In this document: positions 1-64,000 of the stretch, one piece after another
Layout: the number at the start of each line of letters is the position of its first letter
How positions within the stretch are numbered: position 1 is the stretch's first letter
NCBI GenBank assembly: GCA_002709955.1
Contig: PAQY01000007.1
Span: 1 to 64,000, forward strand
Direction of reading: 5' to 3'
DNA from: Rhodospirillaceae bacterium
Lineage (GTDB): Bacteria; Pseudomonadota; Alphaproteobacteria; UBA8366; Aestuariispiraceae
DNA: 64,000 bases
Made by a program: the position numbers and the translations under genes
Notes under the pieces: model-generated
Told to the model about the DNA's origin: nothing
What the model saw: only the letters and a program-made list of their open reading frames with translations
Database searches by the model: none

Positions 1-570
1 CTGCTTTTCTGCAATGCCGGTTTGGCTGTGGCGCAGGGTCAGCAGATTCTGGTGCCGGTGGATGGTAAGGATCCCGTTGATAACAGCCATCTGATCGGCG
101 TGCGTCTGGCTGCAGAAGATGGCAAAGCATTCCTGTTTTTCCTGTGCGACAGCGATAACACCAATCCGCGTGTGATTTTCGGTCATGGTGCGGAAATCAA
201 TAAGCCCACCAAGCCGATGGCGTTTGATGTCACCATCGATGGGGGCGAAACGCGCCGCCATTACTTTGCCGTGCTACCCAATACGCGATCCGCACTATTT
301 TTCGCGCGGACGGCGCAAATGTATGAAGACCGGTTTGGCACATCGCCAGAGGTGTTTAACGAGCAGACTCGGGCGGTGAATCCTGACTATATCGCCTGGA
401 CGGACAATATCTATAACCAGTTGATTGCTGATTTCTTCTTTGGAAGGCGTGCGACGGTTCAGTTCACAGATGTATCCGGACAATCCCATATCTACTCATT
501 CCAACTGGCCCTGTTGGCGGAGAATATCGGGCGATTACAAACCTGTTACGAGGCACCGCGGGTCTACTGA
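1..570 (+). CDS. Exported protein of unknown function, 5' end cut off by window edge
   Basis: The reading frame is open from the first base, so the gene begins before the window. The first visible residues are hydrophobic and end in AVA followed by Gln, which looks like the C-terminal end of a cleavable signal peptide; the protein is therefore probably periplasmic or secreted. The roughly 180-residue mature part has no motif I recognise. It contains two cysteines, one in a CDSDN stretch and one close to the C-terminus, which could form a disulfide. It ends 169 nt upstream of glyQ and is probably a separate transcription unit, since a hairpin and a promoter-like sequence lie in between. A TTG near position 22 could be mistaken for the start, but that would cut into the signal peptide. 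Confidence 0.7.
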   Translation: MLFCNAGLAVAQGQQILVPVDGKDPVDNSHLIGVRLAAEDGKAFLFFLCDSDNTNPRVIFGHGAEINKPTKPMAFDVTIDGGETRRHYFAVLPNTRSALFFARTAQMYEDRFGTSPEVFNEQTRAVNPDYIAWTDNIYNQLIADFFFGRRATVQFTDVSGQSHIYSFQLALLAENIGRLQTCYEAPRVY

Positions 571-582
571 ATTTTATCTTGG

Positions 583-608
583 GCGACAGAATGTCTTCAT
601 TTTGTCGC
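583..608 (+). terminator. Hairpin downstream of the first gene, weak terminator candidate
   Basis: An 11-bp stem (583-593 with 598-608, one G-T wobble) closes a 4-nt TCTT loop 12 nt after the stop codon of the first gene. No uninterrupted T-run follows, so it is either a weak intrinsic terminator or a 3'-end stabilising hairpin. Confidence 0.4.
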
Positions 609-636
609 AGGCGTGTAATTTGCCTGAAAACCGGCG

Positions 637-665
637 TTGATTCACGACAGTCGCGTCGTTATTGT
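637..665 (+). promoter_or_regulatory. Putative sigma70-type promoter of glyQ
   Basis: TTGATT at 637-642 and TATTGT at 660-665 are separated by 17 bp, the optimal spacing. They lie about 75 nt upstream of the glyQ start and after the hairpin of the preceding gene. Based on consensus match only. Confidence 0.4.
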
Positions 666-739
666 GCGCCGCACCGCGAACCGGCGGCATCGACAGGACC
701 AGACGTAATCGAACCCCATTCACGAGTCCCGGCGGATCT

Positions 740-1618
740 ATGAGCCAATCACAGCGCACCGGCGCCAGTTTTCAAGATATCATCCTGACACTGCACCAGT
801 ATTGGTCCAGACAGGGCTGCGTTATCCTGCAGCCCTATGACATGGAAGTCGGGGCGGGCACGTTCCATTGGGCGACCACCTTGCGCTCCTTGGGGTCCAA
901 GCCCTGGAAGGCCGCCTATGTGCAGCCGTCGCGCCGCCCGACCGATGGGCGCTATGGTGAGAATCCCAACCGGCTGCAGCATTACTATCAGTATCAGGTG
1001 ATCATGAAGCCATCCCCAGCGGACAGTCAGGACCTGTATCTCGGCTCCCTGAAGGCGATTGGCATTGACCCGCTGGAACATGACATTCGCTTTGTCGAGG
1101 ATGACTGGGAAAGCCCGACACTGGGGGCCTGGGGCCTGGGCTGGGAAGTCTGGTGCGATGGGATGGAGGTCAGTCAGTTTACCTATTTCCAACAGGTCGG
1201 CGGGTTTGACTGTAACCCGGTTTCTACCGAATTAACCTATGGGCTGGAACGGTTGGCAATGTATGTCCAGGGTGTGGAAAACATCTATGACCTGCGCTTC
1301 AACGACACGATGACATATCGCGATGTCTATCATCAGGCGGAAGTCGAATATTCGAAGCATAATTTTGAATTGGCCGATACCGACATGATCCTGCGCCATT
1401 TTCAGGATGCAGAAGATGAATGTGGCCGTCTGATCGCGGGCGGCGTGGCGCTGCCTGCCTATGACCAATGCCTGAAGGCCAGCCACCTGTTCAACCTGCT
1501 GGATGCGCGCGGCGTGATTTCGGTCACCGAACGCCAGGCCTATATCGGCCGCGTCCGCGCCCTGGCAAAGGCCTGCGCCGAAGCCTGGCTGAAAAGCCAA
1601 GGGGAGTTGCCCGCATGA
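740..1618 (+). CDS. glyQ: Glycyl-tRNA synthetase alpha subunit
   Basis: Catalytic subunit of the bacterial alpha2-beta2 glycyl-tRNA synthetase, which activates glycine and charges tRNA-Gly. The 292-residue product matches the family length (about 300). It opens with the typical [18 protein letters not shown] stretch and carries the class II synthetase signature [14 protein letters not shown] near residue 75, followed by [15 protein letters not shown]. The ATG at 740 was chosen because the protein then begins directly before the conserved region; the frame upstream to 662 gives only an unconserved Arg/Thr-rich leader. A GGCGGA sequence lies just upstream. The stop overlaps the start of a small frame (ATGA) leading into glyS, so alpha and beta subunits are probably made from one message. 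Confidence 0.97.
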
Positions 1619-1779
1619 GCCATGATGTGAACAACAAGTCTTCCTTCTTGTTAGCTGAGCGGGGCATCGTTCAGCGTGTTTTGCCGCTGAAGGGTGGCGG
1701 ATCGGGAACAGGCTATCGTACATTGCCCTTATTCCGGGCGGCGAATGATGCCCATGAGCAGGAGCGACGGCATGGCTGA
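1615..1779 (+). CDS. Small bridging reading frame between glyQ and glyS (hypothetical, 54 aa)
   Basis: The ATG at 1615 overlaps the glyQ stop as ATGA, and a GGGGAG purine stretch at 1601-1606 sits at Shine-Dalgarno distance. The frame ends at 1779, 8 nt inside glyS. The 54-residue product is basic and polar with a glycine patch (KGGGSGTG) and no recognisable domain. Its length and its overlap at both ends fit a translational-coupling cistron that carries ribosomes across the 153-nt gap between the two subunit genes. It could instead be a chance open frame. No function is assigned. Confidence 0.4.
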
Positions 1780-3871
1780 GCTTCTGATCGAGCTTTTCAG
1801 TGAGGAAATCCCCGCCCGCATGCAGCGCCAGGCGGCGGGTGACCTGCAGCGCCTGGTCACCGATGGGCTGACAAAGGCCAACCTGACATTTGACGAGACC
1901 CGGATTTACTGGACCCCGCGCCGATTGACCCTGGTCGTCGAAGGCTTGCCAACCCGCCAGCCCGACCTGCGGGAAGAGAAAAAAGGCCCGAAAGTCGGCG
2001 CGCCCGACCAAGCCATTCAGGGCTTTCTGCGCTCCGCCGGGTTGGACAGCCTGGATCAATGCGAACAGCAGGATACGCCGAAAGGCCCGGTCTGGATCGC
2101 GGTTGTGGAGAAAAAGGGTGGGGCCAGTGCCGATGTCTTGCCCGGTCTGATAGAGGCAGCGATCCGCGCTTTGCCCTGGCCGAAAAGCATGCGTTTTGCC
2201 GCACAAAGCTTCCGCTGGGTACGCCCGCTGCATCGCATTCTTGCCGTGTTCGATGGCGCGGCCCTGGCAGGGGATTTTGATCTGGGCGGCGCGGCTGTCG
2301 CCTTTTCCAACACATCATCCGGCCATCGCTTCCTGTCGCCGGAGCCCTTCACGGTTCTGAATTTCAGCGACTATATCGCCAAGCTGCGCGAGGCCCATGT
2401 TGTGCTGGACCCGGAAGAGCGCAAGCAGGCCATTCTGGACGGGCTGCGGTCGGCTGCGGATCGCGAAGGGCTGACGGTCAAGGACGATCCGGCGCTGCTG
2501 GAGGAAGTCACCAATCTGGTCGAATATCCAGATGTGCTGATCGGCAAGATCGACGATGAATTCATGGATGTCCCGGCAGAGGCGCTGTCGACCTCCATGC
2601 GGGCGCACCAGAAGTATTTCTCCCTGATCCGGCCTGATGGCAGTCTGGCCCCGCGCTTTGCCGTTGTCGCCAATATGAAGGCCGCCGATGGGGGCGCAAA
2701 GATTGTCGCTGGGAATGAACGCGTCCTGCGCGCCCGTCTGGCCGATGCGAAATTCTTCTGGGACCAGGACCGCGCCATCAAATTGGAAGACCGCGTCGAA
2801 GACCTGAAAAAGGTCGTGTTCCATGCCAAGCTGGGCACGGTTGCGGAGCGGGTGGAGCGGTTGAGCAATCAGGCGGATGTCCTGTCCCAGTATATTCCAG
2901 GCTGTGACAGCATCGATGCCCGTCGCGCTGCAAAACTGGCGAAGGCTGACCTGACGACCGAAATGGTTGGTGAATTCCCAGAATTGCAGGGAATTATGGG
3001 CCGTTATTACGCGCTAGCTCAGAACGAGAAACCTGCTGTTGCAGACGCGATTGCCCAGCATTATTCACCCGCCGGTCCGAATGATGCCTGCCCAACGGCG
3101 CCCTTATCCGTCGCTGTCGCGCTGGCAGAAAAGCTGGATACGCTGGTTGGATTCTGGCTGATTGATGAAAAGCCGACAGGATCGAAGGATCCTTTTGCCC
3201 TGCGCCGTGCTGCACTGGGTGTGATCCGCATTGTGTTGGAAAACGGTGTGCGCCTGCCCCTAACCCATGTCATCGCCGAAAGCGCTGGCCTGTATGGAGA
3301 GCAGGGCAGCCTATCCGTCAACATCCGGGACTTGCCGAAAATTACAGCAGACCTGCTCTCCTTCTTCGCGGATCGTCTGCGGGTGCATTTGAAGGATGAG
3401 GGCGTGTCCCACAGCCTGATCCAGGCGCTGTTTGCGCTTGGGGATGAGGATGATCTGGTGCGCCTTGTCGCGCGGGTCCATGCGCTGAAGGCCTTTCTGG
3501 AAAGCGAAGACGGGGCCAATCTGCTGACCGCATATCGCCGGGCCGCGAACATCCTGCGCGCCGAGGAAAAGAAGGATGGCACGACCTATTCTGGGAAGCC
3601 GGAATCAGCGCTGTTTGCCACGCCGGAAGAAACCACCCTGGCGGCGGCTCTGAATGCTGCGGAGGATCAGGTGAAGGCCTGCATCGAGGGGGAAGATTTC
3701 GGCGGTGCCATGACGGCCCTGGCCGGGTTGCGCCAGCCGGTTGATGCGTTTTTTGAGGCCGTGATCGTCAACGCTGATGAGGCCGACCTGCGGAAAAACC
3801 GCCTGCTGCTGCTGGCGCGCATTCGCAGCGTGATGGGTACCCTGGCAGACTTTGGACAGATTGAAGGTTGA
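1772..3871 (+). CDS. glyS: Glycyl-tRNA synthetase beta subunit
   Basis: Beta subunit of the heterotetrameric glycyl-tRNA synthetase, needed for tRNA binding. The 699-residue protein begins with the hallmark [17 protein letters not shown]. It contains the [11 protein letters not shown] region near residue 275 and ends in a DALR-type anticodon-binding part ([13 protein letters not shown] and onward). The ATG at 1772 is supported by an AGGAG ribosome-binding site at 1760-1764 with 7-nt spacing; an upstream in-frame extension to 1694 is not conserved. Family length is about 690 residues, so the gene is complete. It follows glyQ in the same operon and ends 54 nt before ppdK. Confidence 0.97.
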
Positions 3872-3925
3872 TTGCGTGAGTTTCCTTTCGACGGATACAT
3901 CAAACGAAAAGGGTTGGACGATACA

Positions 3926-6595
3926 ATGACCAAATGGGTCTATGGCTTTGGGAATGGTAAGGCGGAAGGCGCGCGGGAAATGCGCAATCTTCTGGGGGGC
4001 AAAGGTGCCAATCTGGCAGAAATGTCGAATATTGGCCTGCCGGTGCCACCGGGTTTCACCATATCGACCGATGTCTGCACCCATTACTATGCCAATGGCA
4101 AAACCTATCCGGCTGATCTGGAAGCAGAGGCTGAAAAGGCCCTGCTGGCGGTTGAAGAGATTGTTGGGGCCAAGTTTGGCGATGTAAAGAACCCGCTGTT
4201 GGTCTCGGTCCGGTCGGGCGCACGGGCGTCGATGCCCGGCATGATGGATACGGTCCTTAATCTGGGCCTGAATGATGAAACGGTGGAGGGCCTGGCCCAG
4301 CAATCCGGTGACCGCCGCTTTGCCATGGACAGCTATCGTCGCTTTATCCAGATGTACGGCAATGTCGTGCTGGATGTGGAACATTACCATTTCGAAGAAG
4401 CGCTGGAAGACATCAAGGATGAAACCGGCGCGGTGTCCGATACGGACCTGACCGCTGACCATCTGACGACATTGATCGGGCGCTATAAGAAACTGGTCGC
4501 GGATCAATTGGGCAAACCTTTCCCTCAGGACCCGAAGGAACAGCTTTGGGGGGCCATCGGGGCGGTGTTCAATTCCTGGCAGACGCCACGGGCCATCACT
4601 TATCGCCGCCTGCATGATATTCCCGAAGAATGGGGCACGGCGGTCAATGTTCAGGCCATGGTCTTTGGCAATATGGGCAATAGCTGTGCTACGGGCGTTG
4701 CCTTCACCCGCAATCCTTCGACGGGTGAAAACCTGTTCTATGGCGAATATCTGGTCAATGCCCAGGGCGAAGATGTCGTGGCGGGTATTCGCACGCCCCA
4801 GCATTTGACCATTGCTGGCAGAAAGGCCCATGGATCTGACCTGCCGTCGATGGAAGAAGTGATGCCGGAAGTATTCCAGCAATTGTGCGAGGTTCGCACG
4901 CTGCTGGAAACCCATTATCGCGATATGCAGGATATCGAATTCACGGTCCAGATGGGTAAGCTGTATATGCTGCAGACCCGGTCTGGAAAACGCACCAGCG
5001 CAGCCGCGATCCGCATTGCCTGTGAAATGGCAGACGAGGGTTTGATCGACAGCCGCGAGGCCGTGATGCGGGTTGAGCCGCAATCCCTGGATCAGATCCT
5101 GCATCCCCGGCTGGACCCGAAGGCAAAACGCGACGTGATCGCGAAAGGCCTGCCGGCCTCTCCCGGTGCGGCGTCGGGCATTGTTGTATTCTCAGCAGAT
5201 GAAGCCGAAAAGCTGGCTCAATTGGGGGAGAAGGTGATGCTGGTCCGCATCGAAACCTCGCCCGAAGACATTCATGGCATGCATGCGGCTGAGGGTATTC
5301 TGACCACCCGTGGCGGGATGACAAGCCACGCGGCCGTGGTTGCCCGCGGCATGGGCCGCGCCTGTGTCGCCGGTGCCGGTGATATCCGCATTGATTACAA
5401 GGCTGGTCGGTTCAGCGTGCGTGACGTGATTGTCGCGGCGGGGGACTGGATCACCATTGACGGGTCAACCGGGGAAATAATGAAAGGGCGCGTGCCGACC
5501 GTTCAGCCGGAATTGTCCGGCGATTTTGCCCGCATCATGGAATGGGCCGACAGCCATCGCCGCATGGCGATCCGCGCCAATGCGGAAACGCCGGAAGATG
5601 TTGCGACCGCGCGGGGCTTTGGTGCGGAAGGCATCGGCCTGTGCCGGACCGAACATATGTTCTTTGACGGCGACCGCATTCTGGCGGTGCGTGAGATGAT
5701 CCTGGCCAGTGATGAAGCCGGTCGCCGTAAGGCCCTGGCCCGCATCCTGCCGATGCAGCGGGGCGATTTTGAGGCGATCTTTGACATCATGAAGGGCTTG
5801 CCGGTCACCATTCGCCTGTTGGACCCGCCATTGCATGAATTCCTGCCCCGCGAAGAAGCAGAGTTTCAAGAGCTTGCGGCAAGTCTGGCCGTGGATGCGA
5901 AACTGGTACAGGCGCGCGCCTCCCAATTGCATGAATCCAATCCGATGCTGGGGCATCGCGGGTGCCGGTTGCTGAACAGCTATCCGGAAATCTGTGAAAT
6001 GCAGGCCCGCGCAATCTTTGAAGCCGCCGTTGCGGTCCAGAAGAAATCAGGCGAGGCGGTGCTGTGTGAAGTGATGATCCCACTGGTATCGATCAAGAAG
6101 GAACTGGACCTGTTGCGCAGCCGCATCGAAGGTGTCGCGGCAGAGGTTGAGAAGGAAACAGGCATCGCCCCGAAATATACGATCGGGACGATGATCGAAT
6201 TGCCCCGGGCTGCATTGCGGGCGGAAGAAATCGCGCAATCGGCGGAATTCTTCTCCTTTGGGACCAATGACCTGACGCAGACGACCTTTGGCATCAGCCG
6301 CGACGACAGCGCCACCTTCCTGAACGATTATCAGCGTTATGGCATCATCGAACATGACCCGTTCCAGACCATTGACCGGGATGGCGTTGGTGAGCTGATT
6401 GGTATCGCTGTGGAACGGGGACGCAAATCCCGCCCGGAAATCAAGCTTGGCATCTGTGGTGAACATGGGGGTGATCCAGCCTCCATCGCATTCTGTGAGG
6501 AACTGGGGCTGGATTATGTGTCTTGCAGCCCGTTCCGTGTGCCGATTGCCCGCTTGGCGGCTGCACAGGCCTCTATTCAGGCAAGCCAAAAGTAG
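3926..6595 (+). CDS. ppdK: Pyruvate, phosphate dikinase
   Basis: Interconverts pyruvate, ATP and phosphate with phosphoenolpyruvate, AMP and pyrophosphate. The 889 residues fit the family. The N-terminal ATP-grasp domain starts with KWVYGFGNG and LLGGKGANLAEM. The swivelling phosphohistidine domain has GGMTSHAAVVARGMG with catalytic His468. The C-terminal PEP/pyruvate TIM barrel ends with YVSCSPFRVP, with catalytic Cys867. The ATG at 3926 is preferred over the TTG at 3872 because family members begin at the KWVY motif. It follows glyS closely (54 nt), an arrangement seen in alphaproteobacteria, and converges with a histidine kinase gene 18 nt away. Confidence 0.97.
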   Translation: MTKWVYGFGNGKAEGAREMRNLLGGKGANLAEMSNIGLPVPPGFTISTDVCTHYYANGKTYPADLEAEAEKALLAVEEIVGAKFGDVKNPLLVSVRSGARASMPGMMDTVLNLGLNDETVEGLAQQSGDRRFAMDSYRRFIQMYGNVVLDVEHYHFEEALEDIKDETGAVSDTDLTADHLTTLIGRYKKLVADQLGKPFPQDPKEQLWGAIGAVFNSWQTPRAITYRRLHDIPEEWGTAVNVQAMVFGNMGNSCATGVAFTRNPSTGENLFYGEYLVNAQGEDVVAGIRTPQHLTIAGRKAHGSDLPSMEEVMPEVFQQLCEVRTLLETHYRDMQDIEFTVQMGKLYMLQTRSGKRTSAAAIRIACEMADEGLIDSREAVMRVEPQSLDQILHPRLDPKAKRDVIAKGLPASPGAASGIVVFSADEAEKLAQLGEKVMLVRIETSPEDIHGMHAAEGILTTRGGMTSHAAVVARGMGRACVAGAGDIRIDYKAGRFSVRDVIVAAGDWITIDGSTGEIMKGRVPTVQPELSGDFARIMEWADSHRRMAIRANAETPEDVATARGFGAEGIGLCRTEHMFFDGDRILAVREMILASDEAGRRKALARILPMQRGDFEAIFDIMKGLPVTIRLLDPPLHEFLPREEAEFQELAASLAVDAKLVQARASQLHESNPMLGHRGCRLLNSYPEICEMQARAIFEAAVAVQKKSGEAVLCEVMIPLVSIKKELDLLRSRIEGVAAEVEKETGIAPKYTIGTMIELPRAALRAEEIAQSAEFFSFGTNDLTQTTFGISRDDSATFLNDYQRYGIIEHDPFQTIDRDGVGELIGIAVERGRKSRPEIKLGICGEHGGDPASIAFCEELGLDYVSCSPFRVPIARLAAAQASIQASQK

Positions 6596-6613
6596 GTCGC
6601 CTGGCGTGTCGGG

Positions 6614-8155
6614 CTACTTGCTCTCCACTTTGGAGACTCCGCCCGGCATACCGGTCAGGGTGATGCGGCTGTCATATTGAACGCGGCTTGCGGGCAGGTG
6701 AATGCTGACCAGGGTGCCTGATCCAGGTGTGCTGGACAGGGTCAGATATCCGCCATGCAATTCTGCCAATATGCGTACCAGCGGCAGCCCCAATCCGGTT
6801 CCGGCCTGTTTGCGGGTATAGGCGCTGTTGACCTGGACAAAAGGTTGCAGCACCCGTTCCAGATCCTTTTCGGCGATGCCGATCCCCGTATCTTGAACTG
6901 CCAGAATTAATCCGCCATCCGGGGATGGGCGACTGGACAGGGTGATGGTTCCGCCCTGGGGAGTATATTTCACCGCATTGGACAGTAGATTTAGGATCAT
7001 CTGACGTATCTTCCGCTCATCCCCGGAAAGTGTGGGGGAAGAGGCTGGAACACTGACGGCCACGGTGAGGCCTTTTTCATGGGCGCTGTTTCGTACCATG
7101 CTTGTGCAGGCTTCGATGGTGCTGGCGACATCCATCAGGGATTCATGCAATTCCAGCTTGCCCGCCTCCGCTTTTGACAGGTCCAACAGGTCATTGGTCA
7201 GGGTCAGAAGGTGCTGACCGCTTTCACGGATATCGGTGGCATATTCTGTCAGCAGTTTTGGGTCTGATACGATGCCGCTGGCAAGGATTTCAGAAAACCC
7301 GATGATGGAGTTCAGGGGCGTTCTGAATTCATGGCTCATATTGGCCAGAAACTGGCTCTTGGTGCGATTGGCTGACAAGGCTGCGTCATGGGCGGATTTT
7401 AGCTCCATCGTGCGTTCCCGCACCCGCTTCTCCAATTCGGCACGAACATGATCCAGGTCCTGGTCATGTTGCCATTGACGGTCGCGCATCCTGTTGAACG
7501 CACGAAAGACATCGCCGATTTCGTCATTGCGCTGGACCGATAATTGTTTGGTTTCGCTGCCATGTTCCGTTTGATTGATAACCTGGGTCAGTTGGTTCAA
7601 GGCGGTGCCAATGGTGCGCCGATACACCATGGACCCGACGATCGCCATGGCAACGAGCAACAGGACTGATAGGATGGCAATGAAGTATAGGCGATTGCTC
7701 CTTGCGGATGTAACGCGGGCGTCGGACATGGTGATGTGGACCGTGCCTAAGGAAGCGGTACCAAGGTTGCTGCCCAATTTAATGGGGCGGTTGACCGACA
7801 GAGTAGGGTTTGGATGCGCATCGGGCCGCATTTCGTAATGTAGAATCGTCAAATCGGGGCGGCTGATTTTGACTTCTGCAACATCTTCATCCTGTATGAC
7901 GTTGTTCAGGATTGACGTGACACTGGACAAGTCTGATCGCGCCAGGGGATGTGCCAGAACAACGGCCAGATTGGTGCCAATACGCTGGGCTTTCTGGCTT
8001 AGGTCGCTGACAGCAGCGCGATAGGTGAAAACTTCGAATACGGCGATAAAGATAGCCAGTGTCACGATTACGGCAGGGATATAGGCGGCCAGAAACCGGC
8101 TGTGAACGGATCGACGAATGCCCAATGAGGCAGGCTGAGACTCCTCCTGCAGCAT
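6614..8155 (-). CDS. Membrane-bound sensor histidine kinase, orphan
   Basis: A 513-residue sensor kinase. An N-terminal membrane segment lies at about residues 20-42, then a roughly 110-residue periplasmic sensor region, then a second membrane segment at about 152-175. A HAMP-like linker (RNDEIGDVFRAFNRM), a short coiled coil, a HisKA domain with phosphoacceptor His275 in FLANMSHEFRTPLN, and a HATPase domain with N box (NLLSNAVKY), DTGIGI and GTGLGL follow. There is no receiver domain and no response regulator gene nearby, so its partner is elsewhere. I chose the ATG at 8155; a TTG four codons upstream is possible. The kinase core resembles the second kinase at 15961-17892. The signal sensed cannot be read from the sequence. 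Confidence 0.9.
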   Translation of the reverse strand: MLQEESQPASLGIRRSVHSRFLAAYIPAVIVTLAIFIAVFEVFTYRAAVSDLSQKAQRIGTNLAVVLAHPLARSDLSSVTSILNNVIQDEDVAEVKISRPDLTILHYEMRPDAHPNPTLSVNRPIKLGSNLGTASLGTVHITMSDARVTSARSNRLYFIAILSVLLLVAMAIVGSMVYRRTIGTALNQLTQVINQTEHGSETKQLSVQRNDEIGDVFRAFNRMRDRQWQHDQDLDHVRAELEKRVRERTMELKSAHDAALSANRTKSQFLANMSHEFRTPLNSIIGFSEILASGIVSDPKLLTEYATDIRESGQHLLTLTNDLLDLSKAEAGKLELHESLMDVASTIEACTSMVRNSAHEKGLTVAVSVPASSPTLSGDERKIRQMILNLLSNAVKYTPQGGTITLSSRPSPDGGLILAVQDTGIGIAEKDLERVLQPFVQVNSAYTRKQAGTGLGLPLVRILAELHGGYLTLSSTPGSGTLVSIHLPASRVQYDSRITLTGMPGGVSKVESK

Positions 8156-8234
8156 AACCCAGATCAATTCCTTTGTTCTAAAACAACATCGTCCACAGGA
8201 TTGTGGTTTTTAGCAAGGATGATCTGAAAATCCT

Positions 8235-9131
8235 CTAAATCAGGCCGTTCAGACGCGCGAGTTCCAGATAGACGGCACTTTGATCCTTGTCTCCATCGCC
8301 ATGTTCAACCGTGTCCTCATACAGGCCAGTCGTGAGCTTGGAGACGGGGAGGGTCGCGTTGATCGTTTCTGCAAAGGCCATGGCGGTGCGCAGGTCCTTC
8401 AATTGATAGCGGGAAAAGCCGCCCGGCTTCCAGTTGCCAACACACATGCGCTCGCCGTGTTGCTGAAGGATCGTCGAATCGGCAAATCCCCCCAGCAGCG
8501 CGGCGCGCACAGCGGCAGGATCGGCCCCGCCCATTTTTGCAAAGATCAGGGCTTCTGCAACGGTCGCCAAGGTGTTTCCAACAATGATCTGATTGGCCAG
8601 TTTTGCCAGCTGTCCGGTGCCCGCCGGTCCGATGCGGGTGGGACGACCCATCGCCTTGAAGGCCGGGACAAGCGCATCAAACACAGACTGCTCGCCGCCT
8701 GCCATGATGGCCAGGGTGGCATCTGTCGCCCCCTTTTCGCCCCCTGATACGGGGGCATCCAGATATCCAATGCCGCAGGCTGTCGCCTTTTCCCCCTGAT
8801 CCCGTGCGGTTTCAACAGGGATTGACGACATGACCACCAAATTGGCCCCGATTTTCATCGCAGGCAGTACGGGCGCGCCATGTTCCCCCGTTTCATGTAG
8901 GACATGATCGCAGGTTGGCCCGTCGCTCAACATAATGATCACGGCATCGCAATCCTGTGCGACTTCCGCGGCGGTGGGCGCTGTCTCTATACCAAATTCC
9001 AACAGGGCCTGTGTTTTGGATGCCGACCGGTTCCAGGCCCGGACCTTGAACCCGGCACGGGCCAGATTCTTTGCCATGGGTGCGCCCATGATACCTGTGC
9101 CGATAAAACCGATAATGCCGCCATCTTTCAT
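8235..9131 (-). CDS. Beta-hydroxyacid dehydrogenase, 3-hydroxyisobutyrate / tartronate-semialdehyde reductase family
   Basis: NAD(P)-dependent dehydrogenase of the 3-hydroxyisobutyrate dehydrogenase family (298 residues). It shows the N-terminal nucleotide motif GFIGTGIMGAPMAKNLARAG, the substrate-binding DAPVSGGEKGA, and the conserved catalytic lysine region (GQLAKLANQIIVG). Family members reduce tartronate semialdehyde or oxidise 3-hydroxyisobutyrate or similar short hydroxyacids; the exact substrate is not decidable here. The ATG at 9131 gives the expected N-terminus directly before the Rossmann motif and has AAAGGA upstream. The gene is divergent from the ThDP enzyme gene, so the two may share a control region (9132-9311) and a pathway. 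Confidence 0.88.
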   Translation of the reverse strand: MKDGGIIGFIGTGIMGAPMAKNLARAGFKVRAWNRSASKTQALLEFGIETAPTAAEVAQDCDAVIIMLSDGPTCDHVLHETGEHGAPVLPAMKIGANLVVMSSIPVETARDQGEKATACGIGYLDAPVSGGEKGATDATLAIMAGGEQSVFDALVPAFKAMGRPTRIGPAGTGQLAKLANQIIVGNTLATVAEALIFAKMGGADPAAVRAALLGGFADSTILQQHGERMCVGNWKPGGFSRYQLKDLRTAMAFAETINATLPVSKLTTGLYEDTVEHGDGDKDQSAVYLELARLNGLI

Positions 9132-9311
9132 GTCATGCGTTTCCTTTAATTGGATTTGATTTGAAGTGATTGGGGCGACTGTGCCGTTTGGCGGAGGGTT
9201 TTTCCAGATCAAACGACAGGCCTGGATAAAATCATCGCACAGAGCTTGCCGACTCACCCCCGAGGCGAATAGGGTTTGTCACATTTCGTTTCAGTACAAG
9301 GATTCTATCAG

Positions 9312-10985
9312 ATGAGCGTTACCGGACAATGCACCATGCGTCATGGTGGGCGCATCCTGGCCGATCAATTGCGGGCGCAAGGATGCCGACGGGTTTTTCT
9401 GGTCCCGGGGGAAAGCTATCTGGCGGTCCTGGATGGTTTGTATGACGTGCCGGAAATTGAGCCGGTTGTATGCCGCCAGGAAGGCGGTGCGGCGATGATG
9501 GCCGATGCCCATGGAAAATTGACGGGGGAGCCCGGCATCTGTTTCGTCACCCGTGGCCCCGGCGCGACAAACGCCTCTGCCGGGGTGCATATCGCCTATC
9601 AGGATTCCACGCCCATGATTCTGTTTATCGGTCAGGTTGGCAGCGACATGGTGGATCGGGAAGCCTTCCAGGAAGTGGATTATCGCCAGATGTTTGCGCC
9701 GCTGGCGAAATGGGCGGCCCAGATTGATCGGGTGGATCGTATCCCCGAATATATCAGCCAGGCCTATCATATCGCCCAATCCGGACGTCCGGGGCCCGTC
9801 GTTCTGGCCCTGCCGGAAGACATGCTGCGCGAAACAGCGGTCGTGAAAGATGCCGTGCGGGCAAACCCGGCAAAAGCCCGTCCAGGACGGGATGATATGA
9901 TGCAATTGGGACATCTGCTGAATAGGGCAGAACGACCGATCATGATGGTTGGGGGCCCCGGTTGGTCCAACCAGGTCCGGCAACAGGTTGAAGCATTTTG
10001 TGAGCGTGCAGCGCTGCCGGTGTGTAGTTCCTTTCGCACACAGGATTATATCGACAATCGCCACCCCAACTATGCCGGGCACAGCGGAATTGGCCCCATT
10101 CCCAGCTTGAAGTCAGCGATTGTGGAGGCGGATCTTCTGATCGTGGTGGGGGCCAGATTAGGGGAGATGACGACCAGCGGGTATAGCCTGGTTGAAAGTC
10201 CAAACCCAAAGCAGACCCTTGTTCATATCCATCCCAGCGCGTCGGAAATCGGGCGGGTGTATCGCCCGGAGCTGGCAATTGTATCCACCGCACAGGGCTT
10301 TTCTGAAGCCTTGTCCCAGGTGGAAGTGACACCAACCAAACGGGATCACAGCCGGGTCGCCGATCTGCATGAAGCGTATCTGGACAGCTTGAAGCCCATC
10401 GAAACGCCCGGCGATGTGAAGATGGAAGATGTAGTCAAACATGTTGATGCGGCCACAGATGACCATGCGATCATCTGTAATGGGGCAGGGAATTATGCAG
10501 GCTGGGTGCATCGTTACTATCGATATCGATCGTTCCGGACCCAGTTGGCACCAACATCCGGTTCCATGGGGTATGGACTGCCTGCGGCGGTGGCGGCAAA
10601 GCTGGAGGCGCCGGATCAGGAAGTGATCTGTTTCGCCGGGGATGGCTGTTTCATGATGCATGGCCAGGAACTGGCAACAGCGATGAAGCACAATCTGGAT
10701 ATCACAATCATCGTTTCCAACAACGGCACTTATGGAACCATTCGCATGCATCAGGAACGGGACTATCCCCGGCGCGTGTCTGGAACCGATCTCAGCAATC
10801 CGAATTTTGCGAAACTGGCGGAAGCCTATGGTGCCTGGGGTGTGCGGGTTGAACGAACATCCGACTTCCCCGCGGCCTTTGCGGCGGCCCGTGCGCATAA
10901 GGGACCTGCGCTTATTGAATTGATGACATCGTCCGAAGCGATTTCCTTTGGCACGACAATTTCAAAATTGCGCGGCGGTGCATGA
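9312..10985 (+). CDS. Thiamine-diphosphate-dependent enzyme, acetolactate-synthase-like
   Basis: A 557-residue member of the acetolactate synthase / benzoylformate decarboxylase superfamily. The N-terminal Pyr domain carries the cofactor-activating Glu57 in CRQEGGAAMMAD, which argues against glyoxylate carboligase (Val at that place). The central domain includes MMVGGPGWSNQ. The C-terminal PP domain has the ThDP-Mg motif GDGCFMM ending in SNNGTYG. No small regulatory subunit gene is adjacent, so this is probably not biosynthetic acetolactate synthase. It overlaps the next gene by 4 nt (ATGA), linking it to an FAD oxidoreductase. The ATG at 9312 was chosen; TTG starts further up are possible. 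The substrate is unknown, most likely a 2-oxo acid made by a neighbouring enzyme. Confidence 0.85.
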   Translation: MSVTGQCTMRHGGRILADQLRAQGCRRVFLVPGESYLAVLDGLYDVPEIEPVVCRQEGGAAMMADAHGKLTGEPGICFVTRGPGATNASAGVHIAYQDSTPMILFIGQVGSDMVDREAFQEVDYRQMFAPLAKWAAQIDRVDRIPEYISQAYHIAQSGRPGPVVLALPEDMLRETAVVKDAVRANPAKARPGRDDMMQLGHLLNRAERPIMMVGGPGWSNQVRQQVEAFCERAALPVCSSFRTQDYIDNRHPNYAGHSGIGPIPSLKSAIVEADLLIVVGARLGEMTTSGYSLVESPNPKQTLVHIHPSASEIGRVYRPELAIVSTAQGFSEALSQVEVTPTKRDHSRVADLHEAYLDSLKPIETPGDVKMEDVVKHVDAATDDHAIICNGAGNYAGWVHRYYRYRSFRTQLAPTSGSMGYGLPAAVAAKLEAPDQEVICFAGDGCFMMHGQELATAMKHNLDITIIVSNNGTYGTIRMHQERDYPRRVSGTDLSNPNFAKLAEAYGAWGVRVERTSDFPAAFAAARAHKGPALIELMTSSEAISFGTTISKLRGGA

Positions 10986-12163
10986 TGCCGGACGTCGTCA
11001 TCGTCGGTGGGGGTGTCATTGGCAGCGCAATTGCCTATTTCCTTGCGCTGGATCCTGATTGCCAAGGCACTGTGACGGTGTTCGAGCGGGATCCTAGCTA
11101 TGAATTTTCCACTTCTGCCCGGTCTGTTGCGTCGATCCGACAGCAATTTTCGACGCCGGAGAATATCGCCATCTCCCGCTATGGCTATGATTTTCTGACC
11201 CAGGTTGGCTATCATCTGGGGATTGACGGTGACGCCCCGGATATTCAGTTCCATGAAGGCAGGTATTTGTTTTTGGGCGATGAGTCTCAGCAGGGGGCCT
11301 TTGACAAAATTCTGACCATTCAGCGGGACAGTGGCGCGGAGGTGGACCAATTTGTTGGGCCCGATGCCATTGCAAAGCAATTTCCCTGGTTGAACGCGCA
11401 GGATTTGGCCGTTGCCCATGTCGGTCTGTCGCGTGAGGGATGGTTTGACGGCTATGCCTTAACCCGCGCCTTCCGGAAGAAGGCGATTTCAATGGGGGTC
11501 GTCTATCGCGACGCAGAAATCACTGGGTTTAAGCGCGAAGGGGGCCGGCTGACCGCAGCCGTCACAAGCGCGGGGGAGGTCGTGCCCGCCGGGGTGTTTG
11601 TCAATGCGGCAGGGGGCCGGGCCCGTTGGGTGGCCGACATGGCAGGGATTGCAGATCTGCCGGTTTCGCCCCGCAAGCGCTGTGTGTTCTATTGCGAGAC
11701 CAGAGACCCAGTACCTCAAGACCTGTTGGTGATCGATAATTCTGGTACCTATTTCCGGGCAGAGGGAAAGGGTTTCCTGTGCGGGCGTTCTCCCGGACCA
11801 GGGGAAGAGGACCCGGAGAATACCGATTTTGATGTCGCCTATGACCAGTTTGAAGAATATCTGTGGCCCACTTTGGCGCATCGTGTCCCGGCCTTTGAGG
11901 CCATCCGGCAGGTTTCCGCCTGGGGCTGTCACTATGCGATGTGCCTGTTGGATGCCAATTCCATATTGGGCCCACACCCGGACCTGACAAATTTCTATTT
12001 TGCCAATGGGTTCAGCGGGCATGGCATGCAGCAATCCCCCGCAGTTGGTCGGGGACTAGCAGAAATGATTACCCATGGTGCGTATCGCAGTATTGATTTA
12101 TCGGTTTTTGGATATGAACGCATAGCGGCAGGCCGTCCGCTGGAAGAAACAGAGGTAATTTAG
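10982..12163 (+). CDS. FAD-dependent oxidoreductase, DAO (glycine/D-amino-acid oxidase) family
   Basis: A 393-residue flavoprotein beginning with the dinucleotide-binding VIVGGGVIGSAIAYFLA and an ERD motif at the end of the second strand. The RSVASIRQQFSTPENI stretch is typical of sarcosine/dimethylglycine/2-hydroxyglutarate-type members of the DAO family. The C-terminal part has the FAD-contacting NGFSGHGMQQSPAVGRGLAE. It presumably oxidises an amino acid, amine or hydroxy acid. It is translationally coupled to the ThDP enzyme upstream (ATGA overlap) and lies 3 nt before a LysE-type exporter, which together suggest a small amino-acid or keto-acid catabolic operon. The substrate is not determined. 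Confidence 0.85.
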   Translation: MMPDVVIVGGGVIGSAIAYFLALDPDCQGTVTVFERDPSYEFSTSARSVASIRQQFSTPENIAISRYGYDFLTQVGYHLGIDGDAPDIQFHEGRYLFLGDESQQGAFDKILTIQRDSGAEVDQFVGPDAIAKQFPWLNAQDLAVAHVGLSREGWFDGYALTRAFRKKAISMGVVYRDAEITGFKREGGRLTAAVTSAGEVVPAGVFVNAAGGRARWVADMAGIADLPVSPRKRCVFYCETRDPVPQDLLVIDNSGTYFRAEGKGFLCGRSPGPGEEDPENTDFDVAYDQFEEYLWPTLAHRVPAFEAIRQVSAWGCHYAMCLLDANSILGPHPDLTNFYFANGFSGHGMQQSPAVGRGLAEMITHGAYRSIDLSVFGYERIAAGRPLEETEVI

Positions 12164-12166
12164 ATC

Positions 12167-12802
12167 ATGACAGTCTTGAATATCGAATTGTTCAGTGCGT
12201 TTTTGCTCGCTTCAGCCCTACTTGTTCTGATGCCGGGGCCCGTCGTGACATTGGTGATCGCCAATAGCCTGAAACATGGAACCCGCTATGGTATCAGTAC
12301 CAGCCTAGGGGCAAATTGCGGGACGGCGGTCCTGCTGATAGCGGGGGCGATTGGCCTGACCGCCGCCCTCACATTGATGTCAGAACTGTTCGATATCGTG
12401 CGATGGGCGGGCGCTGCCTATCTGATTTATCTGGGTATTAAGGAATGGCGGTCCACGGCGGCAGTGCTGCAGGATGCCCAGGCAAACCGGCGGAAATCGT
12501 TTAAACGGACTTTCATCCATGGGTTCCTGACCGGGCTGACCAATCCAAAAACCATCGTATTTTACATCGCCTTCTTCCCGCAATTCATCGATGCCGGTCT
12601 GCCACCGGCCCCACAGGTTATGATTATGACGGCAAGCTTCATTGCTGTGGCGATTTTGTTGGATGGTGCCTATGCCCTGTTATCCGGGCGGATACGACCC
12701 TATTTGATGGATGCAAAGCGGGCCGTGTTGCGCGCCCGTATCACGGGGACATTGTTACTGGCAACGGGTATCGGATTGGCCCTGGCCCGCAGACCTGTAT
12801 AA
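12167..12802 (+). CDS. LysE/RhtB family amino-acid exporter
   Basis: An inner-membrane translocator of 211 residues, the usual size for LysE/RhtB. It shows the family signature MPGPVVTLVIANSLKHG near residue 22 and about six hydrophobic segments, with FLTGLTNPKTIVFYIAFFPQF in the middle. Family members export amino acids or analogues by proton exchange. It starts 3 nt after the FAD oxidoreductase stop and is probably the last gene of that operon, perhaps relieving accumulation of its substrate or product. Confidence 0.9.
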   Translation: MTVLNIELFSAFLLASALLVLMPGPVVTLVIANSLKHGTRYGISTSLGANCGTAVLLIAGAIGLTAALTLMSELFDIVRWAGAAYLIYLGIKEWRSTAAVLQDAQANRRKSFKRTFIHGFLTGLTNPKTIVFYIAFFPQFIDAGLPPAPQVMIMTASFIAVAILLDGAYALLSGRIRPYLMDAKRAVLRARITGTLLLATGIGLALARRPV

Positions 12803-12906
12803 AGACCTTTGCATAGATGCTTCCCCCCAAGCGTTCTGCGCTGTACAGTGTCCACCGCACATCGAATAGGTGGTGCGATGTGATCTTATTCGAAGGGAAG
12901 TTCAGA

Positions 12907-13218
12907 ATGATGCGCTTTGTGAAAACTGCTGCCTTGGCGACAGGTTTGTTGGTTGGGTCCTTAACCTTTTCAGGGATTGCTGTGGCGCAATCATCGGATG
13001 ACGGGGCGTCTTTGACCGTTCCTGGTCGGTATTTGACCATGCCGACGACTATTGATGGCAAACCGGGGACACTTATGGTCGATACGGCCTTTGGGCGCAC
13101 CTGGATGCTGGTGAAATCCGACAAAGGGGCGATGGTTTGGCAGCGTGTGTTCATCGATAGTAAGTCGGAAGAAGTGCCCGAAGGCATGACCCGTCGCCCG
13201 TCGCGGGTCAAACAATAA
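12907..13218 (+). CDS. Small exported protein of unknown function
   Basis: A 103-residue protein with a clear signal peptide: MMRFVKTAALATGLLVG, a hydrophobic core and cleavage likely after AVA-Q near residue 25. The mature part of about 78 residues is polar, with a short beta-rich stretch and a basic C-terminus, and I recognise no domain. The ATG at 12907 was chosen because it starts the signal peptide and has a purine-rich AAGGGAAG upstream. It stands 104 nt after the LysE gene and 40 nt before the racemase-family gene. Probably periplasmic. Confidence 0.65.
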   Translation: MMRFVKTAALATGLLVGSLTFSGIAVAQSSDDGASLTVPGRYLTMPTTIDGKPGTLMVDTAFGRTWMLVKSDKGAMVWQRVFIDSKSEEVPEGMTRRPSRVKQ

Positions 13219-13258
13219 CGCTGGTGGATCATTGATCCAGCCTGTGGGGAAGGGGGGG

Positions 13259-14044
13259 ATGGTGCCCGAGTCTTTGGTGGAAGCTGTAGACAGGTCCTTT
13301 ATTGATTTTCCCTTTCAGGCGGGTCCTGGTCTGGCCGCACGCGCGCGCATTGGCGTTGTGGTTCTGACCAGCGATCATACGGTAGAGCATGAATTCTGGG
13401 AACTGGTTGCCCAGCCTGGCGTTGCGGTCCATTTCACCCGCATTGCAAGTTCGGCGATCATAACGCCAACAACCCTGGCTGCGATGGAAGACACCATTGC
13501 CAGTCAGGCCGCGCTGATTTTGCCCGATGCGCAATTGGACGTGCTTGCCTATGCCTGTACGTCGGCCAGCATTGTCTTGGGGGAAGATCGCGTTTTCGAC
13601 CAGATCCAAAAGGGTCGTCCAGAAGCCCGGCCAAATACCCCGATAACATCAGCCTTTGCAGCCTTCGATGCGCTGAATGTTCGCCGAATTGCTGTATTGA
13701 CCCCGTATACCCGTGATGTGAATGAGCTTGTGCGTGGATATATGGAGGCACGGGGCTACACAGTTCCTGTCTTCGGGTCCTTCAATGAACCTGATGACAA
13801 TATCGTGGCCTGCATCACGACAGACAGTCTGCGCCGGGCGGTTTTGGCTTTAGGCAAGCGCGGCGATGTCGATGCCGTTTTTGTCTCCTGCACCAGCGTC
13901 CGGTTGGCCGATGCTATTGCATCGCTGGAAGCGGAATTGGGGAAACCCGTCCTGTCATCCAATCAAGTTCTGGCCTGGCATAGCCTGCGGCTTGCCGGGA
14001 TTCAGGATCGAATGGCGCAATGGGGACGGTTGTTTACGCAATGA
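13259..14044 (+). CDS. Asp/Glu racemase / maleate isomerase family protein
   Basis: A 261-residue two-domain enzyme of the aspartate/glutamate racemase superfamily. The paired catalytic cysteines are visible as Cys100 in AYACTSAS and Cys211 in VSCTSVR, a pattern shared by maleate cis-trans isomerases, arylmalonate decarboxylases and EutA-like proteins. These enzymes act by proton or carbanion chemistry without cofactors. The ATG at 13259 is directly preceded by a very purine-rich GGGGAAGGGGGG; a TTG at 13232 is the alternative start. The closest functional assignment cannot be made from sequence alone, though the maleate isomerase-like cysteine contexts fit best. Confidence 0.75.
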   Translation: MVPESLVEAVDRSFIDFPFQAGPGLAARARIGVVVLTSDHTVEHEFWELVAQPGVAVHFTRIASSAIITPTTLAAMEDTIASQAALILPDAQLDVLAYACTSASIVLGEDRVFDQIQKGRPEARPNTPITSAFAAFDALNVRRIAVLTPYTRDVNELVRGYMEARGYTVPVFGSFNEPDDNIVACITTDSLRRAVLALGKRGDVDAVFVSCTSVRLADAIASLEAELGKPVLSSNQVLAWHSLRLAGIQDRMAQWGRLFTQ

Positions 14045-14047
14045 TAC

Positions 14048-14087
14048 TTGCATAATGCAGCTGTCCGGCTCAAAGTTGCACTGCAAC
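14048..14087 (+). promoter_or_regulatory. Tandem TGC...GCA palindromes upstream of 3-hydroxybutyryl-CoA dehydrogenase
   Basis: Two dyads lie in the leader: TTGCATAATGCAG at 14048-14060 and the perfect 13-bp palindrome GTTGCA-C-TGCAAC at 14075-14087. TGC-N3-GCA dyads are the type of site described for PhaR regulators of alphaproteobacteria, which control hydroxybutyrate and PHB genes. The assignment to PhaR is inference; the palindromes themselves are plain in the sequence. The core TTGCANTGCAA recurs just upstream of the sdhC promoter. Confidence 0.35.
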
Positions 14088-14094
14088 ATAAGGA

Positions 14095-14116
14095 CCGCCC
14101 CCGAAACGAGGGGCGG
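14095..14116 (+). other. GC hairpin in the leader of the 3-hydroxybutyryl-CoA dehydrogenase gene
   Basis: CCGCCCC (14095-14101) pairs with GGGGCGG (14110-14116) across an 8-nt loop, about 15 nt before the AAAGGAG ribosome-binding site. It could be an intrinsic stop for the preceding gene without T-tract, or a leader structure. Function unknown. Confidence 0.35.
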
Positions 14117-14142
14117 CCAGCCATGCGGGAAAGGAGACGGCG

Positions 14143-15015
14143 ATGTTTAAGACCATCGGCGTCATCGGTGCGGGTCAGATGGGTCATGGGATCGCCCATG
14201 TCTCTGCCTTAGCCGGTGCACAAGTGCGCTTATTGGACATTTCACAGGATGCCTTGTCCACCGCGCTTGAGAAAATCAAGGAGTCTATGGACAAGCAGGC
14301 ACGGCGGGGCCTGATCGACGCGGCGGAAATTGCTCCGGCTTTGGCGCTGATTCAGACGGGCACCGATTATGAGATGCTGTCTGATTGCGAAATGGTGATT
14401 GAATCCGCCACAGAGAATGAAGAGGTCAAACGCGATATCCTGAAATCCGCGATTGCCGCGATGAATGATCAGGCCTATCTGGCGACCAATACATCTTCGA
14501 TCTCCATCACACGGCTGGCGGCAATTACGGACCGCCCGGATCGCTTCTGCGGCTGTCATTTTATGAACCCTGTTCCATCGGTCCCGCTGGTGGAATTGGT
14601 GCGGGGACTGGCCACCAAAGATGAAACCTTTGAAAAGTTTAAGACTTTTGCAGAGGCCCTGGGCAAAACCGTCGCCGTGTCAGAGGATTTTCCAGGCTTC
14701 ATCGTCAATCGGATATTATTACCGATGATCAATGAGGCGATTTATACGCTGTATGAGGGCGTGGGCAGTGTGACCGCCATTGATACCGCGATGAAACTGG
14801 GAACGCGCCATCCCCTTGGGCCCTTGGAACTGGCCGATTTCATCGGGTTGGATACGTGTTTTGCGATCCTGTCCGTGTTGCATGCGGATCTGGCGGATGC
14901 GAAGTATCGCCCCTGTCCCCTATTGGTGAAATATGTCGAGGCGGGATGGCTGGGCGTCAAGACCGGTCGCGGCTTCTATGATTATGCGGAAGATATTCCC
15001 CGCCCGACACGCTGA
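14143..15015 (+). CDS. 3-hydroxybutyryl-CoA dehydrogenase
   Basis: NAD(P)-dependent dehydrogenase interconverting acetoacetyl-CoA and 3-hydroxybutyryl-CoA (290 residues, usual length about 285-295). The N-terminal Rossmann motif is GVIGAGQMGHGIAHVSA. The catalytic His lies in CHFMNPVPSVPLVE near residue 143, and the PGFIVNRILLPMINEA signature marks the start of the C-terminal dimerisation domain. The substrate-specificity Asn/Ser motif NTSSISITRLA is present. The ATG at 14143 has AAAGGAG seven nt upstream. It acts in short-chain fatty-acid, hydroxybutyrate or butyryl-CoA metabolism; TGC...GCA palindromes in its leader hint at dedicated regulation. Related 3-hydroxyacyl-CoA dehydrogenases of other chain length cannot be fully excluded. 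Confidence 0.9.
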   Translation: MFKTIGVIGAGQMGHGIAHVSALAGAQVRLLDISQDALSTALEKIKESMDKQARRGLIDAAEIAPALALIQTGTDYEMLSDCEMVIESATENEEVKRDILKSAIAAMNDQAYLATNTSSISITRLAAITDRPDRFCGCHFMNPVPSVPLVELVRGLATKDETFEKFKTFAEALGKTVAVSEDFPGFIVNRILLPMINEAIYTLYEGVGSVTAIDTAMKLGTRHPLGPLELADFIGLDTCFAILSVLHADLADAKYRPCPLLVKYVEAGWLGVKTGRGFYDYAEDIPRPTR

Positions 15016-15037
15016 CCCCAGTTACTGAACCCGGCAC

Positions 15038-15958
15038 ATGACAGGCCCGATCAACAGTCCCCTGCATCACCCCCGTCGTGGCATGATGGTGCTGGTCGCG
15101 CTGATCGGGCTGGCGGCGGTCAGTCACGGTGTGATCTTTGTGCGATTGGCGGGGGATACGCCGGCCTTGCTGATTGCCGCAGCACGGGTTGGAATCGCGA
15201 CATTGGTCTTTCTGCCCTTTGCCCTGCATGGAATGCAGGGGTCGACCCGGGCCGTGCCGCCATCAGGCTTGGTGCTGATAGGGTTATCATTAGTGTCTGG
15301 CCTGTTCCTGGCCGTACATTTTGCAAGCTGGATTGAATCCGTCCAACGCCTGACGATAGCGGAAAGCGCGTTGCTGGTCAGCCTGTCGCCGATCTGGGTG
15401 GTTCTGGCGGAAATTGGGCTTGGTCGTGGGCGCCCATCGAAAGGGGTGCTGATTGGGATTCTGTTATGCCTTGTGGGGTTGATCCTGATCGGATGGGACG
15501 GGCTGCGTACCCCTGAAGGGGATCCGGTCGGCCTGTTCCTCGCCACCCTGGGGGGCATGGCTATGGCGGGGTATCTGATGATTGGGAAACATGTCCGACA
15601 GTATCTGGGAACCAGTCAGTATGTGACGCTGTGCTATGGCAGTGCCGCTGTCACGCTGATCCTTGCGGGGCTGGTTATGGGGGTTTCTGCATCCGGTCTT
15701 GATCGACAGGCATGGCTTGCGATTTTGGCGCTGGGCCTGGTCAGCCAAGTGATCGGTCACACATCGTATAATCACTCGCTGGGACGGGTTTCCCCAATTT
15801 TCGTAGCGATTTGCCTGTTGGGGGAGCCAATTATCGGTGGCCTTTTGGGCATGGTCTATTTTGATGAAGCGATCCCGGCAATGACCCTTCTGGGGGCGAT
15901 CCCAATCCTGGTGGGCCTGTGGTTCGCAATACGCGCAGAGATGGGTAGGACCGATTAG
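15038..15958 (+). CDS. EamA/DMT family transporter
   Basis: A 306-residue inner-membrane protein with about ten hydrophobic segments forming two EamA repeats. The first runs from residue about 15 to 145 and the second from about 160 to 295, with the typical GEPIIGGLLGMVYFDEAIP stretch in the ninth and tenth helices. Members of the drug/metabolite superfamily export or import small metabolites; the substrate is not predictable. It begins 22 nt after the dehydrogenase gene and may be co-transcribed with it. It converges with the histidine kinase gene on the other strand, with only 2 nt between the stops. Confidence 0.88.
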   Translation: MTGPINSPLHHPRRGMMVLVALIGLAAVSHGVIFVRLAGDTPALLIAAARVGIATLVFLPFALHGMQGSTRAVPPSGLVLIGLSLVSGLFLAVHFASWIESVQRLTIAESALLVSLSPIWVVLAEIGLGRGRPSKGVLIGILLCLVGLILIGWDGLRTPEGDPVGLFLATLGGMAMAGYLMIGKHVRQYLGTSQYVTLCYGSAAVTLILAGLVMGVSASGLDRQAWLAILALGLVSQVIGHTSYNHSLGRVSPIFVAICLLGEPIIGGLLGMVYFDEAIPAMTLLGAIPILVGLWFAIRAEMGRTD

Positions 15959-15960
15959 GC

Positions 15961-17892
15961 CTAGGGTATATCGGTATGCGCCAGTTGGAATTGGACAATA
16001 ACGGACGTGCCGACCCCTTTTTCACTGGTCAGCGTCACGATCCCACCATGCATTTGAACCAGGGATTCAACAATGGCCAGCCCAAGACCCGTCCCCCCCG
16101 ATGGGCGGATATAGGTTTCCGTCTCTTGATGGAAAGGCTGCATAACCCTGGCCAGGTGCATCTCTCCAATGCCAATCCCATGATCGGCGACTTCGATGGA
16201 GACCATGCCATTATTGATGGTCGCGCTGACGGTGATTGTGGAATGTTCATAGGCGAATTTGCTGGAATTGGTCAGCAGGTTCAACAATACCTGCCGGAAG
16301 GCGGTGCGATCCGCCCAAACCATTAAGTCTGGGTCCAGCATATTGGCAATTTTCAGATTGCGGCGTTCCAAGGGTTGGTGGATTAATTTTTCCAGCGACG
16401 TCAGTTCTTCTGACGCATTGATCGCCCGCATGGCAAGGTCACGCTCGCCCGCTTCGATCTTGGAATAGTCCAATAACTGGTTGATCAATTCCAATAGATG
16501 GCGGCCGCTGTCATTGATATCTACCGCATATTCCTGGTTTCGGCTCTGGTTGATCTGACCGCTGCTGATCAATTCCGAAAACCCGATAATGGCGTTCAGG
16601 GGGGTGCGCAATTCGTGGCTCATATTTGCCAGAAAAACAGACTTTGCACGGTTGGCAGCCTCTGCTTCCCGGGCCAGATGTTCTGCTTCTTCCTTGGATC
16701 GATACAGGCTTTGTTCCCGCTCTGCGACCGCTTCGGCAAAATAGGCGGCGGCTTGTCCGATATCGGCAATTTCGTCCTGACCATCGACAGGAATTGGCAC
16801 GGATTGGCCGCTGACCCGGGCGATCAGGGAGTCCCGCAGGGCATTCAGGCGCCGGACGATACGTTTTCGCACATACAGCGACAGGATGAGCACTGCAGCA
16901 ATGCTCACCCCCATCACACCCAGTAAAATCAACCATTTAGAATAAGCGATTTCCTTGAACGCCAGGGAGCTTTTCAGCGTGTCTTCCCGCATTACCAGCG
17001 TCAGGTCCGCAACAGAACCGACAAAGCGGTTGGCAAGGAACTTATTAGAATTCAGCAACCCCTTAAGATTGGTCAGTAATTCCAGCCGTTCGCGAACCAG
17101 GCCAAAGATGCCTCTATCCCCTTCAATTAACCAGCGCGCCTCCCCTTCCAGGCCGCGCAGTCTTTCGATCATGTCTTTTGTCAGATAGGGGTTAAATGCC
17201 AATGACGCATCTTGGGCAGCCATCAGGAAACCAGCGGCCTTTTCATTCTCCTGTTCCACAAGAACATCGGAATCAAAGGTGCGTACCGCCAGGACATTGA
17301 TCAGTGCCGCTTCCATCGGTCGGTACCAGCTTTTGTGCAAGGTCCCGTATCCTGGCAATTCCGCATGCAGGTCAATCGAACCCCGCGCCAGCATGGCATC
17401 ATCCTGTGTCTCTTGCAGGCGCTCCATGATGGATCTTGCCGTGGCATAGGTTTCCACTAAGCGTGCTTCGACCGTTATGCGCTCACTGACTGTTTCATCC
17501 AGTGCTTGCAGGTTCTCGACCAGGGCATCGCGACTTTGCCGGATGCGATCAATCAACTGGGCTGCTGCGTCTGATACGCCAACCAGATTCTGAAGGTCTG
17601 TTAGATATCCATCTAACAGTTTGATCTGATCGATGATGCGGTGATTGACGGCCTCTTTGCGCAAATGGGTTTCAACGGAACTGAGCGCGGGCGCTGTGGA
17701 GGCGATAGCCTGTGCTGTTTGCCCAATGCGCGACGCGGCAATCAGCTCTGGCACGGTTGTTGTGGCAATGTGATCATACCCACGTCGCATATCGTCAAAG
17801 CTGAGAACCGCTGTCAGGAGCGCCCCGCAGGTCACCAACCCGAAAAGGGATATGGCGATGACCAGGCGAACGGAAATCAGGGACCAACGCAT
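15961..17892 (-). CDS. Membrane sensor histidine kinase with helical periplasmic domain, orphan
   Basis: A 643-residue sensor kinase. TM1 is at about residues 8-30. A 280-residue all-helical periplasmic region with long heptad-like stretches follows, resembling the four-helix sensor of TorS-type kinases. TM2 is at about 320-342, then a HAMP linker (GQDEIADIGQAAAYF), a coiled coil, HisKA with His426 in FLANMSHELRTPLN, and HATPase with NLLTNSSKF, DHGIGI and GTGLGL. It has no receiver or Hpt domain, and no response regulator gene is nearby. The adjacent minus-strand substrate-binding protein (18107-19138) lies upstream in the same direction, so the two could form a sensory pair like TorT-TorS; this is inference only. 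Confidence 0.9.
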   Translation of the reverse strand: MRWSLISVRLVIAISLFGLVTCGALLTAVLSFDDMRRGYDHIATTTVPELIAASRIGQTAQAIASTAPALSSVETHLRKEAVNHRIIDQIKLLDGYLTDLQNLVGVSDAAAQLIDRIRQSRDALVENLQALDETVSERITVEARLVETYATARSIMERLQETQDDAMLARGSIDLHAELPGYGTLHKSWYRPMEAALINVLAVRTFDSDVLVEQENEKAAGFLMAAQDASLAFNPYLTKDMIERLRGLEGEARWLIEGDRGIFGLVRERLELLTNLKGLLNSNKFLANRFVGSVADLTLVMREDTLKSSLAFKEIAYSKWLILLGVMGVSIAAVLILSLYVRKRIVRRLNALRDSLIARVSGQSVPIPVDGQDEIADIGQAAAYFAEAVAEREQSLYRSKEEAEHLAREAEAANRAKSVFLANMSHELRTPLNAIIGFSELISSGQINQSRNQEYAVDINDSGRHLLELINQLLDYSKIEAGERDLAMRAINASEELTSLEKLIHQPLERRNLKIANMLDPDLMVWADRTAFRQVLLNLLTNSSKFAYEHSTITVSATINNGMVSIEVADHGIGIGEMHLARVMQPFHQETETYIRPSGGTGLGLAIVESLVQMHGGIVTLTSEKGVGTSVIVQFQLAHTDIP

Positions 17893-18106
17893 TGCTATCG
17901 GCTTTCAAACAAAGCGCGCAGGCTGGTATATGGTTCCAGTAAAAAAGGCAGGTCAGAGAAAAATAAAGGGGTCACAGAAAACTGTGTTTTGAGCAAATTC
18001 GCGTATTCTCCGCGCGCCAAGATCCCCCCGCACAGCATTCAATGTCTTTCTTTGTTCCCTGCGTCAAAGAAATATAATGCGCAGCGTGAAGCTAAACTAT
18101 TCAATC

Positions 18107-19138
18107 TTAGCGCAGTGGTGGCGTGTATAAAAGTCCGCCATCGGACCAAAGCGCATTTAATCCTCTTTCCAGCCCCATGGAAGAGTTTTTGCCCAGCGTG
18201 CGATCATATATTTCACCGTAAGAGCCGACCTGTTTCAAACCTTGAAAGGCCCAATCAGTCGGCAAACCCAAGGAGTTGCCGATATCAGGCAATACGCCAA
18301 GAAGACGTTGAACTTCAGGTTCAGGTGATTCTAGGAATGTATCCACATTATCCTGCGTTATGCCGAACTCTTCAGCCATCATGGTGGCATAGATCGTCCA
18401 TTGCACAATGTCATACCATTGTGGATCATTTTCCCGAATGACGGGACCCAGAGGCTCTTTTGAGATGATGTCCGGGAAAAGGATAAAACTGGTTGGATCA
18501 GCGGCCCGGTTCAGACGTTGCGATACCAATGCGACCCTGTCTTGCGTCATCAAATCGCAAACCCGTGCGAAAAATGCGTCATAGACGCCTTCGACGGATT
18601 GGAATGTGATGATTTTCAGGTTCAAGTTATTCGTTGCAACCAGGTCCCGTAAATTTTCGATCGTGGTCGTGCCATCGCTGACACACACCGAATAGGTTTT
18701 GTCGCCAACAAGATCTTTTACTGAGTTTACGTCAACGGATCGATGAGCCAGAAACCCCTGACCATCATAAAACAGGGGATGTGTGAAGGCCAGTTTCAAG
18801 TCGATATCGCGCCCGGCGGTCCAGGTTGTATTGGCCATAAGGACATCGAAAGCATCCGCATTCAGTGCATCAAACCGGGTGACGTAATTCACTTCAACAT
18901 ATTCGACTGCATCGGCATTGCCCAATATGGCAGCCGCCATGAATCGACAGAAATCGGGAAAAAACCCCTGCCAGTGTCCTTGAAGGTCAATTTCTGACAG
19001 GCCCACCCCGCTGTTTACGACGCCACAGCGTAACAATCCCCTATTCTGGACCGTTTCCAGAGTGGTCGCCGAAGCGTGAGAAGCAAAAAAAAGCGCAAAT
19101 AAAATACTGACAAGGCTGCCAAAGCGCCAGAATCGCAT
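18107..19138 (-). CDS. Periplasmic amino-acid-binding protein (AapJ-like), orphan
   Basis: A 343-residue ABC-type solute-binding protein of family 3 (general amino-acid type). The signal peptide MRFWRFGSLVSILFALFF ends near SHASA. The binding fold is marked by LRCGVVNSGVGLSEID, WQGFFPDFCRFMAAA and LGPVIRENDPQW, which are typical of AapJ/general L-amino-acid binding proteins. The ATG at 19138 was chosen since the frame upstream (to 19243) would place 35 unlikely residues before the signal peptide. No permease or ATPase genes are adjacent, so it either serves a transporter encoded elsewhere or works with the neighbouring histidine kinase as a sensor component. Confidence 0.85.
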   Translation of the reverse strand: MRFWRFGSLVSILFALFFASHASATTLETVQNRGLLRCGVVNSGVGLSEIDLQGHWQGFFPDFCRFMAAAILGNADAVEYVEVNYVTRFDALNADAFDVLMANTTWTAGRDIDLKLAFTHPLFYDGQGFLAHRSVDVNSVKDLVGDKTYSVCVSDGTTTIENLRDLVATNNLNLKIITFQSVEGVYDAFFARVCDLMTQDRVALVSQRLNRAADPTSFILFPDIISKEPLGPVIRENDPQWYDIVQWTIYATMMAEEFGITQDNVDTFLESPEPEVQRLLGVLPDIGNSLGLPTDWAFQGLKQVGSYGEIYDRTLGKNSSMGLERGLNALWSDGGLLYTPPLR

Positions 19139-19308
19139 AAAACCCCCACAGTTTTTGGCGCGATAAACCGCGACTTTGTAATATTCTTGTACATTGATTT
19201 TAATCAACTTTGATAACGATAACAATAACTGTGAAAGCCGCAATTATTTGGTGTTCACAATATCGTTAACAACGGGACTTCAGGTTCTTTGGGGCCATAA
19301 ACGGAAAA

Positions 19309-19340
19309 CGGGCGTTCGATCTGTTAGAATCGAACGCCCG
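19309..19340. terminator. Perfect 12-bp hairpin, bidirectional terminator candidate
   Basis: CGGGCGTTCGAT (19309-19320) and ATCGAACGCCCG (19329-19340) form a perfect 12-bp stem with an 8-nt loop. It is flanked on the left by AAAA and on the right by TTTGTTTT, so it can work in both directions. No gene reads into it from the plus side. A transcript from the minus strand of the GC-rich island would end here. Confidence 0.6.
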
Positions 19341-19361
19341 ATTTGTTTTCAAGCCCGTTGG

Positions 19362-19542
19362 TCGAAGGAAGTACACCGGGCGGTGCATCTCGCCTTCGAA
19401 AAGCCTATTCTGGTGACAGTATCACCGGAATGCGGCGGCTTGAAGGACGCGCGCGAGGCTCCGAATCGGCGGGCGGGACGTCTGGCGTCATCCCGGCGTC
19501 GATGCTGCCGCAGCCAAAGCCGCAGCGGCGTCTCGGAGCCTC
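19362..19542. ncRNA. Cluster of inverted repeats, possible structured RNA
   Basis: Successive inverted repeats are visible. TCGAAGG (19362-19368) pairs with CCTTCGA (19393-19399) and encloses CACCG/CGGTG (19374-19378 with 19381-19385). GGTGA (19412-19416) pairs with TCACC (19422-19426). GAGGCTCCGA (19455-19464) pairs with TCGGAGCCTC (19533-19542). Together with the terminator-like hairpin at 19309-19340 they suggest a folded transcript, most likely on the minus strand and ending at that hairpin. I see no match to RNase P RNA, tmRNA or SRP RNA core motifs. This is a candidate only. Confidence 0.3.
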
Positions 19543-20103
19543 AGGAGAGCGAGGCCTCCCACGCGTCAGCGCAGTGTCATGCCCATCTATGACGATCCAA
19601 TGCGGCACTTGGTCCGATCCGATGTCCTGGTCACCCTGGCAAAGCACCTGGTCTTCGGATCATTCTTCCTGCCGCCACGCCGGTCGCGTTTCCCAGGGGG
19701 ATATGCGGTGCCCGCGCGGGTATCTGTCACAGAGACTGCCGGTCTTTCCGGATGCAAGAATGTCCAGGTTGCCCAAGACATCACAAGCCCGTCCAGCCAA
19801 CAGCCACCCCAATCGGCCCTTGTGAAACTCCATCCGCGAGAATGATGTTTCGAACCGGCTGGTGTTGTCGTGGTCACAATCCCAAAGGACCTTGAACCAC
19901 ACTCCCGTCTCATCATGTGCGTCCGACCAAACCCGAAGGTCTGAAATAAGACGACAAATCAAAGACTGAAGTCACAACAACTACGTTGATAAAACCTTGC
20001 TTTCCCATTACAAGTAAGTCCACAAAAAAGTAATAATCGTGTAAAAAAAGTTGTTGAGCATATTTATACTTAATAACAATTTAATAACAACATACCCACA
20101 GAC

Positions 20104-20112
20104 TTATCCACA
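20104..20112 (+). promoter_or_regulatory. Consensus DnaA box in AT-rich region
   Basis: TTATCCACA is the exact high-affinity DnaA box. It lies in a very AT-rich stretch (about 19990-20170) with runs such as TTTATACTTAATAACA. One box alone does not prove an origin; it could also mean DnaA control of the sdh operon. Confidence 0.4.
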
Positions 20113-20194
20113 GCCCATTATTCAGATTCATAACGATTTGTTTTCTTTGGGTTTTCTGAATCATATTTGATGTTCTTCGGGGCTTGCGACTCTG

Positions 20195-20239
20195 TTGCAA
20201 TGCAAAACATTTTGACAGTTCGGGCTGAGACCTTACTGT
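20195..20239 (+). promoter_or_regulatory. Putative sdhCDAB promoter with overlapping palindrome
   Basis: TTGACA at 20212-20217 and TACTGT at 20234-20239, spaced 16 bp, make a good sigma70-type promoter about 44 nt upstream of the sdhC start. Immediately upstream, TTGCA-A-TGCAA (20195-20205) is a perfect palindrome with the same core as the one in front of the 3-hydroxybutyryl-CoA dehydrogenase gene. It is well placed for a regulator acting next to the -35 element. Confidence 0.5.
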
Positions 20240-20282
20240 GTGCGCAGCCGCTGAGGCGAGTAGTCAAAAAAGGTAAAAAAGC

Positions 20283-20669
20283 ATGACGACGGAAAATCGA
20301 CCGCTATCTCCGCATCTACAGATTTATCGTTGGCAATGGACCATGGCCTATTCCATCCTTCATCGCGCAACAGGTATTGCGCTGGGGGTTGGGACGTTGC
20401 TTCTGGTCTGGTGGCTGGTGGCGCTGGCGACTGGGCCGGCGGCGTTTGAAAGCGCGCAAGCCGTCATTGGCAGCTTTCTGGGTAGACTGTTTTTGTTCGG
20501 CTGGACCTTTGCCTTATTTTATCATCTTGCAAATGGTATCCGGCACCTGGTCTGGGACACAGGCCATGGCTTTGATCTGGATGTGGCGCAAAAGACAGGA
20601 CATGCCGTGCCTATCGCGGCGGGGGCCCTGACATTGCTGACCTGGATCTTAGGATATTTCGCCATTTGA
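20283..20669 (+). CDS. sdhC: Succinate dehydrogenase cytochrome b556 subunit
   Basis: Membrane anchor of succinate dehydrogenase (complex II), 128 residues with three membrane helices. The family signature RPLSPHLQIYRWQWTM lies at the N-terminus, followed by SILHRATGIAL, and the heme-ligand region FYHLANGIRHLVWD is near residue 85. It passes electrons from the iron-sulfur subunit to ubiquinone. First gene of sdhCDAB, 44 nt after a good promoter. Confidence 0.96.
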   Translation: MTTENRPLSPHLQIYRWQWTMAYSILHRATGIALGVGTLLLVWWLVALATGPAAFESAQAVIGSFLGRLFLFGWTFALFYHLANGIRHLVWDTGHGFDLDVAQKTGHAVPIAAGALTLLTWILGYFAI

Positions 20670-20704
20670 CGCCTGTGGCGTGCAAGACAACAGGGGATAA
20701 ACAG

Positions 20705-21085
20705 ATGAGTTTGAAAACACCACTTGGCCAGGTGCGCGGGCTGGGATCGGCCCGCAGTGGTACGCATCATTGGTGGATGCAGCGTGTGACCGCGGTGGCT
20801 CTGGTGCCGCTGACGCTTTGGTTCATCTATTCGATGGTGGGACATGCTGGGGCAGGGCATGGCGAAATGGCCCGTTGGCTCGCCTCTCCCTTCAACGCCA
20901 TTATGATGGTGTTATTGATTGGTGCGACATTCCATCACCTGCAACTGGGTTTGCAAGTCGTTGTGGAGGACTACATCCATAGCGAGGCCGCGAAAGTTGC
21001 TGTCATGCTGGTGGTCAAGCTGGCCTCTGTCGCGCTGGCGGTTGCTGCGGTGTTTGCTGTGCTGAAGGTCGCTTTTACCGCCTGA
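20705..21085 (+). CDS. sdhD: Succinate dehydrogenase hydrophobic membrane anchor subunit
   Basis: Second membrane anchor of complex II, 126 residues with three helices. The GSARSGTHHWWMQRVTAVAL start is typical of alphaproteobacterial SdhD, and the His-containing ATFHHLQLGLQVVVEDYIH region supplies the heme/quinone site. The ATG at 20705 was chosen rather than the in-frame start at 20666, because family members begin just before the GSARSG motif and GGGGATAAACAG precedes this ATG. It is 35 nt after sdhC. Confidence 0.95.
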   Translation: MSLKTPLGQVRGLGSARSGTHHWWMQRVTAVALVPLTLWFIYSMVGHAGAGHGEMARWLASPFNAIMMVLLIGATFHHLQLGLQVVVEDYIHSEAAKVAVMLVVKLASVALAVAAVFAVLKVAFTA

Positions 21086-21141
21086 TGTGCGAAAACCCTG
21101 ATCGTTGACAACACGGACTAACCCGAAAGAGGGATCCGAGA

Positions 21142-22935
21142 ATGACTGAAGCCTATACCGTGATTGATCATTCCTATGACGTTGTTGTTGTAGGGGCTGG
21201 CGGCGCAGGATTGCGCGCCACATTTGGACTGGCCGAAAAAGGCCTTAAGACCGCCTGTGTGACCAAGGTGTTTCCGACACGCTCTCACACCGTTGCGGCG
21301 CAGGGTGGGATTTCCGCAGCGCTGGGCAATATGGGCCCGGATGACTGGCGCTGGCACATGTATGACACCGTCAAAGGCTCTGATTGGTTGGGCGACCAGG
21401 ACGCGATTGAATATATGGTGCGCGAAGCAGCGCCCGCGATTGTTGAACTGGAACATTACGGCGTCCCGTTCAGCCGCACCGAAGATGGCAAGATTTATCA
21501 GCGCCCCTTTGGCGGTATGACGACGAAATTCGGGGAAGGCCCCGCGGCCCAGCGCACCTGTGCGGCGGCGGATCGCACCGGCCATGCAATGCTGCATACC
21601 CTGTATCAGCAATCGCTAAAGCATGACGCGGAATTCTTTATCGAATATTTCGCCATCGATCTGATCATGGACGAAGATGGGTCCTGTCGTGGTGTTCTGG
21701 CCTGGAACCTGGATGACGGGACACTGCATCGTTTCAATGCGAAGCAGACAGTGCTGGCAACCGGCGGGTATGGCCGTGTTTATTTCTCCGCGACTTCCGC
21801 GCATACCTGCACGGGGGATGGCGGCGGCATGGTGCTGCGCGCCGGTCTGCCGCTGCAGGATTGCGAATTCGTGCAGTTCCACCCGACGGGCATTTATGGT
21901 GCAGGGTGCCTGATCACCGAAGGCGTACGGGGGGAAGGCGGCTATCTTACCAATTCGGAAGGCGAGCGCTTTATGGAGCGTTACGCGCCATCGGCAAAGG
22001 ATCTGGCCAGCCGGGATGTTGTCTCCCGCTCCATGACCATGGAAATTCGGGAAGGCCGGGGTGTCGGTACGAAAAAGGATCATATCCATCTGCATCTGGA
22101 ACATCTGTCGCCTGCGGTCATTCACGAACGCCTGCCGGGCATTGAAGAAACTGCAAAGATTTTTGCCGGTGTCGATGTGACCAAGGAGCCAATCCCGGTA
22201 ATCCCGACCTGCCACTATAATATGGGCGGCATTCAAACCAATTATCATGGTGAGGTTGTCACCTTGAAAGATGGGGATCCGAATTCACCGGTTCCGGGTC
22301 TGATGGCGGCGGGAGAAGCCGCGTGCGTGTCCGTGCATGGCGCGAACCGTCTGGGGTCCAATTCATTGCTGGACCTGGTTGTGTTTGGCCGCTCTGTTGC
22401 CAATCGATGCGCAGAGACGGTGGATCCGACGGAAAAAACCCGGCCTTTGAGCAAAGAGGCGACTGATGCGGCGATTGATCGTTTCGATCGGCTGCGCCAT
22501 GCCAAAGGCTCGACCACGACGGCGGCCCTTCGTGGACGCATGCAGAACGTGATGCAGAATAACTGTGCTGTGTTCCGCACCGGTGAGGTTCTGCAGGAAG
22601 GCATTGATGAGCTGAAGAAAATCTGGGCCGAGAAGGACGATATCTCCGTTTCTGATCGCGGGATGGTCTGGAATTCCGACCTGGTGGAAACGCTGGAATT
22701 TGAGAACCTGATTGGTCAGGCGATGGTCACGATTGTCGGCGCTGAAAACCGCAAGGAAAGCCGCGGCGCGCAAGCCCGGGAGGATTATTCTGAGCGGGAT
22801 GACAAGGAATGGATGAAACACACCCTGGCCTGGCTGAATGAGGACGGGACGGTGAAACTGGATTATCGACCGGTTAAGATGAACCCGATGACCAATGATG
22901 TTCAGGCGATCCCGCCCAAGGCCCGCGTTTATTAA
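21142..22935 (+). CDS. sdhA: Succinate dehydrogenase flavoprotein subunit
   Basis: Catalytic FAD subunit of complex II, oxidising succinate to fumarate at the inner face of the membrane. The 597 residues match the family. [20 protein letters not shown] binds [12 protein letters not shown] contains the histidine that carries covalent FAD, and [20 protein letters not shown] and [19 protein letters not shown] are classic signatures. It is followed after 29 nt by sdhB. Confidence 0.98.
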
Positions 22936-22964
22936 GAGCATTCGTGAAACGAGGATTATAGGTT

Positions 22965-23747
22965 ATGGCTGAATTCGCACTGCCTGCTAATTCAAAGATT
23001 GGCAAGGGAACATCCTGGCCCGTCAAATCCGGCGGAAAGAATGTCCGGAAGTTCAACATTTACCGTTGGAATCCAGACGATGGGAAGACGCCCCAGGTCG
23101 ATACCTATGAGGTTGATCTGGACGAATGCGGCCCAATGGTTTTGGATGCGCTGATCAAGATCAAGAATGAGGTGGACCAGACCCTGACTTTCCGGCGTTC
23201 CTGTCGCGAGGGCATCTGCGGGTCCTGTGCGATGAATATTGACGGCACCAACACCCTGGCCTGTACCAAGTTCATCGACGATGTGAAGGACGAGGTAAAC
23301 ATCTATCCCTTGCCGCATATGAAGGTGGTAAAGGACCTGGTGCCGGACTTGAGCAATGCCTATGCCCAGTTGGCTTCTGTTGAGCCCTGGCTGAAATCCA
23401 AGACACCGCCACCGCCTGATAAGGAACGGCTGCAATCCCCTGAAGACCGGCGCAAGCTGGACGGGTTGTATGAATGCATTCTGTGTTTTTCCTGCGCTAC
23501 ATCCTGCCCAAGCTATTGGTGGAACAGCGAGCGGTATCTGGGCCCGGCTGTTCTGTTGCAGGCCTATCGCTGGCTTGTCGATAGTCGGGATGAGGCGACG
23601 GGCGAACGATTGGACAATCTGGAAGACCCCTTCCGGCTGTATCGCTGTCACACCATTATGAATTGTTCCAAGACCTGCCCGAAAGGCCTGAATCCGGCCA
23701 AGGCAATTGCGGAAATCAAGAAGATGATGATCGCGCGGCAGGGATAA
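22965..23747 (+). CDS. sdhB: Succinate dehydrogenase iron-sulfur subunit
   Basis: Iron-sulfur subunit linking SdhA to the membrane anchors (260 residues). The N-terminal 2Fe-2S domain has [16 protein letters not shown]. The C-terminal domain has [17 protein letters not shown] and [17 protein letters not shown] for the 4Fe-4S and 3Fe-4S centres. It is the last gene of sdhCDAB and is followed by a strong intrinsic terminator. Confidence 0.98.
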
Positions 23748-23774
23748 AGGGTCGGGTGAACAGCATTGCAGACT

Positions 23775-23804
23775 AAAAAACGGAGCCTTCGGGTTCCGTT
23801 TTTT
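23775..23804 (+). terminator. Rho-independent terminator of sdhCDAB
   Basis: AAAAAACGGAGCC and GGTTCCGTTTTTT form a long stem closed by a TTCG tetraloop and ending in a T-run, 28 nt after the sdhB stop. It could also serve the converging minus-strand gene at 23846-24163, since the A-run gives a T-run on the other strand. Confidence 0.92.
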
Positions 23805-23845
23805 GCTTCTATAACAATTGTTTCAAAAGCAATGGTCTGGCATTC

Positions 23846-24163
23846 TTATTGGGGCCCGCCTGCTGCTGGCGCGATGTTGATGACATCTTCAGGATTGGGT
23901 TCCTGCGCAACCTGTTGGCTGGGCGTTGTGGTTGCGACCACGACGGCGGCAGATACAAGCAGGAAAGCAAAGGCTGCAAGAATCCATTTGGTCGACCCTG
24001 CATTGGCCTTGTTCGAAAAGCCTGACGGAGCCCAAGCGTTGGATTGATGGGAATGATGTTTGGCATTTTGCGGATGGAATCCAAAGTCACTGCGGTTCAA
24101 GCCACAGTCCTTTAACGCTTGGCCAAGTTCCCGCCTTGGCCTTTCCAGATAGGGACTCGTCAT
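23846..24163 (-). CDS. Small single-span membrane protein of unknown function
   Basis: A 105-residue protein with a polar N-terminal half (residues 1-58) and one membrane helix at about 60-80 (KWILAAFAFLLVSAAVVVA), then a short Thr/Gln/Pro-rich tail. The topology suggests a cytoplasmic N-terminus and a periplasmic tail. The ATG at 24163 has AAAGGA 12 nt upstream. It converges with sdhB over a shared terminator. The N-terminal LERPRRELGQALKDCG could be a short helix-turn segment. No family recognised, but the clear membrane helix makes a real gene likely. Confidence 0.6.
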   Translation of the reverse strand: MTSPYLERPRRELGQALKDCGLNRSDFGFHPQNAKHHSHQSNAWAPSGFSNKANAGSTKWILAAFAFLLVSAAVVVATTTPSQQVAQEPNPEDVINIAPAAGGPQ

Positions 24164-24374
24164 ACGGGTTATCGTCCTTTAATCGTGCGTTTACTCTGTA
24201 TTTTCTGCCCATCCAAAAAATCCGCCTCCGTATACCACAGATAGATGTGTGACGGAACCGTGAATCTTGCCGTACAAACCGCGTATTGGCCCCAGAAAAT
24301 TAAGGAAAATGACCCTGTTCCGCTCAGGACAATAAGATCATATTCTGACCCAATTATACCAGTTGGAGGATAAG

Positions 24375-24980
24375 ATGTTTCTACCGGAAGTGTTTAGGGT
24401 GACTGAGTCAGAGGGGATATTCTCGGATATTGAGAATAATAGTTTTGGATTGTTGATCAGCGCCGGGGATACCCCTGATGACGTTCCTTTTACATCCCCC
24501 TTACCCATGATGATCGACAAGGGGGTTTTGTATGGTCACTTGGCCCGGGCCAATCCGCATTGGCGGCTGTTTGACGGGAATCGTGTGGCCCAGGCAGTTT
24601 TTCTGGGGCCACATGCCTATATTTCGCCAACCTGGTATCCGGATCCGTCAAAGTCTGTTCCAACCTGGAATTATACGCTGGCGCGGGTCATCGGGCGCCC
24701 GAAAGTATTGGAGGATGAGGAAAAGATAACCTGGCTGATGAATGCACTGTCCCACAAATATGAAGGGGACGGGGGCTGGGCACCGGATCTCACCGATCCC
24801 GCCTTCATGGCTGGCATGCGCCGGGGCATTGTTGCCTTTCACATGACGGTCGACCAGATCGATGGAAAGGCCAAGCTGTCGCAGAATAAACCACAGGACG
24901 TTGCGCAAAGTGTCGCAGACCGGCTGCGAGATCAGGGAGAAATCGCATTATCTGATGCAATGCACAAAACATTCAAATAG
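24375..24980 (+). CDS. PaiB-like FMN-binding protein
   Basis: A 201-residue protein of the PaiB / FMN-binding negative regulator family, with a split-barrel flavin fold. Typical stretches are the PFTSPLPMM-IDKGVLYGHLARANPHW region near residue 45 and the VFLGPHAYISPTWYP motif near residue 80. In Bacillus PaiB affects sporulation and protease genes; in proteobacteria the role is undefined and may be a flavin-dependent reductase or oxidase. The ATG at 24375 follows a good GGAGG site (24365-24369). Confidence 0.82.
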   Translation: MFLPEVFRVTESEGIFSDIENNSFGLLISAGDTPDDVPFTSPLPMMIDKGVLYGHLARANPHWRLFDGNRVAQAVFLGPHAYISPTWYPDPSKSVPTWNYTLARVIGRPKVLEDEEKITWLMNALSHKYEGDGGWAPDLTDPAFMAGMRRGIVAFHMTVDQIDGKAKLSQNKPQDVAQSVADRLRDQGEIALSDAMHKTFK

Positions 24981-24992
24981 TCGTCGTTTATC

Positions 24993-25031
24993 GATATGGC
25001 GGACTGTGCCATATCAATGAATGTGTTCATT
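24993..25031 (+). terminator. Two adjacent perfect hairpins after the PaiB-like gene
   Basis: GATATGGC (24993-25000) pairs with GCCATATC (25008-25015), and directly after it AATGAA (25016-25021) pairs with TTCATT (25026-25031). No long T-run follows. The pair may be a terminator or processing site for the upstream gene, or a leader structure of the downstream gene. Confidence 0.4.
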
Positions 25032-25087
25032 GTGATGCACGCATCGATGTCGGTGTTGGTTTGGTATTTGGGCGATCGGGATTGGGA

Positions 25088-25495
25088 ATGAGACTGAATA
25101 ATCGGATTCGGACAGGCGTGACAGCCATTCTAATGCTGTTTCTTTTGGCGGGGGCAACCTCTGTTCAGGCCAGCGAACCGCCTGCAGGGGGCAGTTATCT
25201 GGATATGGGGCAGACTGTGGTTCAGATGTCTGGTACCAACGAATGTGGCATCAGAAACCTCGCTGTTTCCTATCAACTGGAATATAGCAATCCCAGCAAT
25301 GCAGCCTATCTAACCGCGAATAAGCCGAAGGTACAATCCATCGTCTTCGGGGCGTTGTCCGACTATTTTGCAACCCATGACTCCTATACATTTGACGCGG
25401 TTCGGGCGTTGCTGGACGCGGAAATCAGGGAAGCCTTCGGGGCGGATATCGTGGCCAGCGTTGTCGTAACGCAGCTTTCTCAGTTCGGCCAATAA
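25088..25495 (+). CDS. Small exported protein, C-terminal part FliL-like
   Basis: A 135-residue protein with a signal peptide or N-terminal anchor (residues about 8-30, ending near VQASE). The C-terminal 75 residues follow the pattern of FliL: a beta strand, KPKVQSIVFGALSDYF, a Thr-initiated helix (TFDAVRALLDAEIREAFG), then a final strand ending in a Gln-rich tail. FliL proteins sit at the flagellar stator, but no flagellar gene is in this window, so the similarity is only a structural hint. The ATG at 25088 is preferred over the GTG or TTG starts upstream because it begins the signal peptide. Confidence 0.6.
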   Translation: MRLNNRIRTGVTAILMLFLLAGATSVQASEPPAGGSYLDMGQTVVQMSGTNECGIRNLAVSYQLEYSNPSNAAYLTANKPKVQSIVFGALSDYFATHDSYTFDAVRALLDAEIREAFGADIVASVVVTQLSQFGQ

Positions 25496-25516
25496 CCCGA
25501 AACTGGATTTCTTCGA

Positions 25517-26047
25517 TCAGACATCTGCCGCCATGGTGCAGGGGGCATCCGCCCCTTTGCGCAGGGTCAGCCTGCCGGATTCTCCGCCAGAGTCACTGGC
25601 CCATACACCATTCAGGAACAGGGTATCTGGCTTTAACTGACCCTTGAAGCGACCGTCTGAAATGAAGTTATCGCTGGTGGCATTGCGTTCCCACAGCTCG
25701 AAACTGTGGTGTATGGGGTCATAGATTAATTCCGTATCGACGAAATTAATCTCGTTATCCGGTCCGGTGATATAGCGTGATACACCGGTCAGGCGCAGAC
25801 GGCCATCCTGTAAGGTTTCCCTGTCCGTGAAGACCAGTTGGATGCATTGCAGCGCCGCATCACCATGGGGGCGCTCAGAATCCCAAATGAAATAACCACT
25901 ATAGACGGTTGCCGGGGCTGGGCTGGGCGGCACAGTCCCTGTCGTCTGACAGCCGCTGATGGTCGCAGTGATCAGGCACAGTGCAACGACGCCAAACAAG
26001 CCTGGGCGTGTGAAGCAGGTGTTGCGCATAAAGCCTGAGGCCGTCAT
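25517..26047 (-). CDS. Predicted lipoprotein of unknown function
   Basis: A 176-residue protein with a type II signal peptide: a basic start, a hydrophobic core (GLFGVVALCLITATI) and the lipobox ISGC, so it is anchored by a lipidated Cys in the cell envelope. The mature domain is beta-rich (for example GRLRLTGVSRYITG and HHSFELWERNAT) and resembles a small beta barrel or sandwich, but I recognise no family. The ATG at 26047 starts the signal peptide; an in-frame ATG 18 nt downstream is also possible. It follows the VOC-family gene by 11 nt on the same strand and is probably co-transcribed. Confidence 0.7.
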   Translation of the reverse strand: MTASGFMRNTCFTRPGLFGVVALCLITATISGCQTTGTVPPSPAPATVYSGYFIWDSERPHGDAALQCIQLVFTDRETLQDGRLRLTGVSRYITGPDNEINFVDTELIYDPIHHSFELWERNATSDNFISDGRFKGQLKPDTLFLNGVWASDSGGESGRLTLRKGADAPCTMAADV

Positions 26048-26058
26048 GTGGGTCCGAT

Positions 26059-26952
26059 CTAAATCTGGGCAAAGGCCAGACAGCAACCGTGCACTGAAAT
26101 AGAGGGGATGATCAAGCCCGCCCTGGCCCAATGATAACGCACATCCTGTTGATCCAACAAAGCCTGTGTTGCCTGAATATCTGTAACACCAATGCGCATG
26201 GCCGCAAAATGTGGCGTGGCTGGGGCTGAACTGGCCGCCCCTTCACCATACCATAATTGATAATTGTCCGGGGTCATGACCCGAATGCGCCCACGCATGG
26301 TTTCACAGGTCAGGCCATCCGGGTCGGCATGCACGGCGTCTGGTGCCTGCAGTTTCTCCAGGATGGGCCGCAGGGAGTCCGGATGCTCTGCGATGATAGC
26401 AACTTCTTCCAGGGTTTTCGCCCCGTTGGGATGTTTCTGATAATCCGGTTTCCAGAAATATTCCGGCGCGTGTTGCTGACAGGTGAAAAAGGCCGCATCC
26501 GGCATCTCCGGTGGTGGCGCGAAGGCCAGCGAAAAGGCGACCCGCACCGAGTTGCCGTCCGGCAGTTTTGCCTGACGCTCAAAATCAAAAGGGTCCAGAT
26601 CGGGCAGGCCGCGCTGTGCAAATTGGTCTCGGTCTGCGCGGGCATCCTGACTTTCAAACACGACCATCGCACAGCCTTCCCGATGCTTGGAATAGTCATT
26701 CAGGAATGCGCCGAAACTGAAGGACCGGTCCCCATGGGGAAACAGCTTCTCCGGTGCGGCGACTTCTAGAACTTCAAGAAAGCTGCCTTGTAACTGAACC
26801 AGTTGATTGGCCGTTCCCCAGCTATGCTCCGCCCGGGGCGTCAGGGTGAAACCCAGTTGTGTATAGGTTTCCCGCGCGTCGTTTAGTGCCGTAACGGCAA
26901 GGACAAGATGGTCCAGGCCGCGGTCTGGGAGGTAGATTGATTCACGGGTCAT
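26059..26952 (-). CDS. VOC family protein, glyoxalase-like domain
   Basis: A 297-residue member of the vicinal-oxygen-chelate superfamily with the long glyoxalase-like architecture. It begins LDHLVLAVTALNDARETYTQLGFTLTP, with metal-ligand type His in LDHL, and contains a second VOC half after about residue 180 (LEEVAIIAEHPDSLRPIL). Such proteins act as dioxygenases, epimerases or lyases; the reaction here is unknown. It lies 37 nt downstream of a dienelactone hydrolase gene on the same strand, and both may take part in degradation of a ring-derived compound. Confidence 0.75.
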   Translation of the reverse strand: MTRESIYLPDRGLDHLVLAVTALNDARETYTQLGFTLTPRAEHSWGTANQLVQLQGSFLEVLEVAAPEKLFPHGDRSFSFGAFLNDYSKHREGCAMVVFESQDARADRDQFAQRGLPDLDPFDFERQAKLPDGNSVRVAFSLAFAPPPEMPDAAFFTCQQHAPEYFWKPDYQKHPNGAKTLEEVAIIAEHPDSLRPILEKLQAPDAVHADPDGLTCETMRGRIRVMTPDNYQLWYGEGAASSAPATPHFAAMRIGVTDIQATQALLDQQDVRYHWARAGLIIPSISVHGCCLAFAQI

Positions 26953-26989
26953 GATCGGGTCCTATGTTTTAGGCTCAGGGAAGAATTTT

Positions 26990-27661
26990 TCAGCCCAGGT
27001 AATCCTGAAAAAAGAATAGGCTGCGTTCCAGTGCCAGGGCTGCACTGGGCCCATCATAGCTAGCCCGTTGGTCGCAATTGAACCCATGATCTGCCGGATA
27101 GACAAAGGCCTCCACCCTGTTTGGATACAGGTCCACCAGCATCGCGCCATCGGTGCTGGGGATCATGGCGTCCTTCTCACCGTAATGCAAAAGGACAGGG
27201 CATTGGGGGGCTTCATCTTTGAAGGTGGCGGCGCTGCCATAATATCCAACGGTGGCGGACAGCCCCTCCAGCTTGGCGGCACTGCGCCATGCCAGGGCAC
27301 CGCCGTAACAATATCCCACGATGCCGACAGCCAGCCCTTCTGATTTCAACAAGGAAACAGCCGCCTGCAAATCCAACAGCGGTTTATCAAACCCCAATTC
27401 AACGCGGATATCGCGGCCCTTTTGAACGTCCTCCTGTGTGTAACCCAGTTCTATATCAGGGGCGGAACGGTCATAGAGTTGGGGGGCAATAACGCTATAG
27501 CCCTGTGCGGCATAGCCATCGGCCACGGATCGAATATGACCATTGACCCCGAAAATCTCCTGGATGACAACAATCCCCCCCCGCACATCCCCAACAGGGT
27601 CCGCCCGATAGGCCTTTGATACAAATCCATCGATAGCCGTAAGCGTGATCGTGTTTCCCAT
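26990..27661 (-). CDS. Dienelactone hydrolase family protein
   Basis: A 223-residue cytoplasmic alpha/beta hydrolase. The catalytic triad of dienelactone hydrolases is readable: Cys in GYCYGGALAW near residue 117, Asp in GEKDAMIP near residue 165 and His in YPADHGFNCD near residue 198. A Cys in place of Ser is typical of the family. Members hydrolyse dienelactones or related enol-lactones; many are broad esterases. It begins 23 nt after the cysNC stop on the same strand, so it may be transcribed with the sulfate-activation genes even though no direct pathway link is known. Confidence 0.88.
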   Translation of the reverse strand: MGNTITLTAIDGFVSKAYRADPVGDVRGGIVVIQEIFGVNGHIRSVADGYAAQGYSVIAPQLYDRSAPDIELGYTQEDVQKGRDIRVELGFDKPLLDLQAAVSLLKSEGLAVGIVGYCYGGALAWRSAAKLEGLSATVGYYGSAATFKDEAPQCPVLLHYGEKDAMIPSTDGAMLVDLYPNRVEAFVYPADHGFNCDQRASYDGPSAALALERSLFFFQDYLG

Positions 27662-27684
27662 TTATGCCTCTCCGCAAGATGCTT

Positions 27685-29592
27685 TCAAACAAAGCCCTTC
27701 TGTTTCAGGAAGCTGATGACCTGTTCTGCCAGTTCTGCGGGGGTTCCAGTGGTTGTGTCCAGCCGAAGTTCTGGATTTTCTGGGGCTTCATAGGGTGAAT
27801 CGATTCCGGTGAAATTCTTGATCTGACCGGCCCGTGCCTTGGCATACAGGCCTTTCGGGTCGCGGATTTCACAGATGGCCAGGGGGGTGTCGACGAAAAT
27901 CTCCAGGAACTCATCTTCCTCGACCAACTCCCGTGCCAAATCCCGCTCGCTGCGGAAGGGGGAGATGAAGGATACCAGCGTTATCAGCCCGGCATCCACG
28001 AACAGCTTTGCCGTTTCTGCCACGCGGCGGATATTTTCCACCCGGTCGGTTTCTGTGAAGCCCAGATCCTTGTTCAGGCCATGCCGCACATTGTCCCCAT
28101 CCAGGATATAGGTGTGCCGCCCAATGGCGAGCAGATGCTTTTCCACCAGATTTGCGACGGTCGACTTCCCCGCGCCCGACAGGCCTGTGAACCACAGGAT
28201 AGCCGGTTTCTGGCGCTTTAATTCTGCGCGTACCTGTTTTGTGACGTCTAATTCCTGCCAGACCAGATTGGTTGCCCGGCGCAGACCAAAACTGATCATG
28301 CCCGCCCCAACGGTCGCATTGGTATAGCGGTCGATCAGGATGAATGCGCCGGTCTGGGGATTATCGGCATAGGGATCGTAGGTGATCGCCTGATCAAGCG
28401 CCAGATTGCAGAGGGCGACCTCATTCAACTCCAATGTCTTGGCGGCAATGTGTTCCAGCGTGTTCACATTGATCTTGTGCTTTAATTCGGTAATGGCGGC
28501 CCCGACACTCTGGGTCCCCAGCTTCAGGATATACTGTCTCTCCGGGATCATCGGTGCGTCGGCCATCCAGATCACATGGGCGGCGAATTGATCCGTAACA
28601 CTGGCGGGCTGTTCCGCATCGCACAGGATATCGCCGCGGCTGACATCAATCTCGTCCGCCAGGGTCAGAGTGACCGCCTGACCGGGCCGGGCATGGTCCA
28701 GATCCCCATCCAATGTGACAATCCGCGCGATGGTGCTGGGCTTGCCAGAGGGTAGGGCGATGACATGTTGACCCTGGTGCACGGGTCCACCGGAAACAGT
28801 GCCGCTGAATCCCCGGAAATCCAGACTGGGGCGATTGACCCATTGTACAGGCATCCGGAAGGAACCCCTGGGCCGGTCTTCCGGCAGTGGGGCACTTTCC
28901 AGACAGTCCAGCAATGTGGGACCATCATACCAGGGCATGGCGGTGCTGGGCGCCATCAGATTATCGCCCTTCAACGCAGAGAGCGGGATGGCCGTTATGG
29001 TCTGGTCACCCGACAGCTGGGCGGCGAAGGTCCGATACTCCGCAACGATGCGGTCAAAGACATCCTGATCATAGTTGACCAGATCCATCTTGTTGACCGC
29101 CAGCAGGATCGTCTTGATTCCCAACAGGGAGACGATGAAGGAATGCCGTCGTGTCTGGGTCAGAACGCCGCGCCTGGCATCGATCAGGATAACCGCTGCG
29201 GAAGCGGTGGATGCGCCCGTCGCCATATTGCGGGTATATTGCTCATGACCCGGTGTATCGGCGACGATGAATTTGCGCTTGTCGGTGGCAAAGAAACTAT
29301 AGGCGACGTCAATCGTGATGCCCTGTTCCCGTTCGGCCTGTAACCCATCGACCAGAAGCGCGAAATCCAGACCGTCCTTGACGGTGCCGTCACGTTTGCT
29401 GTCCGCCTCAAGGGCGGTCAGCTGATCTTCGAATATCAGTTTGGAATCATACAGCAGACGCCCGATCAGGGTGGATTTCCCATCATCGACGGACCCGCAT
29501 GTGATGAAGCGTAAAAGGTCTTTTTGTTCCTGGGCGGCCAGATAGGCGTCGATGTCTTCCGGCGTCAGGGGCGCGGTGGTTTCAGTGCTCAT
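27685..29592 (-). CDS. cysNC: Bifunctional sulfate adenylyltransferase subunit 1 / adenylylsulfate kinase
   Basis: Makes APS and PAPS from sulfate and ATP. The 635-residue fusion has a GTPase half of EF-Tu type (P-loop GSVDDGKST near residue 33, [21 protein letters not shown]) that drives the CysD reaction. The C-terminal APS kinase half starts near residue 460 (P-loop GLSGAGKST). Such fusions occur in alphaproteobacteria and include NodQ. It overlaps cysD by 1 nt. No PAPS reductase or sulfotransferase gene is in the window, so whether the product is used for cysteine synthesis or for sulfation of the neighbouring glycan cannot be told here. Confidence 0.96.
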
Positions 29593-30497
29593 CAGAAATA
29601 TCCCTCCCGCTTTTTCTTTTCCATCGACCCGGCCTGATCATGGTCAATCATGCGGCCCTGTCGTTCAGATGTTCGGGAAATCAGGGTTTCTGAGATAATG
29701 GCCTGCAGCGTGTCTGCTGGGCTCTCCACCGCGGCGGTCAGGGGATAGCAGCCCAAAGTGCGGAAGCGGACCATTTTGTGCTGTGGGGTCTCGCCCTCTC
29801 GCAGGGGCAGGCGGTCATCATCCACCATGATCCATTGCCCATCGCGCAGGACGACCGGGCGTTCCTTTGCAAAATAAAGCGGTGGGATTGGAATGCTTTC
29901 CGCATGGATATATTGCCAGATGTCCAACTCCGTCCAATTGGAAATGGGGAAGGCGCGCACGCTTTCCCCCTGGGCAATGCGGGTATTGTACAGCGACCAC
30001 AATTCCGGGCGCTGGTTTTTGGGGTCCCAGACATGACCCTTGCTGCGGAAGGACATGACCCGTTCCTTTGCGCGGGACTTTTCCTCGTCCCGCCGGGCCC
30101 CGCCAATCGCGCAATCAAATTTATAGTGATCCAGCGCCTGTTTCAGGGCTTGTGTCTTCATCACATCGGTATGGACCGATGACCCATGGCTGAACGGCCC
30201 AATGCCATCGCGCAGCCCATCCGGATTGGTGTGGACCAGCAAATCAATCCCCAATTCCGCAGCCCGCTGGTCGCGAAAGGTGATCATTTCCTTGAATTTC
30301 CAGGTCGTATCGATGTGCAGCAGGGGAAACGGCGGCACAGAAGGATAAAACGCCTTCATCGCCAGATGCAGCATCACCGACGAATCCTTGCCAATGGAAT
30401 ACATCATCACCGGCTTTTCAAACGACGCCGCAACCTCCCGAAAAATATGAATACTTTCCGCTTCCAGTCGTCGAAGATGGGTAATTCTATCATTCAT
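29592..30497 (-). CDS. cysD: Sulfate adenylyltransferase subunit 2
   Basis: Catalytic ATP-PPase subunit of ATP sulfurylase (301 residues). The PP-loop region [19 protein letters not shown] lies near residue 32, followed by [12 protein letters not shown] and the typical C-terminal [21 protein letters not shown]. It works with the CysN part of the next gene, with which it shares one nucleotide (TGATG). It is the first gene of the minus-strand operon cysD-cysNC, perhaps continuing to the dienelactone hydrolase and VOC genes. Confidence 0.97.
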
Positions 30498-30570
30498 TTT
30501 TACGTCTCGGTTCTATCGACCATTCACGGTAGATCATCGCGATGGATTTAGAGGTCTGCCTCTCTAATTT

Positions 30571-30592
30571 CAACACAAAAAAGTGTTGTTTT
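30571..30592 (+). terminator. Terminator-like hairpin between cysD and gmd
   Basis: CAACAC (30571-30576), a loop of six A and GTGTTG (30583-30588) are followed by TTTT, a compact intrinsic-terminator shape on the plus strand. Both flanking genes read on the minus strand, where the hairpin lacks a T-tail, so its role is unclear. It may instead separate the two minus-strand units or stop antisense transcription. Confidence 0.35.
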
Positions 30593-30627
30593 ATAAGTTT
30601 CCCACTATTTTACAGTAAATATAGACA

Positions 30628-31668
30628 TCAATCCCTCGCTGGGCTGGGGACCGTATGCCCCGCTGCCAGCAGAACCTGCTCGCGACGGGCAAGGTCCATG
30701 TCATTGTCGACCATCATCGCCACCAATTCCTGGAACCCGACTTTCGGCTGCCAGCCGAGCTTGCTTTTGATCTTACTGGGATCGCCCAGCAAGTAATCCA
30801 CCTCTGTCGGGCGCAGGTAACGGGCGTCGAATTCGACATGCTTCTGATAGTCGAGCCCCGCATAACCGAAGGCGGCCTCCAGAAATTCCCGCACAGAATA
30901 GGCCGTGCCTGTGGCAACGACGTAATCATCGGGTTCGTCCTGCTGCAGCATCATCCACATTGCCTCGACATAGTCGCCAGCGAAGCCCCAGTCGCGCCGG
31001 GCGTCCAGATTTCCCAGAAACAACTTATCCTGCAGCCCCAGTTTGATGCGCCCCACCGCCCGGGTGATCTTGCGGGTGACGAAGGTCTCGCCTCGGCGCG
31101 GGCTTTCATGATTGAACAGAATGCCGTTGGCGACGAATAGATTATAGGCCTCGCGATAATTTGTGCAGTACCAGAAGGCCGCGACCTTGCCCACGGCATA
31201 AGGGCTGCGCGGGTAGAAGGCCGTGGCCTCACTTTGCGGCGGCGTCGCGGCGCCAAACATTTCGGAACTGCCGGCCTGATAGAGTTTCGCCGTGCGCTTG
31301 GACGTGTGCGTATAGTCCCGCATCGCCTCCAGCAGCCGCAGCGTGCCGGTGCCAACCACATCGGCGGTGTATTCTGGCTGGTCGAAGCTGACCCGCACAT
31401 GGCTTTGCGCGCCTAGATTATAGATCTCGTCGGGTTGCACATGCTCCAGAATGCGGCGCAGGCCCGTGCCGTCGGACAGATCCCCATAATGCAATTTCAG
31501 GCGCAAATGGCTTTCATGCGGATCTTGGTAGACATGATCGATACGCTCGGTCGTGAAGGTCGACGCCCGGCGCACTACGCCGTGCACCTCATAGCCTTTC
31601 GACAGCAGAAACTCCGCCAGATATGACCCATCCTGACCCGTAATCCCCGTGATCAATGCCGATTTCAT
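30628..31668 (-). CDS. gmd: GDP-mannose 4,6-dehydratase
   Basis: Converts GDP-mannose to GDP-4-keto-6-deoxymannose, the precursor of fucose, rhamnose, perosamine and colitose-type sugars. The 346-residue short-chain dehydrogenase/reductase has the cofactor motif [17 protein letters not shown], the catalytic GSSEMFG region, and the YxxxK pair in [21 protein letters not shown], and ends in the usual [14 protein letters not shown] block. No second-step enzyme (epimerase/reductase or perosamine synthase) is adjacent, so the final deoxysugar is undetermined. It begins the glycan region on the minus strand. Confidence 0.96.
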
Positions 31669-31776
31669 TCTGAAATGTCCTTTGCAATAATGATGCGGCC
31701 TAGCTACGCCACTCGCACTAGGTGGTCAAGGATTCGCGAGCAGGGTCTCTCTAGTGATTTTAACGAAAGCAGAGTC

Positions 31777-32946
31777 TTAGTCTTTCTGAAGCCTTTCCGG
31801 GTGAATAATAGTATCCCAGGCACGCCAACTGTCAGCGGCATAGTATTGGTGAGGGCCATTGACCTTGATTGCAACAGGGCTATCCCAGGCATCAAGTGCT
31901 TGATAGGAATTTTGCGCCGCCCTAATGCATTCTTCAGCGCCTGCATAAGGGAAGATATGATCCTGATCGCCCGACAACCCCACAAAGCGTCGTGGGGCGA
32001 TCAATGCGATAATATCGCTCATCTCAAAAAATCGTAGAATTCCAGGAATAATACTGTCCCCATCGGGCGACCGTCTAGCGGCGATGGTGTCTCGGATTTG
32101 TCCAATGCAGCCGCTGGCCAATAGGCCTTGAATTCGGACGTCCAAGGCTGTTGCATAAAGTGCGGCAGATCCACCAGAGGAATGTCCATAAGCAAATATA
32201 GACTCAAAATTGATCTGCAAATTGGTAGTCGCTGTGAATTCGGAGGAGGTTAACCAATCAAGCGAACTCATCACATCGAGCACTTTTTCCCCCATTAAGC
32301 ACCTACCGAGAAGAAGCGCATGTGCATGGGCGTCCAAAGTTCGGGAAGCCGAGCGGGGATTCAGCATTCGTTCGGCCCTTTCTCCAAATCCCAGTTGTTC
32401 AATGCATAAGACAAGGTATCCCCGTTCTGCAGCTTGTAATCCAATTGCGCAGTCTTTTGAGAGTCGATCGTGATCGATTGGCACTTTTGCTTCGCCCCAA
32501 GCGAGATGGATCCCGGATGTGGAGCCTGCTAAGTAAACAAAAATGGGAAGTTTCTTTTTTAAATCAATATTTTGATGAAGGAGTAAGTGAACCGAAATGT
32601 CGCAATTGGGCCGAACACGCAAATAGGCTGTGTAGCGAGATATATTCTCGGCGGGGTTTGGTCTCTGAACAAATGCAGTGACGGATGGACGATCTCGTAC
32701 TTGGTCAACCCCCATCAGGGCGGCCAGTTTTGCACGCGCCGTGATTTGCCATTCTTTGACTAGTTCCGCATCATTTATTGTGGGTGCAGGTAAGAGTCTG
32801 GTCAAAAGCTCATATTCAGTAAGATGCGACTGAAAGGTGCTTATTTTTACGTTTGGCGGCAGCGCAGGATACGGATGAACATTATATAGTCCGATGAGTT
32901 TCAGAATTCGATTGATTGCGGCAGCACGATAGACAGCAATACGCAT
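31777..32946 (-). CDS. Alpha/beta hydrolase, acetyl-esterase-like
   Basis: A 389-residue protein with an alpha/beta hydrolase fold. The nucleophile elbow is GHSSGG near residue 258, with an oxyanion segment before it (VYLAGSTSG) and the Asp/His region LSGDQDHIFPYAG...NGPHQYYA at the C-terminus. The layout with a long N-terminal part resembles the large dienelactone-hydrolase-like or acetyl-xylan/glucuronoyl-esterase-like hydrolases that act on polysaccharide acyl groups. I chose the ATG at 32946; the TTG at 32970 is weaker. Position inside the glycan region suggests a sugar O-acyl esterase, but the substrate is inferred from context only. Confidence 0.6.
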   Translation of the reverse strand: MRIAVYRAAAINRILKLIGLYNVHPYPALPPNVKISTFQSHLTEYELLTRLLPAPTINDAELVKEWQITARAKLAALMGVDQVRDRPSVTAFVQRPNPAENISRYTAYLRVRPNCDISVHLLLHQNIDLKKKLPIFVYLAGSTSGIHLAWGEAKVPIDHDRLSKDCAIGLQAAERGYLVLCIEQLGFGERAERMLNPRSASRTLDAHAHALLLGRCLMGEKVLDVMSSLDWLTSSEFTATTNLQINFESIFAYGHSSGGSAALYATALDVRIQGLLASGCIGQIRDTIAARRSPDGDSIIPGILRFFEMSDIIALIAPRRFVGLSGDQDHIFPYAGAEECIRAAQNSYQALDAWDSPVAIKVNGPHQYYAADSWRAWDTIIHPERLQKD

Positions 32947-33047
32947 TGGACAACCTTCTGAGCAGTTCAAGCGAAGAAATTAAGAGTAAAGACTAGCCTG
33001 TTTTTGGACATGCGAGTAAGAAAACCGAGGAGGAACGTGAAATCCGT

Positions 33048-33908
33048 TTAACGACGGAGAGGGTCATCCTGAGGTAAAGCGAGCGCATTCAGGCTTTCAC
33101 CATCTCGGATCATCGCGATCAATGCAGTTTTGTTCGCGGGCAATGCGCGCTTCATGTCTACGGTGAAAAGCTTATAGTTAAATGTCAGGAAAATATCTAA
33201 CAAATCTGCTAGACTGACGCCTTGTGCGCGTAGGGTATAGTCAGCCAATTCCACCATAATGCGGGGCTTGAAACGCGAAAGGGTTTCCATTCCACCGCGC
33301 AAAACATTCACCTCATAACCGTCAACGTCCAATTTAATAAAGTCAATTTCATTCAAATTCAGAGTCTCAACGATCGCATCTAAAGTTGTTACTGAGGCAC
33401 CATCAGTGCTTTTTTCAAGGCTGCGCATCAAAGGATGGACATCCTTTCCACCTGCCATAGGCCAACTGGAAGGTAGCGCTTTTGGCACTGAAATCGATGC
33501 TGATTCTGCCAACATCACCTGGAGAGTTGTCACACGTTTCTGAATATCGGGGTTTAGCATAAGATTAGTGGTTAATTTTTGAAAGGCATAAGCGGTGGGT
33601 TCAACGGCAACAACCCGACCGTCTGGACCAACGATTTGTGCGAGTGGCAACGTATGACTGCCGATATTTGCACCGATATCAATTACCGTATTGCCTGGTG
33701 CCAATAGTCGCCGGTACGCCTTCACCGTTCCAACTTCATGGGCACCAAGTAAAAAAATTGAGAAATCTACACCCTCATCTAAATCTAGCTGCCACTGAAT
33801 TCCATCGCGTTTGCAGCTTAGCGCATTGGGCTTTCCCATCGCTTTATGGGCGGTCTTGATGAATTGCAATGCAATTGAGGCAAGTAATATTTTATGTTTT
33901 GTTTTCAA
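33048..33908 (-). CDS. FkbM family methyltransferase
   Basis: A SAM-dependent methyltransferase of about 286 residues. The SAM-binding region is TVIDIGANIGSHTLPLAQ near residue 94, followed by VVAVEPTAYAFQKL, and the later IDFIKLDVDGYEVNVLRGG is the hallmark of the FkbM fold. Family members O-methylate sugars or small acceptors. The start is uncertain: the frame opens with TTG at 33908 and has no clear ribosome-binding site; an ATG at residue 24 is the alternative. It is divergent from the glycosyltransferase gene at 34177. Confidence 0.82.
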   Translation of the reverse strand: MKTKHKILLASIALQFIKTAHKAMGKPNALSCKRDGIQWQLDLDEGVDFSIFLLGAHEVGTVKAYRRLLAPGNTVIDIGANIGSHTLPLAQIVGPDGRVVAVEPTAYAFQKLTTNLMLNPDIQKRVTTLQVMLAESASISVPKALPSSWPMAGGKDVHPLMRSLEKSTDGASVTTLDAIVETLNLNEIDFIKLDVDGYEVNVLRGGMETLSRFKPRIMVELADYTLRAQGVSLADLLDIFLTFNYKLFTVDMKRALPANKTALIAMIRDGESLNALALPQDDPLRR

Positions 33909-34104
33909 TTTATTGACCAGTATTGTGTAAAGTTACAATTCGCGCAGTGCCGACTTAAAAATTTTGAAAAACAGCCCTTTCTAACGATACCAGACCGTAG
34001 CGATGTTGGTTTGTCTTGACAAGATTGAAGTTAGACGGATTAGACATTGTGATGTGTTGGGAAGTTGTGGTTTGTTTATTGCGTTGGCTTGGACTTGACC
34101 CGGT

Positions 34105-34132
34105 TTGGGACGGCACGCTTGATGCATATAAA
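34105..34132 (+). promoter_or_regulatory. Putative promoter for the plus-strand glycan cluster
   Basis: TTGGGA (34105-34110) and TATAAA (34127-34132) are spaced 16 bp, about 45 nt before the first plus-strand gene of the cluster, in the 268-nt divergent intergenic region. A second TTGACA lies at 34016-34021 with only weak -10 partners. Consensus-based guess. Confidence 0.35.
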
Positions 34133-34176
34133 CGTTCATTTATAAATCATTGATATATCCAGGAACGGTAAGTTAC

Positions 34177-35568
34177 ATGGCTTTAAAGAGTATGCTCATT
34201 CTTGGGTTGCTAGCATTTCTTGTGCGCATCGGACGCCTGTTTTGTGCTGATGGCATCGAAACATTGGCATTGGTTGAAGATAGCGAAACCTATCTAAGCA
34301 TGGCGCGGCTACTTGTCGAAACAGGTGCTTTTTTAGTTGAACCTGATCCAGGTATTACAGCACCGATGTCTGAGAGGATGCCGGGTTACTTAATGCTGTT
34401 GGCTACTGGAAAAATCGTGTTGGGTGAGATGATTTGGCCTACAATTATTTTCCAGGCAATCCTTGATTCTGTTACAGTAATGTTGATTGCTAGTATTGGC
34501 GCATGCGCATCAACGAGAATTGGTTTGATTGCAGGTATCTTAGCCGCTTTATGGCCAAATTTAATAATTCACTCAAACCAAATCCTTACAGATACGACTT
34601 ATGTATTCTTTATTGCCTGCTTTCTTTTTTCTACGATTAAGATACTCGAGCGACCTGAAGTTGGTCGTATGACTATTTGTGCCGCGTCGTTGAGTCTCGC
34701 CACATTGGTTCGTGCTGTTTCATGGCCGTTATTGACCATGCTGCCAGTTATTGTGTTTTTTTCCTTACTATTCCGGAATGTCGGCACGAAGCGCGCTTTG
34801 GCGCTTTCTATTATTTTTCTGATCGTTGCACTTATTCCACTCTCTCCTTGGTTGGCTCGCAATTACGCAATGTTTGGATCTCCGCAATTGACTAGTCAAG
34901 GTGGCTCTTATGTGAGCGGGTGGGTTGTGCCCGAGGTACTTGCCTATGAGCACGGAACAACCCGCAGTCTTGAGGCAGTATCCTTGAGATCAAATATTGA
35001 GGCGGCTTATTTGAAAGAAACAGGGAGGCCGTTGTCGACGCAATCACGTATTACGATAAGCAATGAATATCAACGGCGCGCCATGGATGTTTTCTGGCAA
35101 CAATCGACTTTTGCCATTACCTATGTTTGGGCGAAAGGGATGGCAATTAACTTTTTAGCGCCCGCGATTTTATTGGATATGGAAGTTCGTCGAACAGGGC
35201 ATGAACTCGAGGCCAAGCTATCCAGTGAAAATATTGTGGAGGCGTCAATCATAAAGCGTCTTGAACTGCGTTGGAGCGCGGCAGGAATTGGCTATAGAAC
35301 CGTTCTAATGATTGCTTTTGCTGGCACGATTTTCGTATCTGGATTGCAACTCGTTGGGTTTTGCCGTTCTGTCAAGATCTGGCCGAAGGTGACGCTAATC
35401 AGCGTCGCTTTCGTAATGTATTTTCTTCTTGTGACTGGGCCGATTATTTCCGCAAAATACCGCTTACCTATTGAGCCTATCTTGATCGTTTGGGCAGCGA
35501 TTGGTGTTGATGCTTGTCTACGGTATATTACCGATAAATCGCGCAAAATAGGGCCTTTTTCCAATTGA
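34177..35568 (+). CDS. Membrane glycosyltransferase, GT39/PMT-like
   Basis: A 463-residue inner-membrane protein with about ten to twelve hydrophobic segments. The first periplasmic loop carries an acidic motif (VEDSETYLSMARLLVETG, Asp35 or Glu37), as in the polyprenyl-phosphate-sugar-dependent ArnT/PMT glycosyltransferases, followed by the MPGYLML pattern. The PLSPWLARNYAMFG stretch in the middle is also usual for this group. It probably transfers a sugar from a lipid carrier to glycan or lipid on the periplasmic side. The ATG at 34177 was chosen, with AGGA upstream; the TTG at 34150 is less likely. Confidence 0.8.
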   Translation: MALKSMLILGLLAFLVRIGRLFCADGIETLALVEDSETYLSMARLLVETGAFLVEPDPGITAPMSERMPGYLMLLATGKIVLGEMIWPTIIFQAILDSVTVMLIASIGACASTRIGLIAGILAALWPNLIIHSNQILTDTTYVFFIACFLFSTIKILERPEVGRMTICAASLSLATLVRAVSWPLLTMLPVIVFFSLLFRNVGTKRALALSIIFLIVALIPLSPWLARNYAMFGSPQLTSQGGSYVSGWVVPEVLAYEHGTTRSLEAVSLRSNIEAAYLKETGRPLSTQSRITISNEYQRRAMDVFWQQSTFAITYVWAKGMAINFLAPAILLDMEVRRTGHELEAKLSSENIVEASIIKRLELRWSAAGIGYRTVLMIAFAGTIFVSGLQLVGFCRSVKIWPKVTLISVAFVMYFLLVTGPIISAKYRLPIEPILIVWAAIGVDACLRYITDKSRKIGPFSN

Positions 35569-35608
35569 CATTTCTAAATGCTCTGCGTATCTAATCAGCT
35601 ACTAGAGA

Positions 35609-35625
35609 TGATGCTGAAGGCATCA
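35609..35625 (+). terminator. Short hairpin after the membrane glycosyltransferase gene
   Basis: TGATGC (35609-35614) pairs with GCATCA (35620-35625) across a 5-nt loop, 41 nt after the stop codon. The tail CCTTTGCGG is only weakly T-rich. Confidence 0.3.
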
Positions 35626-35765
35626 CCTTTGCGGTAGCTATAGGGTTTCATGGCTAGCTGAATTGTCTCAGTAAAATCTTTGAACAAGACGATCAATACA
35701 GACACCCCTTACAATAGGTGGTGCTCGTGACCTTCGCCCGTTTTAACAGTCAGTTTCCCACTACT

Positions 35766-36998
35766 ATGTTTAACCGATTCGTCTTTTTCTTATCACCGCG
35801 TGTTGTTGATATGGACAGTTACTTGCCGCTTGGCATGGAGCTAAAGCGTCATATCCCAAGTGCTGATATACGTTTTATCACATTTGGGTCTCAAAACTTT
35901 GAATTCATCAAGAAAAATACCACCCTGATGAAAGGGATAGAGCAGGCTGGAACACTGCACTATCTTGGATCGAGTGGAGGTGTGGTATCACGAGCTCTTC
36001 GGCGGATAAGTGCGTTTCTTTCTATTTCAGCGTTAATCTTGCGGGGGAATGTCGTATTATTTCATGGACGACAATTTACCAGTTTTCCCTATAATATCTG
36101 GTATCTTCTGGCTCGACTTACTGGTTCACGTGGTATTGTTCTCGCGCGAGTACGACTAACAGATAGCGGGTTGCATGAGCGCTACAAGGAACGCTTTGCA
36201 TCCTTGTCTCGTGGGCGGAAAAGCATAATTGCCAGGGTATTTGGGCGCGATGCTGATGGTTTGATCCACTATCACGAGCGGCAATCGCTGTACCTCCAAA
36301 GTCTTTACCGCTACGGCGATATTGGAACTGTTCCGACATTATGCATGGGCATGCCAAATATGTACCCCGCGTGGCGCGATCTGGTTAAACAAGAAGCGCG
36401 TTCACTTGCTCACAAATTACGGGTGGATGGCGTATCGGGCGGTCTTATCTATGCGGTTATAGCGACAAAGAGCTTTTCTTCTACAGCGCTGCGTACGCTG
36501 TCGTCAGTAGATGAAACCTTCGTTCAGCTTTTGGACTGTCTTGAGAGGCTTAGACCTGACGCGACAATTCTTATCAGGTTGCATCCGCTGGCATTGGGTG
36601 AGCGGTATATTGCTGATGCGCTCGCGACTCGGGATGCAAACAGGATTCAGATTACCTTCGCTCATCCCGAAGTATTGGCATTAGTTTGTAGCCGTTTGTT
36701 CATCAATGCGCCAACGAATGTTTGTTACACAACGGTTGAGGCGAAGTTTATTGATGTAAGTGATTACACGCCGGAAGATATAGTCCTTCGAAACAGCCGC
36801 AGTTTTGCCGATGGTCACAATGTTTTATGGGTAGACCCACGCAGCACTTACTTTAATGAAGCTATGGATGTTGCTCTTCAAGATGAAATTTGGACGACCA
36901 ATCCAGAATTAGACTCTGTTAGTAAAGTGCTTTACGGCGAACCTCCGGTTCGTTTAGGAAATTTGCTTGAATGGATCAAAGCGACAAGCCTTTCTTGA
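35766..36998 (+). CDS. Uncharacterised protein, possible GT-B glycosyltransferase
   Basis: A 410-residue soluble protein. The N-terminal part (FVFFLSPRVVDMDSYLPLG...VVLFHGRQFTSFPYN) looks like the acceptor domain of a GT-B fold. The C-terminal half has ILIRLHPLALGERY near residue 275 and a later Cys/Asn-rich TNVCYTTVEAKF, similar in placement to the KPHP...E signatures of CDP-glycerol- or capsule-type transferases. The match is weak and no family name can be given with confidence. The ATG at 35766 is used; GTG codons at 35718-35723 would add about 15 residues. The neighbouring genes suggest a role in glycan assembly. Confidence 0.55.
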   Translation: MFNRFVFFLSPRVVDMDSYLPLGMELKRHIPSADIRFITFGSQNFEFIKKNTTLMKGIEQAGTLHYLGSSGGVVSRALRRISAFLSISALILRGNVVLFHGRQFTSFPYNIWYLLARLTGSRGIVLARVRLTDSGLHERYKERFASLSRGRKSIIARVFGRDADGLIHYHERQSLYLQSLYRYGDIGTVPTLCMGMPNMYPAWRDLVKQEARSLAHKLRVDGVSGGLIYAVIATKSFSSTALRTLSSVDETFVQLLDCLERLRPDATILIRLHPLALGERYIADALATRDANRIQITFAHPEVLALVCSRLFINAPTNVCYTTVEAKFIDVSDYTPEDIVLRNSRSFADGHNVLWVDPRSTYFNEAMDVALQDEIWTTNPELDSVSKVLYGEPPVRLGNLLEWIKATSLS

Positions 36999-37073
36999 TT
37001 TTGTCTTAAAAGCAGTCAATGTCAGGCTCTCAATACACTAACTTGATGCTGTTTGCTGTAAGGAATAAACAGA

Positions 37074-38114
37074 ATGATCTCACTGAAAGATATACGTAAT
37101 GAACTGGACGCATTGTCTGCGAATGTTGCGGGACACTCCACGCTTTCACGTTTGTTGATAGGATACGCTGTTTGGCAGATGTTCGATAAGCTACGTTCGT
37201 CCGACGGTCCCTTTGACCGTGCTGGGTTTATGGCATTCATTCGTGACGCTGCAGTTTGGTCAGATTTGACCCGTGGTGCTGATGGATCGCCAGTTATGGC
37301 GGCGGATTCGATGCAAGACACTGCAGCAGTCGAAGCCTATACGGGTAGTTTGTATTCGCAATGCTGGGTGCCTTACAGTGATGATGGTTTTATGCATACG
37401 GTTTCAATGCTTGAGGGGCGTCTTCGAAACAACGGGATTGGCCCAGAACTTTTTGAAGGGTACAAATGTATAGATATGGGGTGCGGAGGGGGGCGTTTCT
37501 CTATCGCCATGCATCTTCTCGGAGCGAAGCATGTAACCGGCATTGATATAGGAATTGAGGCAATTAACGACGCAAAGCGTCGGCGAGAGGCACATGGAAT
37601 TTCGCCAGACAAGGTTCATTTTGAGAACCAGTCGTTGTTAAGCTTACCAGAGACTTGGGCTAATCAATTTGATAGAGTTCTGTCTAGTGGCGTCTTGCAT
37701 CATACAGTGAATCCAGAATTGGCTCTTCAGGAAGCATACCGCATCCTGAAGCCGGGCGGAATCGCATTTATTTATGTTTATGGTGCCGGTGGACTTCATT
37801 GGGAAATGGTCGATTGGGTTCGTGCTTTAGTGCATGATTGCCCCGAACAATTCGCACGTCAAACCTTGCGCTTGCTTGATGCGCCAGTAGGTAAGGTTTT
37901 CCATATTATGGATCATTGGTTTGTTCCAAATTATGAAACTCTTACAGCCACCGAGTTTGAAGCGAGGTGCAAGGCGACTGGATTTACTGTAGAGCAGAGA
38001 TTATTCCGTGGGCTATACTTGTACGAATCTAGCGAAAGACTTTACCAATATCCAGAAGATGCTGATCTTATGGGAGAAGGTGATTTGCGCTATCTTTTAG
38101 GAAAAAAGAGTTAA
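37074..38114 (+). CDS. Class I SAM-dependent methyltransferase
   Basis: A 346-residue methyltransferase with a 120-residue N-terminal extension. The SAM motif I is KCIDMGCGGGRFSIAMHLLG near residue 130, then GIDIGIEAI as motif II. VLSSGVLHHTVNPELALQEAYRILKPGG corresponds to the usual methyltransferase type-11 middle part. The ATG at 37074 has AAGGA at 37060-37064. It probably modifies a sugar or a carrier-linked intermediate of the glycan. A 2OG-Fe(II) oxygenase follows after 42 nt. Confidence 0.85.
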   Translation: MISLKDIRNELDALSANVAGHSTLSRLLIGYAVWQMFDKLRSSDGPFDRAGFMAFIRDAAVWSDLTRGADGSPVMAADSMQDTAAVEAYTGSLYSQCWVPYSDDGFMHTVSMLEGRLRNNGIGPELFEGYKCIDMGCGGGRFSIAMHLLGAKHVTGIDIGIEAINDAKRRREAHGISPDKVHFENQSLLSLPETWANQFDRVLSSGVLHHTVNPELALQEAYRILKPGGIAFIYVYGAGGLHWEMVDWVRALVHDCPEQFARQTLRLLDAPVGKVFHIMDHWFVPNYETLTATEFEARCKATGFTVEQRLFRGLYLYESSERLYQYPEDADLMGEGDLRYLLGKKS

Positions 38115-38156
38115 TCTCAAATATTTCATTATGGCTGAATAGCAGAAAGATGCCCT

Positions 38157-39125
38157 ATGACTTGGTCCATCAATGATGTTTTGCTGTCGAAAAAAGAGCT
38201 GAAGTTAAATTTAGAACCCTTTCCATTCTTTCAGATAGATAATTTTTTGCCGCAGGATTTGTATCAGGCGATCGCAACGAATTGGCCAGAAAAAACATTC
38301 ATTGATCAGCAGCTCGCAGAAGGAAAGCTTAATATCGATTTGACAGTGGAAACTGCTAAGAACCTGAACCCCGCCTTTGAGTTTTTGTTCGAATGTGTAT
38401 CAAGTCAACAGTTTGTGGATGATTACTTTGAAGTTTTGAAGCAGGGCTTTGAAAAGGCTTGCGCACCGTTCCCAATTTCCGGGTTTTCAATAGGAGAAAC
38501 GGTGTCCAGCGGGATTGCCTGTAGGCGAGTCGAGATAAACAGCCAACTGTCGCGCCTCGAAGATAGCGCATTCCTATCGCCGCATACCGATAAGTATTCG
38601 AAGTTTTTAAGCTTACTTCTTTACATTCCTGAACCGAATTGGCGTGAGGAATATGGTGGGCAAACCGTACTCTACCAAGCGAACAAGGCAAAACATAATA
38701 AAAACTGGAGTAACTTTCATCTTCCATTTGAGGATGTAACAGAGGTTCATAGGAGTATGTTTAAGGCGAACACGCTGTTTGGCTTTATCAAGACCAAGAA
38801 TTCATGGCACGGCGTGTCGCCAGTTTCAGTTCCTTCTGGAATTGGCCGACACTCAATTAATTTTAACTATCAGACGCCGGCACGCACCCAAAAATCCTTC
38901 GTATATCGGGCACTTGAGGCATTTCATCGTCGGCGTGAAAGCCGCTTTTTCCATGATGCCCCGGACATGAAAAGTGAAAACAGGAAAATGCGCGATCAAC
39001 GGATTTTAGAAATGGCCAGGGAAGGATATCCAATTGACCAACTCGCTTACCGGTTCTCAATGAAACCTGAGGCAATCGAAATATTGATTTCAGATGCTAA
39101 GAACAAGCGCCATAACAACGAATAA
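38157..39125 (+). CDS. 2-oxoglutarate/Fe(II)-dependent oxygenase family protein
   Basis: A 322-residue protein with the facial triad of 2OG-Fe(II) oxygenases: His143 and Asp145 in SPHTDKYSKF, His218 in NSWHGVSPV, and the 2OG-binding Arg231 in GIGRHSINFNY. Such enzymes hydroxylate or desaturate unactivated carbons; in glycan clusters related proteins are found beside methyltransferases. The C-terminal 60 residues are charged and helical. Followed after 22 nt by a methyltransferase gene. The substrate is unknown. Confidence 0.8.
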   Translation: MTWSINDVLLSKKELKLNLEPFPFFQIDNFLPQDLYQAIATNWPEKTFIDQQLAEGKLNIDLTVETAKNLNPAFEFLFECVSSQQFVDDYFEVLKQGFEKACAPFPISGFSIGETVSSGIACRRVEINSQLSRLEDSAFLSPHTDKYSKFLSLLLYIPEPNWREEYGGQTVLYQANKAKHNKNWSNFHLPFEDVTEVHRSMFKANTLFGFIKTKNSWHGVSPVSVPSGIGRHSINFNYQTPARTQKSFVYRALEAFHRRRESRFFHDAPDMKSENRKMRDQRILEMAREGYPIDQLAYRFSMKPEAIEILISDAKNKRHNNE

Positions 39126-39147
39126 GACAGGAACGGAGCTCGTTCGC

Positions 39148-39981
39148 ATGAGATTATTGCCAGCAAGCCAAGAGTTTGCCGTAACGGACGGTCCAGGAAA
39201 ACTTCAGGCTGCCTTGATGCGTCGACTGGTCCTTCCAATGAAACGGTATCTTCTGTCGAGTGAGATCGCGCACGCTAAGCATGAAGTGACGGTGGTAAAT
39301 GATCCATTTTTTGATAAGCTGGGTGTCTCGCAGTCAGCTGCCTGGGCACTGGTCGCAGATATTCTAGCGCCTTTGGGTCGCGCGGTTGATCCGAAGATCA
39401 TGAGTATTCAGTATGCTTGCTTTGCGGCGCTGAAGTTGTCTGGATTTAAGCCAAAGGCTGTGCTTGAGTTAGGAACCGCAGTTGCAGATACCACACAATT
39501 TTTATCAAGACTGTTTTCCGATTCGGAAATTGTGACGGTTGATTTGCCGTTGGACGATCCGATCTATCAAATGGCGCTTGCTCCTGCTGAGACGGCACAT
39601 GAGCGGCGAAAGCAGGAAAATCTTAATCAGCCAAACATAAATGCGATGCGCATGAACTCGCTGCATATTCTGAGTGCAGAGTTGCCGAAATTTGATCTAA
39701 TCTGGATAGATGCCTCTCATCGCTATCCTGAAATTGCATGGGATCACTTTTATGCTTTTCATACCGTCCAGCCGGGTGGTTGGGTGTTTTCTGATGACGT
39801 TCAACCGATGTTGAAGTCCGGGCGCAGGATCAAAACAGCCTCTCATGCGGAAGAGGTTCTTGCTTATCTCAATGACCGTTTTCCTGGTACGATTGATTTA
39901 CTTTTAAAGCGACAGGATGCGGAGAAATATGTATTGGCACCAAAATACATTGCCGCCTACCAGAAGCCCAAAGAAAAGTGA
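39148..39981 (+). CDS. Class I SAM-dependent methyltransferase (Methyltransf_24-like)
   Basis: A 277-residue protein. The motif AVLELGTAVADTTQFLSRL near residue 108 is a modified SAM-binding loop. FDLIWIDASHRYPEIAWDHFYAFHTVQPGGWVF is the D-x-S-H pattern typical of Methyltransf_24 proteins such as cephalosporin hydroxylase-like and sugar methyltransferases. The ATG at 39148 was chosen (GGAG upstream); an in-frame start at 39094 would overlap the oxygenase gene. The acceptor is not known. Confidence 0.72.
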   Translation: MRLLPASQEFAVTDGPGKLQAALMRRLVLPMKRYLLSSEIAHAKHEVTVVNDPFFDKLGVSQSAAWALVADILAPLGRAVDPKIMSIQYACFAALKLSGFKPKAVLELGTAVADTTQFLSRLFSDSEIVTVDLPLDDPIYQMALAPAETAHERRKQENLNQPNINAMRMNSLHILSAELPKFDLIWIDASHRYPEIAWDHFYAFHTVQPGGWVFSDDVQPMLKSGRRIKTASHAEEVLAYLNDRFPGTIDLLLKRQDAEKYVLAPKYIAAYQKPKEK

Positions 39982-40019
39982 ATAGGTTGATTATAGAATA
40001 ATTTTTAGAACCCTTATCC

Positions 40020-41231
40020 ATGGATAATTTTTTGATGACCTCATCAGCTTACGCAACCTTAGACGCGGATGTTGCACATACTGTGGAAGTGCTCAAGATC
40101 GCACTTGCAGACTATAATGGATCCCACAAAAGTAAACATTGGGATGTCTTTCCAGAGAATTATGTAGAACGAATTTCAGATCCTTCTGTGTGGGAAGATT
40201 TTCGCTACAATAACTTGACGGCTGGATTTGACGTTGGTTGGTCGGATCCGAGCAAGAGTGGGAAGCCAGCGGTCATTGACGATCATTCTGAGCCTCGCGC
40301 GCAGCCAATCCTGCGGCGGTATCGTTCGTTGCTTTCCATAACTGGTCCAGAGTTCATTAGCGAATTTGTCGAAGCAGAGATCGGCAACCCGGAAAGACTT
40401 TACCTTGATGGCGTTGCTCTGAACACGACTGACCTTCGTTTACTCCATGATGCGTGGGATATATCGCAATGGTTTGTTGATCGAAATGCACCCAAACGTA
40501 GCGTTGAGATTGGTGGCGGTTTCGGTGGTTTAACTGGCAAAATCCGGAGTCTTTATCCAGATTGCCAATGCATAATTTTGGATTTGCCTGAAGTGAATGC
40601 TGTGCAGTCAATTTACTATAGAATGCGGTTCCCAAACATTCGTTTGCTGGATTATGCGGCTTTTAAAGAACGAGGACCTGAGTGTCTTCTAAACACTGAT
40701 TGGGATATTGCTCTGTTGCCAGGATGGTGCGCCGTTGATGTCGCAGACCAGTCCATTGATTTGATCGTAAATACCCGCTCATTTATGGAAATGACAAATG
40801 ATACTGTGGCATTTTACTTCCGTGAATTGCAGCGATTTTCTCGAGTATCTGGGTTTTTCTATTGTGTGAACCGGTACTGGAAGGCAACTGCTGGAGAGCC
40901 TGTGTTATTGAAGCGTTTCCCTTTCGATGCACGATGGGTATTCTCTCTGAGCGCTATGGCTTGGGATCAGGATTGGTTACATCGTTTGGGAGCGGTTAGG
41001 CTCGATTTTGACTCAGCAATTTCCCCTAAGGAACAAATCCGCAATTTGCCGCCGTCGAGCCTACGTGATACATGGGATAACTTGAAATTTTTTTTTCGGG
41101 GCATTATCCGCCTTACATTGGGTGGGCATCGAAATATAGAGCCGGGTCTGAACCGTTACCTGTTTTTGACGCGGAGATATTTGGAACGGTTGGCTGTAAG
41201 CGTTATAAAGCGGTTAATCGGTCGCTCCTAG
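40020..41231 (+). CDS. Putative sugar O-methyltransferase (NanM type)
   Basis: A 403-residue protein resembling the putative sugar O-methyltransferase family often found in polysaccharide loci. The central part has SVEIGGGFGGLTGKI as the SAM loop near residue 162 and then IILDLPEVNAVQSIYY. IDLIVNTRSFMEMTNDTVAFYF is the acceptor-side signature. The N-terminal 150 residues form the extra helical domain of this family. It is the last gene before a 421-nt gap, so probably the end of the first sub-operon. Confidence 0.8.
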   Translation: MDNFLMTSSAYATLDADVAHTVEVLKIALADYNGSHKSKHWDVFPENYVERISDPSVWEDFRYNNLTAGFDVGWSDPSKSGKPAVIDDHSEPRAQPILRRYRSLLSITGPEFISEFVEAEIGNPERLYLDGVALNTTDLRLLHDAWDISQWFVDRNAPKRSVEIGGGFGGLTGKIRSLYPDCQCIILDLPEVNAVQSIYYRMRFPNIRLLDYAAFKERGPECLLNTDWDIALLPGWCAVDVADQSIDLIVNTRSFMEMTNDTVAFYFRELQRFSRVSGFFYCVNRYWKATAGEPVLLKRFPFDARWVFSLSAMAWDQDWLHRLGAVRLDFDSAISPKEQIRNLPPSSLRDTWDNLKFFFRGIIRLTLGGHRNIEPGLNRYLFLTRRYLERLAVSVIKRLIGRS

Positions 41232-41652
41232 TGTCGAGATTAACTGGCTTTATCCAAAGAGTGAGCTTTAAAATAATATGAAAATCTAGTGACGTTTTGG
41301 TTAGCCTTCGATAAGAAGGATCGGGAGATGTGGATCTTTCAATGAGGTGGGCCGTTTAGCAGTATTTGTTAGCAAGTTGCAGTGGGGATAATAGAAGGCT
41401 GACATGAATCGGGGAAACCTAGTCAAGAGATTCATTCGTTCATTTATTTTATTGGGTGAGAAAACACACAATTTTACATCCCAGCAGGTTCATTTGAAGT
41501 ATCTTGTGTTACAATGTCAGCAATGAAGACCTTAGTGTTGTTATCATTTAATAAAGTATCATCGAAGAAATATAGGTGTGGCTATTTTCACAATTCTCAA
41601 ACCATGAGAAAAAAGTATTTCTCACATCAATGTAGTTGAACGGGTGTAATCC
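41232..41652. other. AT-rich 421-nt gap with a possible 40-codon reading frame
   Basis: No clear terminator or known element is visible. A frame at 41404-41526 starts with ATG, has GAAGG at 41392-41396 at good distance, and would give a 40-residue basic peptide with a short hydrophobic patch (FIRSFILLG). It is too short to judge. The rest is AT-rich and probably holds the promoter of the downstream cytidylyltransferase gene. Confidence 0.4.
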
Positions 41653-42384
41653 ATGAAAACTATTTGCGTTATTCCAGCTAGGGGCGGATCGAAGGGCTTA
41701 CCGCGTAAGAATGTGAAACTTCTTGCTGGGCATCCGCTGATCGCTTATCCGATCGTAGCAGCATTGCAATCAGGCGTTTGCGATACCGTGTTCTTGAGCA
41801 CGGACGATGAAGAGATAGCTGAAGCAGGGAGCCGTTATGGGGCGACGGTGCCATTCCTGCGGCCGGCGGAATTGGCAGGGGATTTGACGACAACAGAAGC
41901 CACTCTGAAAAATGCATTAGAATCATATGAGGCCTATTCAGGTAAGTCTTTCGACTGTTGTGTATTTATAACTGCAACTGACATATTTCGCCAACCAACG
42001 TGGATCACGGACGCGGTACGGCGATTGCAGAATGACCTTTCGTTGGAAAGCGTTTTTGCGGGCTATGGAACGCATAAGAACTACTGGCATAGGAATGATC
42101 TGGGTGCCTATGAGCGTATTTTACCTTGGATGAGTACCTATTCTTCCCGGCAAATTCGCCAGACGATTTGGCGAGAAGATACCGGTCTTGCCTCTGCCAG
42201 CCGTGCTTCGTTGTGGAGGGAAGGGCGCAGAATTGGTGACAAGGTTGAAATTATCAGCAATGGATTAACCGAAACTGCCATCGACATACATGATGAATTT
42301 GATCTTTTTCTGGCGGAGAAAGCGATAGAATGGTTGCGCGTTCATGCTCCTAACCGGGCCCCAGTTTCTCCTTCTCCCCAATAA
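41653..42384 (+). CDS. Cytidylyltransferase family protein (CMP-ulosonic acid synthetase-like)
   Basis: A 243-residue nucleotidyltransferase of the CMP-N-acetylneuraminate synthetase group. The intact nucleotide loop IPARGGSKGLPRKN lies at residues 7-20, followed by STDDEEIAEAGSRYGATVPFLRP, and a later DIHDEFDLFLAEKAI block at the C-terminus. These enzymes activate 3-deoxy-2-ulosonic acids (sialic, legionaminic, pseudaminic, KDO-type) with CTP. The NeuA-like PseF protein at 59100 and the fused domain at 43570 are further family members in this window. The sugar activated here is unknown. Confidence 0.85.
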   Translation: MKTICVIPARGGSKGLPRKNVKLLAGHPLIAYPIVAALQSGVCDTVFLSTDDEEIAEAGSRYGATVPFLRPAELAGDLTTTEATLKNALESYEAYSGKSFDCCVFITATDIFRQPTWITDAVRRLQNDLSLESVFAGYGTHKNYWHRNDLGAYERILPWMSTYSSRQIRQTIWREDTGLASASRASLWREGRRIGDKVEIISNGLTETAIDIHDEFDLFLAEKAIEWLRVHAPNRAPVSPSPQ

Positions 42385-42478
42385 AAATTTATCTGATTAG
42401 ATTTAATATTTTGGTCTTAAAAGAGATAAACTGAAAAATAGGATCGATTATTTATGCTGTTGGAAGAGGTGTGTTGCG

Positions 42479-43294
42479 ATGTATGAAGAAAAACTTGAAT
42501 GGATTTTGAAGTTTCTGAATTGTTTTTTCCGAATTTTAGGTCGGAGACGTGGTGATACTATTCGCGCCTATCTCGCAGAACACTTTGCTCCAATCTACCG
42601 ACACTCATTGAGTGGTGGTGATAAGATTTTGTTTTTCGGTCAAGGATTAAAGCCACTGTATCGGGGGAGATCGCTTCTTACCAAGGAGCCAGAGACTATT
42701 GCTTGGATTGATGGGATGTCATCCGAAGAAGTGATTTGGGATGTTGGTGCTAATATTGGCGTCTATTCTTTATATGCCGCAAAAGTTAAGAAAATGAAAG
42801 TTATCGCTTTTGAACCTTCTGCGTCAAATTACGCTGTTCTTTGTCGTAATATAGAACTTAACAAACTTGATAATGAAATTACTGGTTTTTGCATGGCGCT
42901 CAGTGATTCGAATAAATTTGATCGATTGTATTTTCCAACAACAAATATTGGTGCTTCTGGAAATCAACAAGGAATTACAAAAAATATGTTTAATGAGGAT
43001 TTTACTCCAATGTTTTCCCAAGGGAGCTTAGGTATGACAATAGACTCACTAATCGAGAATTGGGGATTCATACCTCCAAATCATATCAAGATTGATGTTG
43101 ACGGCATTGAAGGGTTGATAATTGATGGCGCTGATAAAACTTTAAAGAGCTTGAAGACGAAATCTTTGCTTGTTGAAGTAGTTGAGTCGTCAAAATTGAA
43201 GCTAGATAATGTTAAAGAAAAACTTGAGTCTTATGGTTTTGTTGGGAAGCTTCATGGAAAGAATAATCATATATTTACAAGGGAATTTAAATGA
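42479..43294 (+). CDS. FkbM family methyltransferase, strongly AT-rich
   Basis: A 271-residue SAM-dependent methyltransferase. EVIWDVGANIGVYSLYAAK near residue 84 is the SAM loop, VIAFEPSASNYAVLCRNIELN follows, and HIKIDVDGIEGLIIDGADKTL is the FkbM hallmark. It is far more AT-rich than its neighbours (19 G+C in 60 counted at 42841-42900) and is rich in Lys, Asn and Ile. Together with AT-rich flanks this suggests recent acquisition from a low-GC donor. It is a separate family member from the FkbM protein at 33048. Confidence 0.85.
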   Translation: MYEEKLEWILKFLNCFFRILGRRRGDTIRAYLAEHFAPIYRHSLSGGDKILFFGQGLKPLYRGRSLLTKEPETIAWIDGMSSEEVIWDVGANIGVYSLYAAKVKKMKVIAFEPSASNYAVLCRNIELNKLDNEITGFCMALSDSNKFDRLYFPTTNIGASGNQQGITKNMFNEDFTPMFSQGSLGMTIDSLIENWGFIPPNHIKIDVDGIEGLIIDGADKTLKSLKTKSLLVEVVESSKLKLDNVKEKLESYGFVGKLHGKNNHIFTREFK

Positions 43295-43569
43295 AGTTTG
43301 AAAATTATTTTTTCCCATGTTTTTGGATTCAGGAGGGTATTTTTGTATTTTGTTGCTATAGAAAAAGTTAATATTTAAAAACTTAAAGTATTTCTATATT
43401 ATTTTTTTGCTGTATCAATTGTTTTGTAGAAATTAACTAAAAAATATTGTTTGAGTTGATGGGCAGGCATATTAATAAATTTGCCATGCAAGTCTTGTGT
43501 TCGAAAAAATGCGATTTGAACTGTTGGAAGTTTTCAAACGCATATTGATCAATATTGAAATGGTGCTCT

Positions 43570-44982
43570 ATGACTGACTATCCCTTAGTTTCCATCATTG
43601 TTCGGACAAAAAACGAAGAGCGGTGGATTGGTGCGTGTCTACGTGCAATTTGCAAACAGTCCTACACGAATTTTGAAATCATCCTAGTGGATAATGGGTC
43701 GACAGATCAGACAATTGCGAAGGCCATGCCCTACGGTGTCAAATTGGTGACGATTGATGTCTTTTTGCCAGGCAAGGCAATTAATGATGGAATTCGTGCA
43801 AGCCAAGGAGAAATATTAGTTTGCTTGTCCGGGCATTGCATTCCTGTCGATTCCACATGGCTTGAGAATTTAGTGAAAGAGCTAAAGGACCCCGCAGTGG
43901 CTGGGGTTTACGGACGGCAACAACCAATGTCTTTCTCCAGCCCCTTTGATAAACGTGATTTGATGTTGGTTTTTGGGTTAGATCGAAAAGTTCAATACCG
44001 CGACAGCTTTTTTCATAACGCCAATTCCGCCTTCCGACGCGACGTCTGGAATGCGTATCCATTCGATGAAGAAGTGACAAATATTGAAGACCGTGTATGG
44101 GGAAAAAAAGTTATCTCGGAAGGATATCAGATTGTCTATTCGCCGGATGCGTCAGTTTATCATTATCATGGCATTCATCAAGATCTGAACCGAGACCGTG
44201 CCGCCAAGGTGGTACGGATTATGGAGGAGATCGAAGGTGATTCACATATAGGACGTCATGATTTAACAGAGTTTGACGTGACTGCAATTATTCCAGTTAG
44301 GGGTCCATTGAATGGGCCGGGAACGCAGCGACTGTTGGATCATACTCTGTCGCATGCTTTGGGATGTCGTAATATTACCCGTGTTGTGGTTTCAACGGAT
44401 GATCCGGAAATTGCTGCTTTTGCTGAAGCGCGTGGTGCGCAGGCACCGTTCTTGCGCCCACCGGAACTAAGTGAAGGGTATGTTGACATCACTGAAGTTC
44501 TCCAGTTTTCGCTGGATAAGGTGGAAGATCATTTTGGAGTTTGCGATGCTGTTGTAGTAATGCTGACCACGCATCCTTTTCGTCCGCCGGGCATGATCGA
44601 CGCCATGATAGAGCGAATGATTGAGGAAGGTCTGGATACGGTCGTTGCAGTGCGTCCCGAAATGCGACAGCTATGGCTCCAAAAGGATGGTGAGATTGAG
44701 CCTGTTGGAGACATTCGCTTCATGCCTCGCCATATAAAAGAAAGTCACGCAATTCTTGGCCTTTTCGGTTTGGGCTGCGTCACACATCCAGTATTTATAC
44801 GCGAGACTAGCCCATTTGGACCGCGCCTTGGCGTATACGAGATTGACGATCCATTCGCGTCTGTTGAGATTCGTGATAGCAACTATGCAGAAGTGGTTTT
44901 GCAATTGCTGGATGATTGGCAGGCGATAAGAGAACGAGATCAGGGGGCTAATCCTGGTGTTTCGGACCTAAGAAAGGATTAA
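43570..44982 (+). CDS. Fusion of GT2 glycosyltransferase and cytidylyltransferase-like domain
   Basis: A 470-residue two-domain protein. Residues 1-225 are a GT2 transferase (SIIVRTKNEERWIGACL, VDNGSTD, GRQQPMS, then HNANSAFRRDVW and NIEDRVWGKKVISEGY). Residues about 235-460 resemble CMP-ulosonate synthetases (VTAIIPVRG, VVVSTDDPEIAAFAEARGAQAPFLRP, VVVMLTTHPFRPPGMIDAMI). In the second domain the nucleotide loop reads IPVRGPLNGPGTQRLL, so the Lys and Arg of the usual RxGSKxxPxKN are lost. It may be catalytically dead, act on another nucleotide, or be regulatory. The ATG at 43570 was chosen. It is the first gene of the tightly packed operon and shares a nucleotide with the next start. Confidence 0.8.
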   Translation: MTDYPLVSIIVRTKNEERWIGACLRAICKQSYTNFEIILVDNGSTDQTIAKAMPYGVKLVTIDVFLPGKAINDGIRASQGEILVCLSGHCIPVDSTWLENLVKELKDPAVAGVYGRQQPMSFSSPFDKRDLMLVFGLDRKVQYRDSFFHNANSAFRRDVWNAYPFDEEVTNIEDRVWGKKVISEGYQIVYSPDASVYHYHGIHQDLNRDRAAKVVRIMEEIEGDSHIGRHDLTEFDVTAIIPVRGPLNGPGTQRLLDHTLSHALGCRNITRVVVSTDDPEIAAFAEARGAQAPFLRPPELSEGYVDITEVLQFSLDKVEDHFGVCDAVVVMLTTHPFRPPGMIDAMIERMIEEGLDTVVAVRPEMRQLWLQKDGEIEPVGDIRFMPRHIKESHAILGLFGLGCVTHPVFIRETSPFGPRLGVYEIDDPFASVEIRDSNYAEVVLQLLDDWQAIRERDQGANPGVSDLRKD

Positions 44983-46064
44983 TGCAGAAAATGCGTAAAA
45001 ACTCTCATAAAATCGCCTTTCTAGGATGTGGCCGTGTAGCCCAGCACTATATTAAAATTCTCAACGAGCTTGATCCTGTGGAGGGGCTCGAATGCGTTGC
45101 CGCATGTGATTTAGACATAGATAAAGCGAAGAACCTAACGAGACAGTTAGGTGGGCGCGCCTTTACGGAACTAAACGATATGCTGGAAACGGCACGTCCG
45201 GATTTGGTCTTCGTTTTAACTCGCAGCGGTGATCACACTCTTCATGCTCGTGCCGTCTTGGAAGCTGGCGTTAGTGTGATCAGCGAAAAGCCTATCGGCC
45301 TCGATCCGGAAGCTGTGATGCGTTTGAGCCAACTAGCGGAAACGCGTGGCCTGATGTATGGCGGTGTTTTCCAGAATCGTTGGAATCCTGCTGTGCGGAA
45401 ATTGAAAAAAACGATGGAAGATGGCCGCTTTGGTAGTATTGTGAGCGCCGCAATTCGCCTTCGTTGGTGTCGAATGCAGGAATACTATGAGGATGGATGG
45501 CATGGTACATGGGCTCAAGATGGTGGTGTTATCAATCAGCAGGCAATTCACCATTTAGATGCCTTGAATTGGATATGCGGGCCTATTGATGCGGTTTGTG
45601 CTGCGGGCGCTCAGCGTTCCAATATATTAGAGGCTGAGGATACTCTGGTTGCTGCTCTCCGTTTCTCAAATGGGTCTCTGGGCACGATTGAAGTAACAAC
45701 GGCAGCGCGCCCCGAGGATTTTGAAGCATCATTGTCTATTGTTGGTGATCGCGGTATCGCGCAGATCGGTGGTATCGCCCTGAACAAAATTGATGAATGG
45801 TTTTTCATCAATGCCGAGGACGGGGACGATAGGGTTACTGAGGACTATAATCAGGAGGTTCCGACGGGCTATGGTCTTGGTCATGGCCCAATGTTGCGGG
45901 ATCTGGTTTCTAGATTAGATTCAGCTGGTTTGGTTCCGCCCGTTCCAGCAGTTGAAGCAGTTTGTGCTGTTGAATTGGTCCATGCTCTCTATGCTTCAAT
46001 CGAACGCAATGCTTGGGTAAATTTGAGTGAAAAGCCGCGCTCGCAAAAATTAGGAAAACAATAA
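44982..46064 (+). CDS. Gfo/Idh/MocA family oxidoreductase
   Basis: A 360-residue NAD(P)-dependent dehydrogenase. The Rossmann motif is IAFLGCGRVAQHYIKIL, followed by VAACDLDIDKA. The catalytic-lysine stretch VISEKPIGLDPEAVMRL (EKP) lies near residue 97, and DGGVINQQAIHHLDALNWI contains the active-site His pair of the family. Members oxidise or reduce sugar hydroxyls, often on nucleotide- or carrier-bound sugars. It starts within the TAATG of the previous gene and is followed after 22 nt by the DAHP-synthase-like gene. A second family member lies at 59786. Confidence 0.88.
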   Translation: MQKMRKNSHKIAFLGCGRVAQHYIKILNELDPVEGLECVAACDLDIDKAKNLTRQLGGRAFTELNDMLETARPDLVFVLTRSGDHTLHARAVLEAGVSVISEKPIGLDPEAVMRLSQLAETRGLMYGGVFQNRWNPAVRKLKKTMEDGRFGSIVSAAIRLRWCRMQEYYEDGWHGTWAQDGGVINQQAIHHLDALNWICGPIDAVCAAGAQRSNILEAEDTLVAALRFSNGSLGTIEVTTAARPEDFEASLSIVGDRGIAQIGGIALNKIDEWFFINAEDGDDRVTEDYNQEVPTGYGLGHGPMLRDLVSRLDSAGLVPPVPAVEAVCAVELVHALYASIERNAWVNLSEKPRSQKLGKQ

Positions 46065-46086
46065 GTTTAAAGCTCTGGAGATTGAA

Positions 46087-46983
46087 ATGATTGAAAACAA
46101 AGCGCCTGGTAAAGACATTACTGAAGAAGATATGAAGTCAAAATTCCCTCTGGCTGCGAAAAAAGCTGGTAAAGAGGCCTCTACATTTATTGCGGCCGGG
46201 GTTGAATTCGGTGGAGCCCTTATTCCAGTATTTGCTGGTCCAAATATGGTTGAGTCCGAAGAACTTATTGTCGAGACTGCGAAGGCGGTAAAAGCAAGAG
46301 GCGCTCATTTTTTACGGGGGGGGGCTTTTAAACCCCTTTCATTTCCATATCGCTCTGCGAAATACACAGAAACCCGCGAACAGGGCATTGCATGGCTGAA
46401 AGTCGCAAAACAGGAAGCCGGTATTGGAATCATAACTGAGGTTATGGAAGAGCGCTTTCTCGATCTAATTTGTGATGCTGCAGATATTTTGCAGATTGGT
46501 TCCCGCAACATGCAGAATTATCCACTCATTTCAGCGGCGGCCAAAACAGGGAAACCGCTCATGATTAAGCGCCATTTCGGATGTTCCTTACGAGATTGGT
46601 TGGGAGCAGTCGAGTACGCAATGGTGGAAGGGAATGAGAAAGTTATTTTGTGTGAGCGCGGCGTTTCAGCACCGCATACCCATCGCAGTTCTTCAAGATT
46701 TTTGCTTGATCTGCAGGTCGTACCCGCAGCACAAGAAGTAACACATCTACCGATTGCCGTTGATCCTAGCCATGCCACGTTCTGGCGCTCTTGGGTTCGT
46801 CCTATGTCACTTGCTTCTGTCGCAGGCGGCGCCGATGCGATCATGTTGGAAGTCCATCCGGACCCAGAAAATTCGGCGGTTGATCCTCTTCAGCCTATCG
46901 ACTTTGCAAGTTTTGGTGATCTGATGAAGGATATGGAAAGGGTGGCTCGTTGTGTAGACCGAACCCTTGGGGTCCATATTTAA
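46087..46983 (+). CDS. DAHP-synthase-family aldolase with Cys to Asn change at the metal site
   Basis: A 298-residue homologue of class I-beta DAHP synthases, which condense PEP with an aldose phosphate. Conserved parts are RGGAFKP (Lys82), ITEVM, DILQIGSRNMQNY, LMIKRHFG (Lys161, Arg162), VDPSHAT (His229), LEVHPDP (Glu255) and Asp266. Two departures stand out. The metal-binding Cys of the AGPCSVES motif is Asn53 (AGPNMVES), the change that makes KDO8P synthases metal-independent. The KPRTSPYSFQG loop, which holds erythrose-4-phosphate, reads KPLSFPYRSAKY. The acceptor is therefore probably not E4P. It lies between an oxidoreductase and a shikimate-dehydrogenase-like gene in the operon; a role in making an ulosonic acid or carbocycle is inferred. 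Confidence 0.85.
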   Translation: MIENKAPGKDITEEDMKSKFPLAAKKAGKEASTFIAAGVEFGGALIPVFAGPNMVESEELIVETAKAVKARGAHFLRGGAFKPLSFPYRSAKYTETREQGIAWLKVAKQEAGIGIITEVMEERFLDLICDAADILQIGSRNMQNYPLISAAAKTGKPLMIKRHFGCSLRDWLGAVEYAMVEGNEKVILCERGVSAPHTHRSSSRFLLDLQVVPAAQEVTHLPIAVDPSHATFWRSWVRPMSLASVAGGADAIMLEVHPDPENSAVDPLQPIDFASFGDLMKDMERVARCVDRTLGVHI

Positions 46984-47008
46984 ACTTGGCTTGGGAGTTT
47001 TTTGCAAA

Positions 47009-47881
47009 ATGTCTTCTTTTGATTATATCGATAATCATGTGGAAAACATTGATGAAAGTTACTATGCGGCAATAATCGGTCTCAATCCATCCCGTGGTGC
47101 GCGTTCACCAACACTTTGGAATGCGGCATTTCAGGCGCAGGGACAATCCGCTAGAATGATTCCGATGGATGTATCTGCTGGCAATATACCTGCGTTAATT
47201 ACTGCGCTGAACGAAGATAAGCGGTTTTTGGGCGGTGCGGTGACGATGCCTTACAAGGAGAGCATTGCAGCGTTTCTTGGGGCAACCCGAATGGAACCGA
47301 CTGCACTACGTATCGGTGCAGTCAACTGTCTCTATCGTGGAAAACATGGTGATTTGTGCGGTGCTAATACGGACGGTGCAGCGGCATTAGTCAGTATTGA
47401 AGCGTTAATTGGCTCAATAGCAGGTAAACGTTGTCTGACTCTCGGAGTTGGTGGTGTCGGTAAAGCCGTAGCTGCGTATTTGGCTGATGCTAATGCCGAA
47501 TTGACATTGGCGAGCCGCAACCTTGAGCGGGACCAAGGTTTTGCAAGCAAAATTGGAGCACGCTTGATAGGCATGCCCGTCACACCTCCCGAATTTTCGG
47601 AATTGGATATTTTGATCAACTGTACAAGCCTAGGTTTTGCAAATGCAGATGTAACGGCGAGTCCGGTTCCGCTTGAATGTTTTTCGCGCATACCGAAAAG
47701 CTGTCGTGTATTTGATGTCATCTACAATCCGAGGCCGACCCAATTTCTGCGGTATGCGATCGAAACCGGGCACCCGGTAGAAGATGGTCTGTTCATGAAC
47801 CTTGAACAAGCTGTTCTTGGCTTTTGCCGCGCCAATCCCTTGGCTGTGCCAGATGTCGTTCGTCAGGCCATGTCAACTTGA
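47009..47881 (+). CDS. Shikimate-dehydrogenase-like oxidoreductase
   Basis: A 290-residue member of the shikimate/quinate dehydrogenase family. The catalytic Lys83 in AVTMPYKESI, Asn106 (GAVNCLYR), Asn120-Thr121-Asp122 (GANTDG) and the cofactor loop GVGGVGKAVA are conserved. The N-terminal substrate motif SxSP reads ARSP, so the first of the two serines that hold the shikimate carboxylate is Ala31. This may signal a different substrate. The ATG at 47009 is used; an in-frame upstream extension to 46967 would overlap the preceding gene. It lies 25 nt after the DAHP-synthase-like gene and is probably its pathway partner. Confidence 0.85.
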   Translation: MSSFDYIDNHVENIDESYYAAIIGLNPSRGARSPTLWNAAFQAQGQSARMIPMDVSAGNIPALITALNEDKRFLGGAVTMPYKESIAAFLGATRMEPTALRIGAVNCLYRGKHGDLCGANTDGAAALVSIEALIGSIAGKRCLTLGVGGVGKAVAAYLADANAELTLASRNLERDQGFASKIGARLIGMPVTPPEFSELDILINCTSLGFANADVTASPVPLECFSRIPKSCRVFDVIYNPRPTQFLRYAIETGHPVEDGLFMNLEQAVLGFCRANPLAVPDVVRQAMST

Positions 47882-47971
47882 ACAGTAGTGTGGTTTGATT
47901 TTGGGGCATGATGACTTTTTAGTGATGTCGTGAGTGCCAACCTCTTAGCTATTGTAAAGGCGTTCCTCTAA

Positions 47972-49825
47972 ATGTGTGGTGTTGCAGGTCTTGTTGGGCG
48001 TTCCGTGTCTCTCGATAAAGCTAAGTTAGCGTTGCAGACTATGCGGCATCGGGGACCCGATAGCTCTGACCATTGGATCGCGCCAACTGTTTGCTTTTTA
48101 CATACACGCCTTTCTATACAAGACTTAAGTAATAAAGCGTCTCAACCGATGCGCGACCGTGATACGGGCGTTGTCCTCACTTATAATGGTGAAGTTTATA
48201 ATCCGGATGATTTGCGTCGGCGATATTTAAAGGACTGTAAGTTTGAGAGTCATTCAGATACTGAAGTCATTTTGAAACTGTATTGTCGCTATGGATTAGC
48301 ATTTTTACCATGGTTGTCAGGAATGTTCTCGTTCGCAATTTGGGACCCTCGAGACGAATCTCTACATCTTGTGCGAGATAGATTTGGTATCAAACCACTT
48401 CATTATGTTGCTCAAGATGGGATAATTTATTTTGGGTCTGAATTGAAGCCGATGGTGGCTTTGGGCGCAAAGCTTTCGTTGAATCTTGCTGCCGTATCAG
48501 ATTATTTGATCGATGGGTTGCTGGCTCATGGACCGGATACATTCTTTAGTCCGGCAATGACGGTTGAACCTGGTACGGTTATGAGTTGGTACCCAACGAC
48601 GTCAAAGAGTTCACGATACTGGAAACCACCTATTGCTGACGATGAAATCGAACTGTCGGTGGATGTAGAACAAGAGATATGGGAGTTACTGTTAGCCTCT
48701 ATAGACCACCATTTGCTCTCAGATGTACCAGTAGGCGTCAGCCTATCCGCCGGGCTGGATAGTCAGTTACTAATGCATGGAATCGCTCAAAGTGGTTTGT
48801 CCGACTTGCATGCTTACACCTATGGCTTCGAAAATCCAAACTATGATGAAATCGCCCCCGTGAACCAGGTCGATTTTAATATTTCATATACGCATCATAC
48901 TGTTCGTCTCCGTGCGGATGAAGTTCTATCTGATCTGACACAGGCGGTTGCTGTTTTTGAAATGCCGTTGGGAGGAGTTGGAACCCTTTCGGCATGGCGC
49001 ATGATGCGGCTGGCTCGGGAGACAGGCACTACGGTGCTCTTGGCCGGTGAAGGGGCTGATGAGATATTTGCTGGATATCGATACTATTTTGATGCTCATT
49101 TTGCAGACCTCGCGGAAAAAGGGGATCTCGAAAACAGTACACGAGAGCAGGAAGCCTATGAAAGATCACATGATGCAAATTTGCGAACCTTAGGTGTTAA
49201 CGCTAGGAAGATAGAAGGTGCAAAAGGAGTCCGTGCACCGGATGGCTCATCTCTTTCTGGAGGCTTGGTGCTGGGCGTGCCGCTTCGTGATGTCAAGGTC
49301 CGAACGCCAGAGTTTGAGCTATGGCGCCAGGCAAAGGGACATCTCCGTCGCGCAATGTTAAGGGATGCCTACGCCATAAAGCTCCCGAAGCTCTTACAAT
49401 TTCAGGATCGCGCTAGTATGGCGTGGGGTGTTGAGACCCGAGTGCCTTTTCTAGATCATGCTTTGGTCGAGGCGGTTGGTAGATTGCCAGGTGACTGGCT
49501 CATTTGCGACGGCGTGTCTAAAAGCCTGCCAAAGAGGATGATGCAACGATTTGCTGGGGGTCCAGTCGCCACGGAGACCAAGCGTTATGTTTCTTCCCCA
49601 CAAAGAGAATGGCTCAAGGCCGATATATTCGAAGATTGTAAGGCGTTCGTACGGGATGGCGCGGTCGCGGGATATGGACTTATTGATATGGATAGGTTCC
49701 TGGCCGACTATGATACCTATGCGAATGCGCCTGATCTTGGAAACTCTTTCTTTGTCTGGAAAATCCTCAATCTTGAGGCAGTTCTGAGGCGTTTCTGTCC
49801 GACGCGTCTTGAGTTCACCCTGTGA
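47972..49825 (+). CDS. Asparagine synthetase (glutamine-hydrolysing) family protein
   Basis: A 617-residue AsnB-type amidotransferase. The catalytic Cys2 starts the glutaminase domain (MCGVAGLVG), with RHRGPDS and YNGEVYN. The synthetase domain has the ATP pyrophosphatase loop LSAGLDSQLL near residue 260 and the GEGADEIFAGYRYYF motif. In glycan clusters such proteins commonly amidate uronic or ulosonic acids or attach amino acids rather than making free asparagine. The stop overlaps the next start by 4 nt (GTGA). Confidence 0.9.
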   Translation: MCGVAGLVGRSVSLDKAKLALQTMRHRGPDSSDHWIAPTVCFLHTRLSIQDLSNKASQPMRDRDTGVVLTYNGEVYNPDDLRRRYLKDCKFESHSDTEVILKLYCRYGLAFLPWLSGMFSFAIWDPRDESLHLVRDRFGIKPLHYVAQDGIIYFGSELKPMVALGAKLSLNLAAVSDYLIDGLLAHGPDTFFSPAMTVEPGTVMSWYPTTSKSSRYWKPPIADDEIELSVDVEQEIWELLLASIDHHLLSDVPVGVSLSAGLDSQLLMHGIAQSGLSDLHAYTYGFENPNYDEIAPVNQVDFNISYTHHTVRLRADEVLSDLTQAVAVFEMPLGGVGTLSAWRMMRLARETGTTVLLAGEGADEIFAGYRYYFDAHFADLAEKGDLENSTREQEAYERSHDANLRTLGVNARKIEGAKGVRAPDGSSLSGGLVLGVPLRDVKVRTPEFELWRQAKGHLRRAMLRDAYAIKLPKLLQFQDRASMAWGVETRVPFLDHALVEAVGRLPGDWLICDGVSKSLPKRMMQRFAGGPVATETKRYVSSPQREWLKADIFEDCKAFVRDGAVAGYGLIDMDRFLADYDTYANAPDLGNSFFVWKILNLEAVLRRFCPTRLEFTL

Positions 49826-51444
49826 CGGCGAATACTTCTCTTAATGAGCAAAGCCGCACAGCAGTGAAGACACCATATGAATGGACACCATTGCAGGCAC
49901 CGCCGGGCTGGCGTTCCCGTGCTGGATGGCCATTGAGTTATGTTTCCTCCGCTGCGCTTTGTGATGGTGTACGGGATCGTACCATCAAGTTTACCGCAGG
50001 GCAGAAAGATGAGTTCCATCGTGATGTATTGCTTTTGGCGGGACATCATTTGATCGGGAATGTTGCTGCGGCTTTGGAAGTTGCAGTTGCACTGCAGAAA
50101 GCTCAGGAAGAGGGCGTCACGGTCATTGGAAACTCTGCCGGATTGGATTTTTTAGCCGGCCGATGTCAGCAATCGCAAGGTTGGGAAGGGTTCTCAGGGA
50201 CGAAAGCAGCGGATGCTGAGGAGGTTCGCTGGTCCTCGCTTCGTCGTTTGGCTCGAAACTTGAGTTGGCATGGTCCAATTGACTCACTTATTGCTTTGGC
50301 CCGATCCGAAGTGACTGTGATTTCTCATAATCCCCTGCTTTTACAGCAGGCTTCCAAGAGAGAGCTTGGGCCTATTGGCTATTTACATGCGTCGAGTTTG
50401 CTGCTGTCTTCACGCCGAAGCAGTAGGCAATCTGAACGCCAAAAACCTTGTGCCTTGGCTTTGTCGACCGACATGTTAGATGCCATGCTGGACGATCCGG
50501 AACTGTCTCCTAAAATGGTGATACGACTGACGGAGATGCTTTTCAAAACAGTCACTTCTGTGATCGATCAGGCGCTGTCGGACCTCTTGGCTTTACGAGA
50601 GGCACGTATGCCAAAAGAGATATGGTCAGGGACTGGTGGGAGTTGGGCGTCTCGCGCGATAGGGCTTGCAGCCTTATCGCAGGGTGCTAAGGTCTGCCGC
50701 TTCAGTCATGGCGCTAAAGATGGCATGATAGCGGATACAGAAACTTTAGCATATATAGAATTGGCCTCCTCTAGTCAGTTTATGTTGGGAACTCGAAAGG
50801 CAGCTGGTTTGGCGGAACGATTGGGACTCGCGCAATCCAATTCCGTGACCCGACCCGTTAGTCTTTCTGGTGGGCAAGGCTTGCCATTGCTGAAGTCTGT
50901 GCCAGCTCATCAAGGTCAAACCTCAACAAAAAGTGCCCGAAAAGTGATGTATGCGCCTACGATAATGCGGGGTGCACGGCAACTTGTACCCGCATTGTTG
51001 CCCGATAGTGTCTACCTAAATTGGCAAATGACGGTGGGGGAGGCATTGCAGAACGGGTACCATGAATGTCTTCTTAAACCGCATCCGGAAGGAGCCGCCC
51101 GGGGCAAGCCGCATCCGCTTGCCTCCTGCGGGCGTGTCGCAGAAGAGCGCTTCGAGGCCTATCTTAGTTGGGCTGATGTATTTGTCTTTGATTGGGGCGA
51201 ATCAACCACTTTCTGGGAAGCTGTGTGTACAAATCGACCAATCCTCTATCTTGATCTCGGTTTAACGGCCTTCAACCCAGAAATAGCCCCCTTAATTCGT
51301 CAAAGGTGTCATTTTCTGCCTGTCTCTTATGACGAACGGAATTGCCCAATATTGGATGTTGCATTGTTAAATGCCGCGATTTCGGACGCACCCGAGTTTG
51401 TTGACTCGGGTTCACTGCGCGAGTTCCTCATAGGTGATCTGTGA
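49822..51444 (+). CDS. Uncharacterised protein with GT-B-like C-terminal part
   Basis: A 540-residue soluble protein starting with GTG in a GTGA overlap. The C-terminal third has ECLLKPHPEGAARGKPHP and ADVFVFDWGESTTFWEAV-NRPILYLD, a pattern like the donor domain of CDP-glycerol or capsule glycosyltransferases, where a His and an acidic residue hold the donor. The N-terminal 300 residues match nothing I know. It sits between the two asparagine-synthetase-like genes, which are both coupled to it by 4-nt overlaps, so the three may act in one step or complex. Function unknown; a transferase is the best guess. Confidence 0.6.
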   Translation: MTANTSLNEQSRTAVKTPYEWTPLQAPPGWRSRAGWPLSYVSSAALCDGVRDRTIKFTAGQKDEFHRDVLLLAGHHLIGNVAAALEVAVALQKAQEEGVTVIGNSAGLDFLAGRCQQSQGWEGFSGTKAADAEEVRWSSLRRLARNLSWHGPIDSLIALARSEVTVISHNPLLLQQASKRELGPIGYLHASSLLLSSRRSSRQSERQKPCALALSTDMLDAMLDDPELSPKMVIRLTEMLFKTVTSVIDQALSDLLALREARMPKEIWSGTGGSWASRAIGLAALSQGAKVCRFSHGAKDGMIADTETLAYIELASSSQFMLGTRKAAGLAERLGLAQSNSVTRPVSLSGGQGLPLLKSVPAHQGQTSTKSARKVMYAPTIMRGARQLVPALLPDSVYLNWQMTVGEALQNGYHECLLKPHPEGAARGKPHPLASCGRVAEERFEAYLSWADVFVFDWGESTTFWEAVCTNRPILYLDLGLTAFNPEIAPLIRQRCHFLPVSYDERNCPILDVALLNAAISDAPEFVDSGSLREFLIGDL

Positions 51445-53084
51445 AGTCGAAAGAAAACACCCCCGAGCTTACTCGGACCGTCATATCTTCGCCGGAGCGG
51501 GGGTGGCGGCAATTTGATCATAAGGGGGCCCGTGTTACCTGGGTCGGCCATTTGTATTCTAGTTCGATTGAAGTCGAACTTGCCCGGCATGTTATTTTGG
51601 ATCCCGATGATCTGGTCCGTGCTGTGAATAGCTGGATTGGTTGCTTTGGTCTGATTTATGAAACGCCGAATTGGACTGTGGCTTTGACAGACCCAATCCG
51701 CAGTTACTCAATTGCTTATGGAAACACAGAGTCTGGTGTGTGTATAGGTCCTGATCCTGCTGCTGTGGCCCGTTTTTGCAGACTTGATCGATGGGATTCC
51801 AGTCAATGCACTGTTTTTGCAATGTCTGGATTTACGCTTGCTGGAGGTACGTTGATACAAGGGTTGCATGAGTTGACATGTGGCTCTGCGTTGATAGTAA
51901 AAGGATCAAAAGTCCGCCATCAGGTGTATCATTGCTATCAACCGAAACCAGACGTAAGTGGCGCACAGGAGGGTGCTGATCCGGCGTTGACTGCGGTTCT
52001 GGAGCGTATGTTTTCACGCTTGGCAGCCGATGCCGGAGATCGCACAGTCATTGTGCCGTTATCAGCTGGCTTGGATTCACGATTGATCCTAACAGGCTTG
52101 CTGGAAGCTGGAGTACGATCGATTAAGACCTTTGCCTATGGGCTGCCGGGTAACTATGAGGCTAAGGCCAGCGCCGAGATAGCCAAGCGTCTGGGCGTTG
52201 AATGGACCTTTGTGCCGCAAACGCCACAGACTCAGAAGAAATGGTTCCGCAGTGCGCAGGATCACGCTTATCGTGCGATGGCCGAAACAATGGCAAATGT
52301 CCCTTTTCAACAGGATTTACCGGCAGTTCTGGAGCTCTCTAAGAATCGTTATGTCCCGGATGATGCGCTCTTTGTGAATGGTCAATCCGGTGATTTCATA
52401 ACTGGGGGACACATCCCGTTGGACTTGGTTCAGCATCCGAAGGTAGCGTTTTCAGACGTGGTTAACCGGCTTGTTGGGAAACATTATAGTCTCTGGGCTG
52501 ACCTCAAAAACCCGCAGGCGTTGGAGTTGATCGAACAATGTCTGCGTAAGGATTTTGAAGATGCTGGTATTGACCTTTCGGGTGGCGCACCAGCCTGGAG
52601 CTTGTATGAAACCTCCGAATATAGAAATCGGCAGGTGAAGTATGTTGTTTCTGGGCAGAGAATTTACGAGTTTGCTGGATATGATTGGCGATTACCTTTG
52701 TGGGATCGGGATTTTGTGGATTTCTGGGAACATATTGATCCCTGCGATAAGGTAGGACAGGCGCTATACCGCAGGACTTTGCAAAGCTTGAATTGGGGAA
52801 AGGTGTGGCAGGGTGTGGATTTTCCACGTTTCATTTCTCCGAACTGGATTAGGCCTGTGCGCGAAGCTGCAAAGGTGTTCTTTGTCCTGCGGGATCGTCA
52901 CCATTGGCAAGATTTTGATCGACGATGGTTCGCATACTGGATGGACGTGCCGGCAAATTACGCAGTTACTCCCTTCGCAACGGTTCGAAACGACAAGCGG
53001 GGGCATCGCAATGCAATATCATGGTGCGTTCAGGATTATATGGTTGGGATAGGCTTGAACACACAAATGGGCCCCTCATTATGA
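51441..53084 (+). CDS. Asparagine-synthetase-like protein without glutaminase cysteine
   Basis: A 547-residue relative of AsnB. The synthetase domain is recognisable (ATP loop VPLSAGLDSRLILTGLLEAG near residue 205; FAYGLPGNYEAKASAEIAKRLG; NGQSGDFITGGH). The N-terminal domain does not start with Cys (MKSKENTPE), so it cannot hydrolyse glutamine like AsnB. It might use free ammonia, take ammonia from the full-length paralogue two genes upstream, or activate a carboxylate for another nucleophile as in beta-lactam synthetase and lasso-peptide cyclases. It starts with GTG inside a GTGA overlap. A true paralogue pair in one operon is notable. Confidence 0.8.
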   Translation: MKSKENTPELTRTVISSPERGWRQFDHKGARVTWVGHLYSSSIEVELARHVILDPDDLVRAVNSWIGCFGLIYETPNWTVALTDPIRSYSIAYGNTESGVCIGPDPAAVARFCRLDRWDSSQCTVFAMSGFTLAGGTLIQGLHELTCGSALIVKGSKVRHQVYHCYQPKPDVSGAQEGADPALTAVLERMFSRLAADAGDRTVIVPLSAGLDSRLILTGLLEAGVRSIKTFAYGLPGNYEAKASAEIAKRLGVEWTFVPQTPQTQKKWFRSAQDHAYRAMAETMANVPFQQDLPAVLELSKNRYVPDDALFVNGQSGDFITGGHIPLDLVQHPKVAFSDVVNRLVGKHYSLWADLKNPQALELIEQCLRKDFEDAGIDLSGGAPAWSLYETSEYRNRQVKYVVSGQRIYEFAGYDWRLPLWDRDFVDFWEHIDPCDKVGQALYRRTLQSLNWGKVWQGVDFPRFISPNWIRPVREAAKVFFVLRDRHHWQDFDRRWFAYWMDVPANYAVTPFATVRNDKRGHRNAISWCVQDYMVGIGLNTQMGPSL

Positions 53085-54322
53085 TCACACAGACATTGGT
53101 GCTTATCCCGGCATTTAGTGGATTGATGGACTCATTGGTAAGCGGTAAATGGGCTCCATCAGGAGTCCCAGCGATATATAAACTGTTAGAGCAAGGATAT
53201 CAGCCTGACTCGCCGTTCAAAGTTAAAGTTGCAGTATTTGCCCGCAATGCTGAAGAAAACTTGAATCTGGGGCGAGAGGGCACACGATATATCGAAAATT
53301 TAGGTAATGTGACAGTGATTGGTTGGCACACCGTTGGGCCACGCTGGCTTACTCGTTTAGTGAACGAGCTTCGTCAGACAGTCTTGTGTGGGCTTTTAGC
53401 CCGTCGCTGCAAAGGAGACGTCATTTACTGCACCAATGGCCTGGTTTTCCAAGCGGCGGTTTTATCCCGGATTGTGCGAAGGAAGGTTGTTCTTCGCATG
53501 ATGGGAATTTTCCCATTTCATCGCTCCGTCATAAATGGGCGCGGCCTTGTAGCACATTTGTATCGATGGGCCTATCGCAGCCCATTTCGTCATGTAGTCT
53601 GTACACAAGAAGGGAGTGGGGCCGAGCGAATTTTACCATTATTGTTAGAAGACTCTGTACCGCGTTCCATACTTCTGAACGGCGTGAATATCAGTAATCA
53701 AAGGAAGACCAGAGAAAGCCTTCGCGTCTCATTTCGGCTTAGGGAGGCAGTGGTTGTTCTCTTCCTAGGACGATTGACCGAGTACAAGGGCTGTGATGAT
53801 TTTGTCAATGCGGCAGTGCGATACCTTGGTGCTACTGATCGACCTGAGACAATTTTTGTTCTTGTCGGTGAGGGGCCGCGGAGAAAGGCTTTGCAGGAGA
53901 AAATACAACACGCCAAATTGACTGACGCAATTTGGATGCTTGGCGCGAGGCCCCATGGGGAAGTACATGAATGGTTTTCGGTCTGCGACGTCTATGTGTC
54001 GGGTAACCGACATGGCAATTTATCAAATGCCAATCTTGAAGCGATGGCAATGGGGTGCTGTTTGGTGTTGCCTAAAAGTGATCCTGTAACCGGAATTGAT
54101 GAGGCAACCGATGCCCTCTTGCCGCCGGCTGCCGCGATGCGCTACGACGCGACACTTGGGGATGTGGCATTATCCGAAGCGCTCCTAAGTTTGTCTAGAA
54201 ATCCGAAAAAAAGAAAACAAATGGTCGAAAATCTTAAAGGCGCAGTTTCATCACAATTATTGTCTTGGGACGCAAGAGTGTTGGCAGAAATCCAAATCTT
54301 ATCGACGGTATCCAAAAGTTAA
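53081..54322 (+). CDS. Glycosyltransferase family 4 protein
   Basis: A 413-residue GT-B glycosyltransferase. The C-terminal donor domain has VLFLGRLTEYKGCDDFVNA near residue 230, VLVGEGPRRKAL, and the E-x7-E region HGNLSNANLEAMAMGCCLV. The ATG at 53081 overlaps the preceding stop (ATGA) and begins the ITQTLVLIPAFSG strand. It transfers a sugar from a nucleotide sugar to the growing glycan; donor and acceptor are unknown. Confidence 0.85.
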   Translation: MITQTLVLIPAFSGLMDSLVSGKWAPSGVPAIYKLLEQGYQPDSPFKVKVAVFARNAEENLNLGREGTRYIENLGNVTVIGWHTVGPRWLTRLVNELRQTVLCGLLARRCKGDVIYCTNGLVFQAAVLSRIVRRKVVLRMMGIFPFHRSVINGRGLVAHLYRWAYRSPFRHVVCTQEGSGAERILPLLLEDSVPRSILLNGVNISNQRKTRESLRVSFRLREAVVVLFLGRLTEYKGCDDFVNAAVRYLGATDRPETIFVLVGEGPRRKALQEKIQHAKLTDAIWMLGARPHGEVHEWFSVCDVYVSGNRHGNLSNANLEAMAMGCCLVLPKSDPVTGIDEATDALLPPAAAMRYDATLGDVALSEALLSLSRNPKKRKQMVENLKGAVSSQLLSWDARVLAEIQILSTVSKS

Positions 54323-54354
54323 GAACGAATCACAAATTCGTGAAAGGCAGCTTT

Positions 54355-55995
54355 ATGTACGTAATTGGAATTAGTTCTGGATTGAAAGCGGGGCATCATG
54401 ATGGGGCGGCCGTTTTGATGCAGGATGGTGTTATTATTGCGGCAAGCGAAGAAGAACGGTTCACTTTAGGCAAACATGCTCGCGGGGACTTGCCAAAAGG
54501 GGCGATCAAATATTGTCTGCGTGAAGCTGGAATATCAATTCAAGACGTTTCTTTTATATGCTCTCCTTTGAAGACATATCCCAATTACGCCCAGCGCGTG
54601 GCTGAGTGGGTCGCCTTTAATTTCGGCCATTCGCCCAAAGTAGAACTGTATGACCACCACATGTGTCATGCGGCAAGTACATATTATAGTTCAGGTTTTG
54701 ATGAAGCGACGGTTGTTTGCTTGGATAATTCTGGAGACAACTCGTCTGGCGTAATTTTGCATGCCAAAGGAACGCAACAGACGGTGCTCAAACGGTTTGC
54801 TAGAGAAAATTCTTTGGGTCTCTACTATGGCATGATGACCCAGTATTTGGGGTATCAGATGACTAATGACGAATATAAGGTCATGGGTCTGGCATCCTAT
54901 GGAGAGCCCACGTATCTGGAGGAGTTTTCGAAGATTCTGCGACCCGACGGACTGGATTTTCATTTTAATCAAAGCTTCGACAAACGGATCGTGGACAAGG
55001 CGCTTTATACGACTGACTTTTCAACTCGTCAGGAGCGAATTTTCACAACCGGGTTAGAGGACGTTTTGGGCCCACGCCGGTTGCCCAATGCGCCATTAGA
55101 AGAACGACATCGGAACATTGCCGCTAGCTTACAGAAGCAACTTGAGGTTGTCGAAATCGAAATTGTTGAATCAGCTATTGCGCAGACCGGTTGTCCGGAT
55201 GTTTGTATTGCCGGTGGTGTTGGTTTGAACTGCAAGGCTAATATGGAAATCTTGTTGAATCCAGCCGTTCGACGTCTCTATGTTCCGCCAGTGCCACATG
55301 ATGCGGGCGTTGCGCTTGGGGCGGCAATGCTAAAACTCGTTGAAGAGGGGTTCCCAATCGAAAAAATGGACCACGCGTATTGGGGGCCGTCCTACACCGC
55401 TGACGAAATCAAATTCCGGTTGAACCAAATTGGGGCTGATTATCAAGATTTGAATGATCCAACTGAAGCCTGCGTCAAAGATCTTGGTAAAGGATATAAG
55501 GTTGGGTGGTTCCAAGGGCGCATGGAATACGGTCCACGTGCCTTAGGGAATCGTTCCATTATAGCCGATCCATCTGATGAAGGTGCGAAAGAGCGGATTA
55601 ATTCGAGTATAAAATATCGAGAAGAGTTTCGTCCCTTCTGTCCTTCCATATTGTATGAGCACCAGGATGATTATTTCGACGCTGGGTTTGACGCACCCTT
55701 TATGGTTGTTACATTGCCGGCGAAGTCGACGGCCAGAAAGGCGGCCCCTGCAGTTGTCCATGTTGATGATACGGCCCGCATACAATCAGTTCGTGCAGAT
55801 ACGAATGCGCCCTTCCATGCCTTGATCAGTGCTTTCCACAAGGCAGGTGGTCCACCGATGTTATTGAATACGAGCTTGAATATTAACGAACAGCCAACGG
55901 TCAATGCGCCGTTGGAAGCTTTGCATACATTCTTCTGTAGTGGATTAGACGTGTTGTATCTGGAGAATTTTCGCCTCGCCAAACCTGGAAAATAA
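54355..55995 (+). CDS. Carbamoyltransferase, NodU/CmcH family
   Basis: A 546-residue carbamoyltransferase that makes carbamoyl-adenylate and passes the carbamoyl group to a hydroxyl. The N-terminal domain has IGISSGLKAGHHDGAAVL, ASEEERFTLGKHARG, YDHHMCHAASTYYSSGF with the metal/carbamoyl-binding histidines, and CLDNSGD. The C-terminal part has GRMEYGPRALGNRSI and the LNTSLNINEQPTV signature. In rhizobia NodU decorates Nod factors; related enzymes carbamoylate sugars and antibiotics. The ATG at 54355 fits the conserved start; an upstream in-frame extension to 54265 overlaps the GT4 gene. Confidence 0.92.
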   Translation: MYVIGISSGLKAGHHDGAAVLMQDGVIIAASEEERFTLGKHARGDLPKGAIKYCLREAGISIQDVSFICSPLKTYPNYAQRVAEWVAFNFGHSPKVELYDHHMCHAASTYYSSGFDEATVVCLDNSGDNSSGVILHAKGTQQTVLKRFARENSLGLYYGMMTQYLGYQMTNDEYKVMGLASYGEPTYLEEFSKILRPDGLDFHFNQSFDKRIVDKALYTTDFSTRQERIFTTGLEDVLGPRRLPNAPLEERHRNIAASLQKQLEVVEIEIVESAIAQTGCPDVCIAGGVGLNCKANMEILLNPAVRRLYVPPVPHDAGVALGAAMLKLVEEGFPIEKMDHAYWGPSYTADEIKFRLNQIGADYQDLNDPTEACVKDLGKGYKVGWFQGRMEYGPRALGNRSIIADPSDEGAKERINSSIKYREEFRPFCPSILYEHQDDYFDAGFDAPFMVVTLPAKSTARKAAPAVVHVDDTARIQSVRADTNAPFHALISAFHKAGGPPMLLNTSLNINEQPTVNAPLEALHTFFCSGLDVLYLENFRLAKPGK

Positions 55996-56030
55996 ATGCG
56001 CGGATATTCTCTAAAAATGGAAACAGCGTG

Positions 56031-57884
56031 ATGGCGACTCAAAAAGCCATTCGGGATTATCTCGCAGATTTGGCAACGCTTGGAGTACGTCCCTCGCAAT
56101 ATTTTAAATTATGCGTGGCTCGTCTTGCCGTGATTTTCTTTGAAGCGATTACAATCGGCTTATTTTTGCCGATTTTGCAATTCGTTCAAGCGCGTGGTGA
56201 TCGGGCAGAATTGGTTCAAAATGCAGCGTATTGGAAATCGGTGATTGAAACTCTGGAGCAACTCTCTCTGCCTTTGGGGCTGCCGACTTTGTTTTTTATT
56301 ACCCTGGTTTTTTTGGGCGCGCGCCAAGTCTCTAAGTATGCCGAGTCTATAATTCGTAGCCGTCTGCGCGAGGAACTTGTAAGAAATGTTCGCTCGGCAG
56401 GGTTCGAGGCATTTGTCAGGGCGAAATTGGATGTGCAAAGAACCCTGACGCAAGGCGAGATAATGAATGCTCTGGGCCAGGAAACGGATCGTGCGACTGT
56501 GTCTGCCTACGAACCTGTAACCTTAGCAACATCGATATTCATGATCACGTTTTATGGAGGTGCTCTGCTGATTGCAGAACCAATCCTAACGCTTTGGGTG
56601 GTTGGGATTTTAGGTCTGACAGCATTTTTTTTTAGAGTATTCTTCCGTTTGGCCAAGACATCCAGCATTGAGATTACAGCAGCAAATGAAGCTGCATCTG
56701 TGTTTTTAGCAGAGCGCCTACGATCTATGCGGTTGATCCGTTTGACGCGAACCGAGTCCTTGGAATGTAAGGAAATGGATTCGCGCAATGAGTGGCGGTT
56801 TCGTGTAAATTTTGGTTTTGCCAAAAGTCAGGGTGTATTGTCTGCACTTTCGGAACCTATCGCGGTCGTGGCATGTTTCGCCGTGATTTATCTGGGCGTG
56901 AATGTCTTTGGGTTGGCACTAGAAGGACTGGCGATGTTCGTAATCGTCCTGGCGCGCCTAACGCCGATGTTCAAGGAAGTTGTGAGTCTCAGCCAGACGC
57001 TTGTGGCTTTTCGAACTAGTTTACATAAGGTCGCCTCAACGCTTCGGACTCTGCTAGAGTCTCGGGAACCAGATGATGGCGTACCTGCTCCAATGATGGT
57101 GAAGGAAGGCATCGCATTCAGATCTATTTCGGTAACTTATCCAGGGTCTGATCAGCCTGCATTGAAGGATATCTCTACTCAGATAGCGGTTGGGACGATA
57201 ACTGCTCTTGTTGGTCCTTCTGGTGCTGGAAAATCTACCTTGATTGATCTGTTGCCACGCCTGCGCCAGCCAAGCTCTGGGAAGGTGGAGATCGACGGTC
57301 AGGACGTTGCGTTAATGGAGCTTTCAGGTTACCGGCACCTTATCGGTTATGTCCCGCAGCATCCGCAATTGTTTGATACAACGGTCGCCGAGCATATAGC
57401 ACTTGGTGTTCAGAATCCGTCATTTCATAATATTCAGGCGGCAGCGCTTGCCGCCGGAGCAGATTCATTTATTGCTCAATTCCCGAAGGGATACCAAACT
57501 CGGCTCGGAGAAAATGGCTCATTGATTTCGGGCGGTCAAAGACAAAGACTGGATCTCGCTCGAGTTTTGATGAGCGGTGCTGACATTCTGATCTTTGATG
57601 AGCCGACCAGTAATCTTGATGCAGAGTCCGAAGCACAGTTTATGGCAACCATCCGGCATTTAGCTAGGGAGAATAGAAAGACAATTTTTGTGGTTACCCA
57701 TAGGCTTTCGAGCCTGGTTCATGTCGATAATATTCTTTTGATGGAAAATGGACGCATCGTGATGGAGGGTACTCATGACGACTTAATGTCCCGGAAAGGC
57801 TGGTATCGAGATGCTTGCGGACAGCAGGGGTTGTTGAGAAAACCAGGGCAGGTGACGATAGAATCGAACAAGCATCATGGCTGA
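56031..57884 (+). CDS. ABC exporter/flippase, MsbA or PglK type
   Basis: A 617-residue fused ABC half-transporter. Residues 1-330 hold about six membrane helices. The ATPase domain has Walker A GPSGAGKST near residue 398, signature ISGGQRQRLDLARVL, Walker B ILIFDEPTSNLD and the H-loop (VVTHRLSS). Homologues flip lipid-linked oligosaccharides (PglK) or lipid A (MsbA); a lipid-linked glycan is the likely cargo here. The ATG at 56031 is used, with a GTG one codon upstream. It overlaps the aminotransferase gene by 8 nt. Confidence 0.92.
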   Translation: MATQKAIRDYLADLATLGVRPSQYFKLCVARLAVIFFEAITIGLFLPILQFVQARGDRAELVQNAAYWKSVIETLEQLSLPLGLPTLFFITLVFLGARQVSKYAESIIRSRLREELVRNVRSAGFEAFVRAKLDVQRTLTQGEIMNALGQETDRATVSAYEPVTLATSIFMITFYGGALLIAEPILTLWVVGILGLTAFFFRVFFRLAKTSSIEITAANEAASVFLAERLRSMRLIRLTRTESLECKEMDSRNEWRFRVNFGFAKSQGVLSALSEPIAVVACFAVIYLGVNVFGLALEGLAMFVIVLARLTPMFKEVVSLSQTLVAFRTSLHKVASTLRTLLESREPDDGVPAPMMVKEGIAFRSISVTYPGSDQPALKDISTQIAVGTITALVGPSGAGKSTLIDLLPRLRQPSSGKVEIDGQDVALMELSGYRHLIGYVPQHPQLFDTTVAEHIALGVQNPSFHNIQAAALAAGADSFIAQFPKGYQTRLGENGSLISGGQRQRLDLARVLMSGADILIFDEPTSNLDAESEAQFMATIRHLARENRKTIFVVTHRLSSLVHVDNILLMENGRIVMEGTHDDLMSRKGWYRDACGQQGLLRKPGQVTIESNKHHG

Positions 57885-59100
57885 TTTTTCATTTTTACCA
57901 TATGGCAAGCAGATCATTGAAGAAGATGATATTGCTGCGGTGACGTCGGCTCTGCAGAGTGACTTTCTTACGACTGGTCCGTTGGTCGCACAATTTGAGG
58001 AGGCGTTTTGCGCGGTTGTTTCCGCAGGGTTTTCGATCTCTTGTTCCAGTGCGACGGCTGGTTTGCACCTCGCCTGTGCAGCTGTTGGGTTGAAAGAAAA
58101 TGACTTGGCGATTGTGCCGGCGAATACCTTCGTCGCAACCGCCAATGCTGTGCGGTACTGCGGCGCAGATGTGGTGTTCGCTGATGTGAATCCTGAGACG
58201 GGGATGATGGGAATCAAACATTTGCGCGATACCTTGGCGCGATTGGGGCCGGATCGGAAGCGGGTTAGAGTTATTTTACCGGTCTACTTTGCCGGTGAAG
58301 TTGCCGAAGTCGAAGAGATATATGAAGAAGCCAAACGCTTAGGCGCAATGGTCATTGAAGATGCTGCCCATGCGTTAGGATCGCGTTATCAATCTAAAGA
58401 TGGTCAATGGCATATTGTTGGTGCGTGCGATCACAGCGATCTGGCCGTGTTTTCCTTTCACCCAGTTAAAACAATTACTATGGGAGAAGGTGGCGTAGTC
58501 TCTACTCAGAATTCTGATCTGGCAAAGAGGGTGGCGTTATTGAGATCGCATGGAATTGAGCGAAATAAGGATGTTTTCACAAACAAAGTGTTGGCTTTTG
58601 CCGAAAATGGCAGTGTTAACCCGTGGTATTATGAGATGACTAATTTGGGGTGGAACTATCGGGTAACGGACATTCAATGCGCCCTAGGGATGACTCAATT
58701 GCAGAAATTGGATCGGTTTGGTAAGGCACGGCAAAGCTTAGTGGGTCGCTATCGAAGTCAATTATCGGACCGCTCACCCTATTTGACCTGTTTGAAATCT
58801 TCGCCGCATTGCAAACCGGTCAACCACCTGTTCGTTATCCTTATTGATTTTGAGGCATTAGGGATTTCCCGAGGGGATCTAATTCAGTCTCTTAAAGACG
58901 ATAAAATCGGAACTCAGGTTCATTACGTCCCAGTTCTCTACCAGCCCTATTATCAAGCGCTGTACCCGAACCATCCAGATTTACCCGGGGTGCGACGTTA
59001 CTACGACCAATGCCTTTCTCTGCCGCTTTATCCAACTCTGGAAATGTCTGATGTGGATCGTGTCGTTCAATCGCTAAAAAACAAGCTTGAAATACAATAA
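57877..59100 (+). CDS. DegT/DnrJ/EryC1 family aminotransferase, PseC-like
   Basis: A 407-residue PLP enzyme. PYGKQIIEEDDIAAVTSAL and SDFLTTGP at the N-terminus, ILPVYFAGEVAEVEEI, EDAAHALGS and the PLP lysine Lys198 in FHPVKTITMGEGG match the nucleotide-sugar C4 aminotransferases, closest in pattern to PseC of the pseudaminic acid pathway. It would transfer an amino group from glutamate to a UDP-4-keto-6-deoxy sugar. PseB, which makes that substrate, is not in this window. It overlaps the ABC transporter gene by 8 nt and touches the next gene (TAATG). Confidence 0.9.
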   Translation: MADFSFLPYGKQIIEEDDIAAVTSALQSDFLTTGPLVAQFEEAFCAVVSAGFSISCSSATAGLHLACAAVGLKENDLAIVPANTFVATANAVRYCGADVVFADVNPETGMMGIKHLRDTLARLGPDRKRVRVILPVYFAGEVAEVEEIYEEAKRLGAMVIEDAAHALGSRYQSKDGQWHIVGACDHSDLAVFSFHPVKTITMGEGGVVSTQNSDLAKRVALLRSHGIERNKDVFTNKVLAFAENGSVNPWYYEMTNLGWNYRVTDIQCALGMTQLQKLDRFGKARQSLVGRYRSQLSDRSPYLTCLKSSPHCKPVNHLFVILIDFEALGISRGDLIQSLKDDKIGTQVHYVPVLYQPYYQALYPNHPDLPGVRRYYDQCLSLPLYPTLEMSDVDRVVQSLKNKLEIQ

Positions 59101-59789
59101 TGAGCACCATCGCTATCATTCCGGCTCGGGCTGGGTCAAAACGCATTCCGAAAAAGAATCTGGCATTGGTGAATGGCATTCCGATGGTGACTTGGTCGAT
59201 TCGTGCTGCAGTCGAAAGCAAGATGTTCGACCGTATCATCGTTTCCTCCGACAGTTCAGAAATTTATGAAATCGCCAAAGTGGAAAAGGTTGAGTTTGAT
59301 CAGAGACCGCCTTATTTGGCTGGGGATGATGCTCGGGTGCGCGACGTCTGTATGGATATACTAAGTCGCATTGAAGCGCAGGGCGAAATGCCAATGATTA
59401 TGTCTGTTCTCTATGCAACCGCCCCGCTTAGGACCGCCGAAGATATTAAAGCGACAGTGTCTTTGATCACACCTGGTATCTGTGATTTTGCGGTTGCGGT
59501 AACTGAATTCAGCCATCCGGTACATCAGGCCTTAATCCGTAAGCCTGATGGAAGCGGCGTCCCAGCTTTTCCTGAGTTGGTTCGGCTTCGTCACGATGAG
59601 ATTGCGAGCTATGTGGTGGACAATGGCAGTACATATTCGGTTTGTGTTGCAGAGTGGCTGCGTCAAAAGACATGGTTCGGGTCCTCCTTACGCATGCATC
59701 TGATGCCTAGACGGCGCTCCATAGATGTCGATACGCCCGAAGATTTAGATTATTTGAGATTCGTCGCCGGTCAGGATTTGGTGTCGTGA
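59100..59789 (+). CDS. CMP-ulosonate (pseudaminic/legionaminic type) cytidylyltransferase
   Basis: A 229-residue CMP-nonulosonate synthetase. The intact nucleotide loop IPARAGSKRIPKKN (residues 7-20), VSSDSSEIYEIA near residue 48 and RRRSIDVDTPEDLDYL at the C-terminus match the PseF/NeuA family. It activates a nonulosonic acid with CTP. It directly follows a PseC-like aminotransferase, so pseudaminic acid is the first candidate, but the synthase and other steps are missing here. Overlaps the next gene by 4 nt (GTGA). Confidence 0.9.
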   Translation: MSTIAIIPARAGSKRIPKKNLALVNGIPMVTWSIRAAVESKMFDRIIVSSDSSEIYEIAKVEKVEFDQRPPYLAGDDARVRDVCMDILSRIEAQGEMPMIMSVLYATAPLRTAEDIKATVSLITPGICDFAVAVTEFSHPVHQALIRKPDGSGVPAFPELVRLRHDEIASYVVDNGSTYSVCVAEWLRQKTWFGSSLRMHLMPRRRSIDVDTPEDLDYLRFVAGQDLVS

Positions 59790-60781
59790 AAGTCCTCGTA
59801 ATTGGATGTGGTTCGATTGGCTCTCGGCATTCACGGCTACTAAAATCTCTATGCGATGTTGCTGTCTGGGATACTGATAATGGACGGGCGCAGGCACTTG
59901 CGGATACTTTGAACGTAAACTGTTTTTCAAACTTCGATGCGGCCAAAAACTGGCAGCCAGATGGTGTTGTCATCGCCGTCCCCAATGAGTTTCATGTTTC
60001 TGTCGCACTGCCATGGTTGGGACATGTAAGAAGCATTCTGGTAGAGAAGCCTTTAGCCGCGACCGTCACCGACGCTGAACGTCTGATGACGTCGATTAAA
60101 GGCAGTGGGACCAAGGTTTACGGTGCATGCAACATGCGCTTTCATCCTGGAGTTAGGATGCTGAAGCAAGGATTGGAATCGATTGGGACTCCGTTGTTCG
60201 CCCGTTTGCATTACGGAAACTCGTTACCGAATATGCGACCGAACAGTGATTATCGGAAGTTGTATTGTGCCTCTCGCGTCGCGGGTGGTGGTGTTATCTT
60301 AGACGCGATCCATGAACTCGATTACATTAAGTGGTTGCTAGGCCCTGCCACAATGCTCACAGCAGCTGCGGGACGCCTTTCTGATTTGGATATTGATGTC
60401 GAAGATTGGGCGTGTCTAACGCTTTGTCATGAGTCTGGGCCCCGCACGGAAATCCAACTGGACTATTTGCGTCCGTATAAGCGGCGTGGTGGAGAGATTG
60501 TCGGGTCTATGGGCGCTGTGAGTTGGAATAGCGAAGGCAAATCACCAGAAATCATAAAATCTGATCTAGTGATGGTGTCTGACACATCCCCCCGTAGCCT
60601 TTTAGATCAATTGGGCGTAAATGGGGATGATGCTTTTGTCTCGATGTACCAATGTTTTTTGTCGGCAATGCAATCAGGTGGGTCCTCAGATTTAGCAAGT
60701 ATAGAGGAAGCCTTTGATACACTGCGGCTGGCCTGGGATTGTCTTGGCGCGGTGCTACCGCTTGATGCTGGAAGGAAATGA
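59786..60781 (+). CDS. Gfo/Idh/MocA family oxidoreductase
   Basis: A 331-residue NAD(P)-dependent dehydrogenase, GTG start in a GTGA overlap. Rossmann motif VLVIGCGSIGSRHSRLL, catalytic ILVEKPLAATVTDAERL (EKP near residue 92) and the GGGVILDAIHELDYIKWL His region near residue 172 are conserved. Genes of this type regularly sit beside CMP-nonulosonate synthetases and class III aminotransferases in flagellin or surface glycan islands, where they are thought to modify the ulosonic acid. It is only distantly similar to the relative at 44982. Confidence 0.88.
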   Translation: MKVLVIGCGSIGSRHSRLLKSLCDVAVWDTDNGRAQALADTLNVNCFSNFDAAKNWQPDGVVIAVPNEFHVSVALPWLGHVRSILVEKPLAATVTDAERLMTSIKGSGTKVYGACNMRFHPGVRMLKQGLESIGTPLFARLHYGNSLPNMRPNSDYRKLYCASRVAGGGVILDAIHELDYIKWLLGPATMLTAAAGRLSDLDIDVEDWACLTLCHESGPRTEIQLDYLRPYKRRGGEIVGSMGAVSWNSEGKSPEIIKSDLVMVSDTSPRSLLDQLGVNGDDAFVSMYQCFLSAMQSGGSSDLASIEEAFDTLRLAWDCLGAVLPLDAGRK

Positions 60782-60784
60782 CCC

Positions 60785-62095
60785 GTGAGTGATCAAGAAC
60801 GCTCTTTTGATCCGCGTTATACTAAAAGCTGGGAGATGTTGCAGCGAGCTGAGCGTGTTATTCCGCTTGGGTCTCAAACATTTTCAAAGAGCAAAATCAA
60901 CTATCCCGAAGGTGCTGCGCCGCTCTTTCTTACACATGGAAAAGGTTCTCATGCTTGGGATGTCGACGGCAATGAATATGTCGATATGGTTGGTGGCCTT
61001 TTACCGCTTATTCTTGGATATTCGGATCCAGATGTGAATGCTGCGATCGTTGATCAATTAGAACGGGGCATAAGTTATAGCCTTGCAACAGAGCGTGAGA
61101 TCGAGTTGGCAGAAATGCTTGTTGAAACCATTCCCTGTGCGGAAATGGTGCGATTTGGCAAGAATGGGACCGATGCGACCTCTGGTGCAGTTCGTCTCGC
61201 CAGAGCTTATACGGGGCGGGATCGCCTTGCTTTGGGTGGGTATCATGGTTGGCAGGATTGGTATGTGGGGGCAACCGTTCGCAACAAAGGCGTACCCAAA
61301 GCAATCCGAGATCTAAGTGACAAGTTTAACTATAGTGATTTGGATTCTCTCCATGCCCTTTTTAAGGCACATCCAGGAGAATATGCGGCGGTGCTTGTTG
61401 AGCCACTAAATTCATATGTCCCGACGAGAGATCATGTTGAAGAGCTTAAAGAGTTAACACACGCGCACGGAGCTTTGCTGGTTTTTGACGAGGTGATCAC
61501 CGGTTTTCGAATTGCAGTTGGTGGGGCTCAGGAATATCTGGGCGTCACACCTGATTTGGCCAGTTGTGGAAAGGCAATGGCCAATGGCATGCCGATATCC
61601 GCTGTGGTTGGATCATCGAAGATCATGGTGGAGATGGAGGAGATATTCTTTTCTTCGACTTTCGGTGGAGAGGCATTATCCATCGCGGCAGCCATCGCCA
61701 CAATTAAGAAGCTGAAAAACCTCCATGTTCTCCCTAAAATTTGGGATCTAGGCGATAGACTGGCGCGACATGTAAGTGAGAAAATCTCTGATAATGGCTT
61801 GAGTGATCATATTTCACTTCTTGGATTAGGACCATGGAAAATTGTCAACTTCGCGCCTCATACATCAGCATCCAAAGAAGCAATCAAGACTTACTTTATT
61901 AAGGGTATGTTGTCGAATGGCGTATTAATAACCGGCTCTCATAATGTATGTTTTGCGCTGACTGTAGAAGATGAGAAATTTGTTCTGGGGGCTTGGGAAA
62001 AAGTTCTTTTAGAAATTTCCGCAGCACTAAAGAAAGGCGACTTAGAGTCCAATTTGGGTTGTCCGGTGATCCGTCCCGTCTTTTCCGTCCGTTAG
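60785..62095 (+). CDS. Class III aminotransferase (glutamate-1-semialdehyde aminotransferase-like)
   Basis: A 436-residue PLP enzyme of fold type I, class III. The PLP lysine is Lys263 in SCGKAMANGMPISAV, the PLP-nitrogen Asp235 lies in LLVFDEVITGFR, and the FGKNGTDATSGAVRLARAYTG region binds the cofactor phosphate. It looks like HemL but sits in a glycan operon next to an oxidoreductase and a CMP-sugar synthetase. A role in aminating a keto sugar made by the Gfo/Idh/MocA protein is more likely than heme synthesis. The GTG at 60785, 3 nt after the previous stop, was chosen. Confidence 0.88.
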   Translation: MSDQERSFDPRYTKSWEMLQRAERVIPLGSQTFSKSKINYPEGAAPLFLTHGKGSHAWDVDGNEYVDMVGGLLPLILGYSDPDVNAAIVDQLERGISYSLATEREIELAEMLVETIPCAEMVRFGKNGTDATSGAVRLARAYTGRDRLALGGYHGWQDWYVGATVRNKGVPKAIRDLSDKFNYSDLDSLHALFKAHPGEYAAVLVEPLNSYVPTRDHVEELKELTHAHGALLVFDEVITGFRIAVGGAQEYLGVTPDLASCGKAMANGMPISAVVGSSKIMVEMEEIFFSSTFGGEALSIAAAIATIKKLKNLHVLPKIWDLGDRLARHVSEKISDNGLSDHISLLGLGPWKIVNFAPHTSASKEAIKTYFIKGMLSNGVLITGSHNVCFALTVEDEKFVLGAWEKVLLEISAALKKGDLESNLGCPVIRPVFSVR

Positions 62096-62119
62096 GCTGC
62101 AAAAAAAGGCATATTCAAG

Positions 62120-63655
62120 GTGCTGTTTAACTCCTTCCAGTTTATTTTTATTTTTATGCCAAGCCTATTGGTTATTTTTTATCTAAATCAGAAATTTAAG
62201 GTTGTGTCTGGTGTCAATCTTATGATTGGCGCCTCGGTTATGTTTTACTCATACTATTATCCGCCTTACCTGCTGATAATTCTTGTGTCGGTTCTCTTTA
62301 ATTTTGGTGTCGGTTGTCTGTTGGAGCGGATCAAGAATGGGCGAAAGCAATTACCACAAGCGCTTATGGTGTTTGCGATTTCTGCAAACCTTCTTGCGTT
62401 AGGATATTATAAGTATTTTGATTTTTTTGCCAGTGAGATGTCGCGGCTTATAGGTTTGAATCCAATATTTGATGCGGTCGCATTGCCACTTGCTATTTCC
62501 TTTTTTACTTTTCAGCAAATCGGTTATTTAGTGGATACTTATACGGGGCGTCAGATGCATGTTGATTTTGCACGCTATGCCTTATTCATCCTTTTCTTTC
62601 CCCAATTGATCGCTGGTCCAATCTGCCAGGCGCGGGAGCTTATCCCGCAGCTAGCAAAACTCGAACATAAACGTCGCTTTGTCGCCAATATTTCTGTCGG
62701 CTTAGCAGTTTTTTCTTTGGGTCTGTTTAAGAAGACCATCCTTGCAGATTCTGTTTCAACCTATGCCGATGCTGTTTTCGGTGTTGCGGAAACGGGTGCT
62801 CCCATTGATTTTATTGCGGCATGGGGGGGGGCGTTGTCCTTTACCTTCCAAATATATTTTGATTTCTCTGGTTACTCTGAAATGGCGTTGGGGTTGGCGC
62901 GGTGTATTGGAATTCGTCTACCTTTGAATTTCTTTTCACCTTACAAAGCGCTGGACATTATAGATTTCTGGCGTCGTTGGCATATCACTCTATCACGATT
63001 TTTGCGTGATCATATTTATATACCCTTAGGGGGTAACCGTGTTGGTCAGACGCGTTTGATGGTGAACCTTATGACTGTAATGGTGCTTGGTGGAATATGG
63101 CACGGTGCAGGATATACCTTTATTATTTGGGGCGCGCTGCATGGTGTTTACCTTGTTACTACGCATTTTTATAAGTCCAACTTTGGTCAAATGCGCTGGA
63201 CGTGGCTTGGGCCAAAAACGGCAATGACATGGACTTTTTTTCTCGTTGTTATTGCTTGGATTCCATTTCGATCTGAGAGCTTTTCCGGCATGATTGCTAT
63301 TTATCAGGGAATGATAGGATGGAATGGCGTTGTACTGCCATCTGGATTATCCCGGTTTTCTGGAGCGGAGGCTCTGCTGGCGCTGGGATTTGTTCAGACG
63401 GATGTAATTCCAATACGTGAGTTGGCTGAAAGATGGGCATGGATCGCTGTGTGCTGGGTGGTTGTATGGTTTTGTCCCAATATTTCACAGATATTTAGAA
63501 AAGCGTCATTTATTCAAACTTATTCAAATCGAGTGGCCTCTAGGATCGAGTTCTCGTTCTCGGGTATCTGGGCCATCTTTATTGCGCTAACCTTCTTCAT
63601 AGGCGTTGTTGGGATGTTGTCGGCACAGAAGGAGTTCTTGTATTTTGAATTCTAA
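62120..63655 (+). CDS. MBOAT family O-acyltransferase (AlgI-like)
   Basis: A 511-residue inner-membrane acyltransferase with about ten hydrophobic segments. It begins LFNSFQFIFIFMPSLLVIFY, contains FFPQLIAGPICQARELIPQL, the FDFSGYSEMALGLARCIGI segment and the WRRWHITLSRFLRDHIYIPLGG block, and carries the catalytic His in LGGIWHGAGYTFIIWG. AlgI-type enzymes pass acyl groups across the membrane for O-acetylation of polysaccharides, together with an SGNH/AlgX-type partner, which here follows directly. GTG start at 62120 with AAAGG upstream. Confidence 0.93.
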   Translation: MLFNSFQFIFIFMPSLLVIFYLNQKFKVVSGVNLMIGASVMFYSYYYPPYLLIILVSVLFNFGVGCLLERIKNGRKQLPQALMVFAISANLLALGYYKYFDFFASEMSRLIGLNPIFDAVALPLAISFFTFQQIGYLVDTYTGRQMHVDFARYALFILFFPQLIAGPICQARELIPQLAKLEHKRRFVANISVGLAVFSLGLFKKTILADSVSTYADAVFGVAETGAPIDFIAAWGGALSFTFQIYFDFSGYSEMALGLARCIGIRLPLNFFSPYKALDIIDFWRRWHITLSRFLRDHIYIPLGGNRVGQTRLMVNLMTVMVLGGIWHGAGYTFIIWGALHGVYLVTTHFYKSNFGQMRWTWLGPKTAMTWTFFLVVIAWIPFRSESFSGMIAIYQGMIGWNGVVLPSGLSRFSGAEALLALGFVQTDVIPIRELAERWAWIAVCWVVVWFCPNISQIFRKASFIQTYSNRVASRIEFSFSGIWAIFIALTFFIGVVGMLSAQKEFLYFEF

Positions 63656-63692
63656 TGTCGCCCCCATTTGCTTTGCGCGAGGTCGTACAACC

Positions 63693-64000
63693 ATGCGTCC
63701 AGCGCAATTCCTGTCGTGCGTTGGCTTGGTTCTTTTATTCTGTGCAGCGCCTCTTTTAGCATCTGGTGCATTGTTGCTGCGTCTTGGTGAGTTTGAAGAT
63801 CCAGATTCTATTGGTCGTCAGCTTATTAAATATGATGGGCTTTACGGCACCGCAGTGAACTCCAATGTTGGTGATGTGAAACTATCGCTGACGGCTCATC
63901 TAAAACCCGATGTTGTTGTTTTGGGATCGTCCCGTTCGTTGCAGTTTCGGGACATTATGTTTTCGTCGACATTTGTGAATGCTGGTGGGGTTATGGGAGA
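63693..64000 (+). CDS. N-terminal part of an SGNH/AlgJ-like acyltransferase partner, cut off by window edge
   Basis: The frame stays open to the last base of the window, so only about 102 residues are seen. An N-terminal signal anchor (residues about 6-30) is followed by a periplasmic part with PDVVVLGSSRSLQF, an SGNH-type nucleophile block (GSSRS). Such proteins are the periplasmic partners of MBOAT acyltransferases in polysaccharide O-acetylation. The ATG at 63693 has GAGG 10 nt upstream. A TTG at 63645, 10 nt after AAGGAG and overlapping the MBOAT stop, is the alternative start and would add 16 residues. Confidence 0.7.
   Translation, partial: MRPAQFLSCVGLVLLFCAAPLLASGALLLRLGEFEDPDSIGRQLIKYDGLYGTAVNSNVGDVKLSLTAHLKPDVVVLGSSRSLQFRDIMFSSTFVNAGGVMG

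Follow-up and report, generated by a model that had tools for sequence, protein, structure and literature searches.

CMP-activated ulosonates are known from two types of synthase, KdsA and NeuB. The stretch of DNA analyzed here (the window, 64,000 nucleotides, C6:1-64000 within a 4.23-Mb genome) holds CMP-ulosonate-type transferase genes and, inside its limits, no NeuB, PseB, or PseG, which raises the question of whether another synthase makes the sugar acid that is activated. We propose, with a probability of roughly 0.55, that the region from 41653 to 47881 carries one copy of a horizontally transferred cassette of five genes (A, C, D, E, and F) for a glycan precursor and that its product, a CMP-activated 3-deoxy-2-ulosonic acid, is formed with neither NeuB nor KdsA.

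Table 1. Genes of the cassette and of the surrounding glycan island on contig C6
Feature	Position	Strand	Remarks
Gene A, CMPT1, intact CMP-ulosonate-type cytidylyltransferase	41653..42384	+	PF02348, 77 bits
FkbM-type methyltransferase	42479..43294	+	PF05050; between CMPT1 and fusion; outside conserved cassette
Gene C, GT2 glycosyltransferase/CMP-transferase-fold fusion	43555..44982	+	PF00535 and PF02348
Gene D, Gfo/Idh/MocA oxidoreductase, WlbA type (predicted)	44982..46064	+	Closest solved structures 3q2k, 3q2i
Gene E, DAHPS/KDO8PS-superfamily synthase (predicted), altered metal and acceptor sites	46087..46983	+	PF00793, 156 bits (cut-off 25.5)
Gene F, shikimate-dehydrogenase-like (SDH-like) oxidoreductase, remodelled substrate site	46967..47881	+	PF08501, 53.6 bits
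PseC-type aminotransferase	57877..59100	+	TIGR03588, 451.6 bits (above curated cut-off, 423.5)
CMPT2, second intact CMP-transferase	59100..59789	+	PF02348, 86 bits; PseF model, 147.6 bits (below cut-off, 205.7)
Second Gfo/Idh oxidoreductase	59786..60781	+	PF01408; CMPT2 neighbour; role presumed from position
Class III aminotransferase, glutamate-1-semialdehyde-aminomutase-like	60785..62095	+	PF00202, 169 bits; NF004856, 351 bits (below cut-off, 486); CMPT2 neighbour
PseB	C6:66077-67105		490 (cut-off 407.75); starts 2.1 kb beyond right edge of window
NeuB	C6:74236-75297		Past window edge
NeuB	C6:77416-78498		Past window edge
PseG-like	C6:80970-81968		99.5 bits (below cut-off, 153.55)
Further CMP-transferase	C6:84462-85157		Same island, past window edge
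NeuB domain inside 749-aa protein	C6:85154-87403		Past window edge

Nonulosonate genes beyond the window edge

Profile searches recovered every domain named in a preliminary description of this DNA, namely, three PF02348 domains, two Gfo/Idh oxidoreductases, the DAHPS-like and SDH-like proteins, PseC, and a class III aminotransferase, the last of which lies just outside the end point quoted there (60781). That description had argued for a new pathway from the lack of NeuB, PseB, and PseG. The lack is literally true inside the window but misleading: the glycan island runs on past the edge, and because PseB, three NeuB genes (starting 10 to 21 kb beyond the right edge), and a PseG-like gene follow on the same contig, the premise was an effect of where the window ends, and the argument drawn from it is not supported. 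A fourth NeuB of this genome is on contig C1. The suggested search of the flanks for pseB, neuB, and their kin thus returned PseB and NeuB genes, together with a PseG-like gene below its cut-off and a GNAT gene that scored 19.4 bits against the PseH model (cut-off, 93.1). Of the components expected for pseudaminic acid, PseB and PseC exceeded their cut-offs, while the PseG-like, NeuB, and CMP-transferase genes were present at scores under the equivalog cut-offs. The island beyond the window also carries two WbuX genes, as well as HisH and HisF, which were recognized by eye.

PseC belongs to this nonulosonate set, which crosses the window edge, and is not part of the cassette. CMPT2 is probably another member, because it lies between PseC and PseB, and in a quick tree it fell outside the clade of cassette CMPT1 proteins. 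The earlier treatment of all the genes as one pathway is not supported either, with the five cassette genes standing apart. Pseudaminic and legionaminic gene sets also combine a CMP-transferase with sugar oxidoreductases in a surface-glycan island; however, the five recurring genes of the cassette include no NeuB, PseB, PseC, or PseG, and such a set is present separately in the same island.

Conservation and co-occurrence of the cassette genes

The DAHPS-like, SDH-like, CMP-transferase, and Gfo/Idh genes stay together as a conserved unit in several phyla, and the five-gene cassette recurs in Roseibium, Marinomonas, Denitromonas, SAR324, SAR11, SAR86, and Prochlorococcus. We surveyed 43 loci outside the window, of which 32 had enough flank. 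Among these 32, the SDH-like gene was present in 31, Gfo/Idh in 30, some CMP-transferase in 29, the GT2 part in 28, and all of them together in 27; homologues of gene D were found in 39 of the 43 loci. Among the loci with enough flank, L011, L054, and L057 lacked a CMP-transferase in the fetched stretch, although the genomes of L054 and L057 carry one elsewhere. A CMP-transferase of another clade takes the place of CMPT1 in several loci of Prochlorococcus and SAR11.

Screening of 385 alphaproteobacterial genomes placed the DAHPS-like gene (E ≤ 1e-95) and the SDH-like gene (E ≤ 1e-50) in the same five genomes, the window's own included, on different contigs in one of them; the two screens were taken as one draw because the same genome handles appeared in both listings. 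CMPT1 was present in all five (E ≤ 5e-72), and none of 35 control genomes without a DAHPS-like match had anything comparable (best E, 2e-25). CMPT1 and the DAHPS-like gene were separated by about 63 kb in one genome, so that the cassette genes occur together in unrelated genomes even where they are not neighbours. The sequence distances of the DAHPS-like protein and CMPT1 rose together (Spearman 0.86 over 27 rows, uncorrected for shared ancestry), and the other cassette parts gave values of 0.50 to 0.72 on the same uncorrected 27 rows. Three of the five genomes (G137, G152, and G410) gave no match to the fused CMP-transferase domain, although G410 has a divergent two-gene version of the fusion, and the domain was found weakly in G261, a genome without the DAHPS-like gene. 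Because the first five genes are conserved across distant taxa and co-occur, their grouping goes beyond chance.

One could suppose instead that the cassette CMP-transferases act on the usual products of NeuB, supplied by the nonulosonate genes past the window, and that the DAHPS-like and SDH-like proteins play an accessory part and have no role in making the sugar that is activated. The NeuB, PseB, PseC, and PseG-like genes in the same island agree with this, and 25 of 30 cassette genomes also hold NeuB, so that a link with NeuB products may still exist. However, NeuB was present in only 6 of the 43 cassette stretches (3 of the 32 with enough flank), 5 of the 30 genomes (completeness not stated) yielded no true NeuB, the island has CMP-transferases besides CMPT1 (CMPT2 and the one past the window edge), and CMPT1 tracks the DAHPS-like gene. 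We consider this explanation unlikely. Four of the five NeuB-less genomes are single cells or MAGs by title, and the fifth is a 5.2-Mb isolate draft of Denitromonas (L026/G004), in which the only two PF02348 matches at E ≤ 1e-3 were the cassette CMPT1 and a 215-bit match that we take for KdsB. The preliminary suggestion that the DAHPS-like and SDH-like pair may form the carbon-carbon bond on the way to a CMP-activated product was strengthened by the conservation and co-occurrence and weakened by the 25 genomes with NeuB; we regard it as supported but not proven.

A DAHPS-like protein with altered metal and acceptor sites

From its PF00793 match and AroF-type residues, gene E is predicted to belong to the superfamily of PEP-dependent ulosonate synthases (DAHPS/KDO8PS). 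It scored below the cut-offs for type I-beta DAHPS (NF006421, 299.3 versus 335 bits; TIGR01361, 261.2 versus 267.75 bits) and for KDO8P synthase (TIGR01362, 85.5 versus 314 bits). Type I-beta DAHP synthases (AroF/AroA) were its closest solved structures, and gene E was 37 to 44% identical to 15 plasmid-borne DAHPSs among the matches listed. The cassette DAHPS-like proteins formed one separate clade (SH-aLRT 100, quick tree). R77, R140, K161, R191, H229, E255, and D266, which we take to be the AroF-type PEP and active-site residues, were kept in all 44 DAHPS-like rows, as were N53, L84, and F86, the window included. In contrast to the type I-beta enzymes, the GPC-motif Cys, presumably metal binding, was Asn and the KPR(T/S)-motif Arg, presumably aldose-phosphate binding, was Leu in 44/44; both residues were present in 4/4 reference AroF/AroA sequences, and none of the six DAHPS and KDO8PS references lacked the Arg. 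The KPRTSPY-type motif read KP-L-S/T-FPYR, accompanied by HTH and FW changes, in every cassette protein, and the acceptor loops were rebuilt, with a three-residue insert containing an invariant Arg around the position of the lost one.

Asn in place of Cys is described as a mark of metal-free KDO8P synthases (PMC3052366). The metal-free E. coli KdsA shares this Asn with gene E but keeps the Arg at the aldose-phosphate position. No phosphatase was recognized among the 20 gene families present in at least 4 of 38 loci. We infer that gene E is a synthase that works without a metal on a new acceptor and supplies an ulosonate for CMP activation. If the enzyme still used erythrose 4-phosphate, a host phosphatase could remove the phosphate to leave plain 3-deoxy-D-arabino-heptulosonate, from which CMPT1 would make CMP-DAH. 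The closest solved relatives and the conserved PEP residues, His, Glu, and Asp fit such a product, but the exchange of Arg for Leu and the insert with its own Arg argue against it, and we find it improbable.

The role proposed for gene E, PEP condensation ahead of CMP activation, is that of NeuB, PseI, and LegI. Gene E matched PF03102 (NeuB) at 24.1 bits (cut-off, 22.1), but over only 98 residues (profile positions 49 to 146 of 241), whereas the NeuBs of the window genome scored 203 to 289 bits; lacking a full-length match, it was rejected as a member of the NeuB family.

The WlbA-like and SDH-like proteins, a proposed redox pair

Almost all of gene D aligned with 3q2k (215 bits over residues 10 to 341 of 360), and it is predicted to be of the WlbA type, since we take both 3q2k and 3q2i to be WlbA. 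WlbA/WbpB is a UDP-GlcNAcA 3-dehydrogenase; however, the recurring families of the cassette loci include no 3-aminotransferase or acetyltransferase.

The best NCBIfam match of gene F was aroE (127.5 bits), below the AroE equivalog cut-off of 200.2, and its best Foldseek match was 7col (E, 3.3e-23), narrowly before AroE. The fold, catalytic Lys, and NTD motif are common to gene F, 5-ketofructose reductase (7cok/7col), and AroE. K97, N134-D136, and A45-R46-S47-P48 were invariant in 28 rows, so that the catalytic Lys (K97) and Asp (D136) of shikimate dehydrogenase are both present. In contrast to the window genome's AroE, gene F has Ala for the first Ser of SxS, followed by an invariant Arg, and has lost the Asn of NVTxP, two motifs with presumed roles in the shikimate dehydrogenase family.

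AroE-type, type II DAHPS, and KdsA-like genes are also encoded elsewhere in the window genome, and the cassette copies are therefore extra. They could be genuine enzymes of the shikimate pathway that escape regulation and raise the supply of DAHP, dehydroshikimate, or quinate for a decoration derived from shikimate or resembling aminoshikimate, as type I-beta DAHPS (299 bits) and AroE are their closest families. However, both proteins fall under the curated cut-offs, the metal Cys and aldose-phosphate Arg are replaced throughout, no dehydroquinate synthase or dehydratase was recognized among the recurring families of 38 loci, and the tie with the CMP-transferase is left unexplained. Such copies seem to us a rather poor prospect.

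CMPT1 and the fused CMP-transferase domain

The closest solved structure to CMPT1 was 9ftb (85.5 bits; entry title, CMP-Pse5Ac7Ac synthetase), the CTP-binding loop was conserved in a 27-row alignment, and the 27 cassette CMPT1s formed a single clade (SH-aLRT 97, quick tree). With its PF02348 match and intact loop, CMPT1 is a predicted CMP-ulosonate synthetase. It might also activate a non-ulosonate, such as a phosphonate or hydroxy acid, with the DAHPS-like enzyme making a PEP-derived acid for it; on two roseobacter plasmids, related GT2 genes have a CMP-transferase and a SerA-like dehydrogenase as neighbours, and the annotation of the stretch shows no NeuB. Against this, the best solved-structure matches of CMPT1 were sialate-, pseudaminate-, and Kdo-type CMP synthetases, and we judge it very unlikely.

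In other loci no gene separates CMPT1 from the fusion gene; in L015, for example, the two occupy 6850-7584 and 7581-8930. In the window an AT-rich spacer follows the FkbM-type methyltransferase, and gene C has a possible alternative start at the ATG at 43570. The structure model of gene C (mean pLDDT, 88.5; pTM, 0.58) showed a GT-A/GT2 fold in residues 4 to 234 and a CMP-NeuAc-synthetase fold in residues 235 to 462; the latter matched 6ifd with a Z of 23.9 over 218 residues (rmsd, 3.3), and PF02348 covered the C-terminal half at 39.5 bits. As had been proposed, this domain is degenerate: its CTP-binding loop positions varied in 35 rows, the window included. In L056 the GT2 and CMPT-like parts are two separate genes.

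Proposed pathway and significance

From the clustering and co-occurrence of the genes, the kept PEP residues, the replaced Cys and Arg, the conserved loop of CMPT1, and the unconserved loop of the fused domain, we infer the following steps, their order, the acceptor, and the product. Without a metal ion, the DAHPS-like enzyme would condense PEP with an aldehyde that is not erythrose 4-phosphate and is probably an aldose either free of phosphate or charged in some other way, and CMPT1 would join the resulting ulosonate to CMP. Before or after this activation, the WlbA-like dehydrogenase and the SDH-like reductase would oxidize and re-reduce a ring hydroxyl, setting the final stereochemistry. 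The GT2 part of the fusion would then transfer the sugar, and its CMP-transferase-fold domain, presumably inactive, may serve for docking. To our knowledge, no substrate, product, or activity is known for any cassette member, and a literature search found no description of such a NeuB-independent CMP-sugar cassette.

More broadly, and at somewhat less than even odds, the cassette DAHPS-like enzyme may represent a further class of PEP-dependent ulosonate synthase beside DAHPS, KDO8PS, and NeuB, metal independent and acting on an unphosphorylated or atypically charged aldose. Together with the redox pair and a dedicated CMP-transferase, it would make a CMP-activated sugar acid not described before, which SAR11, Prochlorococcus, SAR86, and SAR324, all abundant in the ocean, would use on their surfaces. 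If so, a third ulosonate synthase type, recruited from the DAHPS branch, would provide an extra building block for bacterial glycans and would account in part for the variable surface islands of the marine bacteria that dominate, a site of phage and grazer recognition. Such island genes are now likely annotated as "3-deoxy-7-phosphoheptulonate synthase" and "shikimate dehydrogenase," and re-annotation would correct metabolic models. GPN plus KP-L-S/T-FPYR, found in 44/44 rows, can serve as a search key for the cassette DAHPS-like genes.

The cassette and the nonulosonate genes beyond the window edge

The five genes encoding CMPT1, the GT2/CMP-transferase fusion, a Gfo/Idh oxidoreductase, a DAHPS-like synthase and an SDH-like protein form a cassette that is almost certainly a functional unit, and we give slightly better than even odds (roughly 0.55) that it uses the DAHPS-like enzyme to produce a CMP-activated ulosonate. 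All of the domains named in the preliminary description were found in the window. Its proposal that the DAHPS-like and SDH-like pair supplies a C-C bond step gained a real, conserved cassette around the pair, but not by the reasoning from missing genes that had led to it. In titles and abstract openings of literature on the cassette, marine ulosonates and the single enzyme families, we found no description of the cassette.

The reported lack of NeuB, PseB and PseG was correct within the window but not on the contig, because the window stops at C6:64000 and contig C6 (325,648 bases) extends past it. The proposed check of the flanks for pseB and neuB revealed PseB and three NeuB-domain proteins to the right of the window; with these and a PseG-like gene past the edge, the argument from a missing NeuB fails. 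A fourth NeuB was located on contig C1, with neighbors that appeared flagellin-like by eye. Since PseC scored over its cut-off and the PseB and NeuB genes continue beyond the edge, we take the stretch 57877-62095 to be the left-hand end of a set of nonulosonate genes, and the second CMP-transferase, second Gfo/Idh and class III aminotransferase, judged by position, probably belong to it. Locus L006, also right of the edge, combined two NeuBs with two WbuX-type amidotransferases and, by eye, a single HisH/HisF-like pair; an acetamidino-type modification of a nonulosonate may be encoded twice there.

Coordinates of features in the window, on contig C6 and in related loci (L)
Feature	Position	Remark
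CMPT1 (PF02348)	41653-42384	cassette
FkbM methyltransferase gene and spacer	42385-43570	
GT2/CMP-transferase fusion	43555-44982	cassette
Gfo/Idh	44982-46064	cassette
DAHPS-like	46087-46983	cassette
SDH-like	46967-47881	cassette
Asparagine-synthase-like to NodU-type genes	47972-55995	after the cassette
PseC	57877-59100	
Second CMP-transferase	59100-59789	
Second Gfo/Idh	59786-60781	
Class III aminotransferase	60785-62095	
PseB	start C6:66077	over its cut-off
Two WbuX amidotransferases	between PseB and C6:87403	over their cut-off
HisH- and HisF-like genes	between PseB and C6:87403	by eye
Three NeuB-domain proteins	between PseB and C6:87403	one of 749 aa
PseG-like protein	between PseB and C6:87403	
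Further CMP-transferase	between PseB and C6:87403	
L006 genes	6618-15367 (C6:68617-77366)	
L032 radical SAM/SPASM protein	7254-8192	
L054 genes	118-3333	
L055 genes	5936-15622	
L056 genes	7130-8490	
L077 genes	3998-8594	Thalassovita gelatinovora pAge77
L078 genes	3995-8714	Sulfitobacter sp. D7 p4SUD7

Conservation of the cassette across taxa

A search with the window's DAHPS-like protein returned 38 relatives (63-82% identity) in Roseibium, Marinomonas, Denitromonas, SAR324, SAR11, SAR86, Prochlorococcus, a Rhizobium MAG and further Alphaproteobacteria, many of them sea-water single cells, going by titles. The 38 loci came from a pattern scan that reaches close relatives only, and they are not independent events, because about one-third were near-identical marine Alphaproteobacteria. 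The CMP-transferase, fusion, Gfo/Idh and SDH-like genes adjoined the DAHPS-like gene in nearly all loci with adequate flanks; the next most recurrent family, which matches a PMT-type glycosyltransferase, occurred in 14 of the 38 loci, and other families recurred far less than the cassette. Five extra loci from sampled genomes brought the total to 43, of which 11 had short flanks and were excluded from counting. Among the remaining 32, SDH-like was found in 31, Gfo/Idh in 30, some CMP-transferase in 29, the GT2 part in 28 and all four together in 27, and NeuB lay inside the stretch in 3. Gene order or strand differed in some loci (e.g., L028, L032, L037, L055 and L056), with most of the set retained. 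A promoter and terminator scan gave counts no higher than in shuffles.

In the window, CMPT1 and the fusion are kept apart by an FkbM methyltransferase gene plus an AT-rich spacer, perhaps a later insertion; elsewhere (e.g., in L015) the two genes overlap. A radical SAM/SPASM protein lies between the DAHPS-like and SDH-like genes of L032, and its family (median, 305 aa) was present in 7/38 loci, typically right after the DAHPS-like gene.

Co-occurrence of the cassette genes independent of position

Co-occurrence was counted in samples of 385 alphaproteobacterial genomes and 398 genomes of the phylum; the two 385-genome draws were taken as identical, since the same handles were listed. DAHPS-like (E ≤ 1e-95) was present in 5 of the 385 genomes, the window's own included, and SDH-like (E ≤ 1e-50) in exactly those five; in one of them, G152, the two genes were on different contigs. 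Three of the 398 genomes had DAHPS-like, one of which (G422) was new. When 40 genomes were searched with CMPT1, the five DAHPS-like genomes (window genome excluded) gave E values of 4e-105 to 5e-72, and the best value among the 35 others was 2e-25. The link between CMPT1 and DAHPS-like is not merely one of shared position, because the two genes are ~63 kb apart in G422. Near a contig end at L054, the DAHPS-like gene adjoins a TPR/GT41 (OGT-like) glycosyltransferase, and SDH-like and CMPT1 of that genome are on contig C328.

At E ≤ 1e-20, three of the 385 genomes had a match to the fused CMP-transferase domain. Two of these carry DAHPS-like and the third (G261, 34% identity) does not; G137, G152 and G410 of the class sample had no match at this threshold. 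Thus, a one-to-one rule between fusion and cassette was dropped; cassettes often include the fusion but do not require it.

Cassette genomes without NeuB

The NeuB search covered 30 cassette genomes (30 of the 38 loci, with 8 not included), and matches over 100 bits were found in 25. No such match was found in five drafts, G004 (a Denitromonas isolate), G011, G013, G020 and G021, and this absence is suggestive, most strongly for the Denitromonas isolate. Its genome had only two PF02348 matches at E ≤ 1e-3, the cassette CMPT1 and a 215-bit match that we take to be KdsB. The sole match in G013 was the DAHPS-like gene itself, and in G013 and the Prochlorococcus genomes G020 and G021 the CMP-transferase of the locus fell outside the CMPT1 clade. 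Four other cassette genomes, with completeness of 94-100%, all had NeuB.

Altered active site of the DAHPS-like synthase

We aligned 44 DAHPS-like sequences (window included) with four AroF/AroA proteins, Escherichia coli KdsA and the KdsA-like protein of the window genome. The AroF/AroA residues R77, R140, K161 and R191, along with H229, E255 and D266, were kept in all 44; we presume that these residues act in PEP and metal binding. Leu occupied, in 44/44 sequences, the position of an Arg present in all six references (KPR(T/S) motif), which we take to be the aldose-phosphate-binding residue. Asn likewise stood at the metal-Cys position in 44/44, as in E. coli KdsA; the window genome's KdsA-like protein has Cys. 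Phe86, a 3-residue insert with an invariant Arg89, His197, His199 and FW at 232-233 were found in every DAHPS-like sequence, and the Asp loop read VDPL, versus (S/C)D(G/S) in the references. According to the excerpted text of PMC3052366, metal-independent KDO8P synthases require Asn for Cys, and appreciable activity needs further changes in the CysAspGlyPro motif as well; both kinds of change that this excerpt describes were present here. Because the metal Cys is Asn, the Arg is Leu and the loops are rebuilt with the PEP residues kept, we infer that the protein would work without a metal ion and on a different acceptor. If that acceptor has no phosphate, this would explain the lack of a recognized phosphatase in the cassette.

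In a quick tree search, the family formed one clade (SH-aLRT 100) whose root is unsure owing to long outgroup branches. Cyanobacteria, SAR11, Beta- and Gammaproteobacteria were interleaved within it, which speaks for horizontal transfer. The DAHPS-like and SDH-like genes are extra copies, as the window genome has a separate AroE-type gene, type II DAHPS and KdsA-like protein elsewhere.

Partner enzymes

In the 28 of 38 SDH-like sequences used for residue counts, Lys and Asp were kept and other shikimate-pocket positions altered. The best Foldseek match of the SDH-like model (mean pLDDT, 94.6) was 5-ketofructose reductase, with AroE narrowly behind. This reductase was rejected as the closest relative, given the narrow lead and its second rank, behind an AroE, by sequence; it offers precedent for keto-sugar substrates but no functional assignment. 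PMC7954740 describes another putative shikimate dehydrogenase, akin to such a reductase, that showed no activity toward 5-ketofructose. The nearest solved structures to the cassette Gfo/Idh were 3q2k and 3q2i, which we take to be WlbA of Bordetella pertussis and Chromobacterium violaceum. Work on WlbA of these two species is cited in the excerpted part of PMC10622841, which also has WbpB oxidizing C3 of UDP-GlcNAcA.

CMPT1 had an intact CTP-binding loop, and its nearest solved relatives were CMP-pseudaminate and CMP-sialate type synthetases. The 27 cassette CMPT1s formed a single clade in a quick tree search (root unsure, with long outgroup branches), and several SAR11 and Prochlorococcus loci had another CMP-transferase instead. 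In the model of the fusion (mean pLDDT, 88.5; pTM, 0.58), a GT2 glycosyltransferase precedes a domain of CMP-NeuAc-synthetase fold, which aligned with 6ifd (Z 23.9, 218 residues, rmsd 3.3) and in which the CTP-binding loop is not conserved; one analysis of the fusion took in 29 of 35 sequences. Its GT2 part has S-x-H where DXD is usual. As a signature of CMP donors S-x-H is not specific, since it also occurs in a Gloeothece GT2 that lacks an annotated CMP-transferase within 4 kb. At L056, GT2 and the CMP-transferase-like domain are two adjacent genes.

Mobility and destination of the product

Carriage of the cassette by plasmids or phages was unsupported, its absence not being thereby proven: every DAHPS match in plasmid and phage collections was below 60% identity, none of the plasmid records reached 80% coverage of the fusion protein, and a viral-contig scan found no relative. 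Two roseobacter plasmids (L077 and L078) carried consecutive genes for GT2, CMP-transferase, SerA-like dehydrogenase, GalE and MptE-like proteins; these stretches have no annotated NeuB and possibly encode another NeuB-free CMP pathway.

Locus L055 hints at flagellin glycosylation: its cassette genes have a flagellin gene within a few kilobases on one side and a TPR protein on the other. Exopolysaccharide genes of the YjbF type occurred in 11/38 loci and of the YjbH type in 7/38; the product may serve protein glycosylation or a polysaccharide. After the cassette, the window continues with a gene of asparagine-synthase type, another such gene recognized by eye, and a carbamoyltransferase of the NodU type, which point to a glycan decorated with amide and carbamoyl groups.
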